The notes under the pieces: model-generated
Seen by the model: only the letters and a program-made list of their open reading frames with translations
Told to the model about the DNA's origin: nothing
The model's database searches: none
Shown here: in pieces, positions 1-64,000 of the stretch
Layout: each line of letters starts with the position of its first letter
Numbering within the stretch: the first letter of the stretch is position 1
Made by a program: the position numbers and the translations under genes
Source: Opisthorchis felineus
Taxonomy: Eukaryota > Platyhelminthes > Trematoda > Opisthorchiida > Opisthorchiidae
NCBI GenBank assembly: GCA_004794785.1
Contig: SJOL01007241.1
Location: 257,104 to 321,103 of the forward strand
DNA: 64,000 nt
Direction: 5' to 3'

Positions 1-231
1 TCATCCTTGCCTGGCTTCCCCAAAGGAACTTCCCCGTCTTTCTCTCTCCACTCCACTCCGCATCCAGCACCCGAATCACCGTCTCTAAACTCCACAAACC
101 GCGTACATCAGCCGTTTATTCGGTCATATAGACAAAGCTGCTTTAAGTATGGTGATAGCCACAGTGCGTCCTTGGCAGGACTAGAGCAGCCTAGCTATCC
201 GACATCATCACCGACAGCATCAGACGATTAG
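1..231 (+). CDS. Possible C-terminal exon of an upstream gene (cut by the window edge)
   Basis: The frame is open from base 1 to a TAG at 229-231. It encodes a Ser/Pro-rich 76-residue end (for example YGDSHSASLAGLEQPSYPTS, ending TASDD). Composition resembles the long protocadherin tail. However, the pyrimidine-rich stretch ending CCAG near 68 could instead be an intron end, in which case only the second part would be coding. No family is recognised. Confidence 0.3.
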   Translation, partial: SSLPGFPKGTSPSFSLHSTPHPAPESPSLNSTNRVHQPFIRSYRQSCFKYGDSHSASLAGLEQPSYPTSSPTASDD

Positions 232-488
232 TAGCGTTTAACTGCCAGAACATAATCAAAAACTAATTTCGAATGAATAGGACCCGTTCACCTAAGCCAG
301 TTAACAGTGGCATATGCAACTCCTCCGAATCTCAGTGAAGAACCCATTGCTTTCAAGTCGGTTTGTTCAAGGCAGTCCACAGACGTAAGCTACGGGTTGC
401 CCGTCCGATTCCGCAAAACTGCACGGGGTCCGAGTGGTCTTACAGTGCACCACCACTGCAGCGATTTCAGCCTTCCGTGCGTGCACAC

Positions 489-677
489 AAAGCGTTCAGC
501 TGTAGAATCCTTTCGGTGCCTAACTGCCATGCCACCAGAAGGAAGCACGAGGGCTGGGATACTTCCAGGCTGCCCAAGCCTAGACAGGGGAAGTCGAGAT
601 GCAGAGGTCGGGTTCGAACCATGGACCTTCCGGTCAGTAAATTCGCGGTCCAACCACTGAGCCATCTAGTGTGTGCA
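489..677 (-). mobile_element. S4 tRNA-derived SINE, best copy
   Basis: Minus strand: A box GATGGCTCAGTGGTTGGACC, then about 30 bases later B box CATGGTTCGAACCCGACC, then CTGTCTAGGCTTGGGCAGCC, ATCCCAGCCCTCGTGCTTCC and GGTGGCATGGCAG. A and B boxes at tRNA spacing show origin from a tRNA and pol III transcription. No hammerhead is present. Confidence 0.8.
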
Positions 678-902
678 AACTCCAGCATTCGCTCTTTGTT
701 GGTATTTCCTTCATTGTTTGACCGTCAGGTAAGCTATTTCACAACCAACTTTGTCGCAATGTGGGGGGTCTGCCACACAACCAGTTGACTAGGTAGCCAC
801 TTGGTCGTTTGGGCATCGATTCATATTTCCAGACCACCATTGTCAATGAATTTTGAACCCATTATAACTGTTGCTTTACAATCTCTGTTCTCTTTTTAGC
901 CA

Positions 903-953
903 ATGCTCACGTCTGAGCAGATAAACAAACACCTGAACCTCTGCATTTCTTAA
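903..953 (+). promoter_or_regulatory. Upstream ORF in the 5' UTR of the protocadherin
   Basis: A strong polypyrimidine tract and AG at 898-899 suggest that a 5' UTR exon starts at 900. Between there and the chosen start at 962 lies a 16-codon ORF with its own ATG at 903 and a TAA at 951-953, in another frame. If transcribed, it could lower initiation at 962. The main frame has a stop (TGA) at 914, so coding cannot extend upstream within this exon. Confidence 0.4.
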
Positions 954-961
954 ATGGTCCA

Positions 962-2399
962 ATGGAACGAACAATATTCATCTTTGTCTATACAATGACC
1001 GCACTGGGGCGGCAGGCGCCAGCCAGTCTTCTGCAGCAGGCCAACTTTCCTTTCGATACTGGACTACCTGACCAAAATGCTAAGGTTTTCCAAGTCATGG
1101 AAGAATCACCCAACGGAACGGAGGTCCATGGAGTTTCCGAGTTTCTTCAGAGGGCTGTGAACTTTGGCCAAGACGTCTACAAATCAGCCTCCGATTTGGA
1201 CTTGAGTTTCCAACTGCTTGGTGCACAAGGTGGGCTCACAAACGCATTGCATCTGGACCCACATTCAGGCAAGTTAACTGTTGTCGGTCGCATAGACCGA
1301 GAAGCGCTGTGCACAAAGTATCCAGACAAAGCTTCTTCCTCCCTGACGATCGATGCGAACAGTTATCAGCAACAGTATGCGAATCCATTCAGTTACATTT
1401 CGGCTCCCACTGAGGAATGTGTGAAGAAGCTGGAGATTATCGCAACCTTATCATCTGGTTCAAGGCAGCCGGAGATGAAAAAGATAACACTGTCGCTCAG
1501 CATCGATGATATCAATGACAACAGTCCTCAGTGGCCGCAACCAGTTCGAACCACAGGTATCGGACGAGAGCAACAGTTGCCAGTAATTGAACTCCAGGTT
1601 TTGGAAAGTCCTCGAAATCCAAACGTTCATGTACCTCAGCAGGCAAGACTTCAACTACCGGGAGCTCACGACCCCGATGCTGGCCTGAACGGCCGTGTGA
1701 CCTACCGAATCAGTCCGGTGCTAGGTGAAAATCAATATTTGCATTCCGTGGATGCGTCCACACAACCGCTACCATTTATTTTGGAGGAGGAAACATCGGG
1801 GACGTTGGAACTTGTTTCCACAACCAATATGGACTTTGAAAAGCAGCCTTTATACGAAATGTACCTGATAGCCTCGGACTCTGGAAATCCGCCACTTACC
1901 TCAACGGCATTGGTCAAGGTCCACCTTATCGACGTGAATGATGAATCTCCAGTATTCGAACACGAAGTGTTCTATCCTCCAAGCGGGGCAATATCAGAAA
2001 AGACAGTTCCAGGCACGTTGATTTTAAATCTGTCTGCGGCGGATGCTGATGCGTCTCCGGCAAACAATCGGTTGCGGTATGTCATGTTACCGAATCCGGC
2101 GGCGACCAAATACTTTATCGTTCATCCAGACGGACGAATTTCACTCCGACAGTGGCTGGATTACGAAACAATGCCGTCCGGCGCAATACAAATTCCAAAC
2201 TCTCAACATCCAGCAGACACAAATCAGGTGCGTAAACAATTTGTATTTAGAGTTCAAGCTGTTGATTCGGCACCTGCACCGTACGAACGGAAAGGTGAAG
2301 CCACAGTTGTTGTGCCAGTCATTGATGAGAATGATGAGGCTCCGGTTATCAACCCACGTTTTTTCGGACCTCCAGAGCTCACAAATCATGGAGTTTTGG
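962..2399 (+). CDS. Protocadherin-like exon 1 of the coding region: N-terminus and cadherin repeats 1-3
   Basis: Encodes residues 1-479 plus the first base of codon 480. The start ATG at 962 is the first in frame after a TGA at 914. It is followed by a short hydrophobic stretch (IFIFVYTMTALG) that could be a weak signal peptide, although a better one might lie on an unseen upstream exon. Three cadherin repeats follow. Their linker motifs are DDINDNSPQW near residue 182, DVNDESPVF at 324 and DENDEAPVI at 455, and they contain classical strands such as DPDAGLNGRVTY. The donor GTGAGT starts at 2400 and leaves phase 1, which the next exon matches. The role is extracellular adhesion. Repeat 1 is unusual in having a Ser/Gln-rich insertion after its IDRE motif. 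Confidence 0.9.
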
Positions 2400-4635
2400 G
2401 TGAGTGACTTTCTTGGTTGTTTCTTTTTGTTTGTCCCAAAACCCAGTCGTTTTTTTTAAGTTCCTTGTGTATGATGTCCCAAATTAAAGATGAAACGTCC
2501 TGGTCTAGACATGTACAAGACGGGAACAGCCCACTTTCGAACGGGAACTGTCCTCATTGATGTCTGAGGTACATATGCGGAAAGGAAGGATTACAATTTT
2601 CCTCATAACCGGTTTTATCTTGAACATATTCAAAAGAGCGATAAACGGGTATGCAACCATCGGCAGCATTTCGTAGACACTTCCAATCACTGGACCCATG
2701 GGTTTACTTGTATGTTGTGCAGAACACCCGTGTGGGTTGACTAAATCACTCACCTAACACATTGGGTTCGGAACCGAACAGCAAATGTTATTTCTGGTAC
2801 ATACCGTAAAAATTCTTGTTGAAGCACTCAAGTTGCTTGCGGTTTCCGCATAAAAATGAGAGGAACATTTCAACAGGTGTCCTCCTAGTACCAACAGTTG
2901 ATCGAACAGGACAGAATGAACCCTTTTACTTGACTTTCCTGAGGACTAAAGATGCGTCGGTGCAGTCGGATGGTAATCGTTTTTGCTAATACAGACGGAG
3001 AAACGTAGGTTGCTTGGCGCTCTGATCTCATCCCTTGCACTATAAGGGCTATGCAGACGGGGAGTAGAGGATTTATTCAATTATTCTATCACGATGAAGC
3101 CTGTAGTAGGAACTTTCGTACCTACGACTAAGTAACATGACTTCATTGGTGTCACGTTACAAGGTTTCAGACAACGACCTACGGTTTGAATGAATCATGC
3201 AGTCCAGGGTGGTTGCGTACTACTTTGTGCGCTTTTTTCGCTTGGTTGGTCGAACTAAGCGGCTACGAGGGTGCAGGTGCCTTCGGTTTATGTTGTGTCT
3301 GCGTTTGCAAACGATCTCCTTGGCAATGAGCTAGAAGAAGGACCTTGTGCTCTGTCAGTCACAGTATGTCACGTGTCCCTTTGTCACTAGACTCGTATGC
3401 TTAGTCTTTGTATTTTGATGTCCATCTACTACATTGTTCTTCTCCTCTTGGCCAGTTATTCGTCTTACATGATCCTACAGACTTTGTCAGTGTGAAACTT
3501 AAAAGTGGCAAATATTGTCTAGTCAGACGGGACAATCAGACCACACAGAGTGGAGCATAAGTCTCATAGACATGTGATCTGCCTTTTATCAAAATATCTT
3601 TGACCTTGATCGATCAATAATGACTGGTCCACTCGTTATCCCTCGCTGACATTCATGGCTGCAAAAGTGATTATTGTTCGTATTGCGACTGACGAGATTT
3701 CAGCTTGTCGCATAACGTAAATTTTTCCCGGGTTAGCCGAGCGAGGCATTGTTGGGACAAGTTAATGACACTGGTTATCCCAGCCACATCTGTTTACTGG
3801 CTCTTATCGATCAGGTGATATGTACCTGTCGTCACGTGCTTTTCGTGTCCAGCTTCACGGCCTAATGGCTTATGCTCAGCAGTTTTTTAGGTAGGATCCA
3901 GGATCTTCCGGAACATTCATAAATGAATATGTGGGTCATGACAGATTCCTGACCCTTGAATGATGAAAGCCACCAGCGAAGGCAACACGCAGAAACTTCG
4001 AAAACCATTGTTTTCATACGAGAACTGAGAGATCTGCCATGCAAGTGGCCTGTGTAAATCTGAGGTAATGACAGACCTCTTGAACCGCTCATCAACACAA
4101 AAGTTCATGCCATCGCCATGATCTACTTCCTTCAAAAATGATGGACTACGCAGCCACCCTCCTTCAATCCCCAAACCATCTGTGAGCAAACTGGCAGTTA
4201 GAACCCCCTTACAACACGTGTGCAGTTCGCAGCAGATCATGTGATAAGAATGAAAAAGACTATCAGATACACAAAAAGATTACTGACAAAGTACTTCTTC
4301 GATAGAAAGATGGGGATCTCGTACATCTTGAATTGAGAGGTCCAGATGCGCGTATCGCCAACCTATAGCTGTTGGTGTTGTGCCAACTGAGCTGCTAAGG
4401 TTGCTCGCTGTCCGCTTCGCCTACGTACCTAAGCTTCAAGGTCATTCGTTACACCAGTGTATGAAAACGAACAGGTCGTATCAGTCTGTGCGATTAAAGG
4501 ATCCCTTGTCTGGTTTCCACAATAAGCCAGACGCTTGTATCGTTCAGGTACTAAAAAGGCTATGGTTTTAGTTTTTCTCAGAAAATGAAAGGGGATTTGG
4601 TAGTCCGTAAAGCAAGCATAACGGACAACGCGTGT

Positions 4636-4700
4636 CCTCGGCAGCTCAGCCGTTAGATAGTCACCCGATAGGTGGGGTTCGGATTTCGAGTCCACCCCCC
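4636..4700 (+). repeat. tRNA-like sequence, possible SINE head
   Basis: It reads like a tRNA gene relic. An A-box-like GCAGCTCAGCCGTTAG is followed about 30 bases later by a B-box-like GGATTTCGAGTCC, then a run of C. There is no convincing cloverleaf, and no second copy in the window was recognised, so this is a weak call. Confidence 0.25.
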
Positions 4701-6694
4701 CCCCCGCTTGTCTCTTACTTCAGGCTTTGTGTACTTCGAAGAAAGTCTGACATATCATCGGTGGTTGCTCATTCTGGATCTTATCGTGGTGTGGTGGTTT
4801 ATGTACCTGTATGTCCCACTGGGTATACCGAGGAGTTTCACTCTGACACCCGCAGAGCTTATCATATCAGTGGATAGAAGTCTCAGCGGATGAAGTCTCT
4901 TGGGTCTTTAGATTGGGGGTTGAAACAGGCGCTGCGACTTTTTCCCCCCAAAAAAAACTTGTACAACTGTAGTAGTGTGCTAGCATTGACCCATTGCCTT
5001 ACAGTCAGGCTTTTGAACCAAAGACTTCGGTAGAGAACCCTAATCATCCTGCTGCTTAGGTGTGGGCGTCTTGATAGTATCCCAGCCCGCGTACAGCTAT
5101 GGACTTCGTAACTGATCATGATGATCTACCCTGTCATATTTTCGGAATGTGTATGAAGTTTTAGCTTTGATCAGACGAAAATGGGGTTGTCAGCTGCTTG
5201 ACTCTCCTCAGCACAGCTTGGGAACCTCCGTAAGATTCGAACTCGTCTGCATGGCCGCAGTACACTGAAAAAAAAATCGAGACGAGGCAAATATGGGACT
5301 GAAGACTAATTACAAACCCTGTATATAGCCCACTCTCTCATACGTACGGCAGGGGTCGTTTTGTATGTCACACCGATATAACTATTGTAGCTTACGGTGG
5401 TGAAACTTTGGTATACTAATAGGCAAAAAACGCGTTAGCTGCTAATCACTGATTTCCACGTGACGTTTACCTGCCTATTCGTACACGGATTTGAGCCTCT
5501 ACTTGGCTGTATGCACCACTTACCAAGAGATTTACACTGATATTCACAAAATGGTGGCAGCCCAGCTAAATTGCGCTTTAAAATTACAGATGTTCGGACA
5601 CACCGTAGAGCTGCTGGTTCACATCACATTTCGATGGAGCTCCGTGTGTTTCGGCTGACGGGTTGCATGAAATGGCTTCATCTCGTGATTTTCCTCCCTA
5701 TGTGGAACAAGAGAACAAGCTACTTAGCCGGTTAACTTAAATGACACGGGCCACTCAAAGTAGGCGTGAAGGGAGACGCATGTTGATCCGGGTGAGATAC
5801 TTTCAAATCACGGTCCTTGGGCTGCATGTGCTTGAATCGATCATTCGAACCCAGTTATCCAGAGATTTATCCAGAGTTGTATCACCTGACCTCATTTTTT
5901 TTAAACGTGTTTGAGTGATGTCTGTTGCACACTGCGTGAATGGCTGGATTTGGCGAAGTGTAGGTCAGATGAAAGATGGAAAAAGCCACGTGATCTAGCA
6001 CAGTATCAGTCCGTTGGCGAAGTGCCTACATCGAGAGCAGAATTTTGGAAACGTGGGAATTATTTTCCATCGCAAGCTCCATGAGCCGGGGGAACAATCT
6101 CTTCTGGGTTATCACCTAGCTGGTTTCTCTCTCATGCCGCCGACCCGGAAATTTTTAGTTGCCTGTCACTCCAAACAGTTTACGTCATAGGCGTGAACCC
6201 GCCACATTAGTGAATTCGTTTTGTACGGGCTTGAGTGCACTTAACTGAGGACTTTGTCCTGGACAAGCACACGGTCTCATTTGTTTGATGATAAAGCAAC
6301 AACTCATAATTCAGTATTTCCAGATTTCCCGATATTATTCACTGTTTTCTTCGTTTTACAAGAATAAGTGTTTGTGATAACTCATCTTACCTGGTGGTTC
6401 ATATCCACATTTGGCTGAATGAGAAAACCGCTGGTTGCTTGGGGCCGGTAAATCTGGGGATTTCACTTCCAGTGGAATGAAAAATTTCATCCCACACTCA
6501 CAAAATCTTTTGGAATATATCCAGATACAATGGAAGTTCTATTAACACACTGTAGAGAGCATACAATACAGTCATATTTGGGCACCTTACTACAGATAAA
6601 GGTCAAGGAAACACTTCGGAGCCCGCCGAAGATCTTTCTGCGTAAGGAAGGGGGTTTGTTATTGCCAAAAGGCTTACGATCCAAGTATAGATGA

Positions 6695-6835
6695 AATACA
6701 CTACTCATAAAGTTGCTGAAAACCCTTCGACAGCCCACGACCGGTTTCGCCCTTGTTGGGGCACATCAGGTAGGCACAGTCCCTAAGTTTCTGTCAACCT
6801 TATGTTCTACCTGGGTTTCAAAACCATATTGGCGT
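6695..6835 (-). mobile_element. R1 retrozyme-like element, partial copy
   Basis: On the minus strand it carries the R1 marks: AACATAAGGTTGACAGAAAC, the hammerhead region, and TTTTCAGCAACTTTATGAGT. It is flanked on the right by a plus-orientation R1 tail (GCAAATGAGTGTATTTTGG), so the locus is a rearranged or inverted pair. Confidence 0.7.
6733..6775 (-). ncRNA. Hammerhead ribozyme, type I, R1 class (damaged core)
   Basis: Stem I GCCUAC pairs with GUGGGC. The core reads CUGAUGU instead of CUGAUGA. Stem II is GCCC/GGGC with loop CAACAA, then GAAA, palindromic stem III CCGG, and UC at the cleavage site. The one core change probably abolishes or weakens cleavage. Confidence 0.65.
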
Positions 6836-6949
6836 GCAAATGAGTGTATTTTGGTGATGATCCAACGTATCAGACAAACCGTCCCGGAGTCATTTGGGCA
6901 TAAATGTCCAACCCTTAGTTTGAAGAATTTCGGTAGGTCAGGTGGCGTA

Positions 6950-7060
6950 GATGACAGTTGGTTTATTCGCTGAGCTGAAGAATTTGATTGCAAACGTTTC
7001 ATCACCAATTGAGGTGACATCATCAGTGCATTGTAAGGAAGCGGAGTGGATCGTACCGGT
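6950..7060 (+). repeat. M1 foldback-element fragment
   Basis: It shares GTTGGTTTATTCGC, TTGATTGCAAACGTTTCATC and a GACATCATCAGTGC segment with the M1 copies at 28.3 and 55.3 kb. Only one arm is clear here. Confidence 0.4.
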
Positions 7061-7672
7061 GAGTCAGTGGTTGTGCGCGTTGAATAGTGGTGCGTGATGA
7101 TAATATGCGTGCTGCTAGCCAGGACTGACCTTAGATCACGATTGGTTGTTCGGTCGTGTGGTTCTGTTGGCTGGTCTGTTATCCTATGTTGTGATTGGTC
7201 GGTGATCACGAGACCTTTGAGCTCCACCTCCCCAGCTCGCTTCCTCTGATTGGCAGGAAAGATTGGAAGAGGAGCGTCATGAACCCGTTCGGAAATATGT
7301 TAAGGACCGCATTTCGAAGGTGTACATTTTCTGGCATGAAGTGTTCGAAGTGATTTCTCGGTAGAGAATTCGATCAGGATGTATGACCAGTGATCTCTTC
7401 TGATGTGTACAGACGAAGTTTTGGGTGACCTATAAACATTCCTGAGTGAATAGTTTGGCACCAAATTGATTGATAGGGTTCATGGTCGAAATAAAACTTC
7501 GTTGTGCATTCGCAGTCAAAGTCGTTTCAATTTTAAATGGATCTTTTCCAGATAAGCCCCGCCAAAAAATTAACCCCCGCCACCCAAAAAAGATTAGAAA
7601 AAAGAGGATATGAAATTTGTTCTGAATAGTTTTTGAAGGTCTCATCTACTCTTCTCTTCTCATTCCGTCCAG

Positions 7673-8904
7673 GTGTTGTAACAGAAAATGCCGTCGCACC
7701 GGTTCGCTTGGCCTACATTCAAGTTAGAGACCCAGACTTCAATGGCAAGGACAAAGTTTCGTGTCAGCTGACGGACACTACAAACTTCTCCCTTGTCCCC
7801 GTGCGTTCAATCAACCTGGCTGATTTGGCTTATACTACTGGAGAGCATGATGATTCGAACAACGACTACATGCTTACTTTGTTGATCCAACCTGACAGGG
7901 AGCGCACCCCAGTGTTGCAAGTGCGGATAAAATGTTTAGACACCGTAGGAAACTCTAATGAACAAACCCTTCGAATCCGCGTATTGGACGTCAACGACGA
8001 AGTGCCTACCTTCACAAAGCCTATCTACCGATTTAGATTGTCTGAGAATACCGATTCAGACAGTACACTGCCAGTACGAGCCCCAAACGGATCCTTGGTA
8101 CCAGTAGGTCATCGAGTCGGCAAGGTGGTTGCTCACGATAACGACCTTGGTGAAAATGCCCATATTATCTACCGGTTAGCCCCTGATCGATTAGAGATTA
8201 CACCGGCGAATACGGTGGAAAACCACACCTTTTTACATGGAACAGATTCTTCTATCCGAAATACTTTTACCTACAGCTCATCAGTGATTGAACAGAAACC
8301 TACCGTAGAGGACCTGTTCCGAATCGATGAACAAACCGGGGTTTTGTACGCCCTCAAATCATTCGATGCGGAGAATGTGGCCGTTTTTCGTCTGAACGTG
8401 CTTGCTGTAGATCAAGCAAAAGAATCGGCTGCCTTAACTGGAACAGCTGAGGTGGAGATTCGTATAACCGATGTGAATGATTGGCCACCGGTATTCTACA
8501 AGACCAACGTGACGAGTGACGATGAAACGAGCCATACGGCGGCACATTCGGCTCCCGTGGAGTACGTTAGCAACTATGTGTTTCATGTCAGAGAAAATAA
8601 GCCCCCATACTGGTTGGTTGGTAGAATTGCAGCTGTCGATCCGGACATTGGTCAACGCGGTGCGAGTGATATCTCCACCACTGGTGTTCAACATTCACAG
8701 ATTAGTCTACAACTTGCGGGAGATTCAGAACCGGAGCTGCGTAAAACTTTCAGTGTGCATTCAACCAGTGGCTACCTGAGAACACGTGTGTCGCTGGATC
8801 GAGAGAAGCAGGCCGTATATGTGTTTAACGTGGTCGCGTGTGACACGGGGAATGAGGCGGGTCAGGAAAGATCCGCGACAGCCACGGTGACTGTATTTGT
8901 TGAA
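7673..8904 (+). CDS. Protocadherin-like coding exon 2: cadherin repeats 4-6
   Basis: Encodes residues 480-890. The first two bases complete the glycine codon left by exon 1, joining the start of repeat 4 across the splice. Repeats 4 and 5 end in DVNDEVPTF (near residue 585) and DVNDWPPVF (near 746). Repeat 6 contains VHSTSGYLRT and LDREKQ and runs to the exon end. The acceptor is CCAG at 7672 and the donor is GTAAGT at 8905. The exon ends in phase 0, immediately before the DENDNDPVF linker that starts the next exon. Together with exon 1 it gives six of the seven extracellular repeats. Confidence 0.9.
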
Positions 8905-9324
8905 GTAAGTACTGTCCACTCGATTGGACAAAGTTTGAAGCCATCTTTTCGCACTCTTCAGTTTATGTTGAATGCTACAGTGTGAGTACTACTTACTTTG
9001 GGATCCACCCAACTTTTCCGACTACTTATTAACACCGCAAAACTGGCGTAAAAACTCTTTCTGACCTCTGAATTTTAAACAGCTGGAGGTTTTCAATTTG
9101 ATTTGGGGCTACTGGAAGCAAGGTATCTGTAAGCTGCTCAGGTTTACCAAGAGCTAGTTGCAATTACCCCTCCTTCCAACAACCCTCTTCTCCCTAAATC
9201 GACCACGATTTTCATTCTTGAACTACCTTTCTATTCGTTGCGGTCAAAATTACAACCCCTTTCTCTAATCAAGGTTTCAATAGATTAGTCTGGCCTGTTT
9301 TTAGTTGAACAGAACATTAGTGTC

Positions 9325-9440
9325 TCAGGTTGGTAATGATGGCCGTTGGTTTGTTCGCTCAGCTGGGCAATCTGTTTGCCCACCTGGTTGTTCCAGTTTG
9401 GTTTGGCAACCAAAATTGGCGAACAAACTAACAGCCATTC
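9325..9440. repeat. M1-like foldback element
   Basis: GTTGGTTTGTTCGCTCAGC at the left is roughly the reverse complement of the right end (GGCGAACAAACTAAC), giving a hairpin of about 100 bases. It resembles the M1 arms (GTTGGTCTGTTCGCCTAGC) but is shorter and diverged. Confidence 0.4.
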
Positions 9441-10094
9441 TTGCCTGTGTCAATTCCGATAGACTTTCAGACTGGTACCGTCCCGCACAAACGTTTCTCC
9501 TTTTACCAATTTTCAGGTTCATGAGGAGAACAAAATGCGACCTTCTGTTGTTGAAGTAATATAGTCTAGCCAAGTTGTATAACGGAGTGTTTTTCTTCGA
9601 CGTGTAAATGTCGCTTACAACTGTGGGAAATTTGCACGCGAAATGTAGTCGAACAACCGTTAGAAAGTATTACACGTCACTACGCAACAAATGCTCCCTA
9701 ATTTATACAACTTCGAGAAATCGCTATCTGATTTGATCGAATCTAATTTGACATGGAATTATTACAGGGATGTCCGTTGTGACGGAAATATCACAATTTT
9801 CAGTAGCTATCCGGCTCCCATTAGCTCAAACTTCGTCTGCGGTATGCTTTCACATTCTCCATCTCAGACGTCGTTCCTCTGTCGGTGTTGCCCATATTTT
9901 CTTGAAATAACTCACTATTGATAAGGATGCTGAAACTCCGCAACATGCTAACCGGTTCTGTTCTGCTTGAGGCTCATCAAATCGATGTAGTCCACGAGTT
10001 TTCATCAACTTCTACCAAACTGGGCACAAATGGTGGATAAATTTACAAATGATGGATTTTGTAGAGTCTCTCCTTACTACCAAAGCAGTTTGAA

Positions 10095-10290
10095 AATGAG
10101 TGTATTTCACCGACCAATTAAAAGTTGGTGTTCAAGTGGAACACAGGTTTGACGGAAACCTGGAAAGTGGGTTTAACCGGTGAGCTCCAAGAAAGGTGAA
10201 ATAGGCTGTCGAAGTGTTTAGCAAACTTATGAGCAGTGAGTTATATAAAGAGAATCGAACATCGTGCCAACTGAAACATGAAGTGGTCTT
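10095..10290 (+). mobile_element. R1 retrozyme-like element, decayed
   Basis: It carries the R1 tail motif AAAATGAGTGTATTTCAC, then AGGTTTGACGGAAAC, a remnant ribozyme (GGTGAGCTCCAAGAAAGG, then TGAAA, then GGCTGTCGAAG with the CCGGUCGUG part lost), and CCAACTGAAACATGAAG. The ribozyme cannot fold. Confidence 0.6.
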
Positions 10291-12283
10291 TGTTCAAACT
10301 ATGATAAACCAGAGGTTCACTTGAGTACCCCCCGTTAACACCAAAGTAATTAGGAAATAGATGCATTTCGTTACCACTCAGCAATTGAGTGCGCATTTAA
10401 CATTCTGAATCACGAAGAAGGTCTGTTGGGACTGCATGCTTACACAAACACTCGTGTACAGTGCTCCACTGATGTTTTTTCCACTTACATGATCGATATG
10501 TGATCGATAAATGATCGTTATTCCGTGATGACTTGTCAGTTGATCAACTGGTGGTCCAGATATAGTGTCCGGTTCGTACTACTGCTCAGCCTCGAACAGA
10601 ATAAACGATCTGGTATATGTCCCTTGTGTTTTTGCCACCTCATTGAATCACAAGAAACTTGTGCCCGTCGAATGATTCTAGGGATTCGCACTTTATAGGA
10701 ACGAAACAGCTGTGAAAATGAGGACACTTTATGAAGTAGAGCGAAAGTGGACACAGCTGATAATCTGATCTGACCACACCTAGCGTTTCAACCCTAGTTT
10801 CCACCCTGGAATCTAGCTGTTTAGTTAAATGGATGCTCTGCTGATGAGAGAGAAATTCGCTCAGTTCGGAACTACCACTGAAAGTCGTTCGGTAAGTCAA
10901 AGAGTGTAACTCTTCTGGAAGTCAAGGCTCGTAATAGGGGTGATCCTATGAAATTCTGTGAAAGTGGTACGAATGCTCTGAAACGCAAACACTTCGGATG
11001 CGATATTCATTCCCTTAGTACGATCACCCACCGATTACGATCGAATTCGCTTGTATTTTTCAAAATCTTATTCGAGAGTGATAACTGAAATTTATTGATG
11101 AGTAGTTGTATTGAGCAGTCGGCCGGTCGGGCTACACGATGAACCGGTTCTCCGCGAACTGATGCTAGACCTCAGTGCTAGGTGAGCTCAGGGCTTTGTT
11201 TTGGTGTGCTGTTTTTAGGTAGTGGAGTGAGGCTTTACTTGATTGATTGATTGATGATTGGCTTGATTTCTACATCCCCATGGTCCAAGATGCCCATGAC
11301 ATGTAAGTTTGAGGCAAAACCGAAAAATACCGAAATTTGCACTGATTGTCCAACTGCATTGAACTGAATGCTTGTACGTTAATCGATGCTTACACAGCTG
11401 ATTCTGCGGCGCGAAGTATCTTTTAAACTGGGAAGCGCCACTAGCAATCAAAAATGAAGCGTCCCATCAACATTGTGGTAAATGACTTATGAAAATACAG
11501 CTCTATCGCATAATAATAATTAATTTGAAGAATCAATAATGCGAACTTTTTCCAAAGCTGCTGTCGAACGCAAACAAAAAAAGAACTATGTTGTCACTGC
11601 GAAGATCGAGAAAGTACATTACGTTTCCGTGTGGTGACTATGTTTTTGTAATCCGTGTTCTCATCAGGTTGTCGTTTGTTCCACAGCTGCTGCGTCACTT
11701 CAGGATAATGGTTATCCGATGTTTCAGTCAACTGACAGGTGATCGAAACCGCTCAAAGGCCCTGTGGAGAGCCAGTGATACAACCGACTACGCATTGCAG
11801 GATGCTTAGTACTTCCCGCACGTAAATAGGACAGAGTACACCATCGGGATTGGCGGAAACTGCAGTCTGTTTCGAAGAGCATTCTTCTGAGGAACGCCTA
11901 TAGTGAATTAATTTCTCCGGAAGATGTACATAAAGTAAACGACAAAATGTGGTCTCAATGATCCGCTGAAAATGGAAATTGATGCTATCTGAAATGGATG
12001 AGCTTCTGGCAGTTGGGTAACACATAGTTCAGGAGAGATATTGACTGAACCAACAGAAGGAACCTTCCTACTGTGAACGCCATGAGCTGGTTGAGTGTTG
12101 CTTGCGGCGCCCACTCATCTTCATTTTTTGTTTTAATGTCTCTCCGAATCCAAGAACTCCCGAGTGTTGTTGTTCTACTAAAATTCATCTTGTTTCTACT
12201 GGTCATACTCACTTGGGTGTTATCAATACCACAGCCGCCGGTTACAGATCCAGTTGTTCACCCTTTTTACAGGACACAAACTT

Positions 12284-12415
12284 TTCAAGTAGAACCTAAG
12301 GTTGACGGAAACTCGGGGGCTGCGCCTATCGGATGAGCCCCAAAAGGGTGAAACTGGTCGTGAGCTGTCGAAGAATTTTCAGCCACCTTATGGGTAGCGT
12401 GTTATGTCTAGAAAC
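12284..12415 (+). mobile_element. R1 retrozyme-like element, partial
   Basis: Contains the segment from TTCAAGTAGAACCTAAGG through the hammerhead to CAGCCACCTTATGGGTAG. The two ends are complementary (AAGGTTGACGG against CAGCCACCTT), so the ribozyme sits on an extended stem I. Confidence 0.7.
12324..12365 (+). ncRNA. Hammerhead ribozyme, type I, R1 class (damaged core)
   Basis: The stem I strands are GCCUAU and GUGAGC. The core reads CGGAUGA instead of CUGAUGA. Stem II is GCCC/GGGU with a short loop, then GAAA, CUGG and UC. The U-to-G core change should inactivate it. Confidence 0.55.
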
Positions 12416-13779
12416 CGATTTCCGTTCTTGTTAGCCGTGGTCATCGTCTGACCGTGAAAGAAGCGCGCCACTTCAAACTTACTGGTACAACGTGGTCCGT
12501 CATACGATGCCGTGGCGCACAGATACGTTTGGCTCCCATGAATGGCACTGGTCAGCGGCTTTCAAAACATGGAACATGATCCATCGACAGACTGAAAGAG
12601 CTCCGATCCACACAGTCCGTACTACTGAAAGGCTTCCACTAGGGCCAACCGGATGATAAGTACCTAGCCCCCTAAGCGATCAGACCCGAACTTTACCCAC
12701 CGGTAGCAACTAATCTTCTATCGGGATTAGCAGGCGGTGCTGCTTGAAAGACACTTTGTCTCTAGTAATTCGAAAAAATCTCGGACCTGAAAACTTCCCT
12801 CCCCCGTCGGAGACATACTCCAATTGGGGAGGGAGCACCCGAGGCGGATTTGCCGTTCAACAATGGGCAAACTACTGGACGCCTGAGCAGATAGCTTGCG
12901 CGGAGCCGTATGTGGTGGTGAATTGGAGATCTTGGTGCCGATGTAGACCCGAGGGAGCAAGATCGGCGGACGAAAGTGTTGAAACCTATCGCAAGTGACT
13001 AGCTGACCCTAACGTGATAGCATAACCATAGACATCGGCATCATCCACTCGTTCATCGTCGAGGTACCGGAATCAATTCCTTTACGTTTCAGTGTAACCC
13101 TTCACCTCCCCCGAGTAGCACCACAGGAATTTCACCTAGGCTAATCGATAACCTGAATGTGTCATGTTAGCCATATAATTGATGGTGTTATCATCCTTAG
13201 GATGAATATGTCGGGCATGTGCTGGCTAGAAAATGGGACAAACTTACCTCTAATCCAGTTGTTAGGGTTTCGCAGGTGGGTCGGTGAGCACACCAGTGAC
13301 CCACAAGGCCGATCCAAGGCTCGTGCGCAAGTCCATATGGTCAGAGCCCTTTATGAATGGCTCGCTTGTTTTGCAGTATTGCGAGGCATTTCACCAGATG
13401 CGATTCTTCAGGCTGTTTTGACCAGTTGCGGATCCTTCCGTGACCTACACTGGAAGTTATCTTTCTTAAACTTACACGGAGGCTCTCCCATTAGTGGAAT
13501 TTCAAACTCTACTCTTCAGCTGGCTATAGACATTTTGGTTTGGGATACGATTTTCGGCCATTCATTTCAAATGGTGTAACCAGCTGGATTGGCTTCGCAT
13601 CGGACTGTGTTCGACCCCAACAGTGTTTGCCTCTGAATGAACTTCATTGTTGAGCATTCGGTCCGTCTATTTGTAACGAAAGATTCTGCACAGACACGGC
13701 GAGCGAGATCGGTCCAGGTGGCGCTACGGTGAAGCGGTGAAGAGAGTGCAACACTCTTGAAATCCATGTACAAGTGTGG

Positions 13780-14105
13780 GTTCCGTCAAGTGCGTTTCTC
13801 AACGCCACCAAAGTCCGTGCTGGGCTTTGCAATTCGTGTGCTTCGCAACCAATTAGCTGAATAACTGGTGTGCTCTGTTGAGCCCGCGGGGCAAGCCGAC
13901 AGGAGAAAAAGCTCTAGAAACGGTACTGAATTGGCGGACCATCTTTGTGCTATCAGAAGGAGTGCGTCGATGCTTGTTGAATATAAAATGAACAGAACTG
14001 GGGCAAGGACACAGCCCCTCCTCACTCATATCGATTTCGGACTGGCTGGAGACAGTTGCAAAGTTTCGCACCCGGGATTTCATCCCAGTATAAAGGGCTC
14101 TGATG
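13780..14105 (-). pseudogene. Non-LTR retrotransposon reverse-transcriptase fragment
   Basis: Reading the minus strand from about 14105, one frame gives RALYTGMKSRVRNFATVS. After a frame change, another gives VRRGCVLAPVLFILYSTSID. The second matches the conserved GVRQGCVLAPVLF block that precedes the catalytic YADD motif of LINE reverse transcriptases. Stops and a frameshift break it and no YADD block follows, so it is a dead 5'- and 3'-truncated copy. Assignment to a clade is not possible by eye. Confidence 0.6.
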
Positions 14106-14112
14106 AGGTTAG

Positions 14113-14150
14113 CATATGCATATATATATATATATAATACATATATATAT
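14113..14150. repeat. AT microsatellite
   Basis: Two runs of TA dinucleotides with a short interruption (AATAC), a few bases beyond the end of the LINE relic. Confidence 0.85.
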
Positions 14151-14784
14151 GGTGCGTTCGAAGCTAGGAGGACAGCAGTGGTACATTTCCGTTCGCGTTA
14201 GCGCACTCTTACTCTCAAGGTCAGCGGTTGCCTTAGCTCAGAATGATTTCTTTCCACAAAAAAGGAAGTGGTAAGATTTGGCGTATCAGAGAAAAAAGCA
14301 TGGTCAACTAGCTGTGTAGTCGACAAATTTGGCGTCAGCAAATCCAAAAGACTTATCGGCGGCAAGAACACTGCGTATACATTTCAACAAAGGAACTGAA
14401 ACGTTTTCAGCGCCAGAAGGTGGGTATGAGTAGGTGCCGGAAGTTATATGTGACCGGCGGCGACAGCTCACGCCGTTTAGATAAGACAGTCCCCACGCAC
14501 TCGTTCTCCAGCTCTCTGTTACGATAAACCTCATGCGATGAAATTATCACCAACTACCGGAAGACTAACAACTCATTGCAAGCAGATCAGTCAATTAAAT
14601 TTTTTTGGTTGTTTTATTCACCTAATTCCGACATGCTTAAAAGCAGCTATGTGAATACGCTTCCAATATGCTTCTGGGCTTGTTAGTGTAAACCGACTCT
14701 AAGTACAAAACGAGAATTTGGTTTGAGATGCCTTTTTGTCAGAGGACTGGATGGAAGCATTTTGTCTACCGTACTTCCTTGTAA

Positions 14785-15027
14785 ATCCAAAGGTAGATTT
14801 GCTCTCATTTGCTTGCTAATTTGGTTTTGTTTGGAGACTCAGCTGAATCTCTCGTTTACGATATTGCTCAGGTGAATGTGCTGTAAAAAGACCGCCTCAT
14901 GTTTCAGTTGGTACGACATTCGGCATATTGCAATATATTTTTACAAAGGAAGCTACTAACAAGGTTGCTGAAGACTCTTCGACAGCCTACGACCGGTTTC
15001 GCCCTTCTTGGGGCTCATCGGATATGC
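14785..15027 (-). mobile_element. R1 retrozyme-like element, minus-strand half of an inverted pair
   Basis: On the minus strand it reads hammerhead, GGTTGCTGAAGAC complement block, CCAACTGAAACATGAGGCGG, AGAGATTCAGCTGAGTC and CCAAATTAGC. It is followed directly by a plus-strand R1 copy at 15029. Confidence 0.75.
14985..15026 (-). ncRNA. Hammerhead ribozyme, type I, R1 class
   Basis: The core reads CCGAUGA (CUGAUGA with one change). Stem II is GCCC/GGGC with loop CAAGAA. GAAA is intact, palindromic stem III is CCGG, and UC is followed by GUAGGC. Stem I is weakened because the 5' strand has become CAUAU. Confidence 0.6.
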
Positions 15028-15028
15028 G

Positions 15029-15255
15029 CAGGTGAGAGATTCAGCTGGATTCAGTTGAGTTTCACGTCAAGACCAGATTAATATGTAAATGGGAGTAGTC
15101 GGAGGATCCCGTCTTATTTGGATTCAAGTAGAACGTAAGTTTGACGGGAACTCAAGCACTGAACCTATATGATGCGCCCCAAGAAGGGCGACACCGGTGG
15201 TGGGCTGCCGAATTTTCTTCAGTAACCTTATAAGTAGTGTGTTACGTTTAGAGAT
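15029..15255 (+). mobile_element. R1 retrozyme-like element, plus-strand half of an inverted pair
   Basis: It starts at GTGAGAGATTCAGCTGG, runs through AAGTAGAACGTAAGTTTGAC and a decayed hammerhead, and ends at AACCTTATAAGTAGTGTG. Confidence 0.7.
15163..15205 (+). ncRNA. Hammerhead ribozyme relic, R1 class
   Basis: Stem II GCCC CAAGAA GGGC is preserved. The core strands are changed to AUGAUGC and GACA, and the stem III palindrome to CCGG with GG after it. Predicted inactive. Confidence 0.45.
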
Positions 15256-17856
15256 TTGCAGTTTTATGTTCTGGGTCAAATGGAACAACTACAGAGTTGA
15301 GCCCTTGTGAATCAGAATGATCATAGAAAACGTTTAATGAGGAGAGTCAGTTAAGAATGACTCATTGAGAGTCCACTGCTGGGGTCCCTCGTAGAGTGCA
15401 ATCCTGTGCTGACTGTTTTGTTTGAAGTTTACATAATAACCAGGGCTTAGCAGCTGTTTGACTATTTAATAAAACTGTTACAGGCAAACGGTATCTTCGA
15501 GTGACGCATAATACCAGGACCTCCTGGAAGGTAAAACAAAGTCGAAGCTGGGTTTCTTTACGGTACAACAAATGGTCCACTTGGACTACAAAAGTACGAA
15601 CCAAATGAGCAAACGAGCTCCAACGTGAGACAGTCGCATGTGCATAAGGTCGGCCACAAAAATGGCTGAATGACCTCAAGGTCAAATGAGTGAAGTGGAA
15701 GGGACAAACAACGCCAGTTCATACGCACGCACTAAACACATAGGTGGAGCAGGGGTTACAGATAGGGACAGAAGAAACGTGGGGAACTACAAATGTCGAA
15801 GCAATGGACGATACAATAATGATTCCTGTATTGTTGTTTTATACTCAAAGTACTTTGTCCCCTCCCTGTGTGTTTATAATTCTATCAGCAAGACGTATTT
15901 TTTGCAGGGTGGTATACCCTCAGGAAACTCTTCTGAGCTTCAAATTATACCGTATAATTACTAAACGAAAAAGAACAATTGTTTACCTTGGGATATACCG
16001 ATATGGTGATCGAAAGTTGTGCTTCCGCCGAGGCAGTCGTTGGCTCTCAAGAGTTTTATTTGAAAAGGACTCATACGTAATTTCATTGGAACCGAGCCTG
16101 TGATGCGTTCCCATTTCCTGGACTAATGCCCATACGGTAATCTACAAGGGGTCACCACCGGAAAGCGAACAGTTCCAAAAGATGCATTGAACTCATTAGC
16201 TCCAGGACGACCGGACCGTTGTAATCTAGGCATCAGACACTCCCGGTGCGTTCTTGGTAAAGACCACCCATCAGTTCTAGAATTACCAAGACTGAAAGTC
16301 ATCAACGGTCCAGAATGATCACTAGGTTCCCTTTTTTATGTCAAAAGACAGTTTAAGTTATTCATATTCGCTTACAATAAGTGAGTGCGTTTTGCTCAGC
16401 TCAATCAATAAACAGTCAAGCACATCAACAGTTAGAGCATAATCCTATTGGCAGATGGCACAGTTGTCCTTGTGTCCTGTCGCTTCTTCACGTTACATTA
16501 TTCACGAACAATTACAAAAGCGTACATGATATTGCCTCGACAATCCTATCAACCATACCAGCAGTTCTATGTTGTATGCTGGTACTTCGGAATTATCCAC
16601 CGAATAAAACTGATTATTGATGCGAAAACGGACTGCGAATTCCGATTCAGCACCGGACTATTGTTCTACCGGCTGTGTACATCAGGTGACGTTTAGTTGT
16701 CGCTGATGTATGCCCGATTCACTAATGTGTAGTAATGGATTTTCTATGTCATTGTCTCCCATCAGTGCTCCCCTCCCCCATTCAAACCATTTTTCACATA
16801 TTTCCTATTCTTCGACACATGAAAAATAACATAATGGATTTTGAAGCACTCACGAGGCAGTTTTCATTCTACCGGGATGATACCACCATAATTGCCCGGG
16901 GTGCAAAACACGGAGCTATGACCATCAAAATTTGACCCAATCAGTGCAAACCAATTTGGGATGAATTGTTGTTCGATCTTTGGCCACAAATGACAGTCCT
17001 CAGTCAGCTCAGCTGTCGTTAAAGGGGACCATTCGAAAAATAGATATATTGTGATCAGTTTAGACGCTCAACATAACGGCTTCGTCCACAAACTCCCATC
17101 AGACGTCGGGCCACAATTTTACTTATTTAAATTCGAAACCTTTTTTGATGGCAAGCATCGACCATGGTAGTCGAAGCGAGGTGTCCTTTCTTGTTTGGTT
17201 GGGGACCGTCGAAAGACAGACACGTTTATCCTTTCATCCTTACAAACGAATTCTTTGCACTTTCAAAGAAAAGAGTTCACGTGATTCTTCTTGGTTGGAA
17301 ATCCAGCACAGCGTGATGCATGTTGTCACCTCTTAGCCGAACTACCTGGTCAAACGGTTCCAGTGTATGTTACCCTCGTGTACGGACGGTGTGTTGTCTG
17401 CATAGCGATAGTGTTTTTCGCTCTAGTGTGTTTATTCTAGTACCGATCGACCCCTCGATATCTGTCAATCATTTTCTCTATTCAAATAATGATCCTCGCG
17501 ATAAGTATCCACGCTTCGCGTTCGGGCGCACTCAACATTCAGTTTGGTGTTTCTGCTTCTGCTTGTTGAGCAGTATTAGTTACCACTGCTGTAGCACAGG
17601 TCGTGATCATCAAGATGGCTTCACAACCAAAGTGTAACCTTCAACGGAGATTTGGTCCTGTCAGTGGATCCAGGCTATGCTGAAAAACCGAGAAGAACTG
17701 TACAGCTTTTTTTATACCTTTTGGGTGAATGACGCTATATCCTGTCTAATTGCAAACTAACCACCCTGCTGATCAGCCGCTCGTGGTTGTGTTCAAACTT
17801 CCATCCAGGAGGTCGCGGGTTTAAAGCTCTCACTCCACTGGAGCTTCGTGAGATGC

Positions 17857-17901
17857 GCACTGTTGATGATTCCCAATAAGAATGAAACAGCTGTACAGTA
17901 C
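17857..17901 (+). ncRNA. Hammerhead ribozyme, type I, S2 class, unit 1
   Basis: Stem I GCACUG pairs with CAGUAC, with one mismatch. The core is UUGAUGA (one change), then a stem II with UUC/GAA pairs, GAAA, palindromic stem III CAGCUG, and UA at the cleavage site. It lies on the sense strand of intron 2. Confidence 0.65.
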
Positions 17902-18243
17902 TTCTCGGTCAGTCAACATGGCCTCACTTACAGGACGAAATCTCCACAAAAATTCCCAAATCTCCTCACACTCCTCACTACCAACAATCTATCAGTGGCT
18001 CAGTGGAAGAATAAACTTCACCCGATGAGTGAAACTTCCATCTGAGAAGTCGTTGCTCGAGGAGCCATTCAACACGTGTGACCCCGTGATGTGGATCCCG
18101 TGATTGAAGGATGAGCTGCGCTGTATCCTGTGTAAATGCGAGTTAGTCACACTGCTGATCAGCCGCTCGTGGTCGAACGGTTGTGTTCAAACTACTAGCC
18201 AGAAGGTCGCGGGTTCGAGACTCTCCAGAGTTTCGTGAGCTGC

Positions 18244-18289
18244 GCACTCCTGATGATTTTAAAATAAAGACGAAACAGCTGTACAGTGC
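18244..18289 (+). ncRNA. Hammerhead ribozyme, type I, S2 class, unit 2
   Basis: CUGAUGA and GAAA are both intact. Stem I GCACUC/CAGUGC has five of six pairs. Stem III is the palindrome CAGCUG followed by UA. Stem II has decayed to an A/U-rich, poorly paired segment, so activity is doubtful. Confidence 0.65.
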
Positions 18290-18774
18290 TTCCCGGTCTT
18301 TCAGCGCAGATTGGCTTCACTTGCAAGATGAAATCTTACTTGAAAATCTCGAATCTCCCCACACTACCATAATTTGAAGAAGGTGATTATTGAAGTCCAT
18401 TTACAGAGGCACTACTCACACCTTCCAACAAGGTGTGAATGATGTTCAAATTCCTTCCGCTTGTTTTAGCTTTCATGTAATGAAGCGCATTCCTCTTGGA
18501 AGGGAGACTGAAGGTTTATTGATCAAATGAGTAGAGATAGTGCCTGGAGCAAGTCTTGGTTTTAATTCATCTCGTACATTGAACGAAACCTGCAGATAAA
18601 TAGCAGCTTTTTGAGGAAGACGCGGGCGAGGTTACCCCGACAATGGAGATTTTGTGGTTGTTTTTTCAAAAGTTTGAAGTTTTTCTAGAGGTTACAGAAC
18701 AGACACAGAAGACTGATCGGTAAGAAGTTGAATGATTTTTTCAGTTCGAGAACACTAACTTCAGAAGTATGGAT

Positions 18775-19015
18775 AAAACTGATGATAAAACTGATAAAAT
18801 CGGCCGTGGGCCGTCGAAGAATTTTCAGCAACCTTATGAGTAGTGCATTGCGAATATACATGTATCGCGATATGTCGAATATCGTACCAACTGAAACATG
18901 AAGCGGCTTGGTGCAGCACATTCAGTTGCCTGGAAGCATCAGAAACGAGAGATTCAGCTGGGTTCCAGGTGAGCCTCCCGCGAAACCAAACTGGTTTGCA
19001 AATGAGTGTATTTCG
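18775..19015 (+). mobile_element. R1 retrozyme-like element
   Basis: It begins in a decayed hammerhead (CTGATGA near 18780, then AAATCGGCC and GTGGGCC). It continues through GAATTTTCAGCAACCTTATG, CGTACCAACTGAAACATG, CAGCACATTCAGTTGCC, GAGAGATTCAGCTGGG and GCAAATGAGTGTATTTCGC. It is a good copy of the non-ribozyme part of the unit. Many ribozyme differences are transitions. Confidence 0.75.
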
Positions 19016-19224
19016 CTAAAACTGGTGGATATTTTTTGGCAGTTGATACAGTCCGAGTTTTGAAATTTGAGTTCAGTCGGGAGCAGTCAGCCTACGCTCA
19101 GAAAGACCAACACGGCAGACGCGTCTTTATCTGACAAGTCATGGCTAGGTCAGCCAGCCAACACCTAATCACCTGACTCAAGCGGAATTATTGAGGGTCT
19201 GTGGGGTTTGGACTGTTTGACCTC

Positions 19225-19400
19225 CAGTGTGTCACGTGACAGATCCGTCACCCGTTTCTGAATGGCAGCATCCAGGGCGTTTCGAGTTCAGATTCGTGAA
19301 ACACCAACTGTTGATGAATCCCATTAGAAACGAGACAGCTACATATTGTTTCCTGGCGTGCCGACACAAACTCACTTCATTTGCAGGATAAAAAAATCCA
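19225..19400 (+). mobile_element. S2 element, decayed copy
   Basis: It holds CACGTGACAGATCC, a decayed B box (TTTCGAGTTCAGATTC), then ACTGTTGATGAATCCC, AACGAGACAGCTACA and a TTTCCTGGCGTGCC tail. These correspond in order to S2 with a broken ribozyme. It ends about 170 bp before exon 3. Confidence 0.5.
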
Positions 19401-19566
19401 TGTTTAAAAATCTTTCGGTTGTTTTGGTGCTTTAAAGGCTTGGCACCCGGTGGGCAGTATCATATCTTAAATTTCTTCCGCTTTTGTTTCACTGAAATTG
19501 TTGGTCTGAAGTTAGAAAAAGCCGAAGCATTTGTTTCCTACCTACCGTTTCCTACCCATTTCTAAG

Positions 19567-19858
19567 GACGAAAATGATAACGACCCGGTATTTATTCGTC
19601 CCGTGGGTGCTGTCAGCAGGGCCACAACGTCGGGTGAATCGAAGTTGGACAGTCCCTTGACAGTTAATCCTCTGGCGCAGAAGGATTCGGCGCAAGCCGG
19701 TGGTGTGTCGGTGAGACGGGGGGAAAGCAGTTTTAGTTTGACAGAGGGAACGCCACTACACCAGTCTCCCCCTGGCAATCAGAGAACAGACAGCCAGGAT
19801 GCAGGTATTCCAATTGTTGTGGTGCATCGAAACACATGGTCGCAATATTTGGACAGAG
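19567..19858 (+). CDS. Protocadherin-like coding exon 3: repeat 6-7 linker and low-complexity insert
   Basis: Encodes residues 891-987 plus one base. It opens with DENDNDPVF, the calcium linker expected after exon 2, with acceptor CTAAG at 19566 and donor GTGAGT at 19859. The remaining residues are rich in Ser, Thr, Gln and Gly and lack clear cadherin strands until the next exon, so the start of repeat 7 carries an insert of roughly 80 residues. The insert may be a mobile loop; this is inference. Phase 0 in and phase 1 out match both neighbours. Confidence 0.85.
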
Positions 19859-20369
19859 GTGAGTCTGAGTAGAGATTTGTTCACGATGATGCGCGAATAA
19901 CAAGAATTATGAGCAGGAGTTTTGGTACGTTCGTACAAATCAAAGGGTCTAAATAACGAGCCATGGAATGTATATTCAACTTCATTGGTTGGCTCTGAAT
20001 GAATCGCAATGAATCGTAATAAGCGGGCAAAAATTTATCACCAAGACCCGTTCGTCCGGTACACCGCTATTAGGATAAAACAGTTTCAACCGGAATTGTC
20101 CTGTGGACCACGTGTGGCTTTCGTCATTTTTAACATCTTTGCCTTTTTATGCTGATGGGTTTCCCAAATCTATTTACTGCATAAAAATATTCAACATAAT
20201 ATGTATGTATACGCTCTAGCATTCTTTTTTTTCAGTCAATCTACACCAGAGGTTTTCGATTTCATGCGTCCTGTTTCTCGCGCGTTATGTTTAATTTTCT
20301 GTCTTGCAAGTTTTGTTCTTGAACTCATTTCTGAAAAAACATTGAAAGACCCATAATTTTTGTGCATTC

Positions 20370-20850
20370 CGTCAGCTACCTTGTGATAGTATACTGTGAT
20401 ACGTCGAATGTGATACCAGCTGAAACGTGAGGTAGTCTTTGTGCAGCAAGTTGAGTCGTTAAAGGCCATCATAAATGAGAGGTTCAGCTGGATTCATTTG
20501 TCTCCCCTCCAAACCAACTCCGTGTGCAAATCAGAGTAGTTGTCGAAATCTGTCCATTTGGGTTCAAATGGAACATATGGCTGACGGAAACTCGGGGACT
20601 GAGCTTAACTGATGAGCCCCAAGAAGGGCGAAACCGGTCGTGGGCTGTCGAAGAATTTTTAGCAACCTTATGAGTAGTGTGTTACGTCTAGACAGCAACA
20701 TATTGCGATATCTAGAATATCGTACCAACTGAAACATGAGGTAGCCTTTGTGCAGCACATTCAGTCGAAGAAGACCATCAGAAGCTAGAAATTCAGCCGG
20801 ATTCAGGCGATTCTCCAGTTGAAACCAAATTGATGTGCGGACTACAATTA
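20370..20850 (+). mobile_element. R1 retrozyme-like element, tandem dimer
   Basis: A partial unit is followed by a nearly full one. The CCAACTGAAACATGAG block and its diverged partner CCAGCTGAAACGTGAG are about 310 bp apart, which sets the unit length. The second unit holds one of the best R1 ribozymes. The first unit starts just downstream of where its own ribozyme would be. Confidence 0.8.
20603..20645 (+). ncRNA. Hammerhead ribozyme, type I, R1 class (both core strands intact)
   Basis: In order: GCUUAA (5' stem I), CUGAUGA at 20609-20615, stem II GCCC/GGGC with loop CAAGAA, GAAA at 20630-20633, CCGG, U, C at 20639, then GUGGGC. Stem I has five of six pairs including two G-U pairs. Stem III is only the palindrome ACCGGU, so folding should need a second copy. 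Cleavage is predicted after 20639, in sense orientation within intron 3. Confidence 0.8.
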
Positions 20851-23674
20851 TGGGTAACTTGATTTTGAGTAACAACCAGCAAAATTGACCTCATTCGTGT
20901 GGGTAGTGGGTCGAAATCCTATATATTGCGCTAAAGGTCACGCCTGTACGGACGTAATAGAAGGGAATTCGTTGTGGACAGGGTAATCGTATGAAACATT
21001 TTTAATCCTGTAGGTGAAAAATGTGCGATCTGGCTAATTATGGAACAGTCACGTTTGAGCGTCATCGTGCCTGGGCCACGTGATTCTCCGACGATGGCAC
21101 AACACATGGTCTGGTTGTTTAGATTGATTTCTCTCCGTGGCTTGACCACCGTGGAAGCTTGAAGTATACGATGGGGGGGCACCTGGACTCTCAATCAACA
21201 GTGCTATCGCCAAGAGCTTGTTGTAGGTTAACCAGACTACTTGCGCCGGGACAGGAGAAGGACTGTTAGAACGAGGAATACAATTACAAATGGAGACAAC
21301 GAATGCAAACACAAACTCCATAGATCTCGCATCCGTCTGCAACTAATCAATGGATAAGTCGGACCATCAAACCAAGCGATCCATTTTTAGAGGGACCATA
21401 TAAAGTCGACCCGCTGCTTAAGAGCCCGGAAATTCTGTTTTGAGGACACCTTGCAACGCAAAATTAGTGATGTGATATTTTAAGGGAAAACGGTTACCTT
21501 GCTCGATTTGTTTTGCGCTTCTGGCAGAGGAGAGCGGAAAATTTTTGACAAAGAACCAAACAGCGCTTTTCAAACAATCGAATTGATGGTTGAACCGGTA
21601 ACCAGAAACGACTGTCAAACCCAGCCTAATAAAATCCGGTGCTTTTTCTCAATGCCACCTTCCGTCCATCAGCAAACCGCCACCAAACTGCCGCTGAGGG
21701 TTCTCTCCGTTGCTACCCGGTGGTTCATGTGTGAATGCGGTGTCACTTTCTTATTTCGTGAGGTCAGTTGATTAGTAAAACGATACAGGTAATTGTGGTT
21801 CTTCCTGGGGAAGGGGTTAATAACTGTATCACAGCTCACCTAGCTGACTCTAGCTATGTAGTCGGTCGTGACACATCGCCCCAGATCGTTTTCTACATAC
21901 CATGTAACGCGTCTAGAGCGGGTCATTACCATTCACGTTCTTGTCCACGAAAGGTGAGTTCACAAAGCAATATGTCCAGCTTCCCCCACTGGATTAGTTT
22001 CAAGTTATCCGCCACCCACCCAGTGAGGGCGCATATCAAGCCACATCTCCTGATTTGACCTGGACAGCGAGCAATATGACTTAACTTTTGACATGTTTTT
22101 TTGCACAAAGATCCTATTTCAGACATCTACTGTATTGTGTAAATCAACACAGTGGCTCCATTTCTTATGGGACCTTACCGTCCCGAGAACGTAGACTGAT
22201 AGGAAAACTACCAACGTCGAAAAAGGGACCCTACTTCTCCTCACCAGGATCCACGTTTTTCAGAAATCAGGATACGAAAACTCGGTTTACCACAACAACC
22301 AACCTCTGTTTACCTGTAGTGAGCTGCGCTGCTCAAAAGCAGAGTGCATTCGTGATACAGTGTATTTCAGCTTGACAACGGAAATTTCTGTACAAAATAT
22401 TTGGTCCTTGACTGATGCATACCACTGCAAACAGCGGTTTGTACGTTGTGGTTGGTCAAGCCTTTTCGGTAAACACTGAGAACACTCCAAGGGACTGTCA
22501 GTCTATTGACTCGATGAAAGCTCGAGCTGTAAAATTTTCCCATCCTTCAACGGTGAAGTGAAAAACGCCTAGCTTTGTCGAAAAGACGTCATACGAATGT
22601 AGAACCGTTACTGCTTCGAATAAGAAATGAAGCGGCAACAGTTTCTGCATTCTGTCTATCGAAGATCATGGGCGTCTTCGTTGACGAACCCTGGAGTCCC
22701 TCAAGACATTCTTGCAAGTTTAATCTGTTCCGTTAAAGTTTGTTGCGTGCCAGCCATGTGTTGGCCATGCGCCGGTATGAACTAACAACCCCGCTTTCAC
22801 ACCGATTACCAAGTAAGCTATGGGCTTAGGATGAACACGAAATACCAAAGTGTTGACACTTCAGGTTAGTTTCATCCTATTTGGACCATCGATTGCGTAT
22901 GTGACCAGCACACACCAGTCGGAGGTAAACGTTTATCCTTATGTTGTCGGGCTACGTTTGACTACCGGCTTCATGACAGTTCATCAACTTGCCAACATTG
23001 GTTTATCTGTTTATCGTGAATAATAGTACTGTTTATATGAAGACAAATCTGAGGACGATAAGTCAGCCAGCTCAAAGAAAGGTGAAACACTGATGTGCGA
23101 GTAACTGTAGAGTCCGGTTGGAAGGACGCGGAAAAACTCGCCCTCACTCGGTTTTGGTTTCCGGATGAGATGGAACGTTTTTTTGCCCGTTGTGTGAGAA
23201 TACTACTCAAAAGTGCCCACAAACTGACTCTCCATATAATTAGATGTGACATTAGGGTCATTGGAGCGTCACATAAAGTAAGAAGTTTTTCAACCTCAAA
23301 AACCCTGATAGGAGATTTCGCAACAGCGAGCACTATGGTAAGGTCTCTATTCCACTGTAAATGGATCACATCAAATAGATTGCTGATTCCGGGGCACCAC
23401 ACCACAGAACTGTGTCATACACTGCCACTGGGTGAACCTGTTACATGAAAACTTCGCCATGTCCCATCATCCAGTTGGACACTTTGTTCTCACATAGGTA
23501 TATAAACCCAACACACTAGTCACGAACGAGAGAAAATTAACCTTGATGTGTACCATTCGTAAAAGTCGACTTTCGGTCAGGCATTCTCGGGCGGAGTCTC
23601 ATCTTTATTGAGGAATTACTGTTCTATTTCAGCATATGCATATTGGCCATTTAACTACCAAGTTGTCACACGAG

Positions 23675-23970
23675 GAGCCAGTCAATACGTGACCACGTGA
23701 TGTGGTTTCCGATATTGAAGGATGAGTGGCGCTATGCCTTGTCTGACTGAAAGCTAATCACACTGCTGACCAGCCAATCGTAACCAAACGGTTAAGCTTC
23801 TCGCCGGAAGGTCACGGGTTCGAAACTCCCTGAAGTTTCGTGAGTTGAGCACTGCCGATGATTCTCAACAAGGATGAAGCAGCTGTCCAGGGCTTCTCGG
23901 CTTTTCAGCGTAGATTGGCTTTACTCACTGGATGAAATCTCTATTGAACATACGTTTTGATGCTTCTACC
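23675..23970 (+). mobile_element. S2 element
   Basis: A nearly full unit: GAGGAGCCAGTCAATACG, GAAGGATGAGTGGCGCTATG, CACACTGCTGACCAGCC, B box GGTCACGGGTTCGAAACTC, hammerhead, then TTTTCAGCGTAGATTGGC and GATGAAATCTC. Confidence 0.75.
23849..23893 (+). ncRNA. Hammerhead ribozyme, type I, S2 class
   Basis: Stem I GCACUG pairs with CAGGGC, mostly. The core is CCGAUGA and GAAG, one change in each. Stem III palindrome CAGCUG is followed by UC. Two core substitutions make it probably inactive. Confidence 0.55.
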
Positions 23971-24299
23971 GTTTTACTGAGATAAAACTAGATCTGTTCC
24001 TACAGCGTCTTATGATACATTCACAGAGAACAACAGGAAGCAGGAAACGAGCGAGCTGTTCTCTACTCAGGTATTGTTGAGACGGGTCAGATATAAGCTA
24101 GTTGTTTAGACGCACGCCCCTATCGACCAGACTATTGTTTGAATCATCGCCTATGTCTCTTAGATTTAACCACATTCATGTAATGCCCCTCGGAACTAGA
24201 AATTTTCGCTGTATAAAACCGCTCTATAGAACCCGATCAAGCTCACCAGCTTCTCGATGCATAGCTCCACAACTACCCAAACTATGTAGATCTGCACCT

Positions 24300-24440
24300 A
24301 TTCGGCGAAATGCACTCATTCGGAATCCATGGCACTGAGCCTACCTGATGGGCTTCAAGAACGGTGACACCGGTCATGGGCTGTCAAAAGTTCTCAGCAA
24401 CCGTACGAGTAGTGTGTTCCGTCTTCTAGAAAGCGTGAAA
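24300..24440 (+). mobile_element. R1 retrozyme-like element, partial
   Basis: A short minus-oriented R1 tail (CGAAATGCACTCATTCGG) is joined to a plus-oriented ribozyme region and CTCAGCAACCGTACGAGTAG. It is another inverted junction. Confidence 0.6.
24339..24381 (+). ncRNA. Hammerhead ribozyme relic, R1 class
   Basis: Stem I GCCUAC against AUGGGC is good. The core is CUGAUGG and GACA, stem II is poorly paired (GCUU against CGGU), and the stem III palindrome CCGG is followed by UC. Predicted inactive. Confidence 0.5.
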
Positions 24441-25092
24441 TTCTTGTTGAAATGCCGAAAAATGCATACATATCCTGTGTTCACCGAGGTAATCGTCCCT
24501 AATGGGGTTGAAGTTTATTAATGCCTGCGGCAGTAAAAACCACTTAGACAAGATTAGGCGGAACAGATCTGTCTTGTTGGATTTTAGTGTAACGAATTAT
24601 CACGAGAATCGAAAGTGACTGGAGTTGGGAGGGACGATTTGAAGTCGATTTGTTCTTTTGTTTGTAACTGGCAGAGGTGTGCATTCGAGCAGGAACTATA
24701 ATTTTTGCGGTCACTCTCCGTAAGTATCTCCAACCTAGGACCTCTTCCAAGAGAGGCCTCTCCAAGGGAGGTCGAGGAGAGCGTCTCACCACTCTAGAGA
24801 GGTCAACGCCTATCTATCTGCCGAGAAATCCCACAGTTTTGCTTCCCGAAAGGCGATTTTATCCACGCACTCCCAAAGAACACCATGAGTCCAATCACAG
24901 AAGAACTATCAAGAGTTACATGAAAACCATAGCAGGATGAGCTATTGAACACAAGCCAATCCATACGTAACTTTCAAACTTCGTTTAAGCTAATCGACCT
25001 GGCTGAGCAATCATCTCAGATTATAAACTAGGGAGACATTACTACATAATAAATGGTGAGTCTTACCTAAAACTCTAATGACATTGTCGTTC

Positions 25093-25270
25093 AGATGTAA
25101 CACCCTTTGGGTGCCGAGTTACCCTTCCACACGGAGGAAGCACGAGGGCTGAGTTACTGCCAGGTTGCCCAAGCCTAGACAGAAGCCGTCAAGCTGCAGA
25201 GGTTAGGTTCGAACCACAGACCATCCGGTGATTGGGTTCGTTCGTTAACCACTGAGCTGTCTCGAGCTCT
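25093..25270 (-). mobile_element. S4 tRNA-derived SINE
   Basis: On the minus strand an A-box-like GACAGCTCAGTGGTTAACG is followed by the B box GTGGTTCGAACCTAACC, then a body with GTCTAGGCTTGGGCAACC and CCCTCGTGCTTCC. It shares this body with copies at 0.5, 31.9, 37.6, 40.2 and 60.5 kb. Confidence 0.75.
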
Positions 25271-27083
25271 CCTGCGGTAAGTAATTCTAACTCACTGCAT
25301 TACAGACCTATAGCAGGATGGTCTTAATAGAGAATAGTCGTAAATCTAAGAGGTAGATACTTATTTACTTGGAGTTGTAGGTCACTAGTTGTCTAATTTT
25401 CCGACAGCGGTGCAGTAAGCACATCTGACCGTAATGTTGGAGTGAGGTGCAATCAGCAGGATTGGTTTAGTATCCCTACAAACCTCATCTCGCACAAGAC
25501 TCAACTGGAAGTCCGGCTAGTAGTTGACAGTTTACTAGTTACCTAGATCGGTTACGCATCATGTTTTGTAGGGAAAGACAACCCAAAGGACCACTCAGCT
25601 GGACTGTATCCGCTTTTATTTCCCTCTGTTATATGGCCCGGAACTCGCAAACATTTGGAAGCGTCTACCCGACCTTTGTGTGCGTAAAGTGTTGAATTTC
25701 TAATATTGATTTGTACGTTCTTTTATCCGAGAATTATGTGACGCATACTGCGGTTGAAAACAACGTCCAAAATTGTATATTCACGCGCAGACCGTCTTGT
25801 ATGGCTACTCATATTGTCTTGTGTTTCAAAATAGAACATTCGAGAACGAATAAGTGGGCACATTTGAACCCAGAATGGTTTCGACTCCAGTGGTGCGCGA
25901 TTTGACCCTCTTCTCATTTCGGTGCGATCGTTTGTCAACACCCCAAGGTCGACGACTCCTGATTGGTCTTCTGATTTGTGAGGAGTGCTCGTCACCACTA
26001 CCTTCTGGACTAACAATTGAAAGGTCAAACATGTTCATACTCGTGATACCCGACCATCAAGTATTGGAATTTGAACTAGTAGGAATTTGAACTTCACAGG
26101 AGGCCCTGCGCGCATTGATTAGTCGTACTGATTAATGGGTGTCTCATCATAAAACCAGTTCAAATTAGTGCTAGCGCTTGGTTGGTGTTATGGGGCTATC
26201 GCATGAATTATGGTGAGATCGGGAATTCCGTACTTCAGTGTTATCGCTGAGGAGAATCGTCTTTATCGCACACACGTAGACACAGAGGACAAAGTATCTG
26301 TCGGATTTTCTACGCATGATTTTCACGCATGACTGCAACACTTTCTTATCAGTGAAGACCACACACAGGGAGAGAGAAGATGGACTAGTGAGAAAGTGTG
26401 GATTGGTTCGAAAACCGTAAACTTTTTTTGCACATGTAATTTATCCGTTTTCAAAGACGTCAAACTTGCAGTTTATCAAGCGGAATATGTCTCCGTTTAC
26501 CCTCCTCATTGGAACAGTTTTGATGGGCTTATTCGGTTGCAGTATTGGAGATGACAAGTTGGCAATTAATGTGTGCATACTGAAGCAATACTTCATACTC
26601 CTTATCTCGCAGTTAAGAGGCAACTTGATCTGTGGTTGGGTATGACTGCCTATTTTAGATGCCTGAGTGCTTAATGTTCCACTTTCCCACTAGTAATCAA
26701 CCGCACCATCTTGTAGGTTCCTTGGTGCTACATGTGTCTCCCTTTTCATGATACAGTCTGCGTACGAATCATTGAATCCTATGCTCACTGACAATCTCAA
26801 CCCCGTCGCCAATGACATCCAGTGATGGTGTGATAAGATCAGCCAATGACATAACGTCCATTGAGCGTAGTTTTAAAGCACAGATCAGGGGGGCGATGAT
26901 CAACCAATCAGATGAAATTGAGTCAATGAACGAAAGAGGTTGATCAGAAGTTTAAACCTATCGCTCCTGAAAACAGCCACATTACTTCACCAATGAGATT
27001 TTTTATGGAAATACGTTAATTATACTCTGCTTGACTCCTCGGGTCAGTGTTTGAGCAAAAACCTTTCCTTTCCCTCTGTGCAG

Positions 27084-27926
27084 ACGGAAATCCCACAAAT
27101 AATGGGAGGCCACTGTTACAAGTGGAGGCGACCGACGCAGATTCAGGTGACAATGGTCGTATCACCTACCGAATCGGTGCCGGAAATTCAGCTGGATTTT
27201 TCATGTTGGACAATGCCACTGGGATTTTGATGATCTCGCCAAAGCTAGCAGCCGATCAACAAAAGGCTCAAGCGGGTTCGTCCACTCAAACACACGTAGC
27301 TGAACCTACCACTATGACAAACAGAGAATATCGGCTGTTGTTTGAAGCTTGTGATCACGGAGTACCAAAACGCTGTGCTACACCAATCTGGGTCCGACTG
27401 CTTCTGGATGTCGATGAAATGTCAAACTTAGTTTCACGCGACCAGCTGTCCGCTCACATGACTAACGAATACATTTATCCGGAATCCTTGGGCCCACTTA
27501 GCTCAAGTGGCAACAAACTAAAAGAGGACGGTTCACAAAATGTCGCGGGGGCAAAAATGGTTCAAGTGAGTGGGGCTCTGTCTGAGAGCAATCGTATTAA
27601 ATATTCAGAAAGTCGAGCTTGGTCGTCGGGTGGTAGAAATCCTGTAGACGGCTACTACCGGTCCGACGGGCTGCCACGTGATCAACTGGACAAGTACAAC
27701 TGGAATATGGATGGTGTGATTCCTAACCGAAGGGTGTATGTGGATGGCGATGGAAGAAGTCTGCGGGAGTTTAACCATGCACCTACAAGTCTAGTCGTTA
27801 GCGAGGCGGTGATCATATGCCTGGTTGTGGTTTTCATCGTCCTTTTGTGTGCAGCTGGCATTCTTTTTTACTTGGTACGAAGGAAATCGATCCTGTATAC
27901 AGTTGGGGCCAGAGTCAAGTCAAACG
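27084..27926 (+). CDS. Protocadherin-like coding exon 4: cadherin repeat 7, membrane-proximal region and transmembrane helix
   Basis: Encodes residues 989-1268 with split codons at both ends. Repeat 7 shows the classical VEATDADSGDNGRITYRI. A Ser/Gly/Asn-rich stalk follows. The transmembrane helix is at about residues 1229-1252 (27806-27877), with core IICLVVVFIVLLCAAGILF, and is stopped by RRK, so the C-terminus is cytoplasmic. Acceptor TGTGCAG at 27083; donor GTGAGT at 27927, leaving phase 1. Both exon 5 at 32080 and the long tail exon at 45301 accept this phase. Repeat 7 ends in LDVDEMSNLV rather than a full DxNDN motif, as is common for the last repeat. Confidence 0.9.
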
Positions 27927-28237
27927 GTGAGTATTTGTACGAACCCTGTGTGCTTCCGAGTATTCTTTTCCCACTTATTTCATTCAAACTTTTTAGATGT
28001 AAACCAGTTCGATGTTTTAACTAATCCTCTACAACTTTTGGAAGTTTCAATCGATTTATATGAACAGGTTTGGTGGTTCACCTCAAACAGCTTTGGTTAA
28101 TCAGCTGAACAGGTGAAAAATGAGACCAGTAAATCGATTCACTCTGAGTAAAATTTGGGTGTGAAGTAGGTGGAGAAAAATGCTATGCTCAGCAACTTCG
28201 AAAATTTAAGGAGGGCTATAAATTGGCGACGGTGTGG

Positions 28238-28238
<1 letters not shown>

Positions 28239-28265
<27 letters not shown>
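28239..28265. repeat. AT microsatellite
   Basis: An uninterrupted AT dinucleotide run beside an M1 foldback element. Confidence 0.9.
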
Positions 28266-28268
<3 letters not shown>

Positions 28269-28286
28269 GTAGCTCAGTTGCGCCGC

Positions 28287-28464
28287 TTGATTGTTGGTCT
28301 GTTCTGTGACCTTTGTAGTTGGATTGCAAATGTTTCAATTCCAATCGACGTGACATCGTCAGTGCTCGACAGTCACTGAACTCCGCAATGACGATATCAG
28401 CTCGATTGGTAATGAAACATTTGCAATCCACCTGCCAAGCTCGGCAAACCATCCAACAACTAAG
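28287..28464. mobile_element. M1 foldback (MITE-like) element
   Basis: The left arm holds TTGTTGGTCTGTTC and GTTGGATTGCAAATGTTTC. The right arm holds the inverted counterparts GAAACATTTGCAATCC, CTGCCAAGCTCGGC and ATCCAACAAC. A GACATCGTCAGTGC centre separates them. There is no coding sequence. The structure resembles a non-autonomous DNA transposon. A flanking TA-rich site is present, but no target duplication could be fixed. Confidence 0.6.
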
Positions 28465-29148
28465 GGTTGTGAATTGTTGTCTCCAAAGGCTACAAAGATG
28501 TCTCCGTTGGAACACAGATTTTGTAGTACATTTGTGGTTCGTCCCAGTTCCTCATCAATCACGAACTTTGAGACGAATAGAGACGGAGGATACAGCTTAG
28601 TAAGCAGCCTATGGTGAGCAGAAATAAATGTGAACACTCACTCATCTCCAAATTAAAACAACTGACGGAATAATCCCATATCTAAACACAAGGTGACGAA
28701 CGTCACATGATCTCTTCTTCAGGTCAGCGCACATCCTGTAGACAAATGACAGCGATTGTCGTGAAGACCAGGTTAGGCGATTCGAAAAGTGGAAAAATAC
28801 GGACAGCCAATTAGAATGACAAAAAACCTCGTCTAGTTGGACGGAGGGTGGTCCCAGGCCTCGTTTGTTCTATCCGCGTGTGACACGTGACCAAGACATT
28901 TTAATTCTGACAGCACAGGGCCTGTAGGTGATCTAAAAGCGACGTGCGCGGGTTGATCACGTGAACAATGTCAATGATGGGCGACGCGACCGAATTTCTA
29001 AACGAGCTAATGAGCATCACGCTGTTCCGACAAAATAGTCGCTCATCCATTCTGACATGTGCCAACATAATCGGTTTTACAGAGGCAAAATGAACCATCA
29101 ATCACGTGAAGGTGATTTGCCAATTACGGTGGTTTTGATATAGGGACT

Positions 29149-29325
29149 CGAATGAATTTATCGTTTATGATATTCCTCGACCGAATGTGCCGCCCAAAGG
29201 CCGTCTCATGTTTCATCTGGGCTGACATTCAAGATATTGACGTGCTTTTCCGTGATGCTATACGACTTATGAGACTGGTGAAAGGAATTCGACAGTCTGT
29301 CACCGGTTTCGTCATTATTTCAATA
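29149..29325 (-). mobile_element. R1 element, minus-strand half of an inverted pair
   Basis: Minus-strand blocks: CAGATGAAACATGAGACGG, CCGGTGACAGACTGTCG and the complement of TCGTTTATGATATTCC. It is joined to a plus-strand copy at about 29325. Confidence 0.6.
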
Positions 29326-29712
29326 TTACCTGGAAACATCACAAACGAGGGATTCAGCTGGGTTCCAGATGAGTTTGTCGAAAAACCAAATTTGTTTGCA
29401 AATGAGTGTATTTCGCTAATCCCGTGCAATTTGGTTTCAAGTAGAACATAAGGTTGACGGAAACTCGGGGACTGCGCCTACTTGATGAGCCCCAAGAAGG
29501 GCGAAACCGGTAGTGGGCTGTCGAAGAATTTTCAGCAACCTTATGAGTAATGTATCACATCTATACATGTATCGCGATATCTCGAATATCGTAGCAACTG
29601 AAACACGAGGCGGCCTGCTGCAGCACATTCAGCTGCCTGGAAACATCACAAACAAGAGATTCAGCTGGGTTCCAGCTGAGTCTCTCGAAAATGATTGTAT
29701 TTCCCTAATTAC
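29325..29712 (+). mobile_element. R1 retrozyme-like element, more than one unit
   Basis: It begins with GGAAACATCACAAACGAGGG, runs through GCAAATGAGTGTATTTCGC, TCAAGTAGAACATAAGGTTG, a hammerhead, CAGCAACCTTATGAGTAATG and CAACTGAAACACGAGGCGG, and ends with a second GGAAACATCACAAACAAGAG. The repeated block shows a tandem arrangement of about 300 bp. Confidence 0.8.
29476..29518 (+). ncRNA. Hammerhead ribozyme, type I, R1 class
   Basis: Stem I GCCUAC/GUGGGC has all six pairs, with one G-U. The core is UUGAUGA (first C changed) and GAAA. Stem II is GCCC/GGGC with loop CAAGAA, and stem III CCGG is followed by UA. Apart from one core base this is the R1 consensus. Confidence 0.7.
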
Positions 29713-30635
29713 CGGTAATCCCTTTTACTCAGTGAACCCTCCGAAAGGACAAGGTCACTCTTGCCAAAGAAAGACAATGCGTTTTATTCACAACTTTCTT
29801 AGGAAATCACTGCCGAACATGTACGTGTAGAGACCAGAGAAGAATGTACTAATCAAAGTAAAGCCCCCCCCCGGATTTGGCATCAACTTTATGTATTTCG
29901 TTGCCATTGGCTTACTTATCAGTCAGGTGTTATCATGAACAGGCTCTTGAAACTATCTACGTTAGTTTGTTTTTAGGTGTGTAACCTTATCTAAAACGGT
30001 CTCGTTTCAACAAATTGTGGAAACATCTGGTAATTGGCCGCAGTGCTCGGGGCAGCCGACCATAACCGAATAATCCTGTCTCAGGAGGTAGTCTTCTGAA
30101 ATTAAAGTACGTAAGTAAAATTTTGGAATTCGGTGGAATTCGACAGAGCGAGGTGAGATACCAATATCAGATGCACGACAGGGCAGATGAATTCACACAT
30201 GAGCGTTACTCGTCATCACCTAAACTGCGTTCAGGCAAGTTCTGTGTGTATAAACTGACTGAAGTGGTGTCCACCATAGAGTATTGATTGGTTGTAATCA
30301 GCACTGTTTCATATTGTTACCCAGGCTGGTGTTGGCCTGGGGATGAGGTCTTCATGGGACAGTTAACACAACTGTGGCGTATCGATTCGGGATCTTTGTG
30401 GTTACGACACAGTAAATCTGGGAGACCTGTAACCGATGAAGTCATTGGTAGAGCCAGTTTTACACAGCAGTACAATAAAACAGTTCATAATCTAGACTGG
30501 GACAAAGGACCACTTTGACCCAACGATAGTTGCGTTTATTTTCATTCGCATCACACTCATGAGAACAGCTCTCCTTTTATCCTGTTACAATTTTTCCGGT
30601 CAGTCTACACCAAAAAGATAACTCGAGTTTCCAAG

Positions 30636-30718
30636 AAATACACTCATTTGCAAATCAATTTGGTTTTGCGAGAGACTCACCTAGAACCCAGCTTAATCTC
30701 TCGTTTGTGATGTTTCCA
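30636..30718 (-). mobile_element. R1 element fragment
   Basis: Minus strand: GGAAACATCACAAACGAGAG, ATTAAGCTGGGTTC and TTGCAAATGAGTGTATTTC, the R1 3' part, without a ribozyme. It abuts a minus-strand S3 copy. Confidence 0.65.
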
Positions 30719-30720
30719 CT

Positions 30721-30975
30721 CGAGTTTCGTTCTCGTTAGGGCCAGTCAGCAACGCCCACATCCATGATCATGCCAGGGTTGGAGCCGTGAAAGCCTGACG
30801 TGCGAGGTGAGTGCGCGCCGAATCATCACATTCGAACGAGCGAGGGCGATGTGATTGGTTCGCACAACACCTCGAACGAAAACCCCGCAATTGTCCTGGT
30901 TATGGTGATCGACTGACCGGCTCATCAGGACTTTCCAGTCGGGTAGGGTCATTAGGACGGGAGAAAGACTGTTCC
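30721..30975 (-). mobile_element. S3 element, minus-strand copy
   Basis: Minus strand: GAACCAATCACATCGCC, GCGCACTCACCTCGCACG, a B-box-like GGCTCCAACCCTGGC, then a ribozyme remnant with AACGAGAACGAAACTCGAGT. The order matches the S3 copies at 59 kb. It faces a plus-strand S3 fragment at 30985. Confidence 0.6.
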
Positions 30976-30984
30976 AACCAGAGC

Positions 30985-31120
30985 GATATTCGTACTTCAA
31001 ACCCCGGCCTTAAGGAAAGTGAAACTCGAGTCCAGTACTTCTCCCCTCTGGTGTGGACTCACGAGAATAACTGCGTCAGAACAAGAGAAGGACTGTTTAG
31101 ACGAGACTGACGTGAATGTG
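30985..31120 (+). mobile_element. S3 element, plus-strand copy
   Basis: It carries CTTCAAACCCCGGC, then the 3' half of an S3 ribozyme (GUGAAA, palindrome CUCGAG, UC, CAGUAC at about 31019-31038), then GGTGTGGACTCACGAG and a GACGTGAATGTGGG tail. The CUGAUGA half has been lost. Confidence 0.65.
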
Positions 31121-31878
31121 GGTTTCTCTCTCTCTTTTTGAGATACATAGGCGTAATCAGGACGCACTGGTAATTTCGACAGAAGAAGTTTGATCGAGGT
31201 ACAAGTTGGGCATTTAGGGTAAGTCAGGACACGACAAACGAATAATTTTGGCGTCCTCACACAACTGGAGGTTTGAAATGCTCGAAATGAACAATAAACT
31301 GCTTTCTGAACCGAAGTCTGAACCCTGGTCAAAGTTCGATTCGAAAGTGAACAAAGTTGTGTTAGATTGATCATGGCGCCACAGTCGAATTTCAAAATTT
31401 ACTCGTGCAAACAACTGTTGAGTATAGTATGCATTCTCATAAAGTTGGTAGAAATCGATTACATGTGACTTGTGTGTAGTTAGAGGCAGGTAATTCAACC
31501 GCAACGATATTGCCTAATGTTCTAATCAATCTACCACCAAAGAGGGTGATGAAATGGGATGGAATCTCGGTCGTAGCGGGTCTGACCACCAACTTCAGTG
31601 TCAGGAAGGTGCGGCATCATTATTTTATCAGTTCAAGAATGATGTATGGGCCAAACAAACTGGATTGTTATATAGAGTTTGCTTGACAACACAGACAACG
31701 ACACCATAACCACTCTGGCTGTTGTTACGAGGGGCTTAGCTATCAGGATATCCCAGTCTTCAACTTCTGGATGTATTGAACCGTTTTCAGACAGTAAGAC
31801 GCCAAGCTTACTCATTATTACGTCATTGCTTGAATTTATTGTGCGGTCTCTTACGTGCATTCATCTGTTCATCTGTTC

Positions 31879-32056
31879 AGATAGCTCACTGCTTAAGGCG
31901 AGAACTGATTGACCTGAAGATCCATGGTTCGAATCCAACCCCAGCATCTCGATTTGCCCTGTCTAGGCTTGGGCAACCTGGCACTATCTCAACCTTTGCC
32001 GTTCCATCGGGTGGCATGACAGCTATGCACCGCAAAGATGTTAGGACTGAACAGTC
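31879..32056 (+). mobile_element. S4 tRNA-derived SINE next to exon 5
   Basis: A-box-like GATAGCTCACTGCTTAAGG, B box ATGGTTCGAATCCAACC, then CTGTCTAGGCTTGGGCAACC and GGTGGCATGACAGC. Its end lies about 24 bases before the exon 5 acceptor, so the branch point of that exon is probably inside or touching the SINE. Confidence 0.75.
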
Positions 32057-32079
32057 GTTTATGTTTATTTTCACTTTAG

Positions 32080-32156
32080 ATCCTAATCATCAAGTACCTG
32101 TTGCCAAACCAACCGACAGCAACGTGGTCTCATTCCACAGTCAAGCCGGTGGTGAG
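32080..32156 (+). CDS. Protocadherin-like coding exon 5: start of the short cytoplasmic tail
   Basis: It encodes 25 complete codons plus two bases of a split Asp codon (residues 1269-1294): DPNHQVPVAKPTDSN followed by a Ser/His/Gly-rich end. The acceptor is TTTAG at 32079 after a T-rich tract; the donor GTGAGT starts at 32157. It is entered in phase 1 and left in phase 0. Skipping it and exon 6 and joining exon 4 to 45301 also keeps frame. Beyond the membrane helix no known motif is visible. Confidence 0.7.
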
Positions 32157-32476
32157 GTGAGTTAATTCTCTGGTTTGTTGTTTTTCTCTCAAAAGTGTGC
32201 ATTCGAACACGCAGGTTTTCCTATTTCTACAGAGAAACAATCATGCGACTGACTGATTCGTGTTCAAGTTGTGTTCTTTTTTGCACCTTTCTGTTCCGGT
32301 GGATCATGATATAAGATATAATTTGTTAACTAATTTCATACATCCTGTCTAAGTTTCTTTCGAATATTGTTCAGTCTGGTTTGTTAGAAAACCTTCGATT
32401 TCACTTTCGGGCGTCCGATTGGGTTTTTCGGTTGTAGTCAACAAGTTTTCAGTTCGAGTTTCATCTATCTTGGCAG

Positions 32477-32668
32477 GGTGAACAAGGCGGATTCGTGTAC
32501 AGCGCGCAAGGTGGAGATTGTACATCCATCAGATTTGTTGGAAACCCAAATAATCGTGTGAAAAACCTTCAGACTACTTACCACAATCTGTTCAGGGAAG
32601 CTTTAAAAACACCCAGGTTCAGTGTCCCAGAAGGCTATCATGATACTGGCGCCAGCGTTTCTACCTGA
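32477..32668 (+). CDS. Protocadherin-like coding exon 6: alternative terminal exon, short tail
   Basis: The acceptor CTTGGCAG at 32476 follows a 320-base intron. The frame required by exon 5 (phase 0) stays open for 63 codons and ends in TGA at 32666-32668. An AATAAA lies 50 bases further on, which supports a true transcript end. The peptide starts GEQGGFVYSAQGGDC and ends in GASVST. No domain is recognised. An internal donor (AAG then GTGGAG at 32511) would make a 34-base internal exon that joins 45301 in phase, a possible but weaker alternative. Confidence 0.65.
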   Translation, partial: GEQGGFVYSAQGGDCTSIRFVGNPNNRVKNLQTTYHNLFREALKTPRFSVPEGYHDTGASVST

Positions 32669-32717
32669 AGTAACCGCTATTGTACTGCAAAACTGTCTGG
32701 CAGCCGGATGTTGTACG

Positions 32718-32723
32718 AATAAA
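32718..32723 (+). terminator. Poly(A) signal AATAAA of the short-tail transcript
   Basis: A canonical hexamer 50 bases after the exon 6 stop codon. This spacing is typical of a short 3' UTR. Confidence 0.6.
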
Positions 32724-32849
32724 CACTAAACAAGACAAGACAAAGCACTTATAGGTCAGGGATGAGGTCAGCTCGTGATATGACTGGCTGGAACTAAACG
32801 ATATATGTGTATTGTTTGTTTCTAGTGCGAGGAGATCTGGGAAGCTTTA

Positions 32850-33010
32850 ATGAAGATTTTGTCCAGTAAGTGAAGACAATCTATGCTGAAAGACTGAAAA
32901 GCACAGTACAGCTGTTTCATCCCTACTGGGAATCACATCAACAGTAGGCAGCTTCGAACCCGCAATCTCCATGTTAGTAGTTTGAGCACAGACGCGTCGC
33001 TCATACCCCC
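32850..33010 (-). mobile_element. S2 element
   Basis: Minus strand: GCTCAAACTACTAACATGG, B box GATTGCGGGTTCGAAGCTG, hammerhead, then TTTCAGTCTTTCAGC. It is truncated upstream at a run of C (33006-33018 on the plus strand). Confidence 0.7.
32901..32947 (-). ncRNA. Hammerhead ribozyme relic, S2 class
   Basis: CUACUG, UUGAUGU, a stem II with AUUCCC and GGGAU, GAAA, palindrome CAGCUG, UA, then CUGUGC. Stem I is disrupted and the first core strand is altered, so it is predicted inactive. Confidence 0.5.
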
Positions 33011-34067
33011 CCCCCCCCGTCAGAAAAAGAAGAGGCTCACTGATGTTAGCACCCCCTGGATTGAATCGGTAAACAGGTGCCTTGGTAACCTGGAGACGGT
33101 CAAGGCCCCAACTCAATACCCATGACCAGTTTTCCCACCCGTACGCATTTGCGAACTCTGAAAACCGATTATCGGATGAACCGGTCCTTAAGGTCATAAG
33201 ATAGACAGAACACGGGTAATAATTCGTTGGATAGACAAAGCCAATTTCATTGTGGCAGTTTTGCGTATCGTTGTGTGATTGTAGCTCCTCACGTGAATAT
33301 CCCGAAGCGATCAAACTTCTAACGTATGCTTACGTTTGATACAGATTCTGGATGCGGGTGAGGGGATTAGATATTCTTTTATAGCATCCAATCGCCACTT
33401 CTTATTGTGCAGGTCATCGACAGTGTATTGAATTTTGTGAGAGCCCCTGCTGTTTGATCACGTGATCTCGCTGTCTGATCATTGGTTCCTGCGGCTGCTG
33501 CGTTCACTCCAAAATGGTTTGCTCCTCCATCCCCATTGGCCACTGCCACAACTACGAATGCAGTGTTTGGTGGACTGTCCAACCACGTGAATCATGTACG
33601 GGAGGAGTATCCAGAACAAACCGAACGGAAACCGCATGTATGAACAAGTGACATGAAATGACACCTTGGTGAAACAGTACGAAGTACAACAGTGCATACT
33701 GGACAAGGTCATCATCAGCTGATGGTTTGTTTGGGTCAGTCGATAGACGTCATCAAAACACATGTACAGTGTGGTGACTGGGCTTGGACTGGACTGTAGC
33801 GCTACCTACCACCTTACCGATTAACCTAAGTCATATCTGTTCGTTTTTCAAGTGACAAATACCCTACACAAGTGGGTTACATGACGAATACCTATAAATC
33901 TGAATGAATGCAATTGTTTACCCTGCCTAGCATGATCAGCTTGTCCGTTAGAGTTGGCAGTTTATCCGTTTATTCGTTTAGGTGAAGAACCGTCAGTAAT
34001 ATTCCGTGGCCAGGAGAGTTTCTAGACGTGAAACATTACTCACAAAGCCCCTGAGAACTCTTCGACA

Positions 34068-34109
34068 GCCCGCGACCGGTTCCGCCCTTCTTGGGGCTCA
34101 TAAGGAACG
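34068..34109 (-). ncRNA. Hammerhead ribozyme relic, R1 class, unit 2
   Basis: Stem II GCCC/GGGC with loop CAAGAA and the CCGG palindrome plus UC are kept. The core strands have become CUUAUGA and GGAA. Predicted inactive. Confidence 0.5.
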
Positions 34110-34377
34110 TGAAGTCTTCGAGTTTCCTTCAACGTTATGTTCTACTTGAACTCAAATTGGACAGATTTCGACAAATATTCTCATTTACACACGAATTTGG
34201 TTTCGATGTGAGGCTCAACAGAATCCAGCTGACACTCTCCTTTACGATGGTACGCTTCAATTGAATGTGCTGCACCAGGACGTCTCATATTTCACTTGGT
34301 ACAGTACACTAGATATCGTAATACGCTGCTGTCTAGGCGTTGCACACTACTTATAAGGTTGCTGAAAACTCCTTGAC

Positions 34378-34420
34378 ACCCCATTACCAGTTCCGCCCTT
34401 CTTGGGGCTCATCAGGTTGC
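34378..34420 (-). ncRNA. Hammerhead ribozyme, R1 class, unit 1
   Basis: CUGAUGA is intact and stem II GCCC/GGGC with CAAGAA is intact. The 3' core is GGAA, and stem III is CUGG, no longer a perfect palindrome. Both units of this dimer share the GGAA change. Confidence 0.55.
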
Positions 34421-35130
34421 CGCAGTCCCTGAGTTTCTGTCAACCTTATGTTCCGTCATAAGTAACTTTGGACCATCAACTACGTGTCTTCGTGTTGTTT
34501 CGTCAACGAATCTACGCCCAGGTGGACAGTTAAATTCTAACCGCCAGTTCAAAAGCTCTGGTGGCAAATGACCACAAAAACATGAGAACAACGCAGTTTA
34601 TTTGTGCTTAGGATTGGTAGAGCCAATGTAGGACGTCACCAGGGAGCCGGTACGGAAAATGCCCGTTAGGTTTTTGTATCCGTTGCCGCAGTGAAGACCG
34701 CTCGAAAGCAGGTAACAAATAATTATTCATAGGACTTCGGCGTACAAAGTAGGGAGCCGTTACCACGCGTTGGGCCAAGTTATTCTGAAATGTGTACAAA
34801 CGATAAATTTGTTGCAGTTTCTACACTTCATCAAACCATCAACGATAGACTGCCTAACGAGCGCTTACCGACTTGCTCCAAATACCCGCGTTTTCGGTAC
34901 TAACTGGCCCAAGAGAAATGCAATAGAATGTTGACATCACAAAGTGGCCATTCAAGATTTCATTGGTCGAGGTGACCTATTTCTACCAATGCACGTGAAA
35001 CCTCAACAGACTCGCCAGTTTCCCGGTTAGGTTGAGTGATATTCCTCCCTTGTGAACATTGTGCCAAATCCTTGGGTCGGGCTAATTTTGGTCGACACAA
35101 CCTGGAATCGGAACCACAACTGTTGACTGG

Positions 35131-35562
35131 GTTTAGGAGTAGTCTAATACGTCCATACAATATGTTGCAACATCTTGAATATCGTACCAACTGAAACATG
35201 AGGTGGTCTGGTGCAGCACATTCAGTTGCTTAAAAACATCATAAACGAGAGATTTAGCTGAGTTCCAGGTGAGTCTCCCGTCAATTGGTATGCAAATGAG
35301 TGTATTGTGCTAATTTCGTGCAATTTGGCTTCAGGTAGAACATAAGGTTGACGGAAACTCGGGGACTGCGCCTACCTGATGAGCTTCAAGAAGGGTGAAA
35401 CCGGTAGTGGGCTGTCGAAGAGTTTTCAGCAAACTTGTGAGTAGAGTATTACGTCTGTACAGTCATCGCGATATCTTGAATATCGTACCATCTGAAACAT
35501 GAGGCGGCCTGTTGCAGCACATTCAGTTGCTTAAAAACATCATAAACGAGAGATTCAGCTGA
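35131..35562 (+). mobile_element. R1 retrozyme-like element, tandem dimer
   Basis: The block ATCGTACCAACTGAAACATG occurs at 35181 and in near-identical form at 35482, a period of 301 bp. CATAAACGAGAGATT also occurs twice. One ribozyme lies between the two. Confidence 0.85.
35370..35412 (+). ncRNA. Hammerhead ribozyme, type I, R1 class (both core strands and stem I intact)
   Basis: In order: GCCUAC at 35370-35375, CUGAUGA at 35376-35382, stem II GCUU/GGGU with loop CAAGAA (G-U rich), GAAA at 35397-35400, CCGG, UA, then GUGGGC at 35407-35412. Stem I has six of six pairs. Cleavage is predicted after the A at 35406. Stem III is the ACCGGU palindrome with no loop. Confidence 0.8.
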
Positions 35563-37014
35563 GTGGAGGTAAATTTGTTCCATATTCAACTCAGATTTCT
35601 AATCGGACCGCACGCTAAGTGTTCGAGTTACGGTAACACCGAGTGTAATTTCTGTTATACTTTATGGACAGTTGCGGATGGTCCATTCGTTCGCGACCAT
35701 AACCTTGAAAAACTGAGGTCGACCAACCTGACTACTAATAACGGTAGTTGCTCCCCTCTGATGAACTGATCTCCTGAAGGGGCTGATTAAGTGTAGCCAC
35801 TTTTTTGGAGCCGCTCTTTCCTGGATCAGAGTGTCAAAGACTAGAAGGGTGCGCTTGGTTGAAGACAATCGTGATTTCAGTATGGATGCCCAAGATTTTT
35901 TTTTACCAACACGGTGGGTAGCATCTAGTGAATGAGGTGGCGTTAAATTATCAGTAACCAAGCAACGCCTATCGGTGTTGCAATGACTAGTTATGCTTTG
36001 GGTAAGTGCATCTTCTGATTCGTTCAGCGTCTTCTAAGAAAGATTTTGAAACAAATCAGTGAGAAAAGGCATCTCCTAGAGAAAAACAAAAAATGGTTCC
36101 TCCTAAGGACTATTCTCCCTTGACGGTTTAGTGACATTTCTAAAATACATCACACTTGTGGAATATGTTTCTGGCATCAGACATAGCCCCGAATTCCTTA
36201 TATAGAGGTATAGAGATGGGGAAGTAGAGTAGGTTGTGTATATTTACCTGTTGTTGCTAGGGTTTGAGTTTCAGTAGTCTGGGATACTTGATTTCAAGAA
36301 GATGACACCGCCGTCAAACAGTTCTGTCTGATAAAGGAGGCAATACGTGTAGGAAGTATATATCGCTTCTGAAGCTACATTTGAAGAACGCCCCGTGGAG
36401 CTATTTGCCTAGACTATTAGATATTCTACCCCCTCCCCCCAAAGGTAGTTAAACACCAGTTTACGCACCAAAAATAGTAAAACATAAACGTTTTCACTCC
36501 TGACAGCGCTTGGAAACCGACAAGAGTTCTTCGGTGTATCGGGTGACACAAAATCTACATTCGGACGAGGGCAAAACTCCAAATATGACTGCGACTGATA
36601 GCTCGAATCTTACAGGCACGCAAGGTACTCCTGCCGATGTTATGAGTAAGTGATTTTTCTGGTCCAAGCCTGTCACTCTTAAGTATTTTGCTCCACTCAC
36701 TTGCTTCATAATTGCTGGGATTTTTCATGCATATCAGTCTTGTCTGAACAGTCCTCTTCCATCTTGGCGCAACTATTCTCAAATAGGGGCCACTGGATTC
36801 TAGCAGTGCATTTCCCTGGTGGTACCAGTACTTGAACCCAAGACATTTGATATGCAAGGCCTGTGTGTTATTAGTGCTCGGCAGGCGCATCTTCAAACAT
36901 GGAGATTGCCTCAGGTGAAATTACGCTAGTCGTTTTGCTACTCACAAGAAATCAGTAGCAGTGCTAGAAGGAGGCATGCCACTAGAGTCAAAAAGTACCT
37001 GTTACCTGTTTCAG

Positions 37015-37153
37015 AGAGGTTTGGTAAACAATCGGTGGATTTATTGTTGGGTAACGTTTCGGTTTTGACACAAAAGCTTCGTCAGGCCAAGTGAGTAGGT
37101 TACCAGGTTGATCGGGTTTTAAGGCTGCCTTAAAACCCGATCAACCTGGTAAC
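37015..37153 (+). repeat. R6 repeat ending in a 27-bp perfect palindrome
   Basis: Shares TTGGTAAACAATCGG, GTTTTGACACAAAAGCTTCG and CAGGCCAAGTGAGTAGG with copies at 47.5 and 63.4 kb. Here its end is duplicated in inverted form: arms 37099-37125 and 37127-37153 are exact reverse complements around a single T. Confidence 0.7.
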
Positions 37154-37631
37154 ATGCACCACCAGTACCTGTGTATTTTAGTCGAGACTTTATCGAAAAC
37201 AGTCGGTTGCAGTATCCGGTGCCCAGATATCATTCCTCAACACGTCTGCCTCCCGCATTCACCCACCGGTGGATCCGATGGGATTTCCAGTGAAGGCGCG
37301 TAATAAGTTAATGAAGAGGCTTAGATAGGGGACCGAGGGTGGCGATCGAACCAACGTCACTTGAATTTGGCAAACTAGAGGGCCGGAAATGAGGCAATGT
37401 ATTTATGCTTTTTCAACCGCCCTTGGATGTCCTAGTGCCTACTGTTTGCTCGGTGGGAACCAGACTCTTTTGATATGTGGTCCCATCAGATTCCAACAGA
37501 AAACTGCGAGCCTGATGAACCGTTCAGCTGGACGTGCGGGCCACATTTTTATCCCTTGATCCCATCGTGTTTAATAAACTGCAGATGATGAAGTTACGGG
37601 AAAAGTTCATGACTCAGACTCATGTTCAATT

Positions 37632-37770
37632 GGTAGACTTGGCTCGAGGAAGTTCAGTGGTTAGGGTCTAAGGTTCGAACCCAACAACTGCTTTTCTACT
37701 GCTTCTGTGTAGGCTTGGGCAGCCTGGTGATATCCCAGCCCTCGTTCTCCTACCGAAAGGGTCTGCAAGT
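37632..37770 (+). mobile_element. S4 tRNA-derived SINE
   Basis: A-box region GGAAGTTCAGTGGTTAGGG, B box AAGGTTCGAACCCAAC, then GTGTAGGCTTGGGCAGCC and ATCCCAGCCCTCG. Confidence 0.7.
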
Positions 37771-38444
37771 AACAAATGGTCACGATACTTTGGCCTCAGG
37801 ATTATGGGACCAACGGCCGCACTGATCGACTTCATTCGGCCATGGTTAAACTTGTGGGAAGCCCGAAGAATTTAGTTCCACTTTCCTAATTCATCCTGCA
37901 TAGATTTGACGTTGTTTTCTGTGAAAACGGTGAAGCCGACCTGAGAACCGTTTGCACTGCGTATCCTCAGCCTACTACGGGAGGTCAAATTGATAGGATT
38001 CTTTAAGGCTACCGTTCAGTTGTCAATCAGCAGGGTCGATAACTTGTTCTCACACAGTCATGCGAACCATATCACGCAATCTAGTGTTGACGAGCTCCTT
38101 CAGTTCACATCAATCAAAGCGAACTTGGTGGGAAAGTTCACTTTTTAAGCATACTGGCCACAACTTGCAAGCGGTGGATATTAAGAAACCCCGTTTCGGA
38201 CTCCATCCGTGAACGCTTGTACTAAAATTGTATATAGAACTGACGATTGCTGTCCTACTTTCTTGTCATAGTTGAGGACCTTCAGATTCCACCAGGCTGA
38301 AGGGATGTGTCCGAACTTAGCCGTGAATATAGCCCAGGACCCCAACATGCGGTTTGTGAACTGCGTGGTTGGGCGCAGATGGCATTTTGCACCCAAATGG
38401 CTCTTATTTTCATAGCGTGTCTCTTAGAAAGTTACTCTATACGG

Positions 38445-38690
38445 CAAAACCGAGAAGTACTGAAAAGCTGTTTCGTTCCCCTTGGGGATCGGCATCAGTG
38501 CGCGGATCTTGCGAATCTCCGGGGTGATTCAAACTATCGACTTGTCGGCTAGTAGTTGAGTACTAAGCCGTCCGACCACAAGCGGCTGGTCAACAATTGA
38601 TTAACTCTCACTTGGACAATATATAGCGCTAGTCATCCTTCCATCGCGTGATTCACATCTCTCAGTCACGTGACTACTGTCCCCTCGGAT
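38445..38690 (-). mobile_element. S2 element
   Basis: Minus strand: CACGTGACTGAGAG, GCGATGGAAGGATGACTAGC, AGCCGCTTGTGGTCGGACGG, CTAGCCGACAAG, a hammerhead, then ACTTCTCGGTTTTGC. Confidence 0.65.
38458..38502 (-). ncRNA. Hammerhead ribozyme relic, S2 class
   Basis: GCGCACUGAUGCCG, a stem II of AUCCCC and GGGGA, GAAA, CAGCUU, UU, CAGUAC. The first core strand and the palindrome are damaged. Confidence 0.45.
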
Positions 38691-38744
38691 GACGTTACGT
38701 TGCTTAATCTTGTTTCTGAGGTACTTACAACTAGTTGATAGTTG

Positions 38745-38865
38745 ACGCCATCGACTGCTTAAACTAGGATGAAAGAGCCATACGGTGCCTTTTCGTTTTT
38801 CAGCAAAGGCTGACAGCTTTGAATGATGAAACCCACAGTTGAAATATGAAAATATCATCAGCAGT
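38745..38865 (+). mobile_element. S2 element fragment
   Basis: It carries CGACTGCTTAAACTAGGATG, AAAGAGCCATACGGTGCC, a TTTTCGTTTTTCAGC tail and a GATGAAACCC end, the 3' half of S2 with a broken ribozyme. Confidence 0.45.
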
Positions 38866-40162
38866 TGAAGAGCTGGATATAATTTTTCTCCCGTGCTATT
38901 ACCTGTCCGCCTCGTTTCTACTTGACAGTAGTCAAAATATGACGTTGAAGTTTTATCTGAACTAAGACCTAAAAAGGCAATGAATAACTTTTTTGAACCA
39001 GTCTCCTTATCACTTGACTATTTAGTTCACCGCTCTTTTACCCTGCCCGTGGAGACAACATACGTCTATTCCTTGATGCTGGTTTATTTACAACATGTGA
39101 AAAATAGTCATTTTCTGATATGGAACTAAGTAACCTAGTCACGAAACTATTTCGGCCTTATGCTTTTTGCTTCTTTTCTTGATGAGTAATGCTCTTGCGA
39201 TGAGTAATCATAGCTCATTTCAGTCTCAGTTGAAGTAGGAATTTACCTGTCAAAAAAAGACAGATGCGAATTGTGATGAATTGTCTCTTTTTTAAAGTAG
39301 CCTCAGGTTATATCGATCGAAATTTGTTGACCGCGTGACTAAGACTGTCACGTGTGTCTTGCATGACAAGCGAGCGAACAGAAATCACCTTGTGCGTAAA
39401 CGACGGGAAGGTAATTCAGAGTTCACGCAAAGCAACATTTGAATAAGCGTTGTCAGTTTAATCCCATAACTATGCCTGATATTTCGTATCCTCAGGTCGA
39501 AATCGGTATCACCGATACTGTGTCAATGAAGTCGGTACTTTTCAAACATATTACTGATAAAACGCCTAGTAGCGCATTACACCTCTGTCAGTAAACGCAC
39601 CTCTGAGTCCGCTGAAGAGTAATTATTACATATTTCGACGATCAAATTCCGAAAATGGCTTTAAGTATGTAGGGGGCGATCACGAATAGACAGTTCAGGA
39701 AGGTTGAACTTCATTCTCAAAGAAGAAAATCATGGAATGTGTCAGTTAGCGATGGCGTATTATCATGCATGATAGCAGGTAATTTCGGTAGGACCACGAA
39801 ACTCCCATGGGAGTTGTTAAAACCAAACGCAGCTTGACGATTAGCTGCCATACAGTTGTCTTACCCGAAAGTCGTACGACAGACTGGAGTCGACATCCAT
39901 TTTTATCAGTCAGAAATGAACTCAGCCTTCCACGGTTGAGATTTTGGGACAAGTGAACTCAACTGTAGGGATAAGTCAATACTTCGCAAAAGATCAAAAT
40001 TCAATGACGCTTTCGCCGACAACAGGTAAGGACAGGAAACTAACTTCCGTGGGCAATTTCTTGATGTTGAATAAATCTTCGAAAATGAGATGGGATAAGG
40101 GGCTACAAATAAATGTACCGGTGGCTGGTTTACCATTTCCACTTGATTGATGGTGTTAAAAA

Positions 40163-40320
40163 TCGTTCAGCCGTACATGGCTGCCATGCCACACGAAGAA
40201 GGCACGAGGGCTGAGTTAGTACCACACTGCCCAAGGCTAGACGGCAGCAACCATGGTCAGGCTCGAACCCCGGATTTCCCGGTCACTGGCTTAACGCCAT
40301 AACCATCAAGCTACCTATGT
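40163..40320 (-). mobile_element. S4 tRNA-derived SINE
   Basis: Minus strand: GGTAGCTTGATGGTTATGG, B box GGGGTTCGAGCCTGACC, GTCTAGCCTTGGGCAGTG and GCCCTCGTGCCTTC. Confidence 0.7.
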
Positions 40321-41989
40321 ATGATTTCGTGAGACAGAGACAAAAAACAGGGTAAGCACGTCCATTTGGAAAGAAACAGATGTCAGGCTTATGGGATAGT
40401 TGGGCACGTAGAACGGAGATTTCGCTTGTCTGATTTATGAATTCTGGTTGGTAGTTGTAATCACCCGATGTGCTTATCAGGGCTCTCTTATTAAATGCGA
40501 ATTGTGAGGAAAGTTTTCGCAGTTCAACCATGAAAGTGTCGGGCCACATGAATGGATATTTCGCTACATAGTATGGGTAAATATCTAGTTGTAACGACGA
40601 CTCGGACGATCTTCTCGGTTAAACATCGCTAGAACATCCTCAGAGGTTAACATGTTGAACTATTTTTTTGTTTTTTATGGAGGATCAGTGAGATAAAATG
40701 GAATGAATTCACTAGTGGACCGTTGTTCATTTTCATTTACTGACTGACTTGGGCGAAACAAAAGCAACCAACGGACGGGAGCATGTTTGAGGTTATTCAG
40801 TCGAAAAATCGATTCTGTTGTACTATTTGGGATTTTTTTTTAGTGTATTTTGTCTTAAGATGGCAACATTTTCACGATATCGGATAAAAGAGTTTGCCTG
40901 CCGTTGCCCGGACATAGTGCCAACACTGTTGTTCTTCGATACCCGCACATTCTCACAATCGGGTCCATTAGCTATGAAGTGGAGGGGACGCGTTTCCGTG
41001 CGTGCACATCTGCCCCTGCATAGTCATATGTTCACCGGTAAACAGTTCATCTGTTTCGCAATGTTCTTTGCTCTCTTCGCCTCCATAAAATTTCTCGTCC
41101 TAGCGACGGTTTCCTAATCTGACCCAAGTAGTCTATTACCGGTTTCCGCTCGCATCGTTGCCTCTTCATGTTAAAGTCATTCCAGACATGGTTATGTAGA
41201 AACCAACTGCTTCTCTCTGAAAAAGGTAGGCTAAGTGAATACAACTCAGGCAGTTAAGCTGGCAGCTGTTTCGCTACTCCCACCACTTCAACCCACAGTT
41301 TCCCCATAGTTGGCACACTCGTTCGCATGTGAAAAATTGGCGTTTTGGTTTATTGTTATGTGTACCATGGTCGAAGTCTCCAGACAAAAACTCATGTTCG
41401 TATGTGTTTATGCGTGCGTGTATGGAAGACACACAAACTCAGTATGCTGGGAATTTTCGGATGGAATCTCGAGAGTTCGTGCAATTATCTCGGTTGGAGA
41501 AATTAGGCAATGGGATTTTCTTGTTGTCCAACAAGATGTGTCTGAACGTGATTTCGGATAGTTTTGGAGAAAACTGAGGTTGATTTTGTTTTGCTGAGTT
41601 TCATGTTATAAAGTTGCGTTCATGACCGTTTCATTGCTTCACTAGTAAGTTGCCGCCCATTCTTTTTTCCTCTTCACTTTTCACGGTGGTGTGGGAGCTA
41701 TACTCCTGTATTTACCACCAACCTACTGTTCATGATTATGATGGTGGCTGCGACTTCATTGACTGTTCGATACCGCTTCGTACATCATTCGTGTATCCGA
41801 AACTGCTGCTAAAAATGACATTTTGTGCACCGTGTGGATGAACCCAAACTACTTGTTACAAAAGGCCCCACCCGGCAAAATCAAAGCCATTCATTTCGAC
41901 AGCTGTAAAACTAATAGACAAGATAGGTAGGCGAGACAGTCACGTGCGGTATTATTGATTCAATAAGACCACATGTATCGATCCACCCA

Positions 41990-42135
41990 GTGGTGAGTAA
42001 GCTTTCACGGATGCGGACGATAAGGATAAAACCCGAGTCCAGTGCTCCCCCCTTTGGTGTGGACTCAGCAGAATAATTACACCAGGACAGATTGTTGTTC
42101 AAACGAGGGTGATGTGAACGTGAATTCTTCAAATC
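41990..42135 (+). mobile_element. S3 element fragment with decayed hammerhead
   Basis: A decayed ribozyme (CACGGATGCGGACGATAAGG, then ATAAAACCCGAGTCCAGTGC) is followed by CCCCCTTTGGTGTGGACTC, ACACCAGGACAGATTG and CAAACGAGGGTGATGTG, the S3 3' region. Confidence 0.6.
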
Positions 42136-42559
42136 CCACAAACATCTGTGATAAATCACATTCTTTGTCATCATCTCTGACTCATAAGAAAAGCCTGGAG
42201 ATTACAAATAGTGGCTCCCAAAGTGCCTAAAAAAACAGGACCAATGTACAAACTTGCAAGAGTCTTAAACTATCGGGGAATGAAAGAAAGAACGATTCCA
42301 CGTGAAACCAAATCTCTTTTAAAACCGATGGGCAAATGTTAATACTGCGGAACGGCAAAGTCATTTTCTCGCAATTGCCGATTCCCAGTTCAAATATCAA
42401 CGACACCGAATTTCTCACTGTCCCGTAAAACAGGGTCTCCCTGTGCTGTCCGAATTTCACTAGATACATGGATTAGCTGACACGTGACAGCAATTAGAAA
42501 CTCAAGGGGGCTACGCAGCCAGCTAAGTTACAGCACCGGACCAATCCGCCCGACGAGTG

Positions 42560-42865
42560 GGTGTTCCATTTGAGAAGTCTTCACTCGTGCAGCCCGTCAA
42601 TGCGTGACCACGAGATGCAAATCGCGTGATGGAATTATCAACAGCACTATATCTAGTCTAAACACGAGTTGATCACATTACCGTTCAACCGCTTGAAGCC
42701 CGGTGGTTTAGCATTCAGCTACTAGCCGGGAGGTTGGGAGTTTGAATCACCCTGGAGATTCGTGAGATTCGCACTGCTGATGGATCCCAACAAGGATGAA
42801 ACAGCCGTACAGTTCTTGTCGTTTTTTTCAACACAGACTTATGGATTGGTTTTCGGAAATCTCGA
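42560..42865 (+). mobile_element. S2 element, nearly full unit
   Basis: TTGAGAAGTCTTCACTCG, GTCAATGCGTGACCACGAG, TAAACACGAGTTGATCACA, a B-box-like GGGAGTTTGAATCACC, a hammerhead, then TTTTTTTCAACACAGAC. Confidence 0.7.
42771..42815 (+). ncRNA. Hammerhead ribozyme, type I, S2 class
   Basis: GCACUG at 42771-42776, CUGAUGG (last A changed), stem II AUCC/GGAU with loop CAACAA and four perfect pairs, GAAA at 42798-42801, CAGCCG, UA, then CAGUUC. The stem III palindrome has one change. It is the best S2 stem II in the window. Confidence 0.65.
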
Positions 42866-43629
42866 TTGCACTTTGGGTTGATGTTCACTTCAGGTGGGCC
42901 TATGGCGCTGGTTCGCTATGCCCTTCGTTAACGGCCCTGGTCAGTCTCTTGTGTCCATAGGCCGTAAGACAGGCATGACAAAACAGTGTTCTCACATATG
43001 TGGTCTAAATTGGCCGATATCGGCCAATCCCTGGTGGCTAGTATCACACCCGAGTGGGAAGCACAACGAACAAATCTCAGACGCATGTTTCTATCGGTCA
43101 GCAGCGGTAACTGGAAGTTACCGTGGGAGGAAGCTTTTTGTTCCAAGGTGATCTGACAGTTTGGAACAACAGATTCTTGCACACAAGTTGGAGTGTTACG
43201 CTCTTATCAACATTTGTTCACAGGAAGCCAGCAGTTCCGGTTTTCGAATGCATAACAGTATGCTGAAAGCATGAACAGGGCCACCCAGGTGGCATGCCTC
43301 TGAGGTTCCTGCTTATTGTTGTTTGTGATACGATTGTCCTTAAATCGTGCTTCTCAGGGATAATGACGAAAACCAGTTAATCTTTTGAACCAACTTTATT
43401 CTAGGATCCTCAAGCCCTTTCCGTGGAGCACCTTTACGTCCAAGAAAGGATAGGACTGTCAGTCCAGACAATATCTATTCCGCTACGTCCTGGTGGCCAC
43501 GTGCAGCTTAGCATCGTTAGTTTATGTCCACAGCTGCACAGTCACGTGACTTTTATTGATTCATCATCGTCGGTCCGCTAGATAACGAGTAGACACGGTC
43601 TATCATATGCAAAGAACGAATAAAGTTAT

Positions 43630-43905
43630 CGAGCTACACTCATTTGCAAGTGAAGTTGGTGTTAATGAGAGACCCGACTGAATCACAGCTAAATTTGTCT
43701 TTTGTGATATTCTGTCACAGCTTACAGTGCTGCACGAGGTTTTCCTCGTGATTCAGTTGGCACGATATTCGAGATATCGCAGTATTCGGCGGAACACTAC
43801 TATTCGTAAGGTTGTTGAAAACTCTTTGACAGTGCACTACCAGTTTCGTGCATTCACGTGAATGGCTTGTCCAGTAGATTTTCAGCAACCTTGTGAGTAG
43901 TATAT
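43630..43905 (-). mobile_element. R1 element, inverted pair
   Basis: A minus-strand R1 unit (43634-43852) carries the complement blocks of GCAAATGAGTGTAGC, GTGCCAACTGAATCACGAGG and the 3' ribozyme part. It is followed by a plus-strand stub at 43853-43905 (GATTTTCAGCAACCTTGTG). The two halves can pair. Confidence 0.65.
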
Positions 43906-45300
43906 AGTGTTTTGGCTGAACATCACAACGATTCACTCTTCATGAGCCGGACTTGTTCTAGAAAAAGTCTGAGAATTCAAGCCAGCAGTCGCAGGTCTAC
44001 TGTGCGCGCCTACATCATGGGCTTCACATTTATAGAGAATACGACGCAAACTGCGAGGAACAGAACTGAGAGTTTTCTTGGAAAATACCAGTACCCATAT
44101 TATCTTGTCGGAAGTGCTAGGAGAATAGGCGTAAGCATTTGAAACAGTGGTCCACTTGGTCGCTTACACAAATGTGTGCGCCCAGTATCCAGAGTGGAAA
44201 CATCACAATGATCTGGGTGAGGTAAATTAAATGATCCATTGATTAAGTCATTGCCTCGACCTTCCGGTTCCTTCGTTTTGAAGAGCTGAATCGAATGAAA
44301 TCAGATAAACCAAAACGACCCAAAGCTACTTATTCGGTTGGACTACCGGGGTCCTTTCGCAAATATATACTGTAGTTGGCCCAATATGAGCTGGAGGGCA
44401 CTGCCGCCTAGTTTCGAGTCAACACTCGTACACGTTTCGCAGGTCACTGATGTTGCTGCAAACTGAATTAGCGCACCAGTGCTCTTGTTACGTTGCCAAG
44501 CCATGGTATGCTCAAGTAAAAACTGCAGTCAGTTGTTTACAACATATCACCGCTGGGTGATCCTCTAGTTTGAATACACCGATTAACAGGTAAAGTTTTT
44601 CGTGCAAACCTCATTTGCATGTAAACAACTGAAAACCCATAAAAGTGAACAGCGAAATTTGCATACCAAACTCAGGGTTGATTTTGTAGGAATTTAACCG
44701 GATATTTCGCCTGCGGTAGACAGATGAAGCCGCATGGGGTTTGCTTTTTTTTGGTTAACTTAAATCAAGTCGAAAAACTCCATTGCAAAATAACAGTAAG
44801 TGGTAGATTGTGTTTTTTAAACGCTCTTTGCTTTTCTAGCTTTGTCCCACGGTAAATCAGTGAAACGATCAGTTTTCAGCCTGTAATCCAATGAATTTTG
44901 CGGTCGATAACAACGTGAACACCGCTCATGTTTTGGAGAAGACGAAAGCGGTAGTAGCAAACTTAGTTCCCATCGAGCGGTAGTTTTGTAACGCAATACG
45001 GTAAAAAAAACGACTCTAGAATTACCTAGGTTTATGGTTTCCCTCGATAATTTAGGGTTATTCTCCTATGAACGAAAACTTCTAAACCGTCATCAACGGC
45101 ACTGGACTATTCCGATGAATTAAGAACAAAGACATAGAACTACGTCAGTTGTACAGCTCCAGCTTTTGGCTACCCAAAAGATTAGGAGAATCCCACAATC
45201 CTCGCATTATTTTGGCGATACATAGAACACTGGGTAACTTAGTGTTTTACCAACCCAATCTGAGTGGTAGATTACCAATTCAACCTTCTTCGTTTTCCAG

Positions 45301-46496
45301 GCCTCCATGCACTGCTACGCCGAAATTCGGAGCCCCTTCTGGATCAAGGCTCAAACAGTTCAAGACTGGCTAGTCTCAATGAGTCCATCTACATGTCACG
45401 TGCATTCATGCCATCCAACTTTGCTCAGCCTGTGGGGAACACCACTAATAACGGCTTCTATCCAGGTCTGCCACGCAAAAGCATCCCGCAAAGTCCTCTC
45501 GCTAAGATGGTAACGAGGTCGATCACTCCATTCTGGGAACTGACCTCCTGTACGGACAATCGGGTCAGTGAATGTGCCGAACAACCAGGAATGACAGAAT
45601 CTACCATATGGAAACCCGTAAATCCCAACCCGTCAAACACAGTTTACCACATGGGCCCGCAAGTGTTTTCAAACCGGATCCCCCTTCATTCCCCACCAGA
45701 AGAAATCAAGTATCCTTGCGAAAAACTTACCAATGCTGCTTCTTACTTGGGAGCCTCTCCACCTCCGAGACAGGCGGGATTTCATCTACGGGGTGATTCT
45801 TTGCCTGTCTACGCAGAACAACTCAGCCCCCGAATGTCCACATCCGGAAAATGGCCCGCTTTTCATCCGGTTTTGGAACATCAACCCTACCAGGAGTTGG
45901 CAAACCTGACTGCAACACTTAGACGGCACAACTATCCAACAAGGTCTAACACTTGGCTACCACAAGACAAGGTGTTCAGTAACACTTTACGATCCAGTTC
46001 AAACGCGTATGGTCCCCTCCATCCATCACAGTATATCCTGACGCCACGATTCCATTACGCTAACGCTCAACTCAACAGTACCATTGGAAGGCCAACGTCT
46101 CCTTCCGCACATCCTTCCAATCCCATGCAATTCTACCGGCCTCCTAGTGTTTTATCTAGGTGCGATAATGGTTGCGAAGCAGGAGAGCGGAACGAAAACG
46201 AAGAATTGAAACTATCGTCCAGAGATTTCGACTACCACATGCCCGATAAAAATGACTGTATAAGTCCAACGGATATTACCAAACGAAAACGTGCTCGTGT
46301 GATGCTGGCTGACTTCGTTGAATGTGATCAGGTGGTTAGAACGATTGACAACGATGCTGAACAGCAGGAACAACATGACCTTGAAAATCCCACATTTGTT
46401 GAGTCTAATGACAGTCCCTCCCACAAGGTCAACAGTCCAAGCTATTCTCGCGCCAAATATGTATACGATGCGTACAGAGAAGCCAGTTTTGTTTGA
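45301..46496 (+). CDS. Protocadherin-like long cytoplasmic tail, alternative terminal exon
   Basis: The acceptor CGTTTTCCAG at 45300 is strong. The frame needs one base from the upstream exon. Exon 4 (27926) supplies it directly, so the tail would replace exons 5 and 6; the internal donor at 32511 would also fit. It encodes about 398 residues rich in Pro, Ser, Asn and His (for example HYANAQLNSTIGRPTSPSAH), then an acidic part, and ends EASFV, whose S-F-V fits a class I PDZ ligand. The length and composition suggest an intrinsically disordered signalling tail. It could also belong to a separate gene; the open frame of 1.2 kb makes coding very likely. Confidence 0.75.
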
Positions 46497-47279
46497 AAAT
46501 AGGTGCAAATGAGTCAACGCATTGTTGATTCAATCTATCGCTGTTAGGCCACTGCCGTTGATCAGCTGACTCGAGTACTATGAATAGAAATGAAACAAAA
46601 CGTTCAAACGCTACCTCATTCACGTGATTATTGTTGCTATCTTCGCACTTTACCGTCAACAGTCTATATAAAAGTTATATTTCACATCTTTGTTGTTGAG
46701 ACAAAGTGGCTGGAAATTATCAACACAATGAGTTCCACTCATCAAAGTGTTTGTGGGGGGTCGGAGCCAGGTTTTTCAGGTGTCATCTTATCGTATCTTG
46801 TCCCTAACTATAGTCGGCAGGCACTTCGCTCTCATTCCTCCAAATTACACGTGGAATCAGCTTCAGCCTTCTATTAAAAACACCTGGTCTTAGTCCCCTC
46901 CAGGCTACCCGGTACACTCTTCCTGGCTAAAATTAGACTGAACTGAAATGCCGCATGGAGGTGTATTTTAATTCTGTGCGGGATTGAACAGCAGCACCCT
47001 CTGCAGCATCTACCTCTCTAGAGCGACCAGTTTCGACGACTGTAAAGATGTTCTACTGGCGCTTGTCGTTCTTACATTTTGTGACACGGAACTGGACGGT
47101 GCAAACTTTCACATCGGTTTGCATGTTACATCACAGTGCTGTTGCTCAGACGTTCGTCACTAGAGGTTCTGTGAATGTTTTCAAGACATTCGAACTTCCG
47201 GTGTTGATAACTACTCTCAGTTCCATCACGTCGTTCCGTTCCTTGTGTTCATTCTCTGCCTTCTCATATCGACCGACAC

Positions 47280-47285
47280 AATAAA
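47280..47285 (+). terminator. Poly(A) signal AATAAA, candidate for the long-tail transcript
   Basis: The first canonical AATAAA found downstream of the stop at 46496, giving a 3' UTR of about 0.8 kb. A variant ATTAAA at 46873-46878 is an alternative closer site. Confidence 0.35.
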
Positions 47286-47504
47286 TCAGGCCATCCAAAG
47301 GTATCAGGCGTTTTGTTCAAAGCCGCTGGTAGTTGAATCAGCAGTTACATGGAAAAAAGAGACTGGCAAACCGTCACATTACAGAAACTGTGACAGTCGA
47401 AAGAATGCCTCCGTTTCAGACCAGCTGGTTTCGCATTAAAATTCGGAAAAGTACGCGTCTTCCGGATGGAAACTCGTCAGTTTAGAATTTAGTTTTCGGA
47501 CCAA

Positions 47505-47562
47505 CTTCATACCTTTCCCTTTTGAGAAGGGCTTGGTAAACAATCGGCGGTTCTTTATCAAG
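47505..47562 (+). repeat. R6 repeat fragment
   Basis: TTTTGAGAAGGGCTTGGTAA, then ACAATCGGCGG, matches the start of the 37-kb copy and the 63-kb copy. Confidence 0.5.
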
Positions 47563-48751
47563 TTCTACTGAAACGATGACCCCTCAATCGGTTTCACACT
47601 TTTTCCAATTGACTGAAAACAACTCTGTACTCGTTTCAGCTTAAAATCTCTCGAAATCAAGTCAGGTTATCCTAGGGTTATTTAAAGCTGCCCCTTGTAT
47701 CACAGTCATTATCGTCTTTCGATATAACATTAAGGTATCCTGAAACACGAAACATTTGCCGGGTGCGCACAACACCGTGCATCTCCTGTCGGAATCCGCG
47801 ACTCCCGATTGATGCGTAGCCTGAGAGTACTCATGCACATACGCACCTTCCACTTAAAATGCGAGGCACAGATGACCTCGCTCTTTGCTTTCAGGTTAGG
47901 TGATGTGTCGCGGGTTAGCCGAAGCCAAGGGCTTGTCGCAATTCGTATTCGAGCAGGATCGAATAGGTTGATCCAATTCGAATTCGATGACCTACGTAGT
48001 CAACGAGAATGACCACTTATCCGATCCGCTGGTTCTCAAATATGTGATCGAAGTCTGGCCTTGCAGAAAGTGCTTCATGAGATAACGCACCCTCCTTCGG
48101 AACTCCAGTTGTATGTACTAGGACATTTCACGCACACTGGGTGTTTGACGTTTTCTGGGTTGCTTCTATAATTGTGATCTGAACAAAAACAAAATTCTCC
48201 AAGTCTCTTGTCCTTCATTCAGCGTGTTCTACAAATGTGAAACGCTATTACGATCGAAACGAGTTGAATACATAACCAACTCGTCCGCTAGAAAACCACT
48301 GTTAGTGGCTCTTTTCAGACATTTCTTGCTCGCTCTCTCTTTGATTCTATAGTGATCACGTTCTGAGTTGGCTTCATCAACCGAGTATGAGAATATTAGA
48401 CCCGTCTCGACTAGTGGACATTCACTTCAGGTAGTCTGAAGCAAGGTTTCGCGCACTTTAAAAATGGCTTCGACATACGTTGAGATATCTTTACATAATC
48501 CTGGTACAACCTAATATGATTTCGAGAAGCTTTAGAGTGAAAAATATAGAGATAGAGGATGATGGATATCTGGTAAACTTTATCCCTGTTTGCATCAATC
48601 GCGGTATAACGAATTCTCTATATCCTTGTTATTGGATAACTGATGGCCTGTGGAGTGTGCTCGAACAACTCTCAGTCGACCCTTCTGCGCCAAAGCTGCC
48701 TCATGAGCCAGCTGATACCATACTCATAATATTGAGCCACTTTTTTGGCAT

Positions 48752-48995
48752 TACTCACTACTTACAAGGTTCCTGAAAGCTCTTCGATGTCCCACGGCCG
48801 AATTCTTCCTACCAATAACACATTCATTTGAAGGACATCATACACGAGGGATTCAGCTAGAATTCAGCAGCTTAGTTTTCGAGTGGGTGTATTTGGTGTC
48901 CAAGTAGGAAATGAGGCTGCTGAAAACTCGGAGGCTACTTCCCCTGCTCAACCTTAAGAAGGCGAATCCGGTCGTGGGCTGTTGACGAGTTTGAA
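48752..48995. mobile_element. R1 element, decayed inverted pair
   Basis: A minus-strand stub (CTACTTACAAGGTTCCTGAA, then CCCACGGCC) is followed by a plus-strand copy with CACGAGGGATTCAGCTAG, GAGTGGGTGTATTTGG, TGAAAACTCGGAGGC and a broken ribozyme (GGCGAAUCCGGUCGUGGGC, near 48960-48980). Confidence 0.55.
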
Positions 48996-50184
48996 GGGGG
49001 AGCGAAAAAAAGACGTTTTTTCTTAACACAAATCGGTGGTGTCCGTCATTTGTGTGATTAAAACACGTTCAAGAAAATACTGAAGAACCACAATTTTTCC
49101 CCCCATCATACACGAGTTTGATCCCAGTTACTGGCAATCTAAATAAACTTGAGAACTGGTCTGGGCCAGTCGACAAACAATATATTGTACTCCTTCGAGT
49201 ACAGTTCATCTCATTGCCTTATCAGTTTCCTATGGAAATATTCGTACTATTCTGTTGGTTTCCGGCACTCCTAGTGGCCTCATTCATAGGATGGATAATG
49301 ACTTGCAATTGAGATGGTTTCTCATTTCTCACCCTATAACTTGATGGACCTCGGTCCTCTGACAGAGCTGTGCTAATCGCCTGAACGATGCTATGTCTGT
49401 TCGCGCTGAAGCGGGAGATGGATGCAGACAGAAATAAATTATGTACCTGAATCGCTGACACGTTGTATAACGTAAGTAAGTGACCACCCTCTAGGGGTGA
49501 CAAATCCAATTGAACTAATCAACAAAGCAGGAAATTTATCGACCCAAAAGAATTGCACACGGTCACGTGGTGAAACAATGCCCTGTGTCTGGATGTGTAA
49601 CCGTTCCAACAGAAGGGTGAACTGAAGCGTAGATGTCGTTTGAAAAGATGGACAAAGGGATTGGGGTTATTCGAGTTCCCTGGAAAATCTTTTCAGCGCT
49701 GCAGATTGTGTGGAATATCTTCATTTCACCAACCAAATATTAGCTGGGTCGCCCGATGGCGAATGCAGGTGGGATGGATGCGATGTGTTTCATTCTTAGC
49801 ACCCGAAAAATGCGCCAATTAGCCAACCGAAGGGGAGTTGGAAGCAGTCAATTACCTGTTAACGAGACTGGCGAAAAGCTTCATCTAACAAAAACACCTG
49901 CTCGACACATTTCCGTAATGCACCTGTGAGCTGGTACGCTGCGCATCTGGATACACAGATGGCTGAAATTCTCCCGCGCATGTGGCATTGTCTGCAACTG
50001 CCTGGCAGCATAGGCGTCTCCTAACCGGTTCGATGCAGATTACTGGATTTGGGCTACCAGACAGTGAAGATTGGGTTTTACTGCAAAGAAAATTTACATT
50101 TCAAGTCGAGGAACGATGGTCTTGACAAATGCACTTCTTATGCGGGCTGCAAGTGTTATTTCTCAGGCGAAGAATCAAAATTTG

Positions 50185-50265
50185 GAAAGTCGCTGCTCGA
50201 CGGACCAATCAACATCAGATCACGTGACGTGAACTGCGTGATTAGAGGATGAGTGGCGCTATCAC
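50185..50265 (+). mobile_element. S2 element, 5' fragment
   Basis: GTCGCTGCTCGACGG, then CAATCAACATCAGATCACG and GAGGATGAGTGGCGCTATC, correspond to the S2 segment that precedes the tRNA-like part. Confidence 0.5.
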
Positions 50266-50789
50266 CAGGCGAAAGGCAAACACTGAGCCAATCCAGCTTG
50301 AAGGATGGAACAAATTTTCAGTTGTGAGGAGTCGGACAATAATGGCCTCGGACATCGTGAAAATACGTGATGTGTCCGCTTTGATATGGCCTTGTGGCAC
50401 TCACTGCACGGTATGAAGGGCGGTGCCTGGACAAGCAATTCGTTCCCTGCAGAGTTGGTAGGCTGTTTCCGACTTTTGGGCTCAGCACTTTGAGCAGTAT
50501 TTTCCAGTCTATTTAGACAAGCACCGTGACAAGAATTATGTGTGTGGCATCAAAAGAACACCTGAATTGATAAATAGCAATCCAAGAGGTCATCACTAGT
50601 ATTTTGTCTTAATTTTTTACAAGTAGATGAGGGGGATTCGAGATGACCAATCAAACTTTAACAGCAAAAGGCATGGGTGGATCTTACAGTCTACATGTCG
50701 GTTATCGAGTCGCTTTTGAAAAAAAGCTCTGAAAAATGTTTCTTGAGCTTGACTGTTTCTTTTAGCTTTGCTTCGCTTCCATTATAATG

Positions 50790-50910
50790 CTCAAATGCCA
50801 ACCGGAAGTTCTCCTTCCAGAGATGCACTCTGCCGATGGTTGTCAACAAGGGTAAAGCAGTCGTGCAATATTTCTCGGTTTTTCAGCAAGACCGAATTCG
50901 CTTGCGAAGG
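50790..50910 (+). mobile_element. S2 element, 3' fragment with broken hammerhead
   Basis: GATGCACTCTGCCGATGG, GTCAACAAGGGTAAAGCAG, then TTTCTCGGTTTTTCAGC. Core strands are altered (CCGAUGG, UAAA), so it is inactive. Confidence 0.5.
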
Positions 50911-51169
50911 GTAGTGCAATTTGAGCCTCGAAAACTCTCCGTTACTCACAAACATCCTTATTTAGCACATCGAGTAGATAGATATCTTCTGAGCGCTTCT
51001 CTGACAGCAATGTCAGTCAGGAACACCGGCAACTCACTGCCATTCAATCATGTCAAATGTCCAAATGATAGAAAGAATAAAAGTGGGGCAATGAGGGGGA
51101 CCTAGGGCTAGTCTAAAACAAACACTCGAGATGCCTACATTCTTAACACTCAGTCAGACAATCTGGATA

Positions 51170-52170
51170 GGAAATGACAGCATGAACGCCATTGGATCGG
51201 TTAGTCACCATATCGTTCATTGTCTCCATCCATGTACAGGGAGAGTCACGCCCAACTCATCTTGGAAGGCGAACAGCACCCCAATTTTTTCGTAACTTCC
51301 TATATTCCCTTCTGTCATGTCAAAGTTTGCCCATCTCCTAGTTTTCGCCACTCCGGATTACGCACGGAAAACAGCGCTCGTCTCGGCCGACGGTAACTCG
51401 GCATGCGTAACCATGGCCCAGTCACCTTAGCTTACAATGCTGTGTGCATTCCTTAAGTGAATTGCCCTCTGCTTCCCGTTTCGTGATCAACCGCTTCCGA
51501 ATCCGCTGGTTCCAGCCGATTCCACCAACAGTTTTGAGAAGACGGTGGTCAAAGACCTGGAGATGTTTCAGGTCCACTGTCCGTATTGGCCAAGTCTCAC
51601 AGCCGCCCACGCACTGTAGTCTCATACACACGCCCTTTGAGACTCAGCGAAATGCCTTTTTGATGCCACAAGTGATGTGAATTAGCAAACGAAACGCTGG
51701 CCTTTGAGATTCATGAGTTCAGTTCGTCTGCCGCAATACCGAGATACGCACAGTATTCCATTGCTTCCAGTGTTACTCTTCCTATTCTGTGGGGCATGAC
51801 TTTACACTTCGTCGGTGTAAAGCACATACCGAAGGAGTGGATCAAGTCTTTAAAATTTTCTGGCAAAGCCTGCCCTACCTGCTCTTTTCCAAAAAAATGA
51901 GAACAGTGTCTTCTGCACAATGCAGGTCAACATATTTCTCACTCGGAGAGATCTGCACATGGGGGTTTTGGAGCCTTTTCAATGTTCGCCTCATTACCTA
52001 ATCAATAACGAAATTAAACAGAAATGGAGACAGTGGATGTCGTTGTCCGACACCACTTCTTGTAGGAAGGTCTTAAGGAATCTCCCCATACACTTCCATG
52101 CACCAAAAAGCAAGCGAATACAAAAAGAGCGCACGATATTCACAAATGTCTGTGGCATACTCTAGAAGTT
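51170..52170 (-). pseudogene. Non-LTR retrotransposon relic, reverse transcriptase and C-terminal domain
   Basis: Reading the minus strand, conserved blocks appear in order across frameshifts. SGVRQRHPLSPFLFNFVID (near 52060-52000) matches the GVRQGCPLSPFLFN block. DLHCAEDTVLIF corresponds to a decayed YADD region. FGMCFTPTKCKVM and GCETWPIRTVDLKHLQVFDH follow, then RIGWNQRIR-like residues. A final WMETMNDMVTNRSNGVHA near 51200 matches the WLETLQDMAxDRxQWR end of flatworm LINE proteins. About 1 kb remains. The catalytic motif is damaged and stops and shifts are present, so it is dead. Confidence 0.8.
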
Positions 52171-52339
52171 CACTCGGCACGCAGGGCTGTATATGTACTC
52201 AGTCTTTGGTAAAAGTGACAAACTCGTGACCATTGATATTTACTGGATTGTCTAAAGATCACATTGAATAAGAACGGTTAATTTGTCCCACCTTCTTCCC
52301 GCAAGCCTTTAGTTGCATAAGAAAAGGAAGAAGTTGTCG

Positions 52340-52960
52340 AAACACACTCATCTGCAGATCAACTCGGCGTTAACGAGTGTCTCAAGTGAATCGCTACTTT
52401 ATGTGTTTTCAGCCACACTACAAGTAGTAGTAGGAAAATATGATTGTGATATCTCCAATATCGTATTAACTGAAACATGAGGTCGCGTTTCTGCGGTACA
52501 TTCAGTTGAGGGATATCATAAAAACGACTGATTCCGCTTGGATCCAGTTGAGTTGCCATGGCAACCAAATGAGTTTGCTAATGAGTGTATAAGGTTTCTG
52601 AAAACTGTTCGGTAACCTTATGGGGCTCAGTAATCAACTTTTCGTCAACCTAATGGTCAACTTCAGCTCAAATTGTACACACTTGGCGAAGCACGCTCGG
52701 TTGCAGACTAATTTGATCTTAACGGGAAACTAAGCTGAATCCCGGCTGAATAGCTTGTTCGTGGTATCCCCCAACTCAGCGTGCTACAAAAACGCCGCCC
52801 ATTTCAGCTGGTACGAAATTCTAAGTGTCGCAATATATTTGCTTGGTGGAACATACTACTTGTAAGGTTGCTGAAAACCTTTCGATATCAAATGGGTGTA
52901 TTTCGCCAACTCTTTGGTGTTCAAACAGAGTGGCGGAGCACATTCAGCTGGTGAAATGAG
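52340..52960. mobile_element. R1 elements, alternating inverted cluster without intact ribozyme
   Basis: Alternating minus, plus, minus and plus R1 pieces: a CTCATCTGCAGATCAAC stub, a plus copy with TATTAACTGAAACATGAGG, a minus copy with the complement of TTTCAGCTGGTACG and GGTTGCTGAAAACC, then a plus tail AAATGGGTGTATTTCGCC. The arms could form a long hairpin. Confidence 0.6.
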
Positions 52961-54317
52961 CGAACTGGCCATAGTGGATAGCACCCAAGAACGGAGTAAG
53001 TACATTCGGATATTAGATCGGTTTGAGTTGTTTATAATAGTCGTAAACACATAACAAAAAGTTATAGTTCATCTAGGCAGCGCATAAGGAGTTGCTATGG
53101 CACCAAACTACTCGAGTTAATACCAACCCTGCGGAGAAGTCTTTTGGATTCTAACGCGACAATTACACAATACCGGAAAAATCAACGATTCTTCAGCTGA
53201 CTAAACCGATGCCTTTCAAGGTGAATCATAGGCATTGTCCCAAAATGTATGGCAGTGCGTTGTATAGTGATGTAGGGTTGAAACGGTTGAATCAAATCGT
53301 TTAAAGCCCACTGACCGGACGGCAAAAAGGAGTTCCTGCATTTGTCTCTCGTATATCTCTAGTTTTACTCAAAAAAATTAGCCAACTAACTTGTTAATCC
53401 GCTTTTTGGGAGCCGTTCACAACCTGGTGCTAAAACTGCGCAATCCAGTCATATTTTAGAGGGGATATCGTCCAAAACTTGAGTCGATTCAATGATTTCT
53501 GCAGAGGGTGTTTAGCAACTCCCACTGGGACTCGCCAAAACACGAACGACTTATGGTTCGGGTTGTTTAGTGAAGGTTAGCCGACAAAGATTTCGTGATG
53601 CCATGCCACTGCGTGGGTTTGCCGCCGGTGAGAACCACCAGGACCAAGCTGTTTCTTGCTCCTCACGAAAGGCCTGATGAATAAAAGGCACTCGGATCGC
53701 AGAGTTACTGAAAGAAGGCTTGGCTACTCAATTTTTCTAAAGCGACACAGACTCAAGCGAAAAATCACACAAACAAGCTTCACCAATCGAACTGTTCACG
53801 GGCTCTCACGGTAAAGTGAGCCGCAGGTTCTATAATTATACACTATTTATTTGATTTCAGTAGTCAGAAGTTAGGGCCGTCGGCGCACCATCCGCCTGGA
53901 CAAAGTGACCCATCACCGGTAAAAATGAGAGAATAAATAATCCTCCACCTTGTAGAACCATATAACTAAGAACTTTGAGTTGAGCTTCCATGCCCATTGT
54001 GAAAATTCAGTCTTTTTTTCAGAGCGTACACCAAGTTGAATTTAGGGCTGACGAAAACTCAGGGATGACGACGAAATCCAATTGGGGGAAACCGGTTGAG
54101 AAGGTAAACTTAGACCATCTACCGTTATCTTCTCGTTTGCCGGAAAATCGCAGACACATTTTAAAGGTCGCGTAGTCACGCAACATTGGGCAAAACATAG
54201 TTCCACATCGTTTAGCCATCTTATAAACATACGATTGTTTCAGACTCTCGCTCATCCATTGCTTTAAACACGCTTATCAGTGAAAGCTGATAATACGAAA
54301 AATTAGTTACTCCCAAG

Positions 54318-54450
54318 GGAATACTACTCATTAGGTTACTGAAAAACCTTGGACTACTCATCACTGGCTTCGCCATTCTTATGGCTGATCAGGTCAGCGC
54401 AGTCGCCGAGTTTCCGTCAAACTTACACTCCACTTGAACATCAGTGTAAG
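54318..54450 (-). mobile_element. R1 element with decayed hammerhead
   Basis: Minus strand: TTCAAGTGGAGTGTAAG, TTTGACGGAAACTCGGCG, a relic core (ACCUGAUCAGCC, then UGGCGAAGCCAGUGAUG), and CAGTAACCTAATGAGTAG. Confidence 0.55.
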
Positions 54451-55263
54451 ATCCGGGGAGCGAAGGATCTCACAGGACGATCGCAGCTATCGGACCATAC
54501 GCAGTTCGTTTTCAGTGGGCAGTAGGAACAGACGGACGAGGGCAGTGGATGCTGTTTCGAGAACTGCCAAGAAATGACTGATCAATAATAGCACAATCGG
54601 TAGGAGCAGAGAAATGGTCAGTGAAGCAGCAGAGCTTTGGATACGGGTAGTCAGACAGTGTAAATTGGCGGTATACAGAGATGGCAGCCCAGAAAACAAT
54701 CCGTACGTTCGGGAGGTGAGACACTCTCTTTGGCTGACGGCCCGATGCAGCAGCTGGTGTCACGTACCAAATCCGATTGCGCGCTTAGGTCCGTTTAAAA
54801 CGAATCTCAACAAAGGCCGTCTAGCGCTCCCTTAGGCATTGAGTTGTTGGAGCGGATGACACGCTCGCCTGATTTCGATCCCCGTCAGGTCTGTTTTTCC
54901 GTCAGAGCAGACATTCGAAAATAGGTAGAGCTGACACGAACTTGCAAGCGAAGACAGACAGGCAACAAAATCTTGACATCAGTTACTAGGCCTTGAGCAG
55001 GAGCAAAAACCCGGGGAACGAGCAGCAAGGAAACGAAACGGCGTCTTAATAAACGGGCGTTAATCATGCTAATCATGTGTAGTCAGAACAGAAAAGAAAG
55101 ATAACCGCTGATCACTGTTGATTCACAGGAGGAATCAACAATCACATTGTACGTAATGGTGTGCAATAGCTGTTTCGGTGGTTGCGTCGTTATACAGAGA
55201 TGTTTTCGTGACAATTAACCCTGTTTGTTGGTACTCACGCGGATTAGGCTAAATGAAGACACC

Positions 55264-55434
55264 ACTTGGCTGTTGGTCTGTTCGCCTAGCTTGGCAGTTG
55301 GATTGCAAATGCTACATTACCAATCGAGTTGACATTGTCAGTGCGGGGTTGAGTGACTGACGATGTGCCCTAGACTGGTGATGAACCTTTTGCCATCTAA
55401 CTGCCAAGCTCGGTGAACAGACCAACAACCAAGC
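55264..55434. mobile_element. M1 foldback (MITE-like) element, best copy
   Basis: Left arm: CTTGGCTGTTGGTCTGTTCG, AGCTTGGCAGTTGG. Right arm, inverted: AACTGCCAAGCTCGG, GAACAGACCAACAACCAAG. The arms are about 45 bp with few mismatches around a centre of about 80 bp (GACATTGTCAGTGC). Non-coding. Confidence 0.7.
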
Positions 55435-56339
55435 AGCGCACCCGGGCTACCTATATTCCGCAGCTTTGATTCCTACTAACCTAGATGATGACCGCCATAA
55501 TAATCCCTAGATTTATTGATATCAGTTCAGTCTTGTTCACTAAGTGGACATTTCATTCTCGAATCAGACTCGCACTTTGACAGACTCGTGAAAAGACGTA
55601 AAAAAGCGAGAAGTCGGTGCGACAAAACGACGGGAGGTTGCTTGGTCGACGAAGAGATTTCTGGTTGTCTCATCTAGACATTTTTATCAACCACAGTTTT
55701 GGGTGTGTAAATAATAGCTTGACCGGCGCCTCACAATTCCACACCACAAATTCCGTTTTTGGAGTCACCGAAATAATGAAAATCTGTGGCACTGGACTGG
55801 ACTGTTCTAGCACATGAATGGGACCAAACTAGTTGCTAGGAGTTTACAAGAGAGAAGACATTGACACCGGAACTTGAGTCAATGATCGTTTGTTATAAAG
55901 GGGTACATCAACAAAAATCGACCAATCCGAAAATTGAGGGGTATCAGCAAAACAATGTTAACTTGCAAGGTCAGAGGTTCCGGTACCGGTGATTGGATGC
56001 TTGAGATGCAGAGCATTGGTATGTGGTTAGGGCGAATGTTGTGAACCTGTGTGAACATAAGAATAGGACAGAAAGCGACAGTTATTGCTGGCATACCTGT
56101 GTGAAGCGTCCGAATGTTCTCACCTGGGCAGCAGTTCTGAACGACGTGGAAACGAGAGATTATTTTGGCCCAAGTGGACTTCTGCTCAGTACGGTTTGAC
56201 TTGACCCCGAAAGTGCGAACAGGTGACAGAATCGAAATTGCACGTAAGACTAACTGGTCGGCTGGGTCAGGTCATTTGCGGCTGAAAACAGTCTAATGCT
56301 GCGGCAGAATATCAGGTGATACCTATGAGAACGTACTTT

Positions 56340-56665
56340 AAAGTGCCTGTTACTCGATAAATCTGGGTCCGTCGCTTCGTTCAGTTCTACGCAAGGTGAT
56401 TTGCTTGACTGAGGGGTGCGTGGCGCTTTATCTTGTATAGATACGAGGTAATCACGATGATGAAAAGCGAATATTGGCCAAACGATGTAGACCTCAACTA
56501 CTAGCCAGAAGGTCGGAGATTCGAATTGCCCTAGATACGCGTGAGATGTGTACTATCGATGATTCCCAACAAGGATGAAACATCCGTACAGTGTGTCCCG
56601 TCTTTTAGCGCAAGTTGACTTCACTTGCAAGACGAGATCTTGATTGACGCTTTCATTATGGTGAT
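56340..56665 (+). mobile_element. S2 element, nearly full unit
   Basis: GGGTGCGTGGCGCTTTATC, GATACGAGGTAATCACG, CAACTACTAGCCAGAAGG, B box GGAGATTCGAATTGCC, a hammerhead, then TTTTAGCGCAAGTTGAC and AAGACGAGATCTTG. Confidence 0.7.
56549..56594 (+). ncRNA. Hammerhead ribozyme, S2 class
   Basis: UGUACUA, UCGAUGA (core changed at two positions), stem II UUCC/GGAU with loop CAACAA, GAAA, CAUCCG, UA, CAGUGU. Stem III has lost its palindrome. Probably inactive. Confidence 0.5.
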
Positions 56666-57659
56666 ATCTCTTCTTGGCGAGTGAGTAAACCATTTTAAGA
56701 ACTAGAAAGCGTCTTCTTTTAGGTTGTATAGTTTCGTTTCTTCCAGGTGGATTTCAGTGGGAGAAATTCTGCTCCTGAAAATTTTCCCAGTGGAGATGTT
56801 CAACCTTGGAGGTTTTTGCGAAGGTGGATTGCAGTAGGGCTAAAATTTGGACATGAACAACTACTCATCGCCACTCCAATGAACAGGCGCGCATCTTGAG
56901 TTTTAATCTGTCCAGCATATTTTGTTTGGAAGTAGCTGTGCCGGTATTTTATTTATAGACGTATTACTTACTGCTTGGTGACGAAACATGCAATAGAAAT
57001 GTCTTTTAGCAATGATACAAGATTTGGGTGGGTGGGGTGCGCTGCCTGGTTGTCACATTGTTTGTCGATGCTGGAAGGTGGGTGGCAAAGTTTCGTCCCC
57101 AGTCAGGGAAAGACAATCAGTGCGCAACTAAGTGGTCATTTGCTTCTATTCTGCTTGCATTTTCATAGTTTCAGAAGTGCTCAATACCTCTCTCACGACT
57201 AGCCGATTGCTGAGTAGTTTTCGCGTTACTTGATTGGTCCTTTCAGAATCCGTTACGCGTTATGGTTCTACGTTTGAGCCTTTGACTAGTTCGTAATCAA
57301 AGCACAGCTCAACACAGTTTTCAAACGGACCAATCAGATTACACGAAAGTCAACCTGCAAACAGCCAGTCACAACAGAGGTAGACGATAGGTAAACAGAA
57401 ACGGAGGAGAAGAAACTACATTTAGCCACACAGTGATGACTACTGCTCGACTGTTCACCAGACGATTGCGATCCAGTTGCCAAGTTTCGTGGCAAGTTTC
57501 GTGACAACCAGACTAATGATGCCTCATCTATTTGCAAGATTCTCCAAACCGGGTGTGACGTGAAAACTAACCCTGTGATTGGACCAGCCATCCTAGAGCA
57601 TTTCATTGTCACACTCAATGAATGAGTACCGTATCTAGTCCACGTGACCTTGGGTAGTG

Positions 57660-58060
57660 GATCACTACTTATGGTTTGCTTTTGAAGAGCGCATGATCAG
57701 CAGTGTGATTCACTCACATTTAAACAGGATAGAGCACCACTCATCCTTCAGTCGGAAGATCCACATCACGTAGTCAGGCCTGTTGACTGGCTTCTCGAGC
57801 AAGGACATCTCAGATGGTTTCACTCATCAGGTGAATTTCATTCTCCCTCTGAGCTGCTTATAGATTGTTGGCAGTTTGAGAAGATTCTGGAATTTTAGTG
57901 GGGATTTCATGAAGCAATTCCATACCGAAAAAAACGAGAAGCCCTGTACAGCTGTTTCGTCTTTATTGGGAATCATCGGCAGTATTTACCCCACAAAAGT
58001 CCAGTTAGCAATCTTGAACCAGCTACCCTCCGGCTAGTAGTTTGAACGCGGGTTACTTCA
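57660..58060 (-). mobile_element. S2 element, more than one unit in tandem
   Basis: Reading the minus strand, a tRNA-like part with CTAGCCGGAGGGTAGC and a hammerhead is followed by the body, then the 5' segment of a next unit: GCTCGAGAAGCCAGTCAAC, CTGAAGGATGAGTGGTGC and CACACTGCTGATCATGC. That order (3' end, then 5' start) shows head-to-tail tandem units. Confidence 0.7.
57941..57985 (-). ncRNA. Hammerhead ribozyme, type I, S2 class
   Basis: AUACUG, CCGAUGA (one change), a weak stem II (UUCCCAAUAAAGAC), GAAA, palindrome CAGCUG, UA, CAGGGC. Its 3' core strand and stem III are the consensus. Confidence 0.55.
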
Positions 58061-58639
58061 CTCTCCTAGTTCGTAGGAGCACTTAGATCAGCAAAGTAAA
58101 TCTCTGAGGTAACATGCCGCAAAGATCTCAACTGCTTAACGTAGAGAATCAGATCTCATCCTTTCGAGAAGTTTGCCCTGGTGTACGTAAGAGTGTAAGT
58201 CAATTGCGATAGTCGAGGTGAGCCCTGGTGTAGTGTCTCCAGATGGCTGATCTAACAGTTCTTTTTACAATAAGTGCTCAAATTTGGGCCGCTTCTGAAG
58301 TACAAATAAATGTACTGCCTCAGATTCAGTCGGCTTCAGGTTCTAGGATGAAGATCCGCGATCACCAAAGGAACCAAATCATCTTAGACCCTGCTAAGAA
58401 CTCCAAGTTGTATGAGCCAGATGCATCGATTCACAACCGCCATGAAATCCGAACAGATGCAATGGGTTTCAATCACAGAACCAGCGATGGACCTCCTGTG
58501 CTGGTATGAAGTCCCATTTCAGCACTTGGAGTGAGTGCATTAGCAACAGTATCCAAGATTCTACTCGAAGACATTTCCCACTGCCTAGAGGTGATAGGAG
58601 TAGACTGTAGGGTTTGGTACTTGGAAAAGTTAACACGGA

Positions 58640-58970
58640 GCCTTCAAAACATTAAGATGACTTCTGTCTCATGGGTTGATTGTATACAGTCCGAATGTCA
58701 TTCTCTTCTGGGTTTGGCGAGTGCAACATTTGTACGAGAAAGTTAGAGTCGATTACGCTAAAACTGAGTTGAGGAATGTGGTCAGATGAACCCAGCAAAA
58801 GTGTGGTTAACATGTTGCCCAGACACTTCTTTGTCAGGAGGTTGTCTAGTTTTTTTAGAACGAAATGGCCAGAGCACACCAGTCTAACACTTGCTGACAG
58901 GATTGTAACGACAAGTCGTCTCCGATTCGTGTTGTGTGCTTGTTCCTCGCGTTTTTTATAAGGCATGATC
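58640..58970 (-). pseudogene. Possible LINE endonuclease fragment
   Basis: The minus strand encodes KKLDNLLTKKCLGNMLTTL, then LLGSSDHIPQLSFSVIDSNF. The GSSDH block followed by hydrophobic residues resembles the C-terminal SDH motif of AP-type LINE endonucleases. No other block is visible, so this remains tentative. Confidence 0.3.
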
Positions 58971-59083
58971 GTCGAGTACTATCTGATTAGCATATACGTA
59001 TTTTGTAGAATGCATACTCACATGACTCTCGTTTGAACAGTCGTCCTCCAGTCATCCTGGTGAATCCACACCAAAGGAGGGAA

Positions 59084-59128
59084 GCACTGGACTCGAGTCT
59101 CGCTCTTATTAGAGTTCATCAGCAGTGC
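59084..59128 (-). ncRNA. Hammerhead ribozyme, type I, S3 class, downstream unit
   Basis: GCACUG, CUGAUGA, stem II CUC/GAG with loop UAAUAA (flanked by A and C), GAGA in place of GAAA, palindrome CUCGAG, UC, then CAGUGC. Stem I has six of six pairs. The A14-to-G change in the core is the only visible fault. Confidence 0.75.
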
Positions 59129-59512
59129 ATATCCAATGACCGTGTCGGGGTTTGAATTCCGCACATCTAACATGCGAGGTGGGTGTGTTACCATCACTCC
59201 ACGCCGGATTCTTCCGAATTTTTACGTCTGAACAGGTGAACACGTTCGCGTTTGAGTGATGTGAGCGGAACTTGCGAATACTCGAACGACGACCCAGTAA
59301 CATACCTTGGTTGTGTCGATCGGCTGGCCCGCCAGTCAGGACTTCCCAGTCAGGTAGCGCCACAGACGCTTGAAACCTGCTGGACACATTTGGTTTCAGG
59401 TGTTGGTGGTTGCGAGATTTTGTAGAACACATACCCACATGACTCTCGTTTGAACAATCGTCCTCCAGTCCTCACGCAATCATCCTGGTGAGTCCACACC
59501 AAATGGGGGAAA

Positions 59513-59557
59513 GCACTGGACTCGAGTCTCGCTCTTATTAGGGCTCATCAGTAGTGC
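59513..59557 (-). ncRNA. Hammerhead ribozyme, type I, S3 class, upstream unit
   Basis: GCACUA, CUGAUGA, stem II GCCC against GAGC with loop UAAUAA, GAGA, palindrome CUCGAG, UC, CAGUGC. It shares the GAGA change with its partner 429 bp away. Confidence 0.75.
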
Positions 59558-60517
59558 ATATCCAATGGTCGTGTCAGGGTTAGACCTTATTCGACCGTAT
59601 TCGTCATCTACAAGCCGAAACGTTGACGTGAAAAACACAGATAGTGCTTTGATTTAATCATTTTTATAAAGAAAATGATTAACTAGAAAGGATGGTGTTT
59701 ACCACACACATCAAAAATGACGTTGATTAGTGGAAACCATATCGTACAGGGTTGTGGGCTCAAAAACACACCCAACAGTCACTGATGAAATCCAAAAAAA
59801 GACGGTAGTAATCAATAGATGATCATTCGATCGACCGAATCACTGAAAGGCGGTGCTTTTCCACTTTGCACACAGCTCGTTCTCAGCTATCAGTGAATCA
59901 AAAGCCTTCCAAAGTCCACTTCTTCTGATGTACATTGCCCTACCTTCATGATGAAACTGAGAATACTGGGGGAAAACAAAGCAGGATTTACGCTAAATTA
60001 CACCAGTTACTAGCGGCATGTGGATGCAGTTTGTGTCCGAGATGTGGATAAATATGTGATCTAGCCTGAAAAATTAGAGCTATTCCTTCCTTCTTTACAA
60101 ACTGGAGACGTATTGGAATTTTTCGAAATCAAAATGCTGTACAATCGATTACGATTGCATGATCGGCATGAGAAAACCAATTCGCACAAGTACTGAGCTT
60201 TCAAAGACTGCACCTCTGTTAGTTGGCCGGTGGTTATTCACATGAGGCAAAATGCGAATCTGTAAGATCCCAAACACAAAAGTCTAGTCCGATCAAATTC
60301 AACACAGTACCATATAGCATTGATAGAAAACTTTCTCATTTGACAATAATCTAATGTTGGAATTCCTCGGCATCAGAGAAGGGAAGCAACAGTTTTGGGG
60401 AACTGGACTCCCATCAGATTAGTTACGGAGCATAACGATAGATTTGTGAAACGAAGAGAAACAAGCGAGCGCAAGAACTCGTGGCAAGAACTGAAAGACT
60501 GTCAACACGAAATCAAT

Positions 60518-60690
60518 CTTTCAGCTGTAAAATCCTTTCGAGGCATAGATGTCATGCCTCCTGAAGGAAGCATGGAATCCTGTCAGGTTGTCTAATTCTA
60601 GGCAGTCGAAGTGCCGGGGTTGGGTTCGAACCACGGACCCTATGCTCAGTAAGTTCGCGCCGTAAACGTTGAGGTATCTTGAGCTCATAT
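60518..60690 (-). mobile_element. S4 tRNA-derived SINE
   Basis: Minus strand: GATACCTCAACGTTTACGG, B box GTGGTTCGAACCCAACC, CTGCCTAGAATTAGACAACC and TTCCTTCAGGAGGCATGAC. Confidence 0.7.
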
Positions 60691-60744
60691 GTGATTGTAG
60701 GGTGATTGGATGAATGATATAGAATTCAACTTCTAACTGGAAAG

Positions 60745-60850
60745 TGATTGTGTTGATGATGATGTGTGAGTGATTCCTCAGAAGGGTGAAGCAGCGTTAC
60801 AATTCTGTTTGTTTTTTACGCTCAGGTTGAATTCAGTTTTAGTTTGTAGT
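60745..60850 (+). mobile_element. S2 element fragment
   Basis: GATGATGTGTGAGTGATTCC, TCAGAAGGGTGAAGCAGCG and ACGCTCAGGTTGAATTC resemble the ribozyme and tail of S2 but are badly decayed. Confidence 0.35.
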
Positions 60851-62689
60851 TCGGAGGACCATCTTCTCCTCAAGCAAATGCAACCACTTTACTCAGTCAT
60901 TGCGGGCTACCGCAAAATGCGACGAATACGATCTGTAAATGAAATGGTTCGACCAATTATCAGACGCATGAGGATTAGCACATATACATACGTATGTATA
61001 ATAACGGAACCATCAGAATTTGTCAGAAGTAGGTCGAAAATAGTAGCAAGTTCGGCACTTCAACTTTTCCGTTTTAATATCTCCTTTTACATCTGAGATG
61101 TCAATGTCATCACTCACGACTTCCAGTCTCTGCTTCACAAATTCCACCCACATCAACCCTTATCGAATATATTTGTCCCGAACTTGTACCACTCGCAATT
61201 CCAACTTTCTTTATTGATTTTCTTCGTCCCTTGGCGCAAAATGCATGGCCATAAGCCCAAATGACTACACTATGTACTCGTTTGTTTCTTTTCGTGACAG
61301 AAACAGAGGGTTTCACTGCAACATTGTTGTAAGACCGCATCCTCAACAGCAAGTCCAGAGACACATCAGAATACAGGATTGCCTGGTCTGTTTGTTGCAC
61401 ACAGCCGTGTGTAAGCGGGTATTTGAACACAAGTCCCCACTGAAAGCTGCAATAAAGAGGATGAAGCAAGTTTTACAACCTCATCACAGACGTTGGTAGT
61501 TCTCAACAGGCTTCCACTTTCAGTCAGCTTCAAGAATAACTTACAGAAAATCAGTATTGAAAGAGTTCAGTTGTCGAAATGCAGGGAAGAACGTTGCGTC
61601 ACTAAGTCCACCTTCACAACAATCACTTTGATGTAGAGGTTATGCGTAAAATCACAGGATGAGGTCAGATAAGTACGTTTTTATGATCCCCTACAGAGTG
61701 AGGAAAGTCGAAACCATTGGTAACAAGGTTCCGAATTTACGGAGTATTTTCCCACACTGATACGCTTTTCTTCGGCTTCCCCACGTTCAGTCTGTGACTA
61801 GTTCCGAATAATGTGAGTTCGGTTAGACATAATTTGTTCTGGGATACAGTAGTATGTGACCTACATATGGTCCCTGAGAGGCTAGTTCTGTCTCACTAGC
61901 TGAGACAACATAGTAAAATCACATTGCAGAGGAGTTTGCAGTAGCTTTTGGCACCCGCCCGCCTTTGCATTTTGCAGGACTCAACGTGTTGTACATCCGT
62001 TTTACGTCAGTTAGTGCATGTTGGGACCGCTCTTTCGAAGGCCTCTGTACTGAATACTTGGATCATTGATAAACTAAAATTTCAAGTAATTAGAATTAGT
62101 GAATTGAAGCTTCGCAAATAAATTGTCATCATGAGAGGGGAGCCTTGTCTCCAACCCCAATACAAGATGCTGCGAAGATTTCAGACCAAGCTGTTACCCA
62201 CTGAACCATAAAATCAGGTGATGAGATGAGAGGTGACCTTTTGATCAACCTCTCCAGCACTGCCGCACTCAGGAGCACTCACAGTGTTCATTGCTCCGAA
62301 GTATCGCTTGATCGGAAGTCCGGTCTGGAACGAAGCCAAAATCACACAAAAATGTTTGGGTCTAAATTACTTACAAGTAGAAGAACATGTGACATGTAGA
62401 AGACATGTAGAAGAACATCTGACGGGCCAGCGAATGTGTAATTGTTAATTAAACAGTAACGTAGTGAGCGCAATTTTGGTTCTGTGGTGTGGGTTGTGCT
62501 GGTTCCTTCTGAGACCAGTCTCGGGATTCTGATTGGCGTTGTGACCGCATGGGTGTCACGTTTGAACACCTCAGAGCAAATCGAGCAGACGTAGCACAAA
62601 CGCGAGTGGGTAAGAAGATGCATTGACACAGATACACAACTACACGCAAACATGCTCGCATGCCGGTGTTGGGCTGGGCGGCCAGTGTG

Positions 62690-62850
62690 ACAAAATGAAT
62701 CGTGGATACGAAAGTCCTGATGGAGCAAAACAGGTGAAGATCGTAGGAGCTTCGAACCTGCAACACTAAACTGTTCGGCCACTAGTGGCTGATCAGCAGT
62801 GTGACTAACTCGCACTTAGACACCACACATCCTCCAACCAAGGGAACTCA
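62690..62850 (-). mobile_element. S2 element, tRNA-like part only
   Basis: Minus strand: AAGTGCGAGTTAGTCACACT, GCTGATCAGCCACTAGTGGC, CGAACAGTTTAGTG and B box TTGCAGGTTCGAAGCTCC. The ribozyme region downstream is not recognisable. Confidence 0.55.
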
Positions 62851-63359
62851 GACAATCCAGTTCTCCCGCAACTCAAGAATAGGAATGAACTAACAGCGAG
62901 GTTATTACAACTGGCAGATTCCCAACTCAACCGAAATCAAACACCAGATGAATGGATAAGATGACGGCATCGACCGTGGAAGTAAGAAGACGAAGGTCAC
63001 CAGATCGGACTCGAAGACACCACTCTCAGGGACATTTAGACACCGGTCAATAAGAACCCGGCCCAATAGAAAGTTCCAGCATAATCGATTATCCAAAATG
63101 CCAGTCATACTTAGAAGTTAACTCACGGTCAGCTGAACGCATGCAAAGGCAAACGCAGAACTGATTAACGCCCACAAGGTGATGCATAGCTACCCAACCG
63201 TTCACTGGTAATGATTGTTTGTGACAACATTTTCAGTATCAACGCACCAACTCCCCCAACCCATCGACACAAGATTTTGGCGAACATACTAACCGACAAG
63301 AGCCACTAATTGACACTCAGCAATGATCTAGTGCGCTAATATGAAGACGACTTATCGAA

Positions 63360-63490
63360 TGGTTCTCCGTCTGCCTTGAAACCTGACCAATTTGATGACC
63401 TGCTCACTTGGCCTGATGAAGCTTTTGTGTCAAGACCGAAATGTTGCTCAATTAAAAACTGCCGATTGTTCACCATGCCCTTCTGAAACG
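63360..63490 (-). repeat. R6 repeat
   Basis: Minus strand: CGTTTCAGAAGGGCATGG, TGAACAATCGGCAG, TTCGGTCTTGACACAAAAGC, TTCATCAGGCCAAGTGAGC and GGTCAGGTTTCAAGGCAGAC. It aligns along its length with the copy at 37 kb but has no palindrome. Confidence 0.6.
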
Positions 63491-64000
63491 ATCAATATAG
63501 CCATTTTTACGTAATTTGACCGAATATTCTCAGCAGATTTGACGTGCCGTCCTCTCAAGTGTAGCTGCTAACTGATCTTTACCCAAGGTCCGGCAAAGGG
63601 GTCTTCATTGTCGGAATTGCCCGCTCGATCGTTCAAGTTATGGACGCGTGAGTTTTGTTTACTCTGTGACGTTTCCCCTCGCTTGTGACCTTCATCCCGC
63701 TTTCCAGTTGGTCTATCCCTTATCGATCTATGCGATGAATTGTTACACAGCTTTAGTCGGCTCAGGATAAGGAGACCGGACTGCCATTCAGTGTTGTAGT
63801 GTCACATATGCGAAATGAGGCTGTTTGTGAGCACCATTCGGTGAGTGTAGTTCCTTGGTGAGTTGCATTTGTGATGTGGTCAGGTTGATTGTGTGAAATG
63901 TGTTCTACCTTGTGAAATCTCGGTGTTTTTAGTCATGTTGCTTTTTTCAGTTCGGAGGCGTGACACCTGAGGGACAAATAATACTTGGAACAACTATAAC

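Follow-up and report, generated by a model that had tools for sequence, protein, structure and literature searches.

What kind of element do the hammerhead-like motifs crowded into one protocadherin locus of Opisthorchis felineus belong to, and by what process have they spread? The stretch of DNA analysed, called the window here, comprises 64,000 nt of assembly GCA_004794785.1 (contig SJOL01007241.1, 257,104-321,103, forward strand), and all feature positions are counted from its start. It holds a cadherin/protocadherin gene on the forward strand (917-46496; exons 917-2407, 7630-8985, 27035-28024 and 45264-46496, the last of which encodes the C-terminus). Copies of three repeat families, R1, S2 and S3, lie in the introns of this gene and in the region downstream of it.

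Hammerhead motifs of three repeat families

A sequence-only reading had proposed about 20 hammerhead motifs or relics in three unrelated classes, with a covariance-model search as the check. In that search no match was obtained in the window at the Rfam gathering scores; at E <= 10 hammerheads made up 11 of the 14 matches (best E 0.00022), with Hammerhead_1 ranking first for one copy each of S3 and S2. The R1-family model found 14 motif-length R1 copies, 12 of them members of its training set and the two others scoring E 4e-13 and 8e-10. Untrained on S3, it detected both tandem S3 copies (E 8e-5 and 3e-4) and, untrained on S2, weakly detected four S2 copies (E 0.01-0.04). The S2/S3 model found ten S2 copies, eight of them from its training set and the weakest at E 0.001, together with two S3 copies that had both been used for training. 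Untrained on R1, it detected R1 copies with a best E of 1.1e-4. Both models together give 26 motif-length hammerheads (14 R1, 10 S2 and 2 S3), and further partial or interrupted relics are present near 18.8, 30.7, 31.0, 42.1 and 43.8 kb. The earlier count was too low, a figure of 26-31 being nearer.

A strict descriptor recognised one fully intact motif in the window (35368-35414, +) and none in 15 shuffled windows, and the notion that most window copies carry intact hammerheads was rejected because just this one passed. With at most one core mismatch three window motifs were recognised, against one match across the 15 shuffles; with two mismatches there were four matches, including a spurious one in an exon, and 5 of the 15 shuffles also matched, so that no separation was left. 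In the R1 fold 85.6% of cells were paired as against 35-48% with the partners slid, and in the joint S2 and S3 fold 78% as against 36-57%, with compensatory changes and a covariation score that was matched in 2 of 500 shuffles for only 10 related rows. The R1 alignment showed no covariation beyond shuffling, as would be expected if the copies decay from a single source. A chance origin of the motifs was rejected on the descriptor results against shuffles, the pairing tests and the E values of the copy-built models, and the hammerhead repeats are real. Likewise supported was the reading of the repeats as three classes whose type I hammerheads resemble those of schistosome Sm-alpha or metazoan retrozymes. 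That the classes are unrelated holds only in part: there are three families, and self-comparison at E 1e-4 gave no S2-S3 match beyond the ribozyme module, but the stem I GCACUG/CAGUGC is common to S2 and S3, so that their ribozyme modules are not unrelated, and the models cross-detect.

Both tandem S3 motifs have GAG in place of GAA, and in 7 of the 8 S2 motifs that were aligned the base of helix II has no standard pair. RNAalifold fails to draw the motif, since helix III has no loop. When folded as circles, the window units of R1, S2 and S3 behave like shuffled sequence (z 0.2, -0.1 and -1.0); the GC content of S3 is 51%.

The sole strict motif belongs to an R1 copy of 1.4 units (35133-35561, +). 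Another R1 copy, of about 1.2 units (29331-29711, +), has a hammerhead with one core change (29474-29520) and, 5' of it, an R1 piece in inverted orientation (29115-29295, -). Two more R1 copies are found at 20390-20838 (+; 1.45 units, hammerhead at about 20599-20655) and 34021-34453 (-; 1.4 units, two motifs with predicted cut sites 311 nt apart). Pieces of 129 nt with a hammerhead rod lie at 6685-6813 (-) and 12284-12412 (+), and other pieces at 24321-24424 (+, with a hammerhead), 54323-54439 (-, degraded hammerhead) and 18797-19024 (+), the last of which starts a short way upstream of the predicted cut site and has TAAAACTG on both sides. Head-to-head R1 pairs occupy 14804-15252 (14804-15031 - and 15034-15252 +, both with hammerheads, AGATTTGC flanking both outer sides), 9894-10356 (9894-10009 - and 10053-10356 +, degraded hammerheads), 48698-48992 (both strands, degraded) and 43635-43901 (both strands, partial hammerhead), while in one pair without a full hammerhead the 3' ends face each other (52405-52938; 52405-52590 + and 52624-52938 -). 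An R1 piece at 30636-30719 (-) sits within an S3 hammerhead with an 11-nt target-site duplication, GAAACTCGAGT, and splits the S3 element 30530-30950 (-), to which a second S3 piece stands head-to-head (31018-31120, +).

The S3 tandem pair (59000-59600, -) has hammerheads at 59070-59142 and 59499-59571 with predicted cut sites 429 nt apart, and an S3 piece with the 3' half of the hammerhead lies at 42029-42133 (+). The S2 tandem pair (17723-18365, +) has hammerheads at 17843-17915 and 18230-18303, whose predicted cut sites are separated by 388 nt, and is flanked 5' by an S2 piece in inverted orientation (17646-17725, -). Thus S2 and S3, with one window pair each, have a type I hammerhead in a tandem unit within the 150-450 nt of retrozymes. 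The remaining S2 copies are 23660-23941 (+, hammerhead 23835-23907), 42549-42827 (+, 42757-42829), 56389-56640 (+, 56536-56608), 57687-58047 (-, 57927-57999), 32800-33004 (-, degraded hammerhead 32887-32960) and 38429-38687 (-, degraded hammerhead), with pieces at 50815-50888 (+, degraded hammerhead) and 19290-19393 (+, weak). The window copies of S2 and S3 are defective, show no duplication of at least 8 nt in 16 copies and fold like shuffles. Five of 8 S2 copies contain boxes resembling A and B boxes at a distance of 35-43 nt, with a single complete A box among them, but two R1 controls scored almost as high. No tRNA was found in the window by ARAGORN or Rfam; the 436 matches given by ARAGORN at a very low threshold were rejected as noise.

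The position of the copies in introns and downstream, with one of them intact, could suggest hammerheads kept to regulate protocadherin pre-mRNA, as has been proposed for amniote intronic hammerheads. Since the copies are on both strands, are mostly defective and decay without covariation, this explanation is considered extremely improbable.

The claim of a high local density stood in so far as window coverage (R1 6.5%, S2 3.8%, S3 1.3%) is above that in a 200-kb genomic sample (0.5%, 1.0% and 0.4% of non-N bases), but the probes are biased, the R1 and S2 units being window-derived and the S3 probe a window copy, and the window itself was chosen for these repeats. The S2/S3 model gave eight matches in the same sample, which together with the window copies forms the evidence base for S2 and S3. 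One R1 copy compared with a plasmid collection gave no match, and no relatives were found for the ORF of another repeat.

R1 in the genome and the anatomy of its insertions

R1 was searched in the 630 Mb host genome, for which the best protein match is Opisthorchis viverrini, with the window copy 29331-29711 as query, and the 39 loci with the highest scores beyond the window were taken. A motif was counted if at least 32 of 43 letters agreed with the window majority, and was called complete if it had both cores, a base other than G at H17, and pairing of at least 5/6 in stem I, at least 3/4 in helix II and 3/3 in helix III. These loci hold 76 motifs, 60 of them complete and 72 with ACCGGT; loci and motifs were both chosen by likeness and the results carry that selection. 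The genome-wide pairing of stem I with a preserved core, on which the sequence-only reading had staked its claim, is thereby borne out for R1. Same-strand motifs are spaced by 307 nt in 27 of 27 cases, with up to four motifs per strand, and in intact arrays the 307-nt units follow directly on one another, with no insert large enough for an ORF. The 26 natural units lying between exact cut-site motifs have a mean identity of 99.1%. Because most genomic motifs are complete and tandem copies stand exactly 307 nt apart, R1 is, as judged from its sequence, a young retrozyme-like family whose window copies are mostly old. The six of 26 young units that were folded give circular z values of -2.4 to -5.1 and are 63-64% paired, below the over 70% given for retrozyme unit RNA (PMC4918200); their GC content of 0.46-0.47 agrees with the values below 50% that are typical of retrozymes. 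R1 shares with retrozymes a type I hammerhead with an intact core (in the window, one motif), a tandem unit of 150-450 nt present as dimers or more and, where present, target-site duplications above 4 nt.

Most is learnt from the anatomy of the insertions. Exact target-site duplications of at least 10 nt (10-14 nt) were found in 13 of the 39 loci, the rate among random pairs from the same loci being 2.5%; 26 loci are without an exact duplication of 10 nt. An inverted R1 piece lies 5' of the main copy in 21 loci and on the 3' side in none, and 10 of the 13 duplications enclose the inverted piece and the main copy together, which points to one event. Such duplications and 5'-side inversions are the signature expected of target-primed reverse transcription. 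Twin priming is a hallmark of LINEs, and among the open-licence papers listed none joins a hammerhead ribozyme with twin priming. In the window, duplications of at least 8 nt flank 3 of 20 R1, 0 of 12 S2 and 0 of 4 S3 copies (random 1%). Seven head-to-head pairs and one tail-to-tail pair were counted there, the random mean being 0.18 head-to-head and none of 20000 simulations reaching seven; no direct pairs were counted, partly because direct neighbours had already been joined and treated as a single copy. A test for microhomology where inverted pieces meet gave P 0.06-0.08 with the unit wrongly shifted, and P 0.03 with an alignment that absorbs homology and a control unit of 61% match.

Spread of satellite DNA by recombination, with the hammerheads as passive passengers, would account for tandem pairs in all three families and for the many broken copies. 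It would not lead one to expect dispersed copies with 10-14 nt duplications around a main copy and its 5'-side inversion, R1 nested in S3 or complete motifs at the frequency given above; it is very improbable overall, and for R1 it is largely refuted by the duplications.

The 5' ends of R1 insertions fall at unit 71-75 in 24 of the 39 loci and the 3' ends at unit 147-162 in 26, whereas the predicted cut site is at about unit 248. The ribozyme thus does not set the ends, and over-length uncut RNA may be the insertion template. The common 5' start could partly reflect selection, as the window copy used as query itself starts near unit 68. Among window R1 copies, clustering of 5' starts was not significant (P 0.44) and 3' ends were weakly clustered (P 0.003). 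Insertions measure about 1.27 units in 15 of 39 loci and 2.27 units in two (L010 and L016), with about 80 nt of terminal redundancy. This redundancy would suit an origin of R1 as a terminal repeat with a hammerhead that became detached from a Penelope-like element and was amplified by the enzyme of that element. The absence of a coding part in 50 of the 64 window ORFs and of any ORF-sized insert in the end-to-end arrays speaks against such an origin, which is considered rather unlikely.

Probable retrotransposition and related elements

R1, S2 and S3 are probably non-autonomous retrotransposons of the retrozyme or Sm-alpha kind, whose RNA would cut itself and be spread through target-primed reverse transcription by a borrowed enzyme. 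Tandem copies would be transcribed, the RNA would cut itself, best as dimers of the same family by prediction, and the cut RNA would be ligated into circles. The enzyme that inserts the RNA as DNA at new sites would be borrowed either from a LINE or from a Penelope-like element. S2 and S3, seen in window copies and the small sample, may follow the same life cycle. No reverse transcriptase or GIY-YIG Pfam domain was found in 50 of the 64 window ORFs of at least 95 aa. More tentatively, a specific version for fluke retrozymes can be considered, which we regard as possible though doubtful: both cut DNA strands would prime on hammerhead RNA and so produce the 5'-side inverted piece, the over-length template would be uncut or recircularised, and dimers would form only with their own kind.

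Hammerheads of Penelope-like elements have reportedly been treated by Luense et al. 2017. In the available parts of PMC11167929 such elements are alike in minimal helix III, tandem arrangement, proposed dimeric cleavage and an enzyme priming both strands, and differ in the reverse transcriptase and GIY-YIG that are absent beside the repeats in the window ORFs tested. Metazoan non-LTR retrozymes (Cervera and de la Pena 2020, PMC7229834, available portion) have, as here, a type I hammerhead in tandem repeats of 150-450 nt, low GC, target-site duplications of more than 4 nt when present and several families per genome. The R1 majority helix III resembles that of axolotl Amex1 (one pair and a palindromic tetraloop), those of S2 and S3 that of Amex2 (two pairs and a tetraloop), and the S2 majority has the helix II U.U mismatch of Amex2. 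In the same portion cleavage is described as efficient for most invertebrate retrozymes and as best in the dimeric state for amphibian ones; the R1 helix III is of the amphibian type. Duplications with 5'-side inversions, present in R1, are not among the features described in that portion.

Trematode repeats with type I hammerheads also include the schistosome Sm-alpha and Sj-alpha SINE-like elements and W-elements (PMC2770079 and PMC8490949, in the parts available), and the Rfam Hammerhead_1 consensus has a loopless palindromic helix III, as here. The likeness to Sm-alpha is one of motif, and a tRNA-derived head is only hinted at in S2 and not seen in R1. The sequence-only reading had taken the coexistence of several classes as the surprise, which was not upheld: from the available text, one coral has sixteen retrozyme families and axolotl two (PMC7229834), and Schistosoma mansoni has four W-element families with hammerhead-like sequences (PMC8490949), so that three families are not new in kind. 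Among titles and abstract starts of the open-licence literature no Clonorchis, Fasciola or Opisthorchis hammerhead paper describing R1, S2 or S3 was found. According to the part available of a 2020 review (PMC7761336), metazoan retrozyme repeats have no conserved motif telling whose transposition machinery serves them; the R1 insertion scars, that is the long duplications around the main copy and the 5'-side inversion, bear directly on this question. With 26 intact, near-identical units bearing complete ribozymes, the order of cleavage, circularisation and insertion would become testable in a fluke.

Helix III palindromes and dimer folding

In the majority motifs of all three families helix III is a palindrome of 6-8 nt. 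Read by eye, it is exact in 9 of 16 window copies for R1 (ACCGGT), 4 of 9 for S2 (ACAGCTGT) and 4 of 5 for S3 (ACTCGAGT). Dimeric hammerheads of mosquito and sea anemone (PMC3088659, available part) are alike in that helix III and loop III are palindromic and allow full pairing of two copies; different here are three palindromes side by side in one locus. It is a tentative idea, put forward jointly with two-strand-primed insertion and an over-length template and given rather less than even chances, that coexisting families could stay apart because each palindrome would restrict active dimers to ribozymes of the same family. Three families with distinct dimer palindromes offer a natural test of such own-kind recognition by ribozymes. 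In unconstrained dimer folding of the majority motifs a double hammerhead formed in R1+R1, S2+S2 and S3+S3 and in 0 of 3 mixed pairs, a failure that is partly trivial, as the palindromes differ between families. Folding of natural copies (12 of 16 R1, 9 of 9 S2 and 2 of 5 S3) gave it in 0 of 150 mixed-family pairs and in 13 of 103 same-family pairs (R1 11/66, S2 1/36, S3 1/1); when each natural copy was paired with itself, 6 of 23 formed the double hammerhead.

Hammerhead repeats of a protocadherin locus

The long open reading frames of the window are exons of a protocadherin gene, with Pfam cadherin matches in 917-2407, 7630-8985 and 27035-28024. It was found that an Opisthorchis viverrini protein matches three joined exons at 95% identity with 99% of the searched region covered (91-92% when the compared exons are taken pairwise), proteins of other flukes matching the joined exons at 42-56%. 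Exon 45264-46496 extends to the C-terminus of the O. viverrini protein. The DNA thus very likely comes from an opisthorchiid liver fluke. The three repeat families that carry a hammerhead, R1, S2 and S3, lie in the introns of this gene and in the 17.5 kb downstream of that exon. They were mapped by comparing the window with itself and by alignment to each family's unit, which is 307 nt in R1 (about 20 fragments in the window), about 386 nt in S2 and about 420-430 nt in S3. The majority motifs, all in type I order, are GCCTAC-CTGATGA-GCCC/GGGC-GAA-ACCGGT-C-GTGGGC (R1), GCACTG-CTGATGA-TTCC/GGAT-GAA-ACAGCTGT-A-CAGTGC (S2) and GCACTG-CTGATGA-helix II-GAA or GAG-ACTCGAGT-C-CAGTGC (S3); in R1, 21 further pairs are possible beyond stem I, forming a long rod.

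A strict descriptor found one perfect motif in the window and none in 15 shuffled windows. With at most one core mismatch the figures were three motifs and one match over the 15 shuffles, and at two mismatches the descriptor lost its discriminating power. Fold pairing reached 85.6% in R1 (35-48% with the partners slid) and 78% in S2 and S3 jointly (36-57% with the partners slid). Covariation among R1 copies did not rise above shuffling, as is expected where copies of one source decay; helices II and III, compared over 10 related rows, show compensatory changes between S2 and S3. The R1 and S2/S3 covariance models, built from the window copies, detected each other's families. The Rfam check proposed in the sequence-only reading returned no hammerhead from the window at gathering level; at E <= 10 hammerheads made up 11 of the 14 matches. 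Rfam at gathering level likewise returned none from the 14 of 20 stretches submitted from a 200-kb sample of the genome, and release 15 at gathering scores none from L009-L020, 12 of the 39 R1 loci fetched from the genome, although intact R1 is present there. The R1 motifs of these loci are thus missed by the curated models.

The sequence-only reading had regarded three classes in one locus as its most unusual property. That a genome holds several classes is not in itself a surprise, since two papers already describe several hammerhead families per animal genome (PMC7229834; PMC8490949). About 38,500 hammerhead candidates are given for S. mansoni in a third (PMC2770079). Judged by sequence, R1, S2 and S3 are additions to an already known kind of hammerhead repeat rather than new in kind.

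Helix III and dimer folding

Each majority motif allows helix III to be drawn as a loopless palindrome of three or four pairs; in the monomer, under a palindromic tetraloop, helix III would keep at best one pair in R1 and two in S2 and S3. In this the families, known here from sequence and folding, resemble axolotl motifs, in which good cleavage needs dimers according to PMC7229834. When the majority motifs were folded freely as dimers, every same-family combination was predicted to form the full double hammerhead, with gains over two monomers of 4.1, 5.9 and 8.7 kcal/mol (R1, S2 and S3), and no mixed-family pair was. Among natural window copies, 13 of 103 pairs within a family took the double fold (R1 11/66, S2 only 1/36, S3 1/1), as did 6 of 23 copies paired with themselves but 0 of 150 mixed-family pairs; this set omitted 4 of 16 R1 and 3 of 5 S3 copies, most of which have an incomplete motif, and the R1 copy near 9.9 kb is among those omitted.

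Copies elsewhere in the genome

S2 and S3 are known from their window copies and from a 200-kb sample of the genome (163,660 non-N bases), in which S2 occurs at 8 places, S3 at 3 and R1 at 5. At E <= 0.05 this sample holds 11 distinct hammerheads, 8 from the S2/S3 model and 3 more from the R1 model, and one of them is S3-like, having GAA and a helix II of four pairs. All three families are therefore dispersed. The window is several-fold richer in the repeats than the sample, probes and window having been chosen together.

For R1 the whole genome (630,098,494 bases, 1848 contigs) was searched; out of 7006 first-look candidates 40 were scored, and 39 loci other than the window were fetched. At a threshold of at least 32 of the 43 letters of the window majority, these hold 76 motifs, whose own majority equals that of the window letter for letter. 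The paired stem I and intact cores that the sequence-only reading had named as a test were found in these R1 loci: of the 76 motifs, 60 are complete, with both cores present, H17 other than G, at least 5/6 pairs in stem I, at least 3/4 in helix II and 3/3 in helix III. This share does not hold for the whole R1 family, since resemblance to a single window copy decided which loci were taken, and resemblance to the majority decided which motifs. Motifs on the same strand are spaced by 307 nt in 27 of 27 cases. Pairs of exact cut-site motifs enclose 26 natural units, all of 307 nt and with a mean identity of 99.1%. The six that were folded as circles exceeded shuffled sequences in stability (z -2.4 to -5.1), but with 63-64% of their bases paired they fall below the 70% stated in PMC4918200. 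R1 thus includes a young set of copies whose ribozyme sequences are complete; the copies in the window are mainly older.

Self-comparison also brought out repeats of other kinds. The 55-nt stretch 37099-37153, which matches its own reverse complement at 98% identity, belongs to a 146-nt repeat with a second copy near 63.4 kb (63373-63489), which looks like a small foldback element. Another family (28263-28470, 55259-55456, 6957-7029), two copies of which match their own reverse complement, is MITE-like. A further repeat, dispersed in both orientations and reaching about 175 nt (493-667, 25088-25262, 31879-32052, 37665-37748, 40181-40248, 60520-60679), gave no hammerhead match with the R1 or S2/S3 model and is SINE-like.

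Anatomy of R1 insertions

An inverted piece of R1 lies on the 5' side of the main copy in 21 of the 39 loci and on the 3' side in none of the 39. Exact duplications of 10-14 nt surround the insertion in 13 loci, as compared to 2.5% for random pairs from the same loci, and in 10 of these 13 the duplication encloses the inverted piece followed by the main copy. Being enclosed by one duplication, the two most likely arrived together. The window gives a matching picture: head-to-head pairs number seven (five of R1 and one each of S2 and S3) against a random expectation of 0.18, one pair is tail-to-tail, and an S3 hammerhead is interrupted by an R1 piece with an 11-nt duplication. Twin priming during target-primed reverse transcription, as in LINE-1, gives such an anatomy of 5'-side inversion and duplication. 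A Penelope-like enzyme, described in PMC11167929 as extending both strands, might also produce it. In the portions of the literature searched no description of an R1-type insertion anatomy was found.

The 3' end of the main copy lies at unit position 147-162 (numbered along the 307-nt unit) in 26 of the 39 loci. The main copy starts at 71-75 in 24 of them, and part of this agreement may come from the selection of the loci; 15 of the 39 have main copies of 383-399 nt, about 1.27 units, and the L016 insertion, a natural intact tandem, is 696 nt long. The predicted cut site, near unit position 248, coincides with neither end, so the ends are not defined by the ribozyme, and the template must either exceed one unit in length or be a circle that is copied round more than once. 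A second group of 3' ends, at 287-302, is formed by loci L009, L011, L017, L021 and L025. The 3' ends of R1 copies in the window (6685-6813, 12284-12412, 15034-15252, 24321-24424, 34021-34453) cluster at unit position 298-302, close to this second group.
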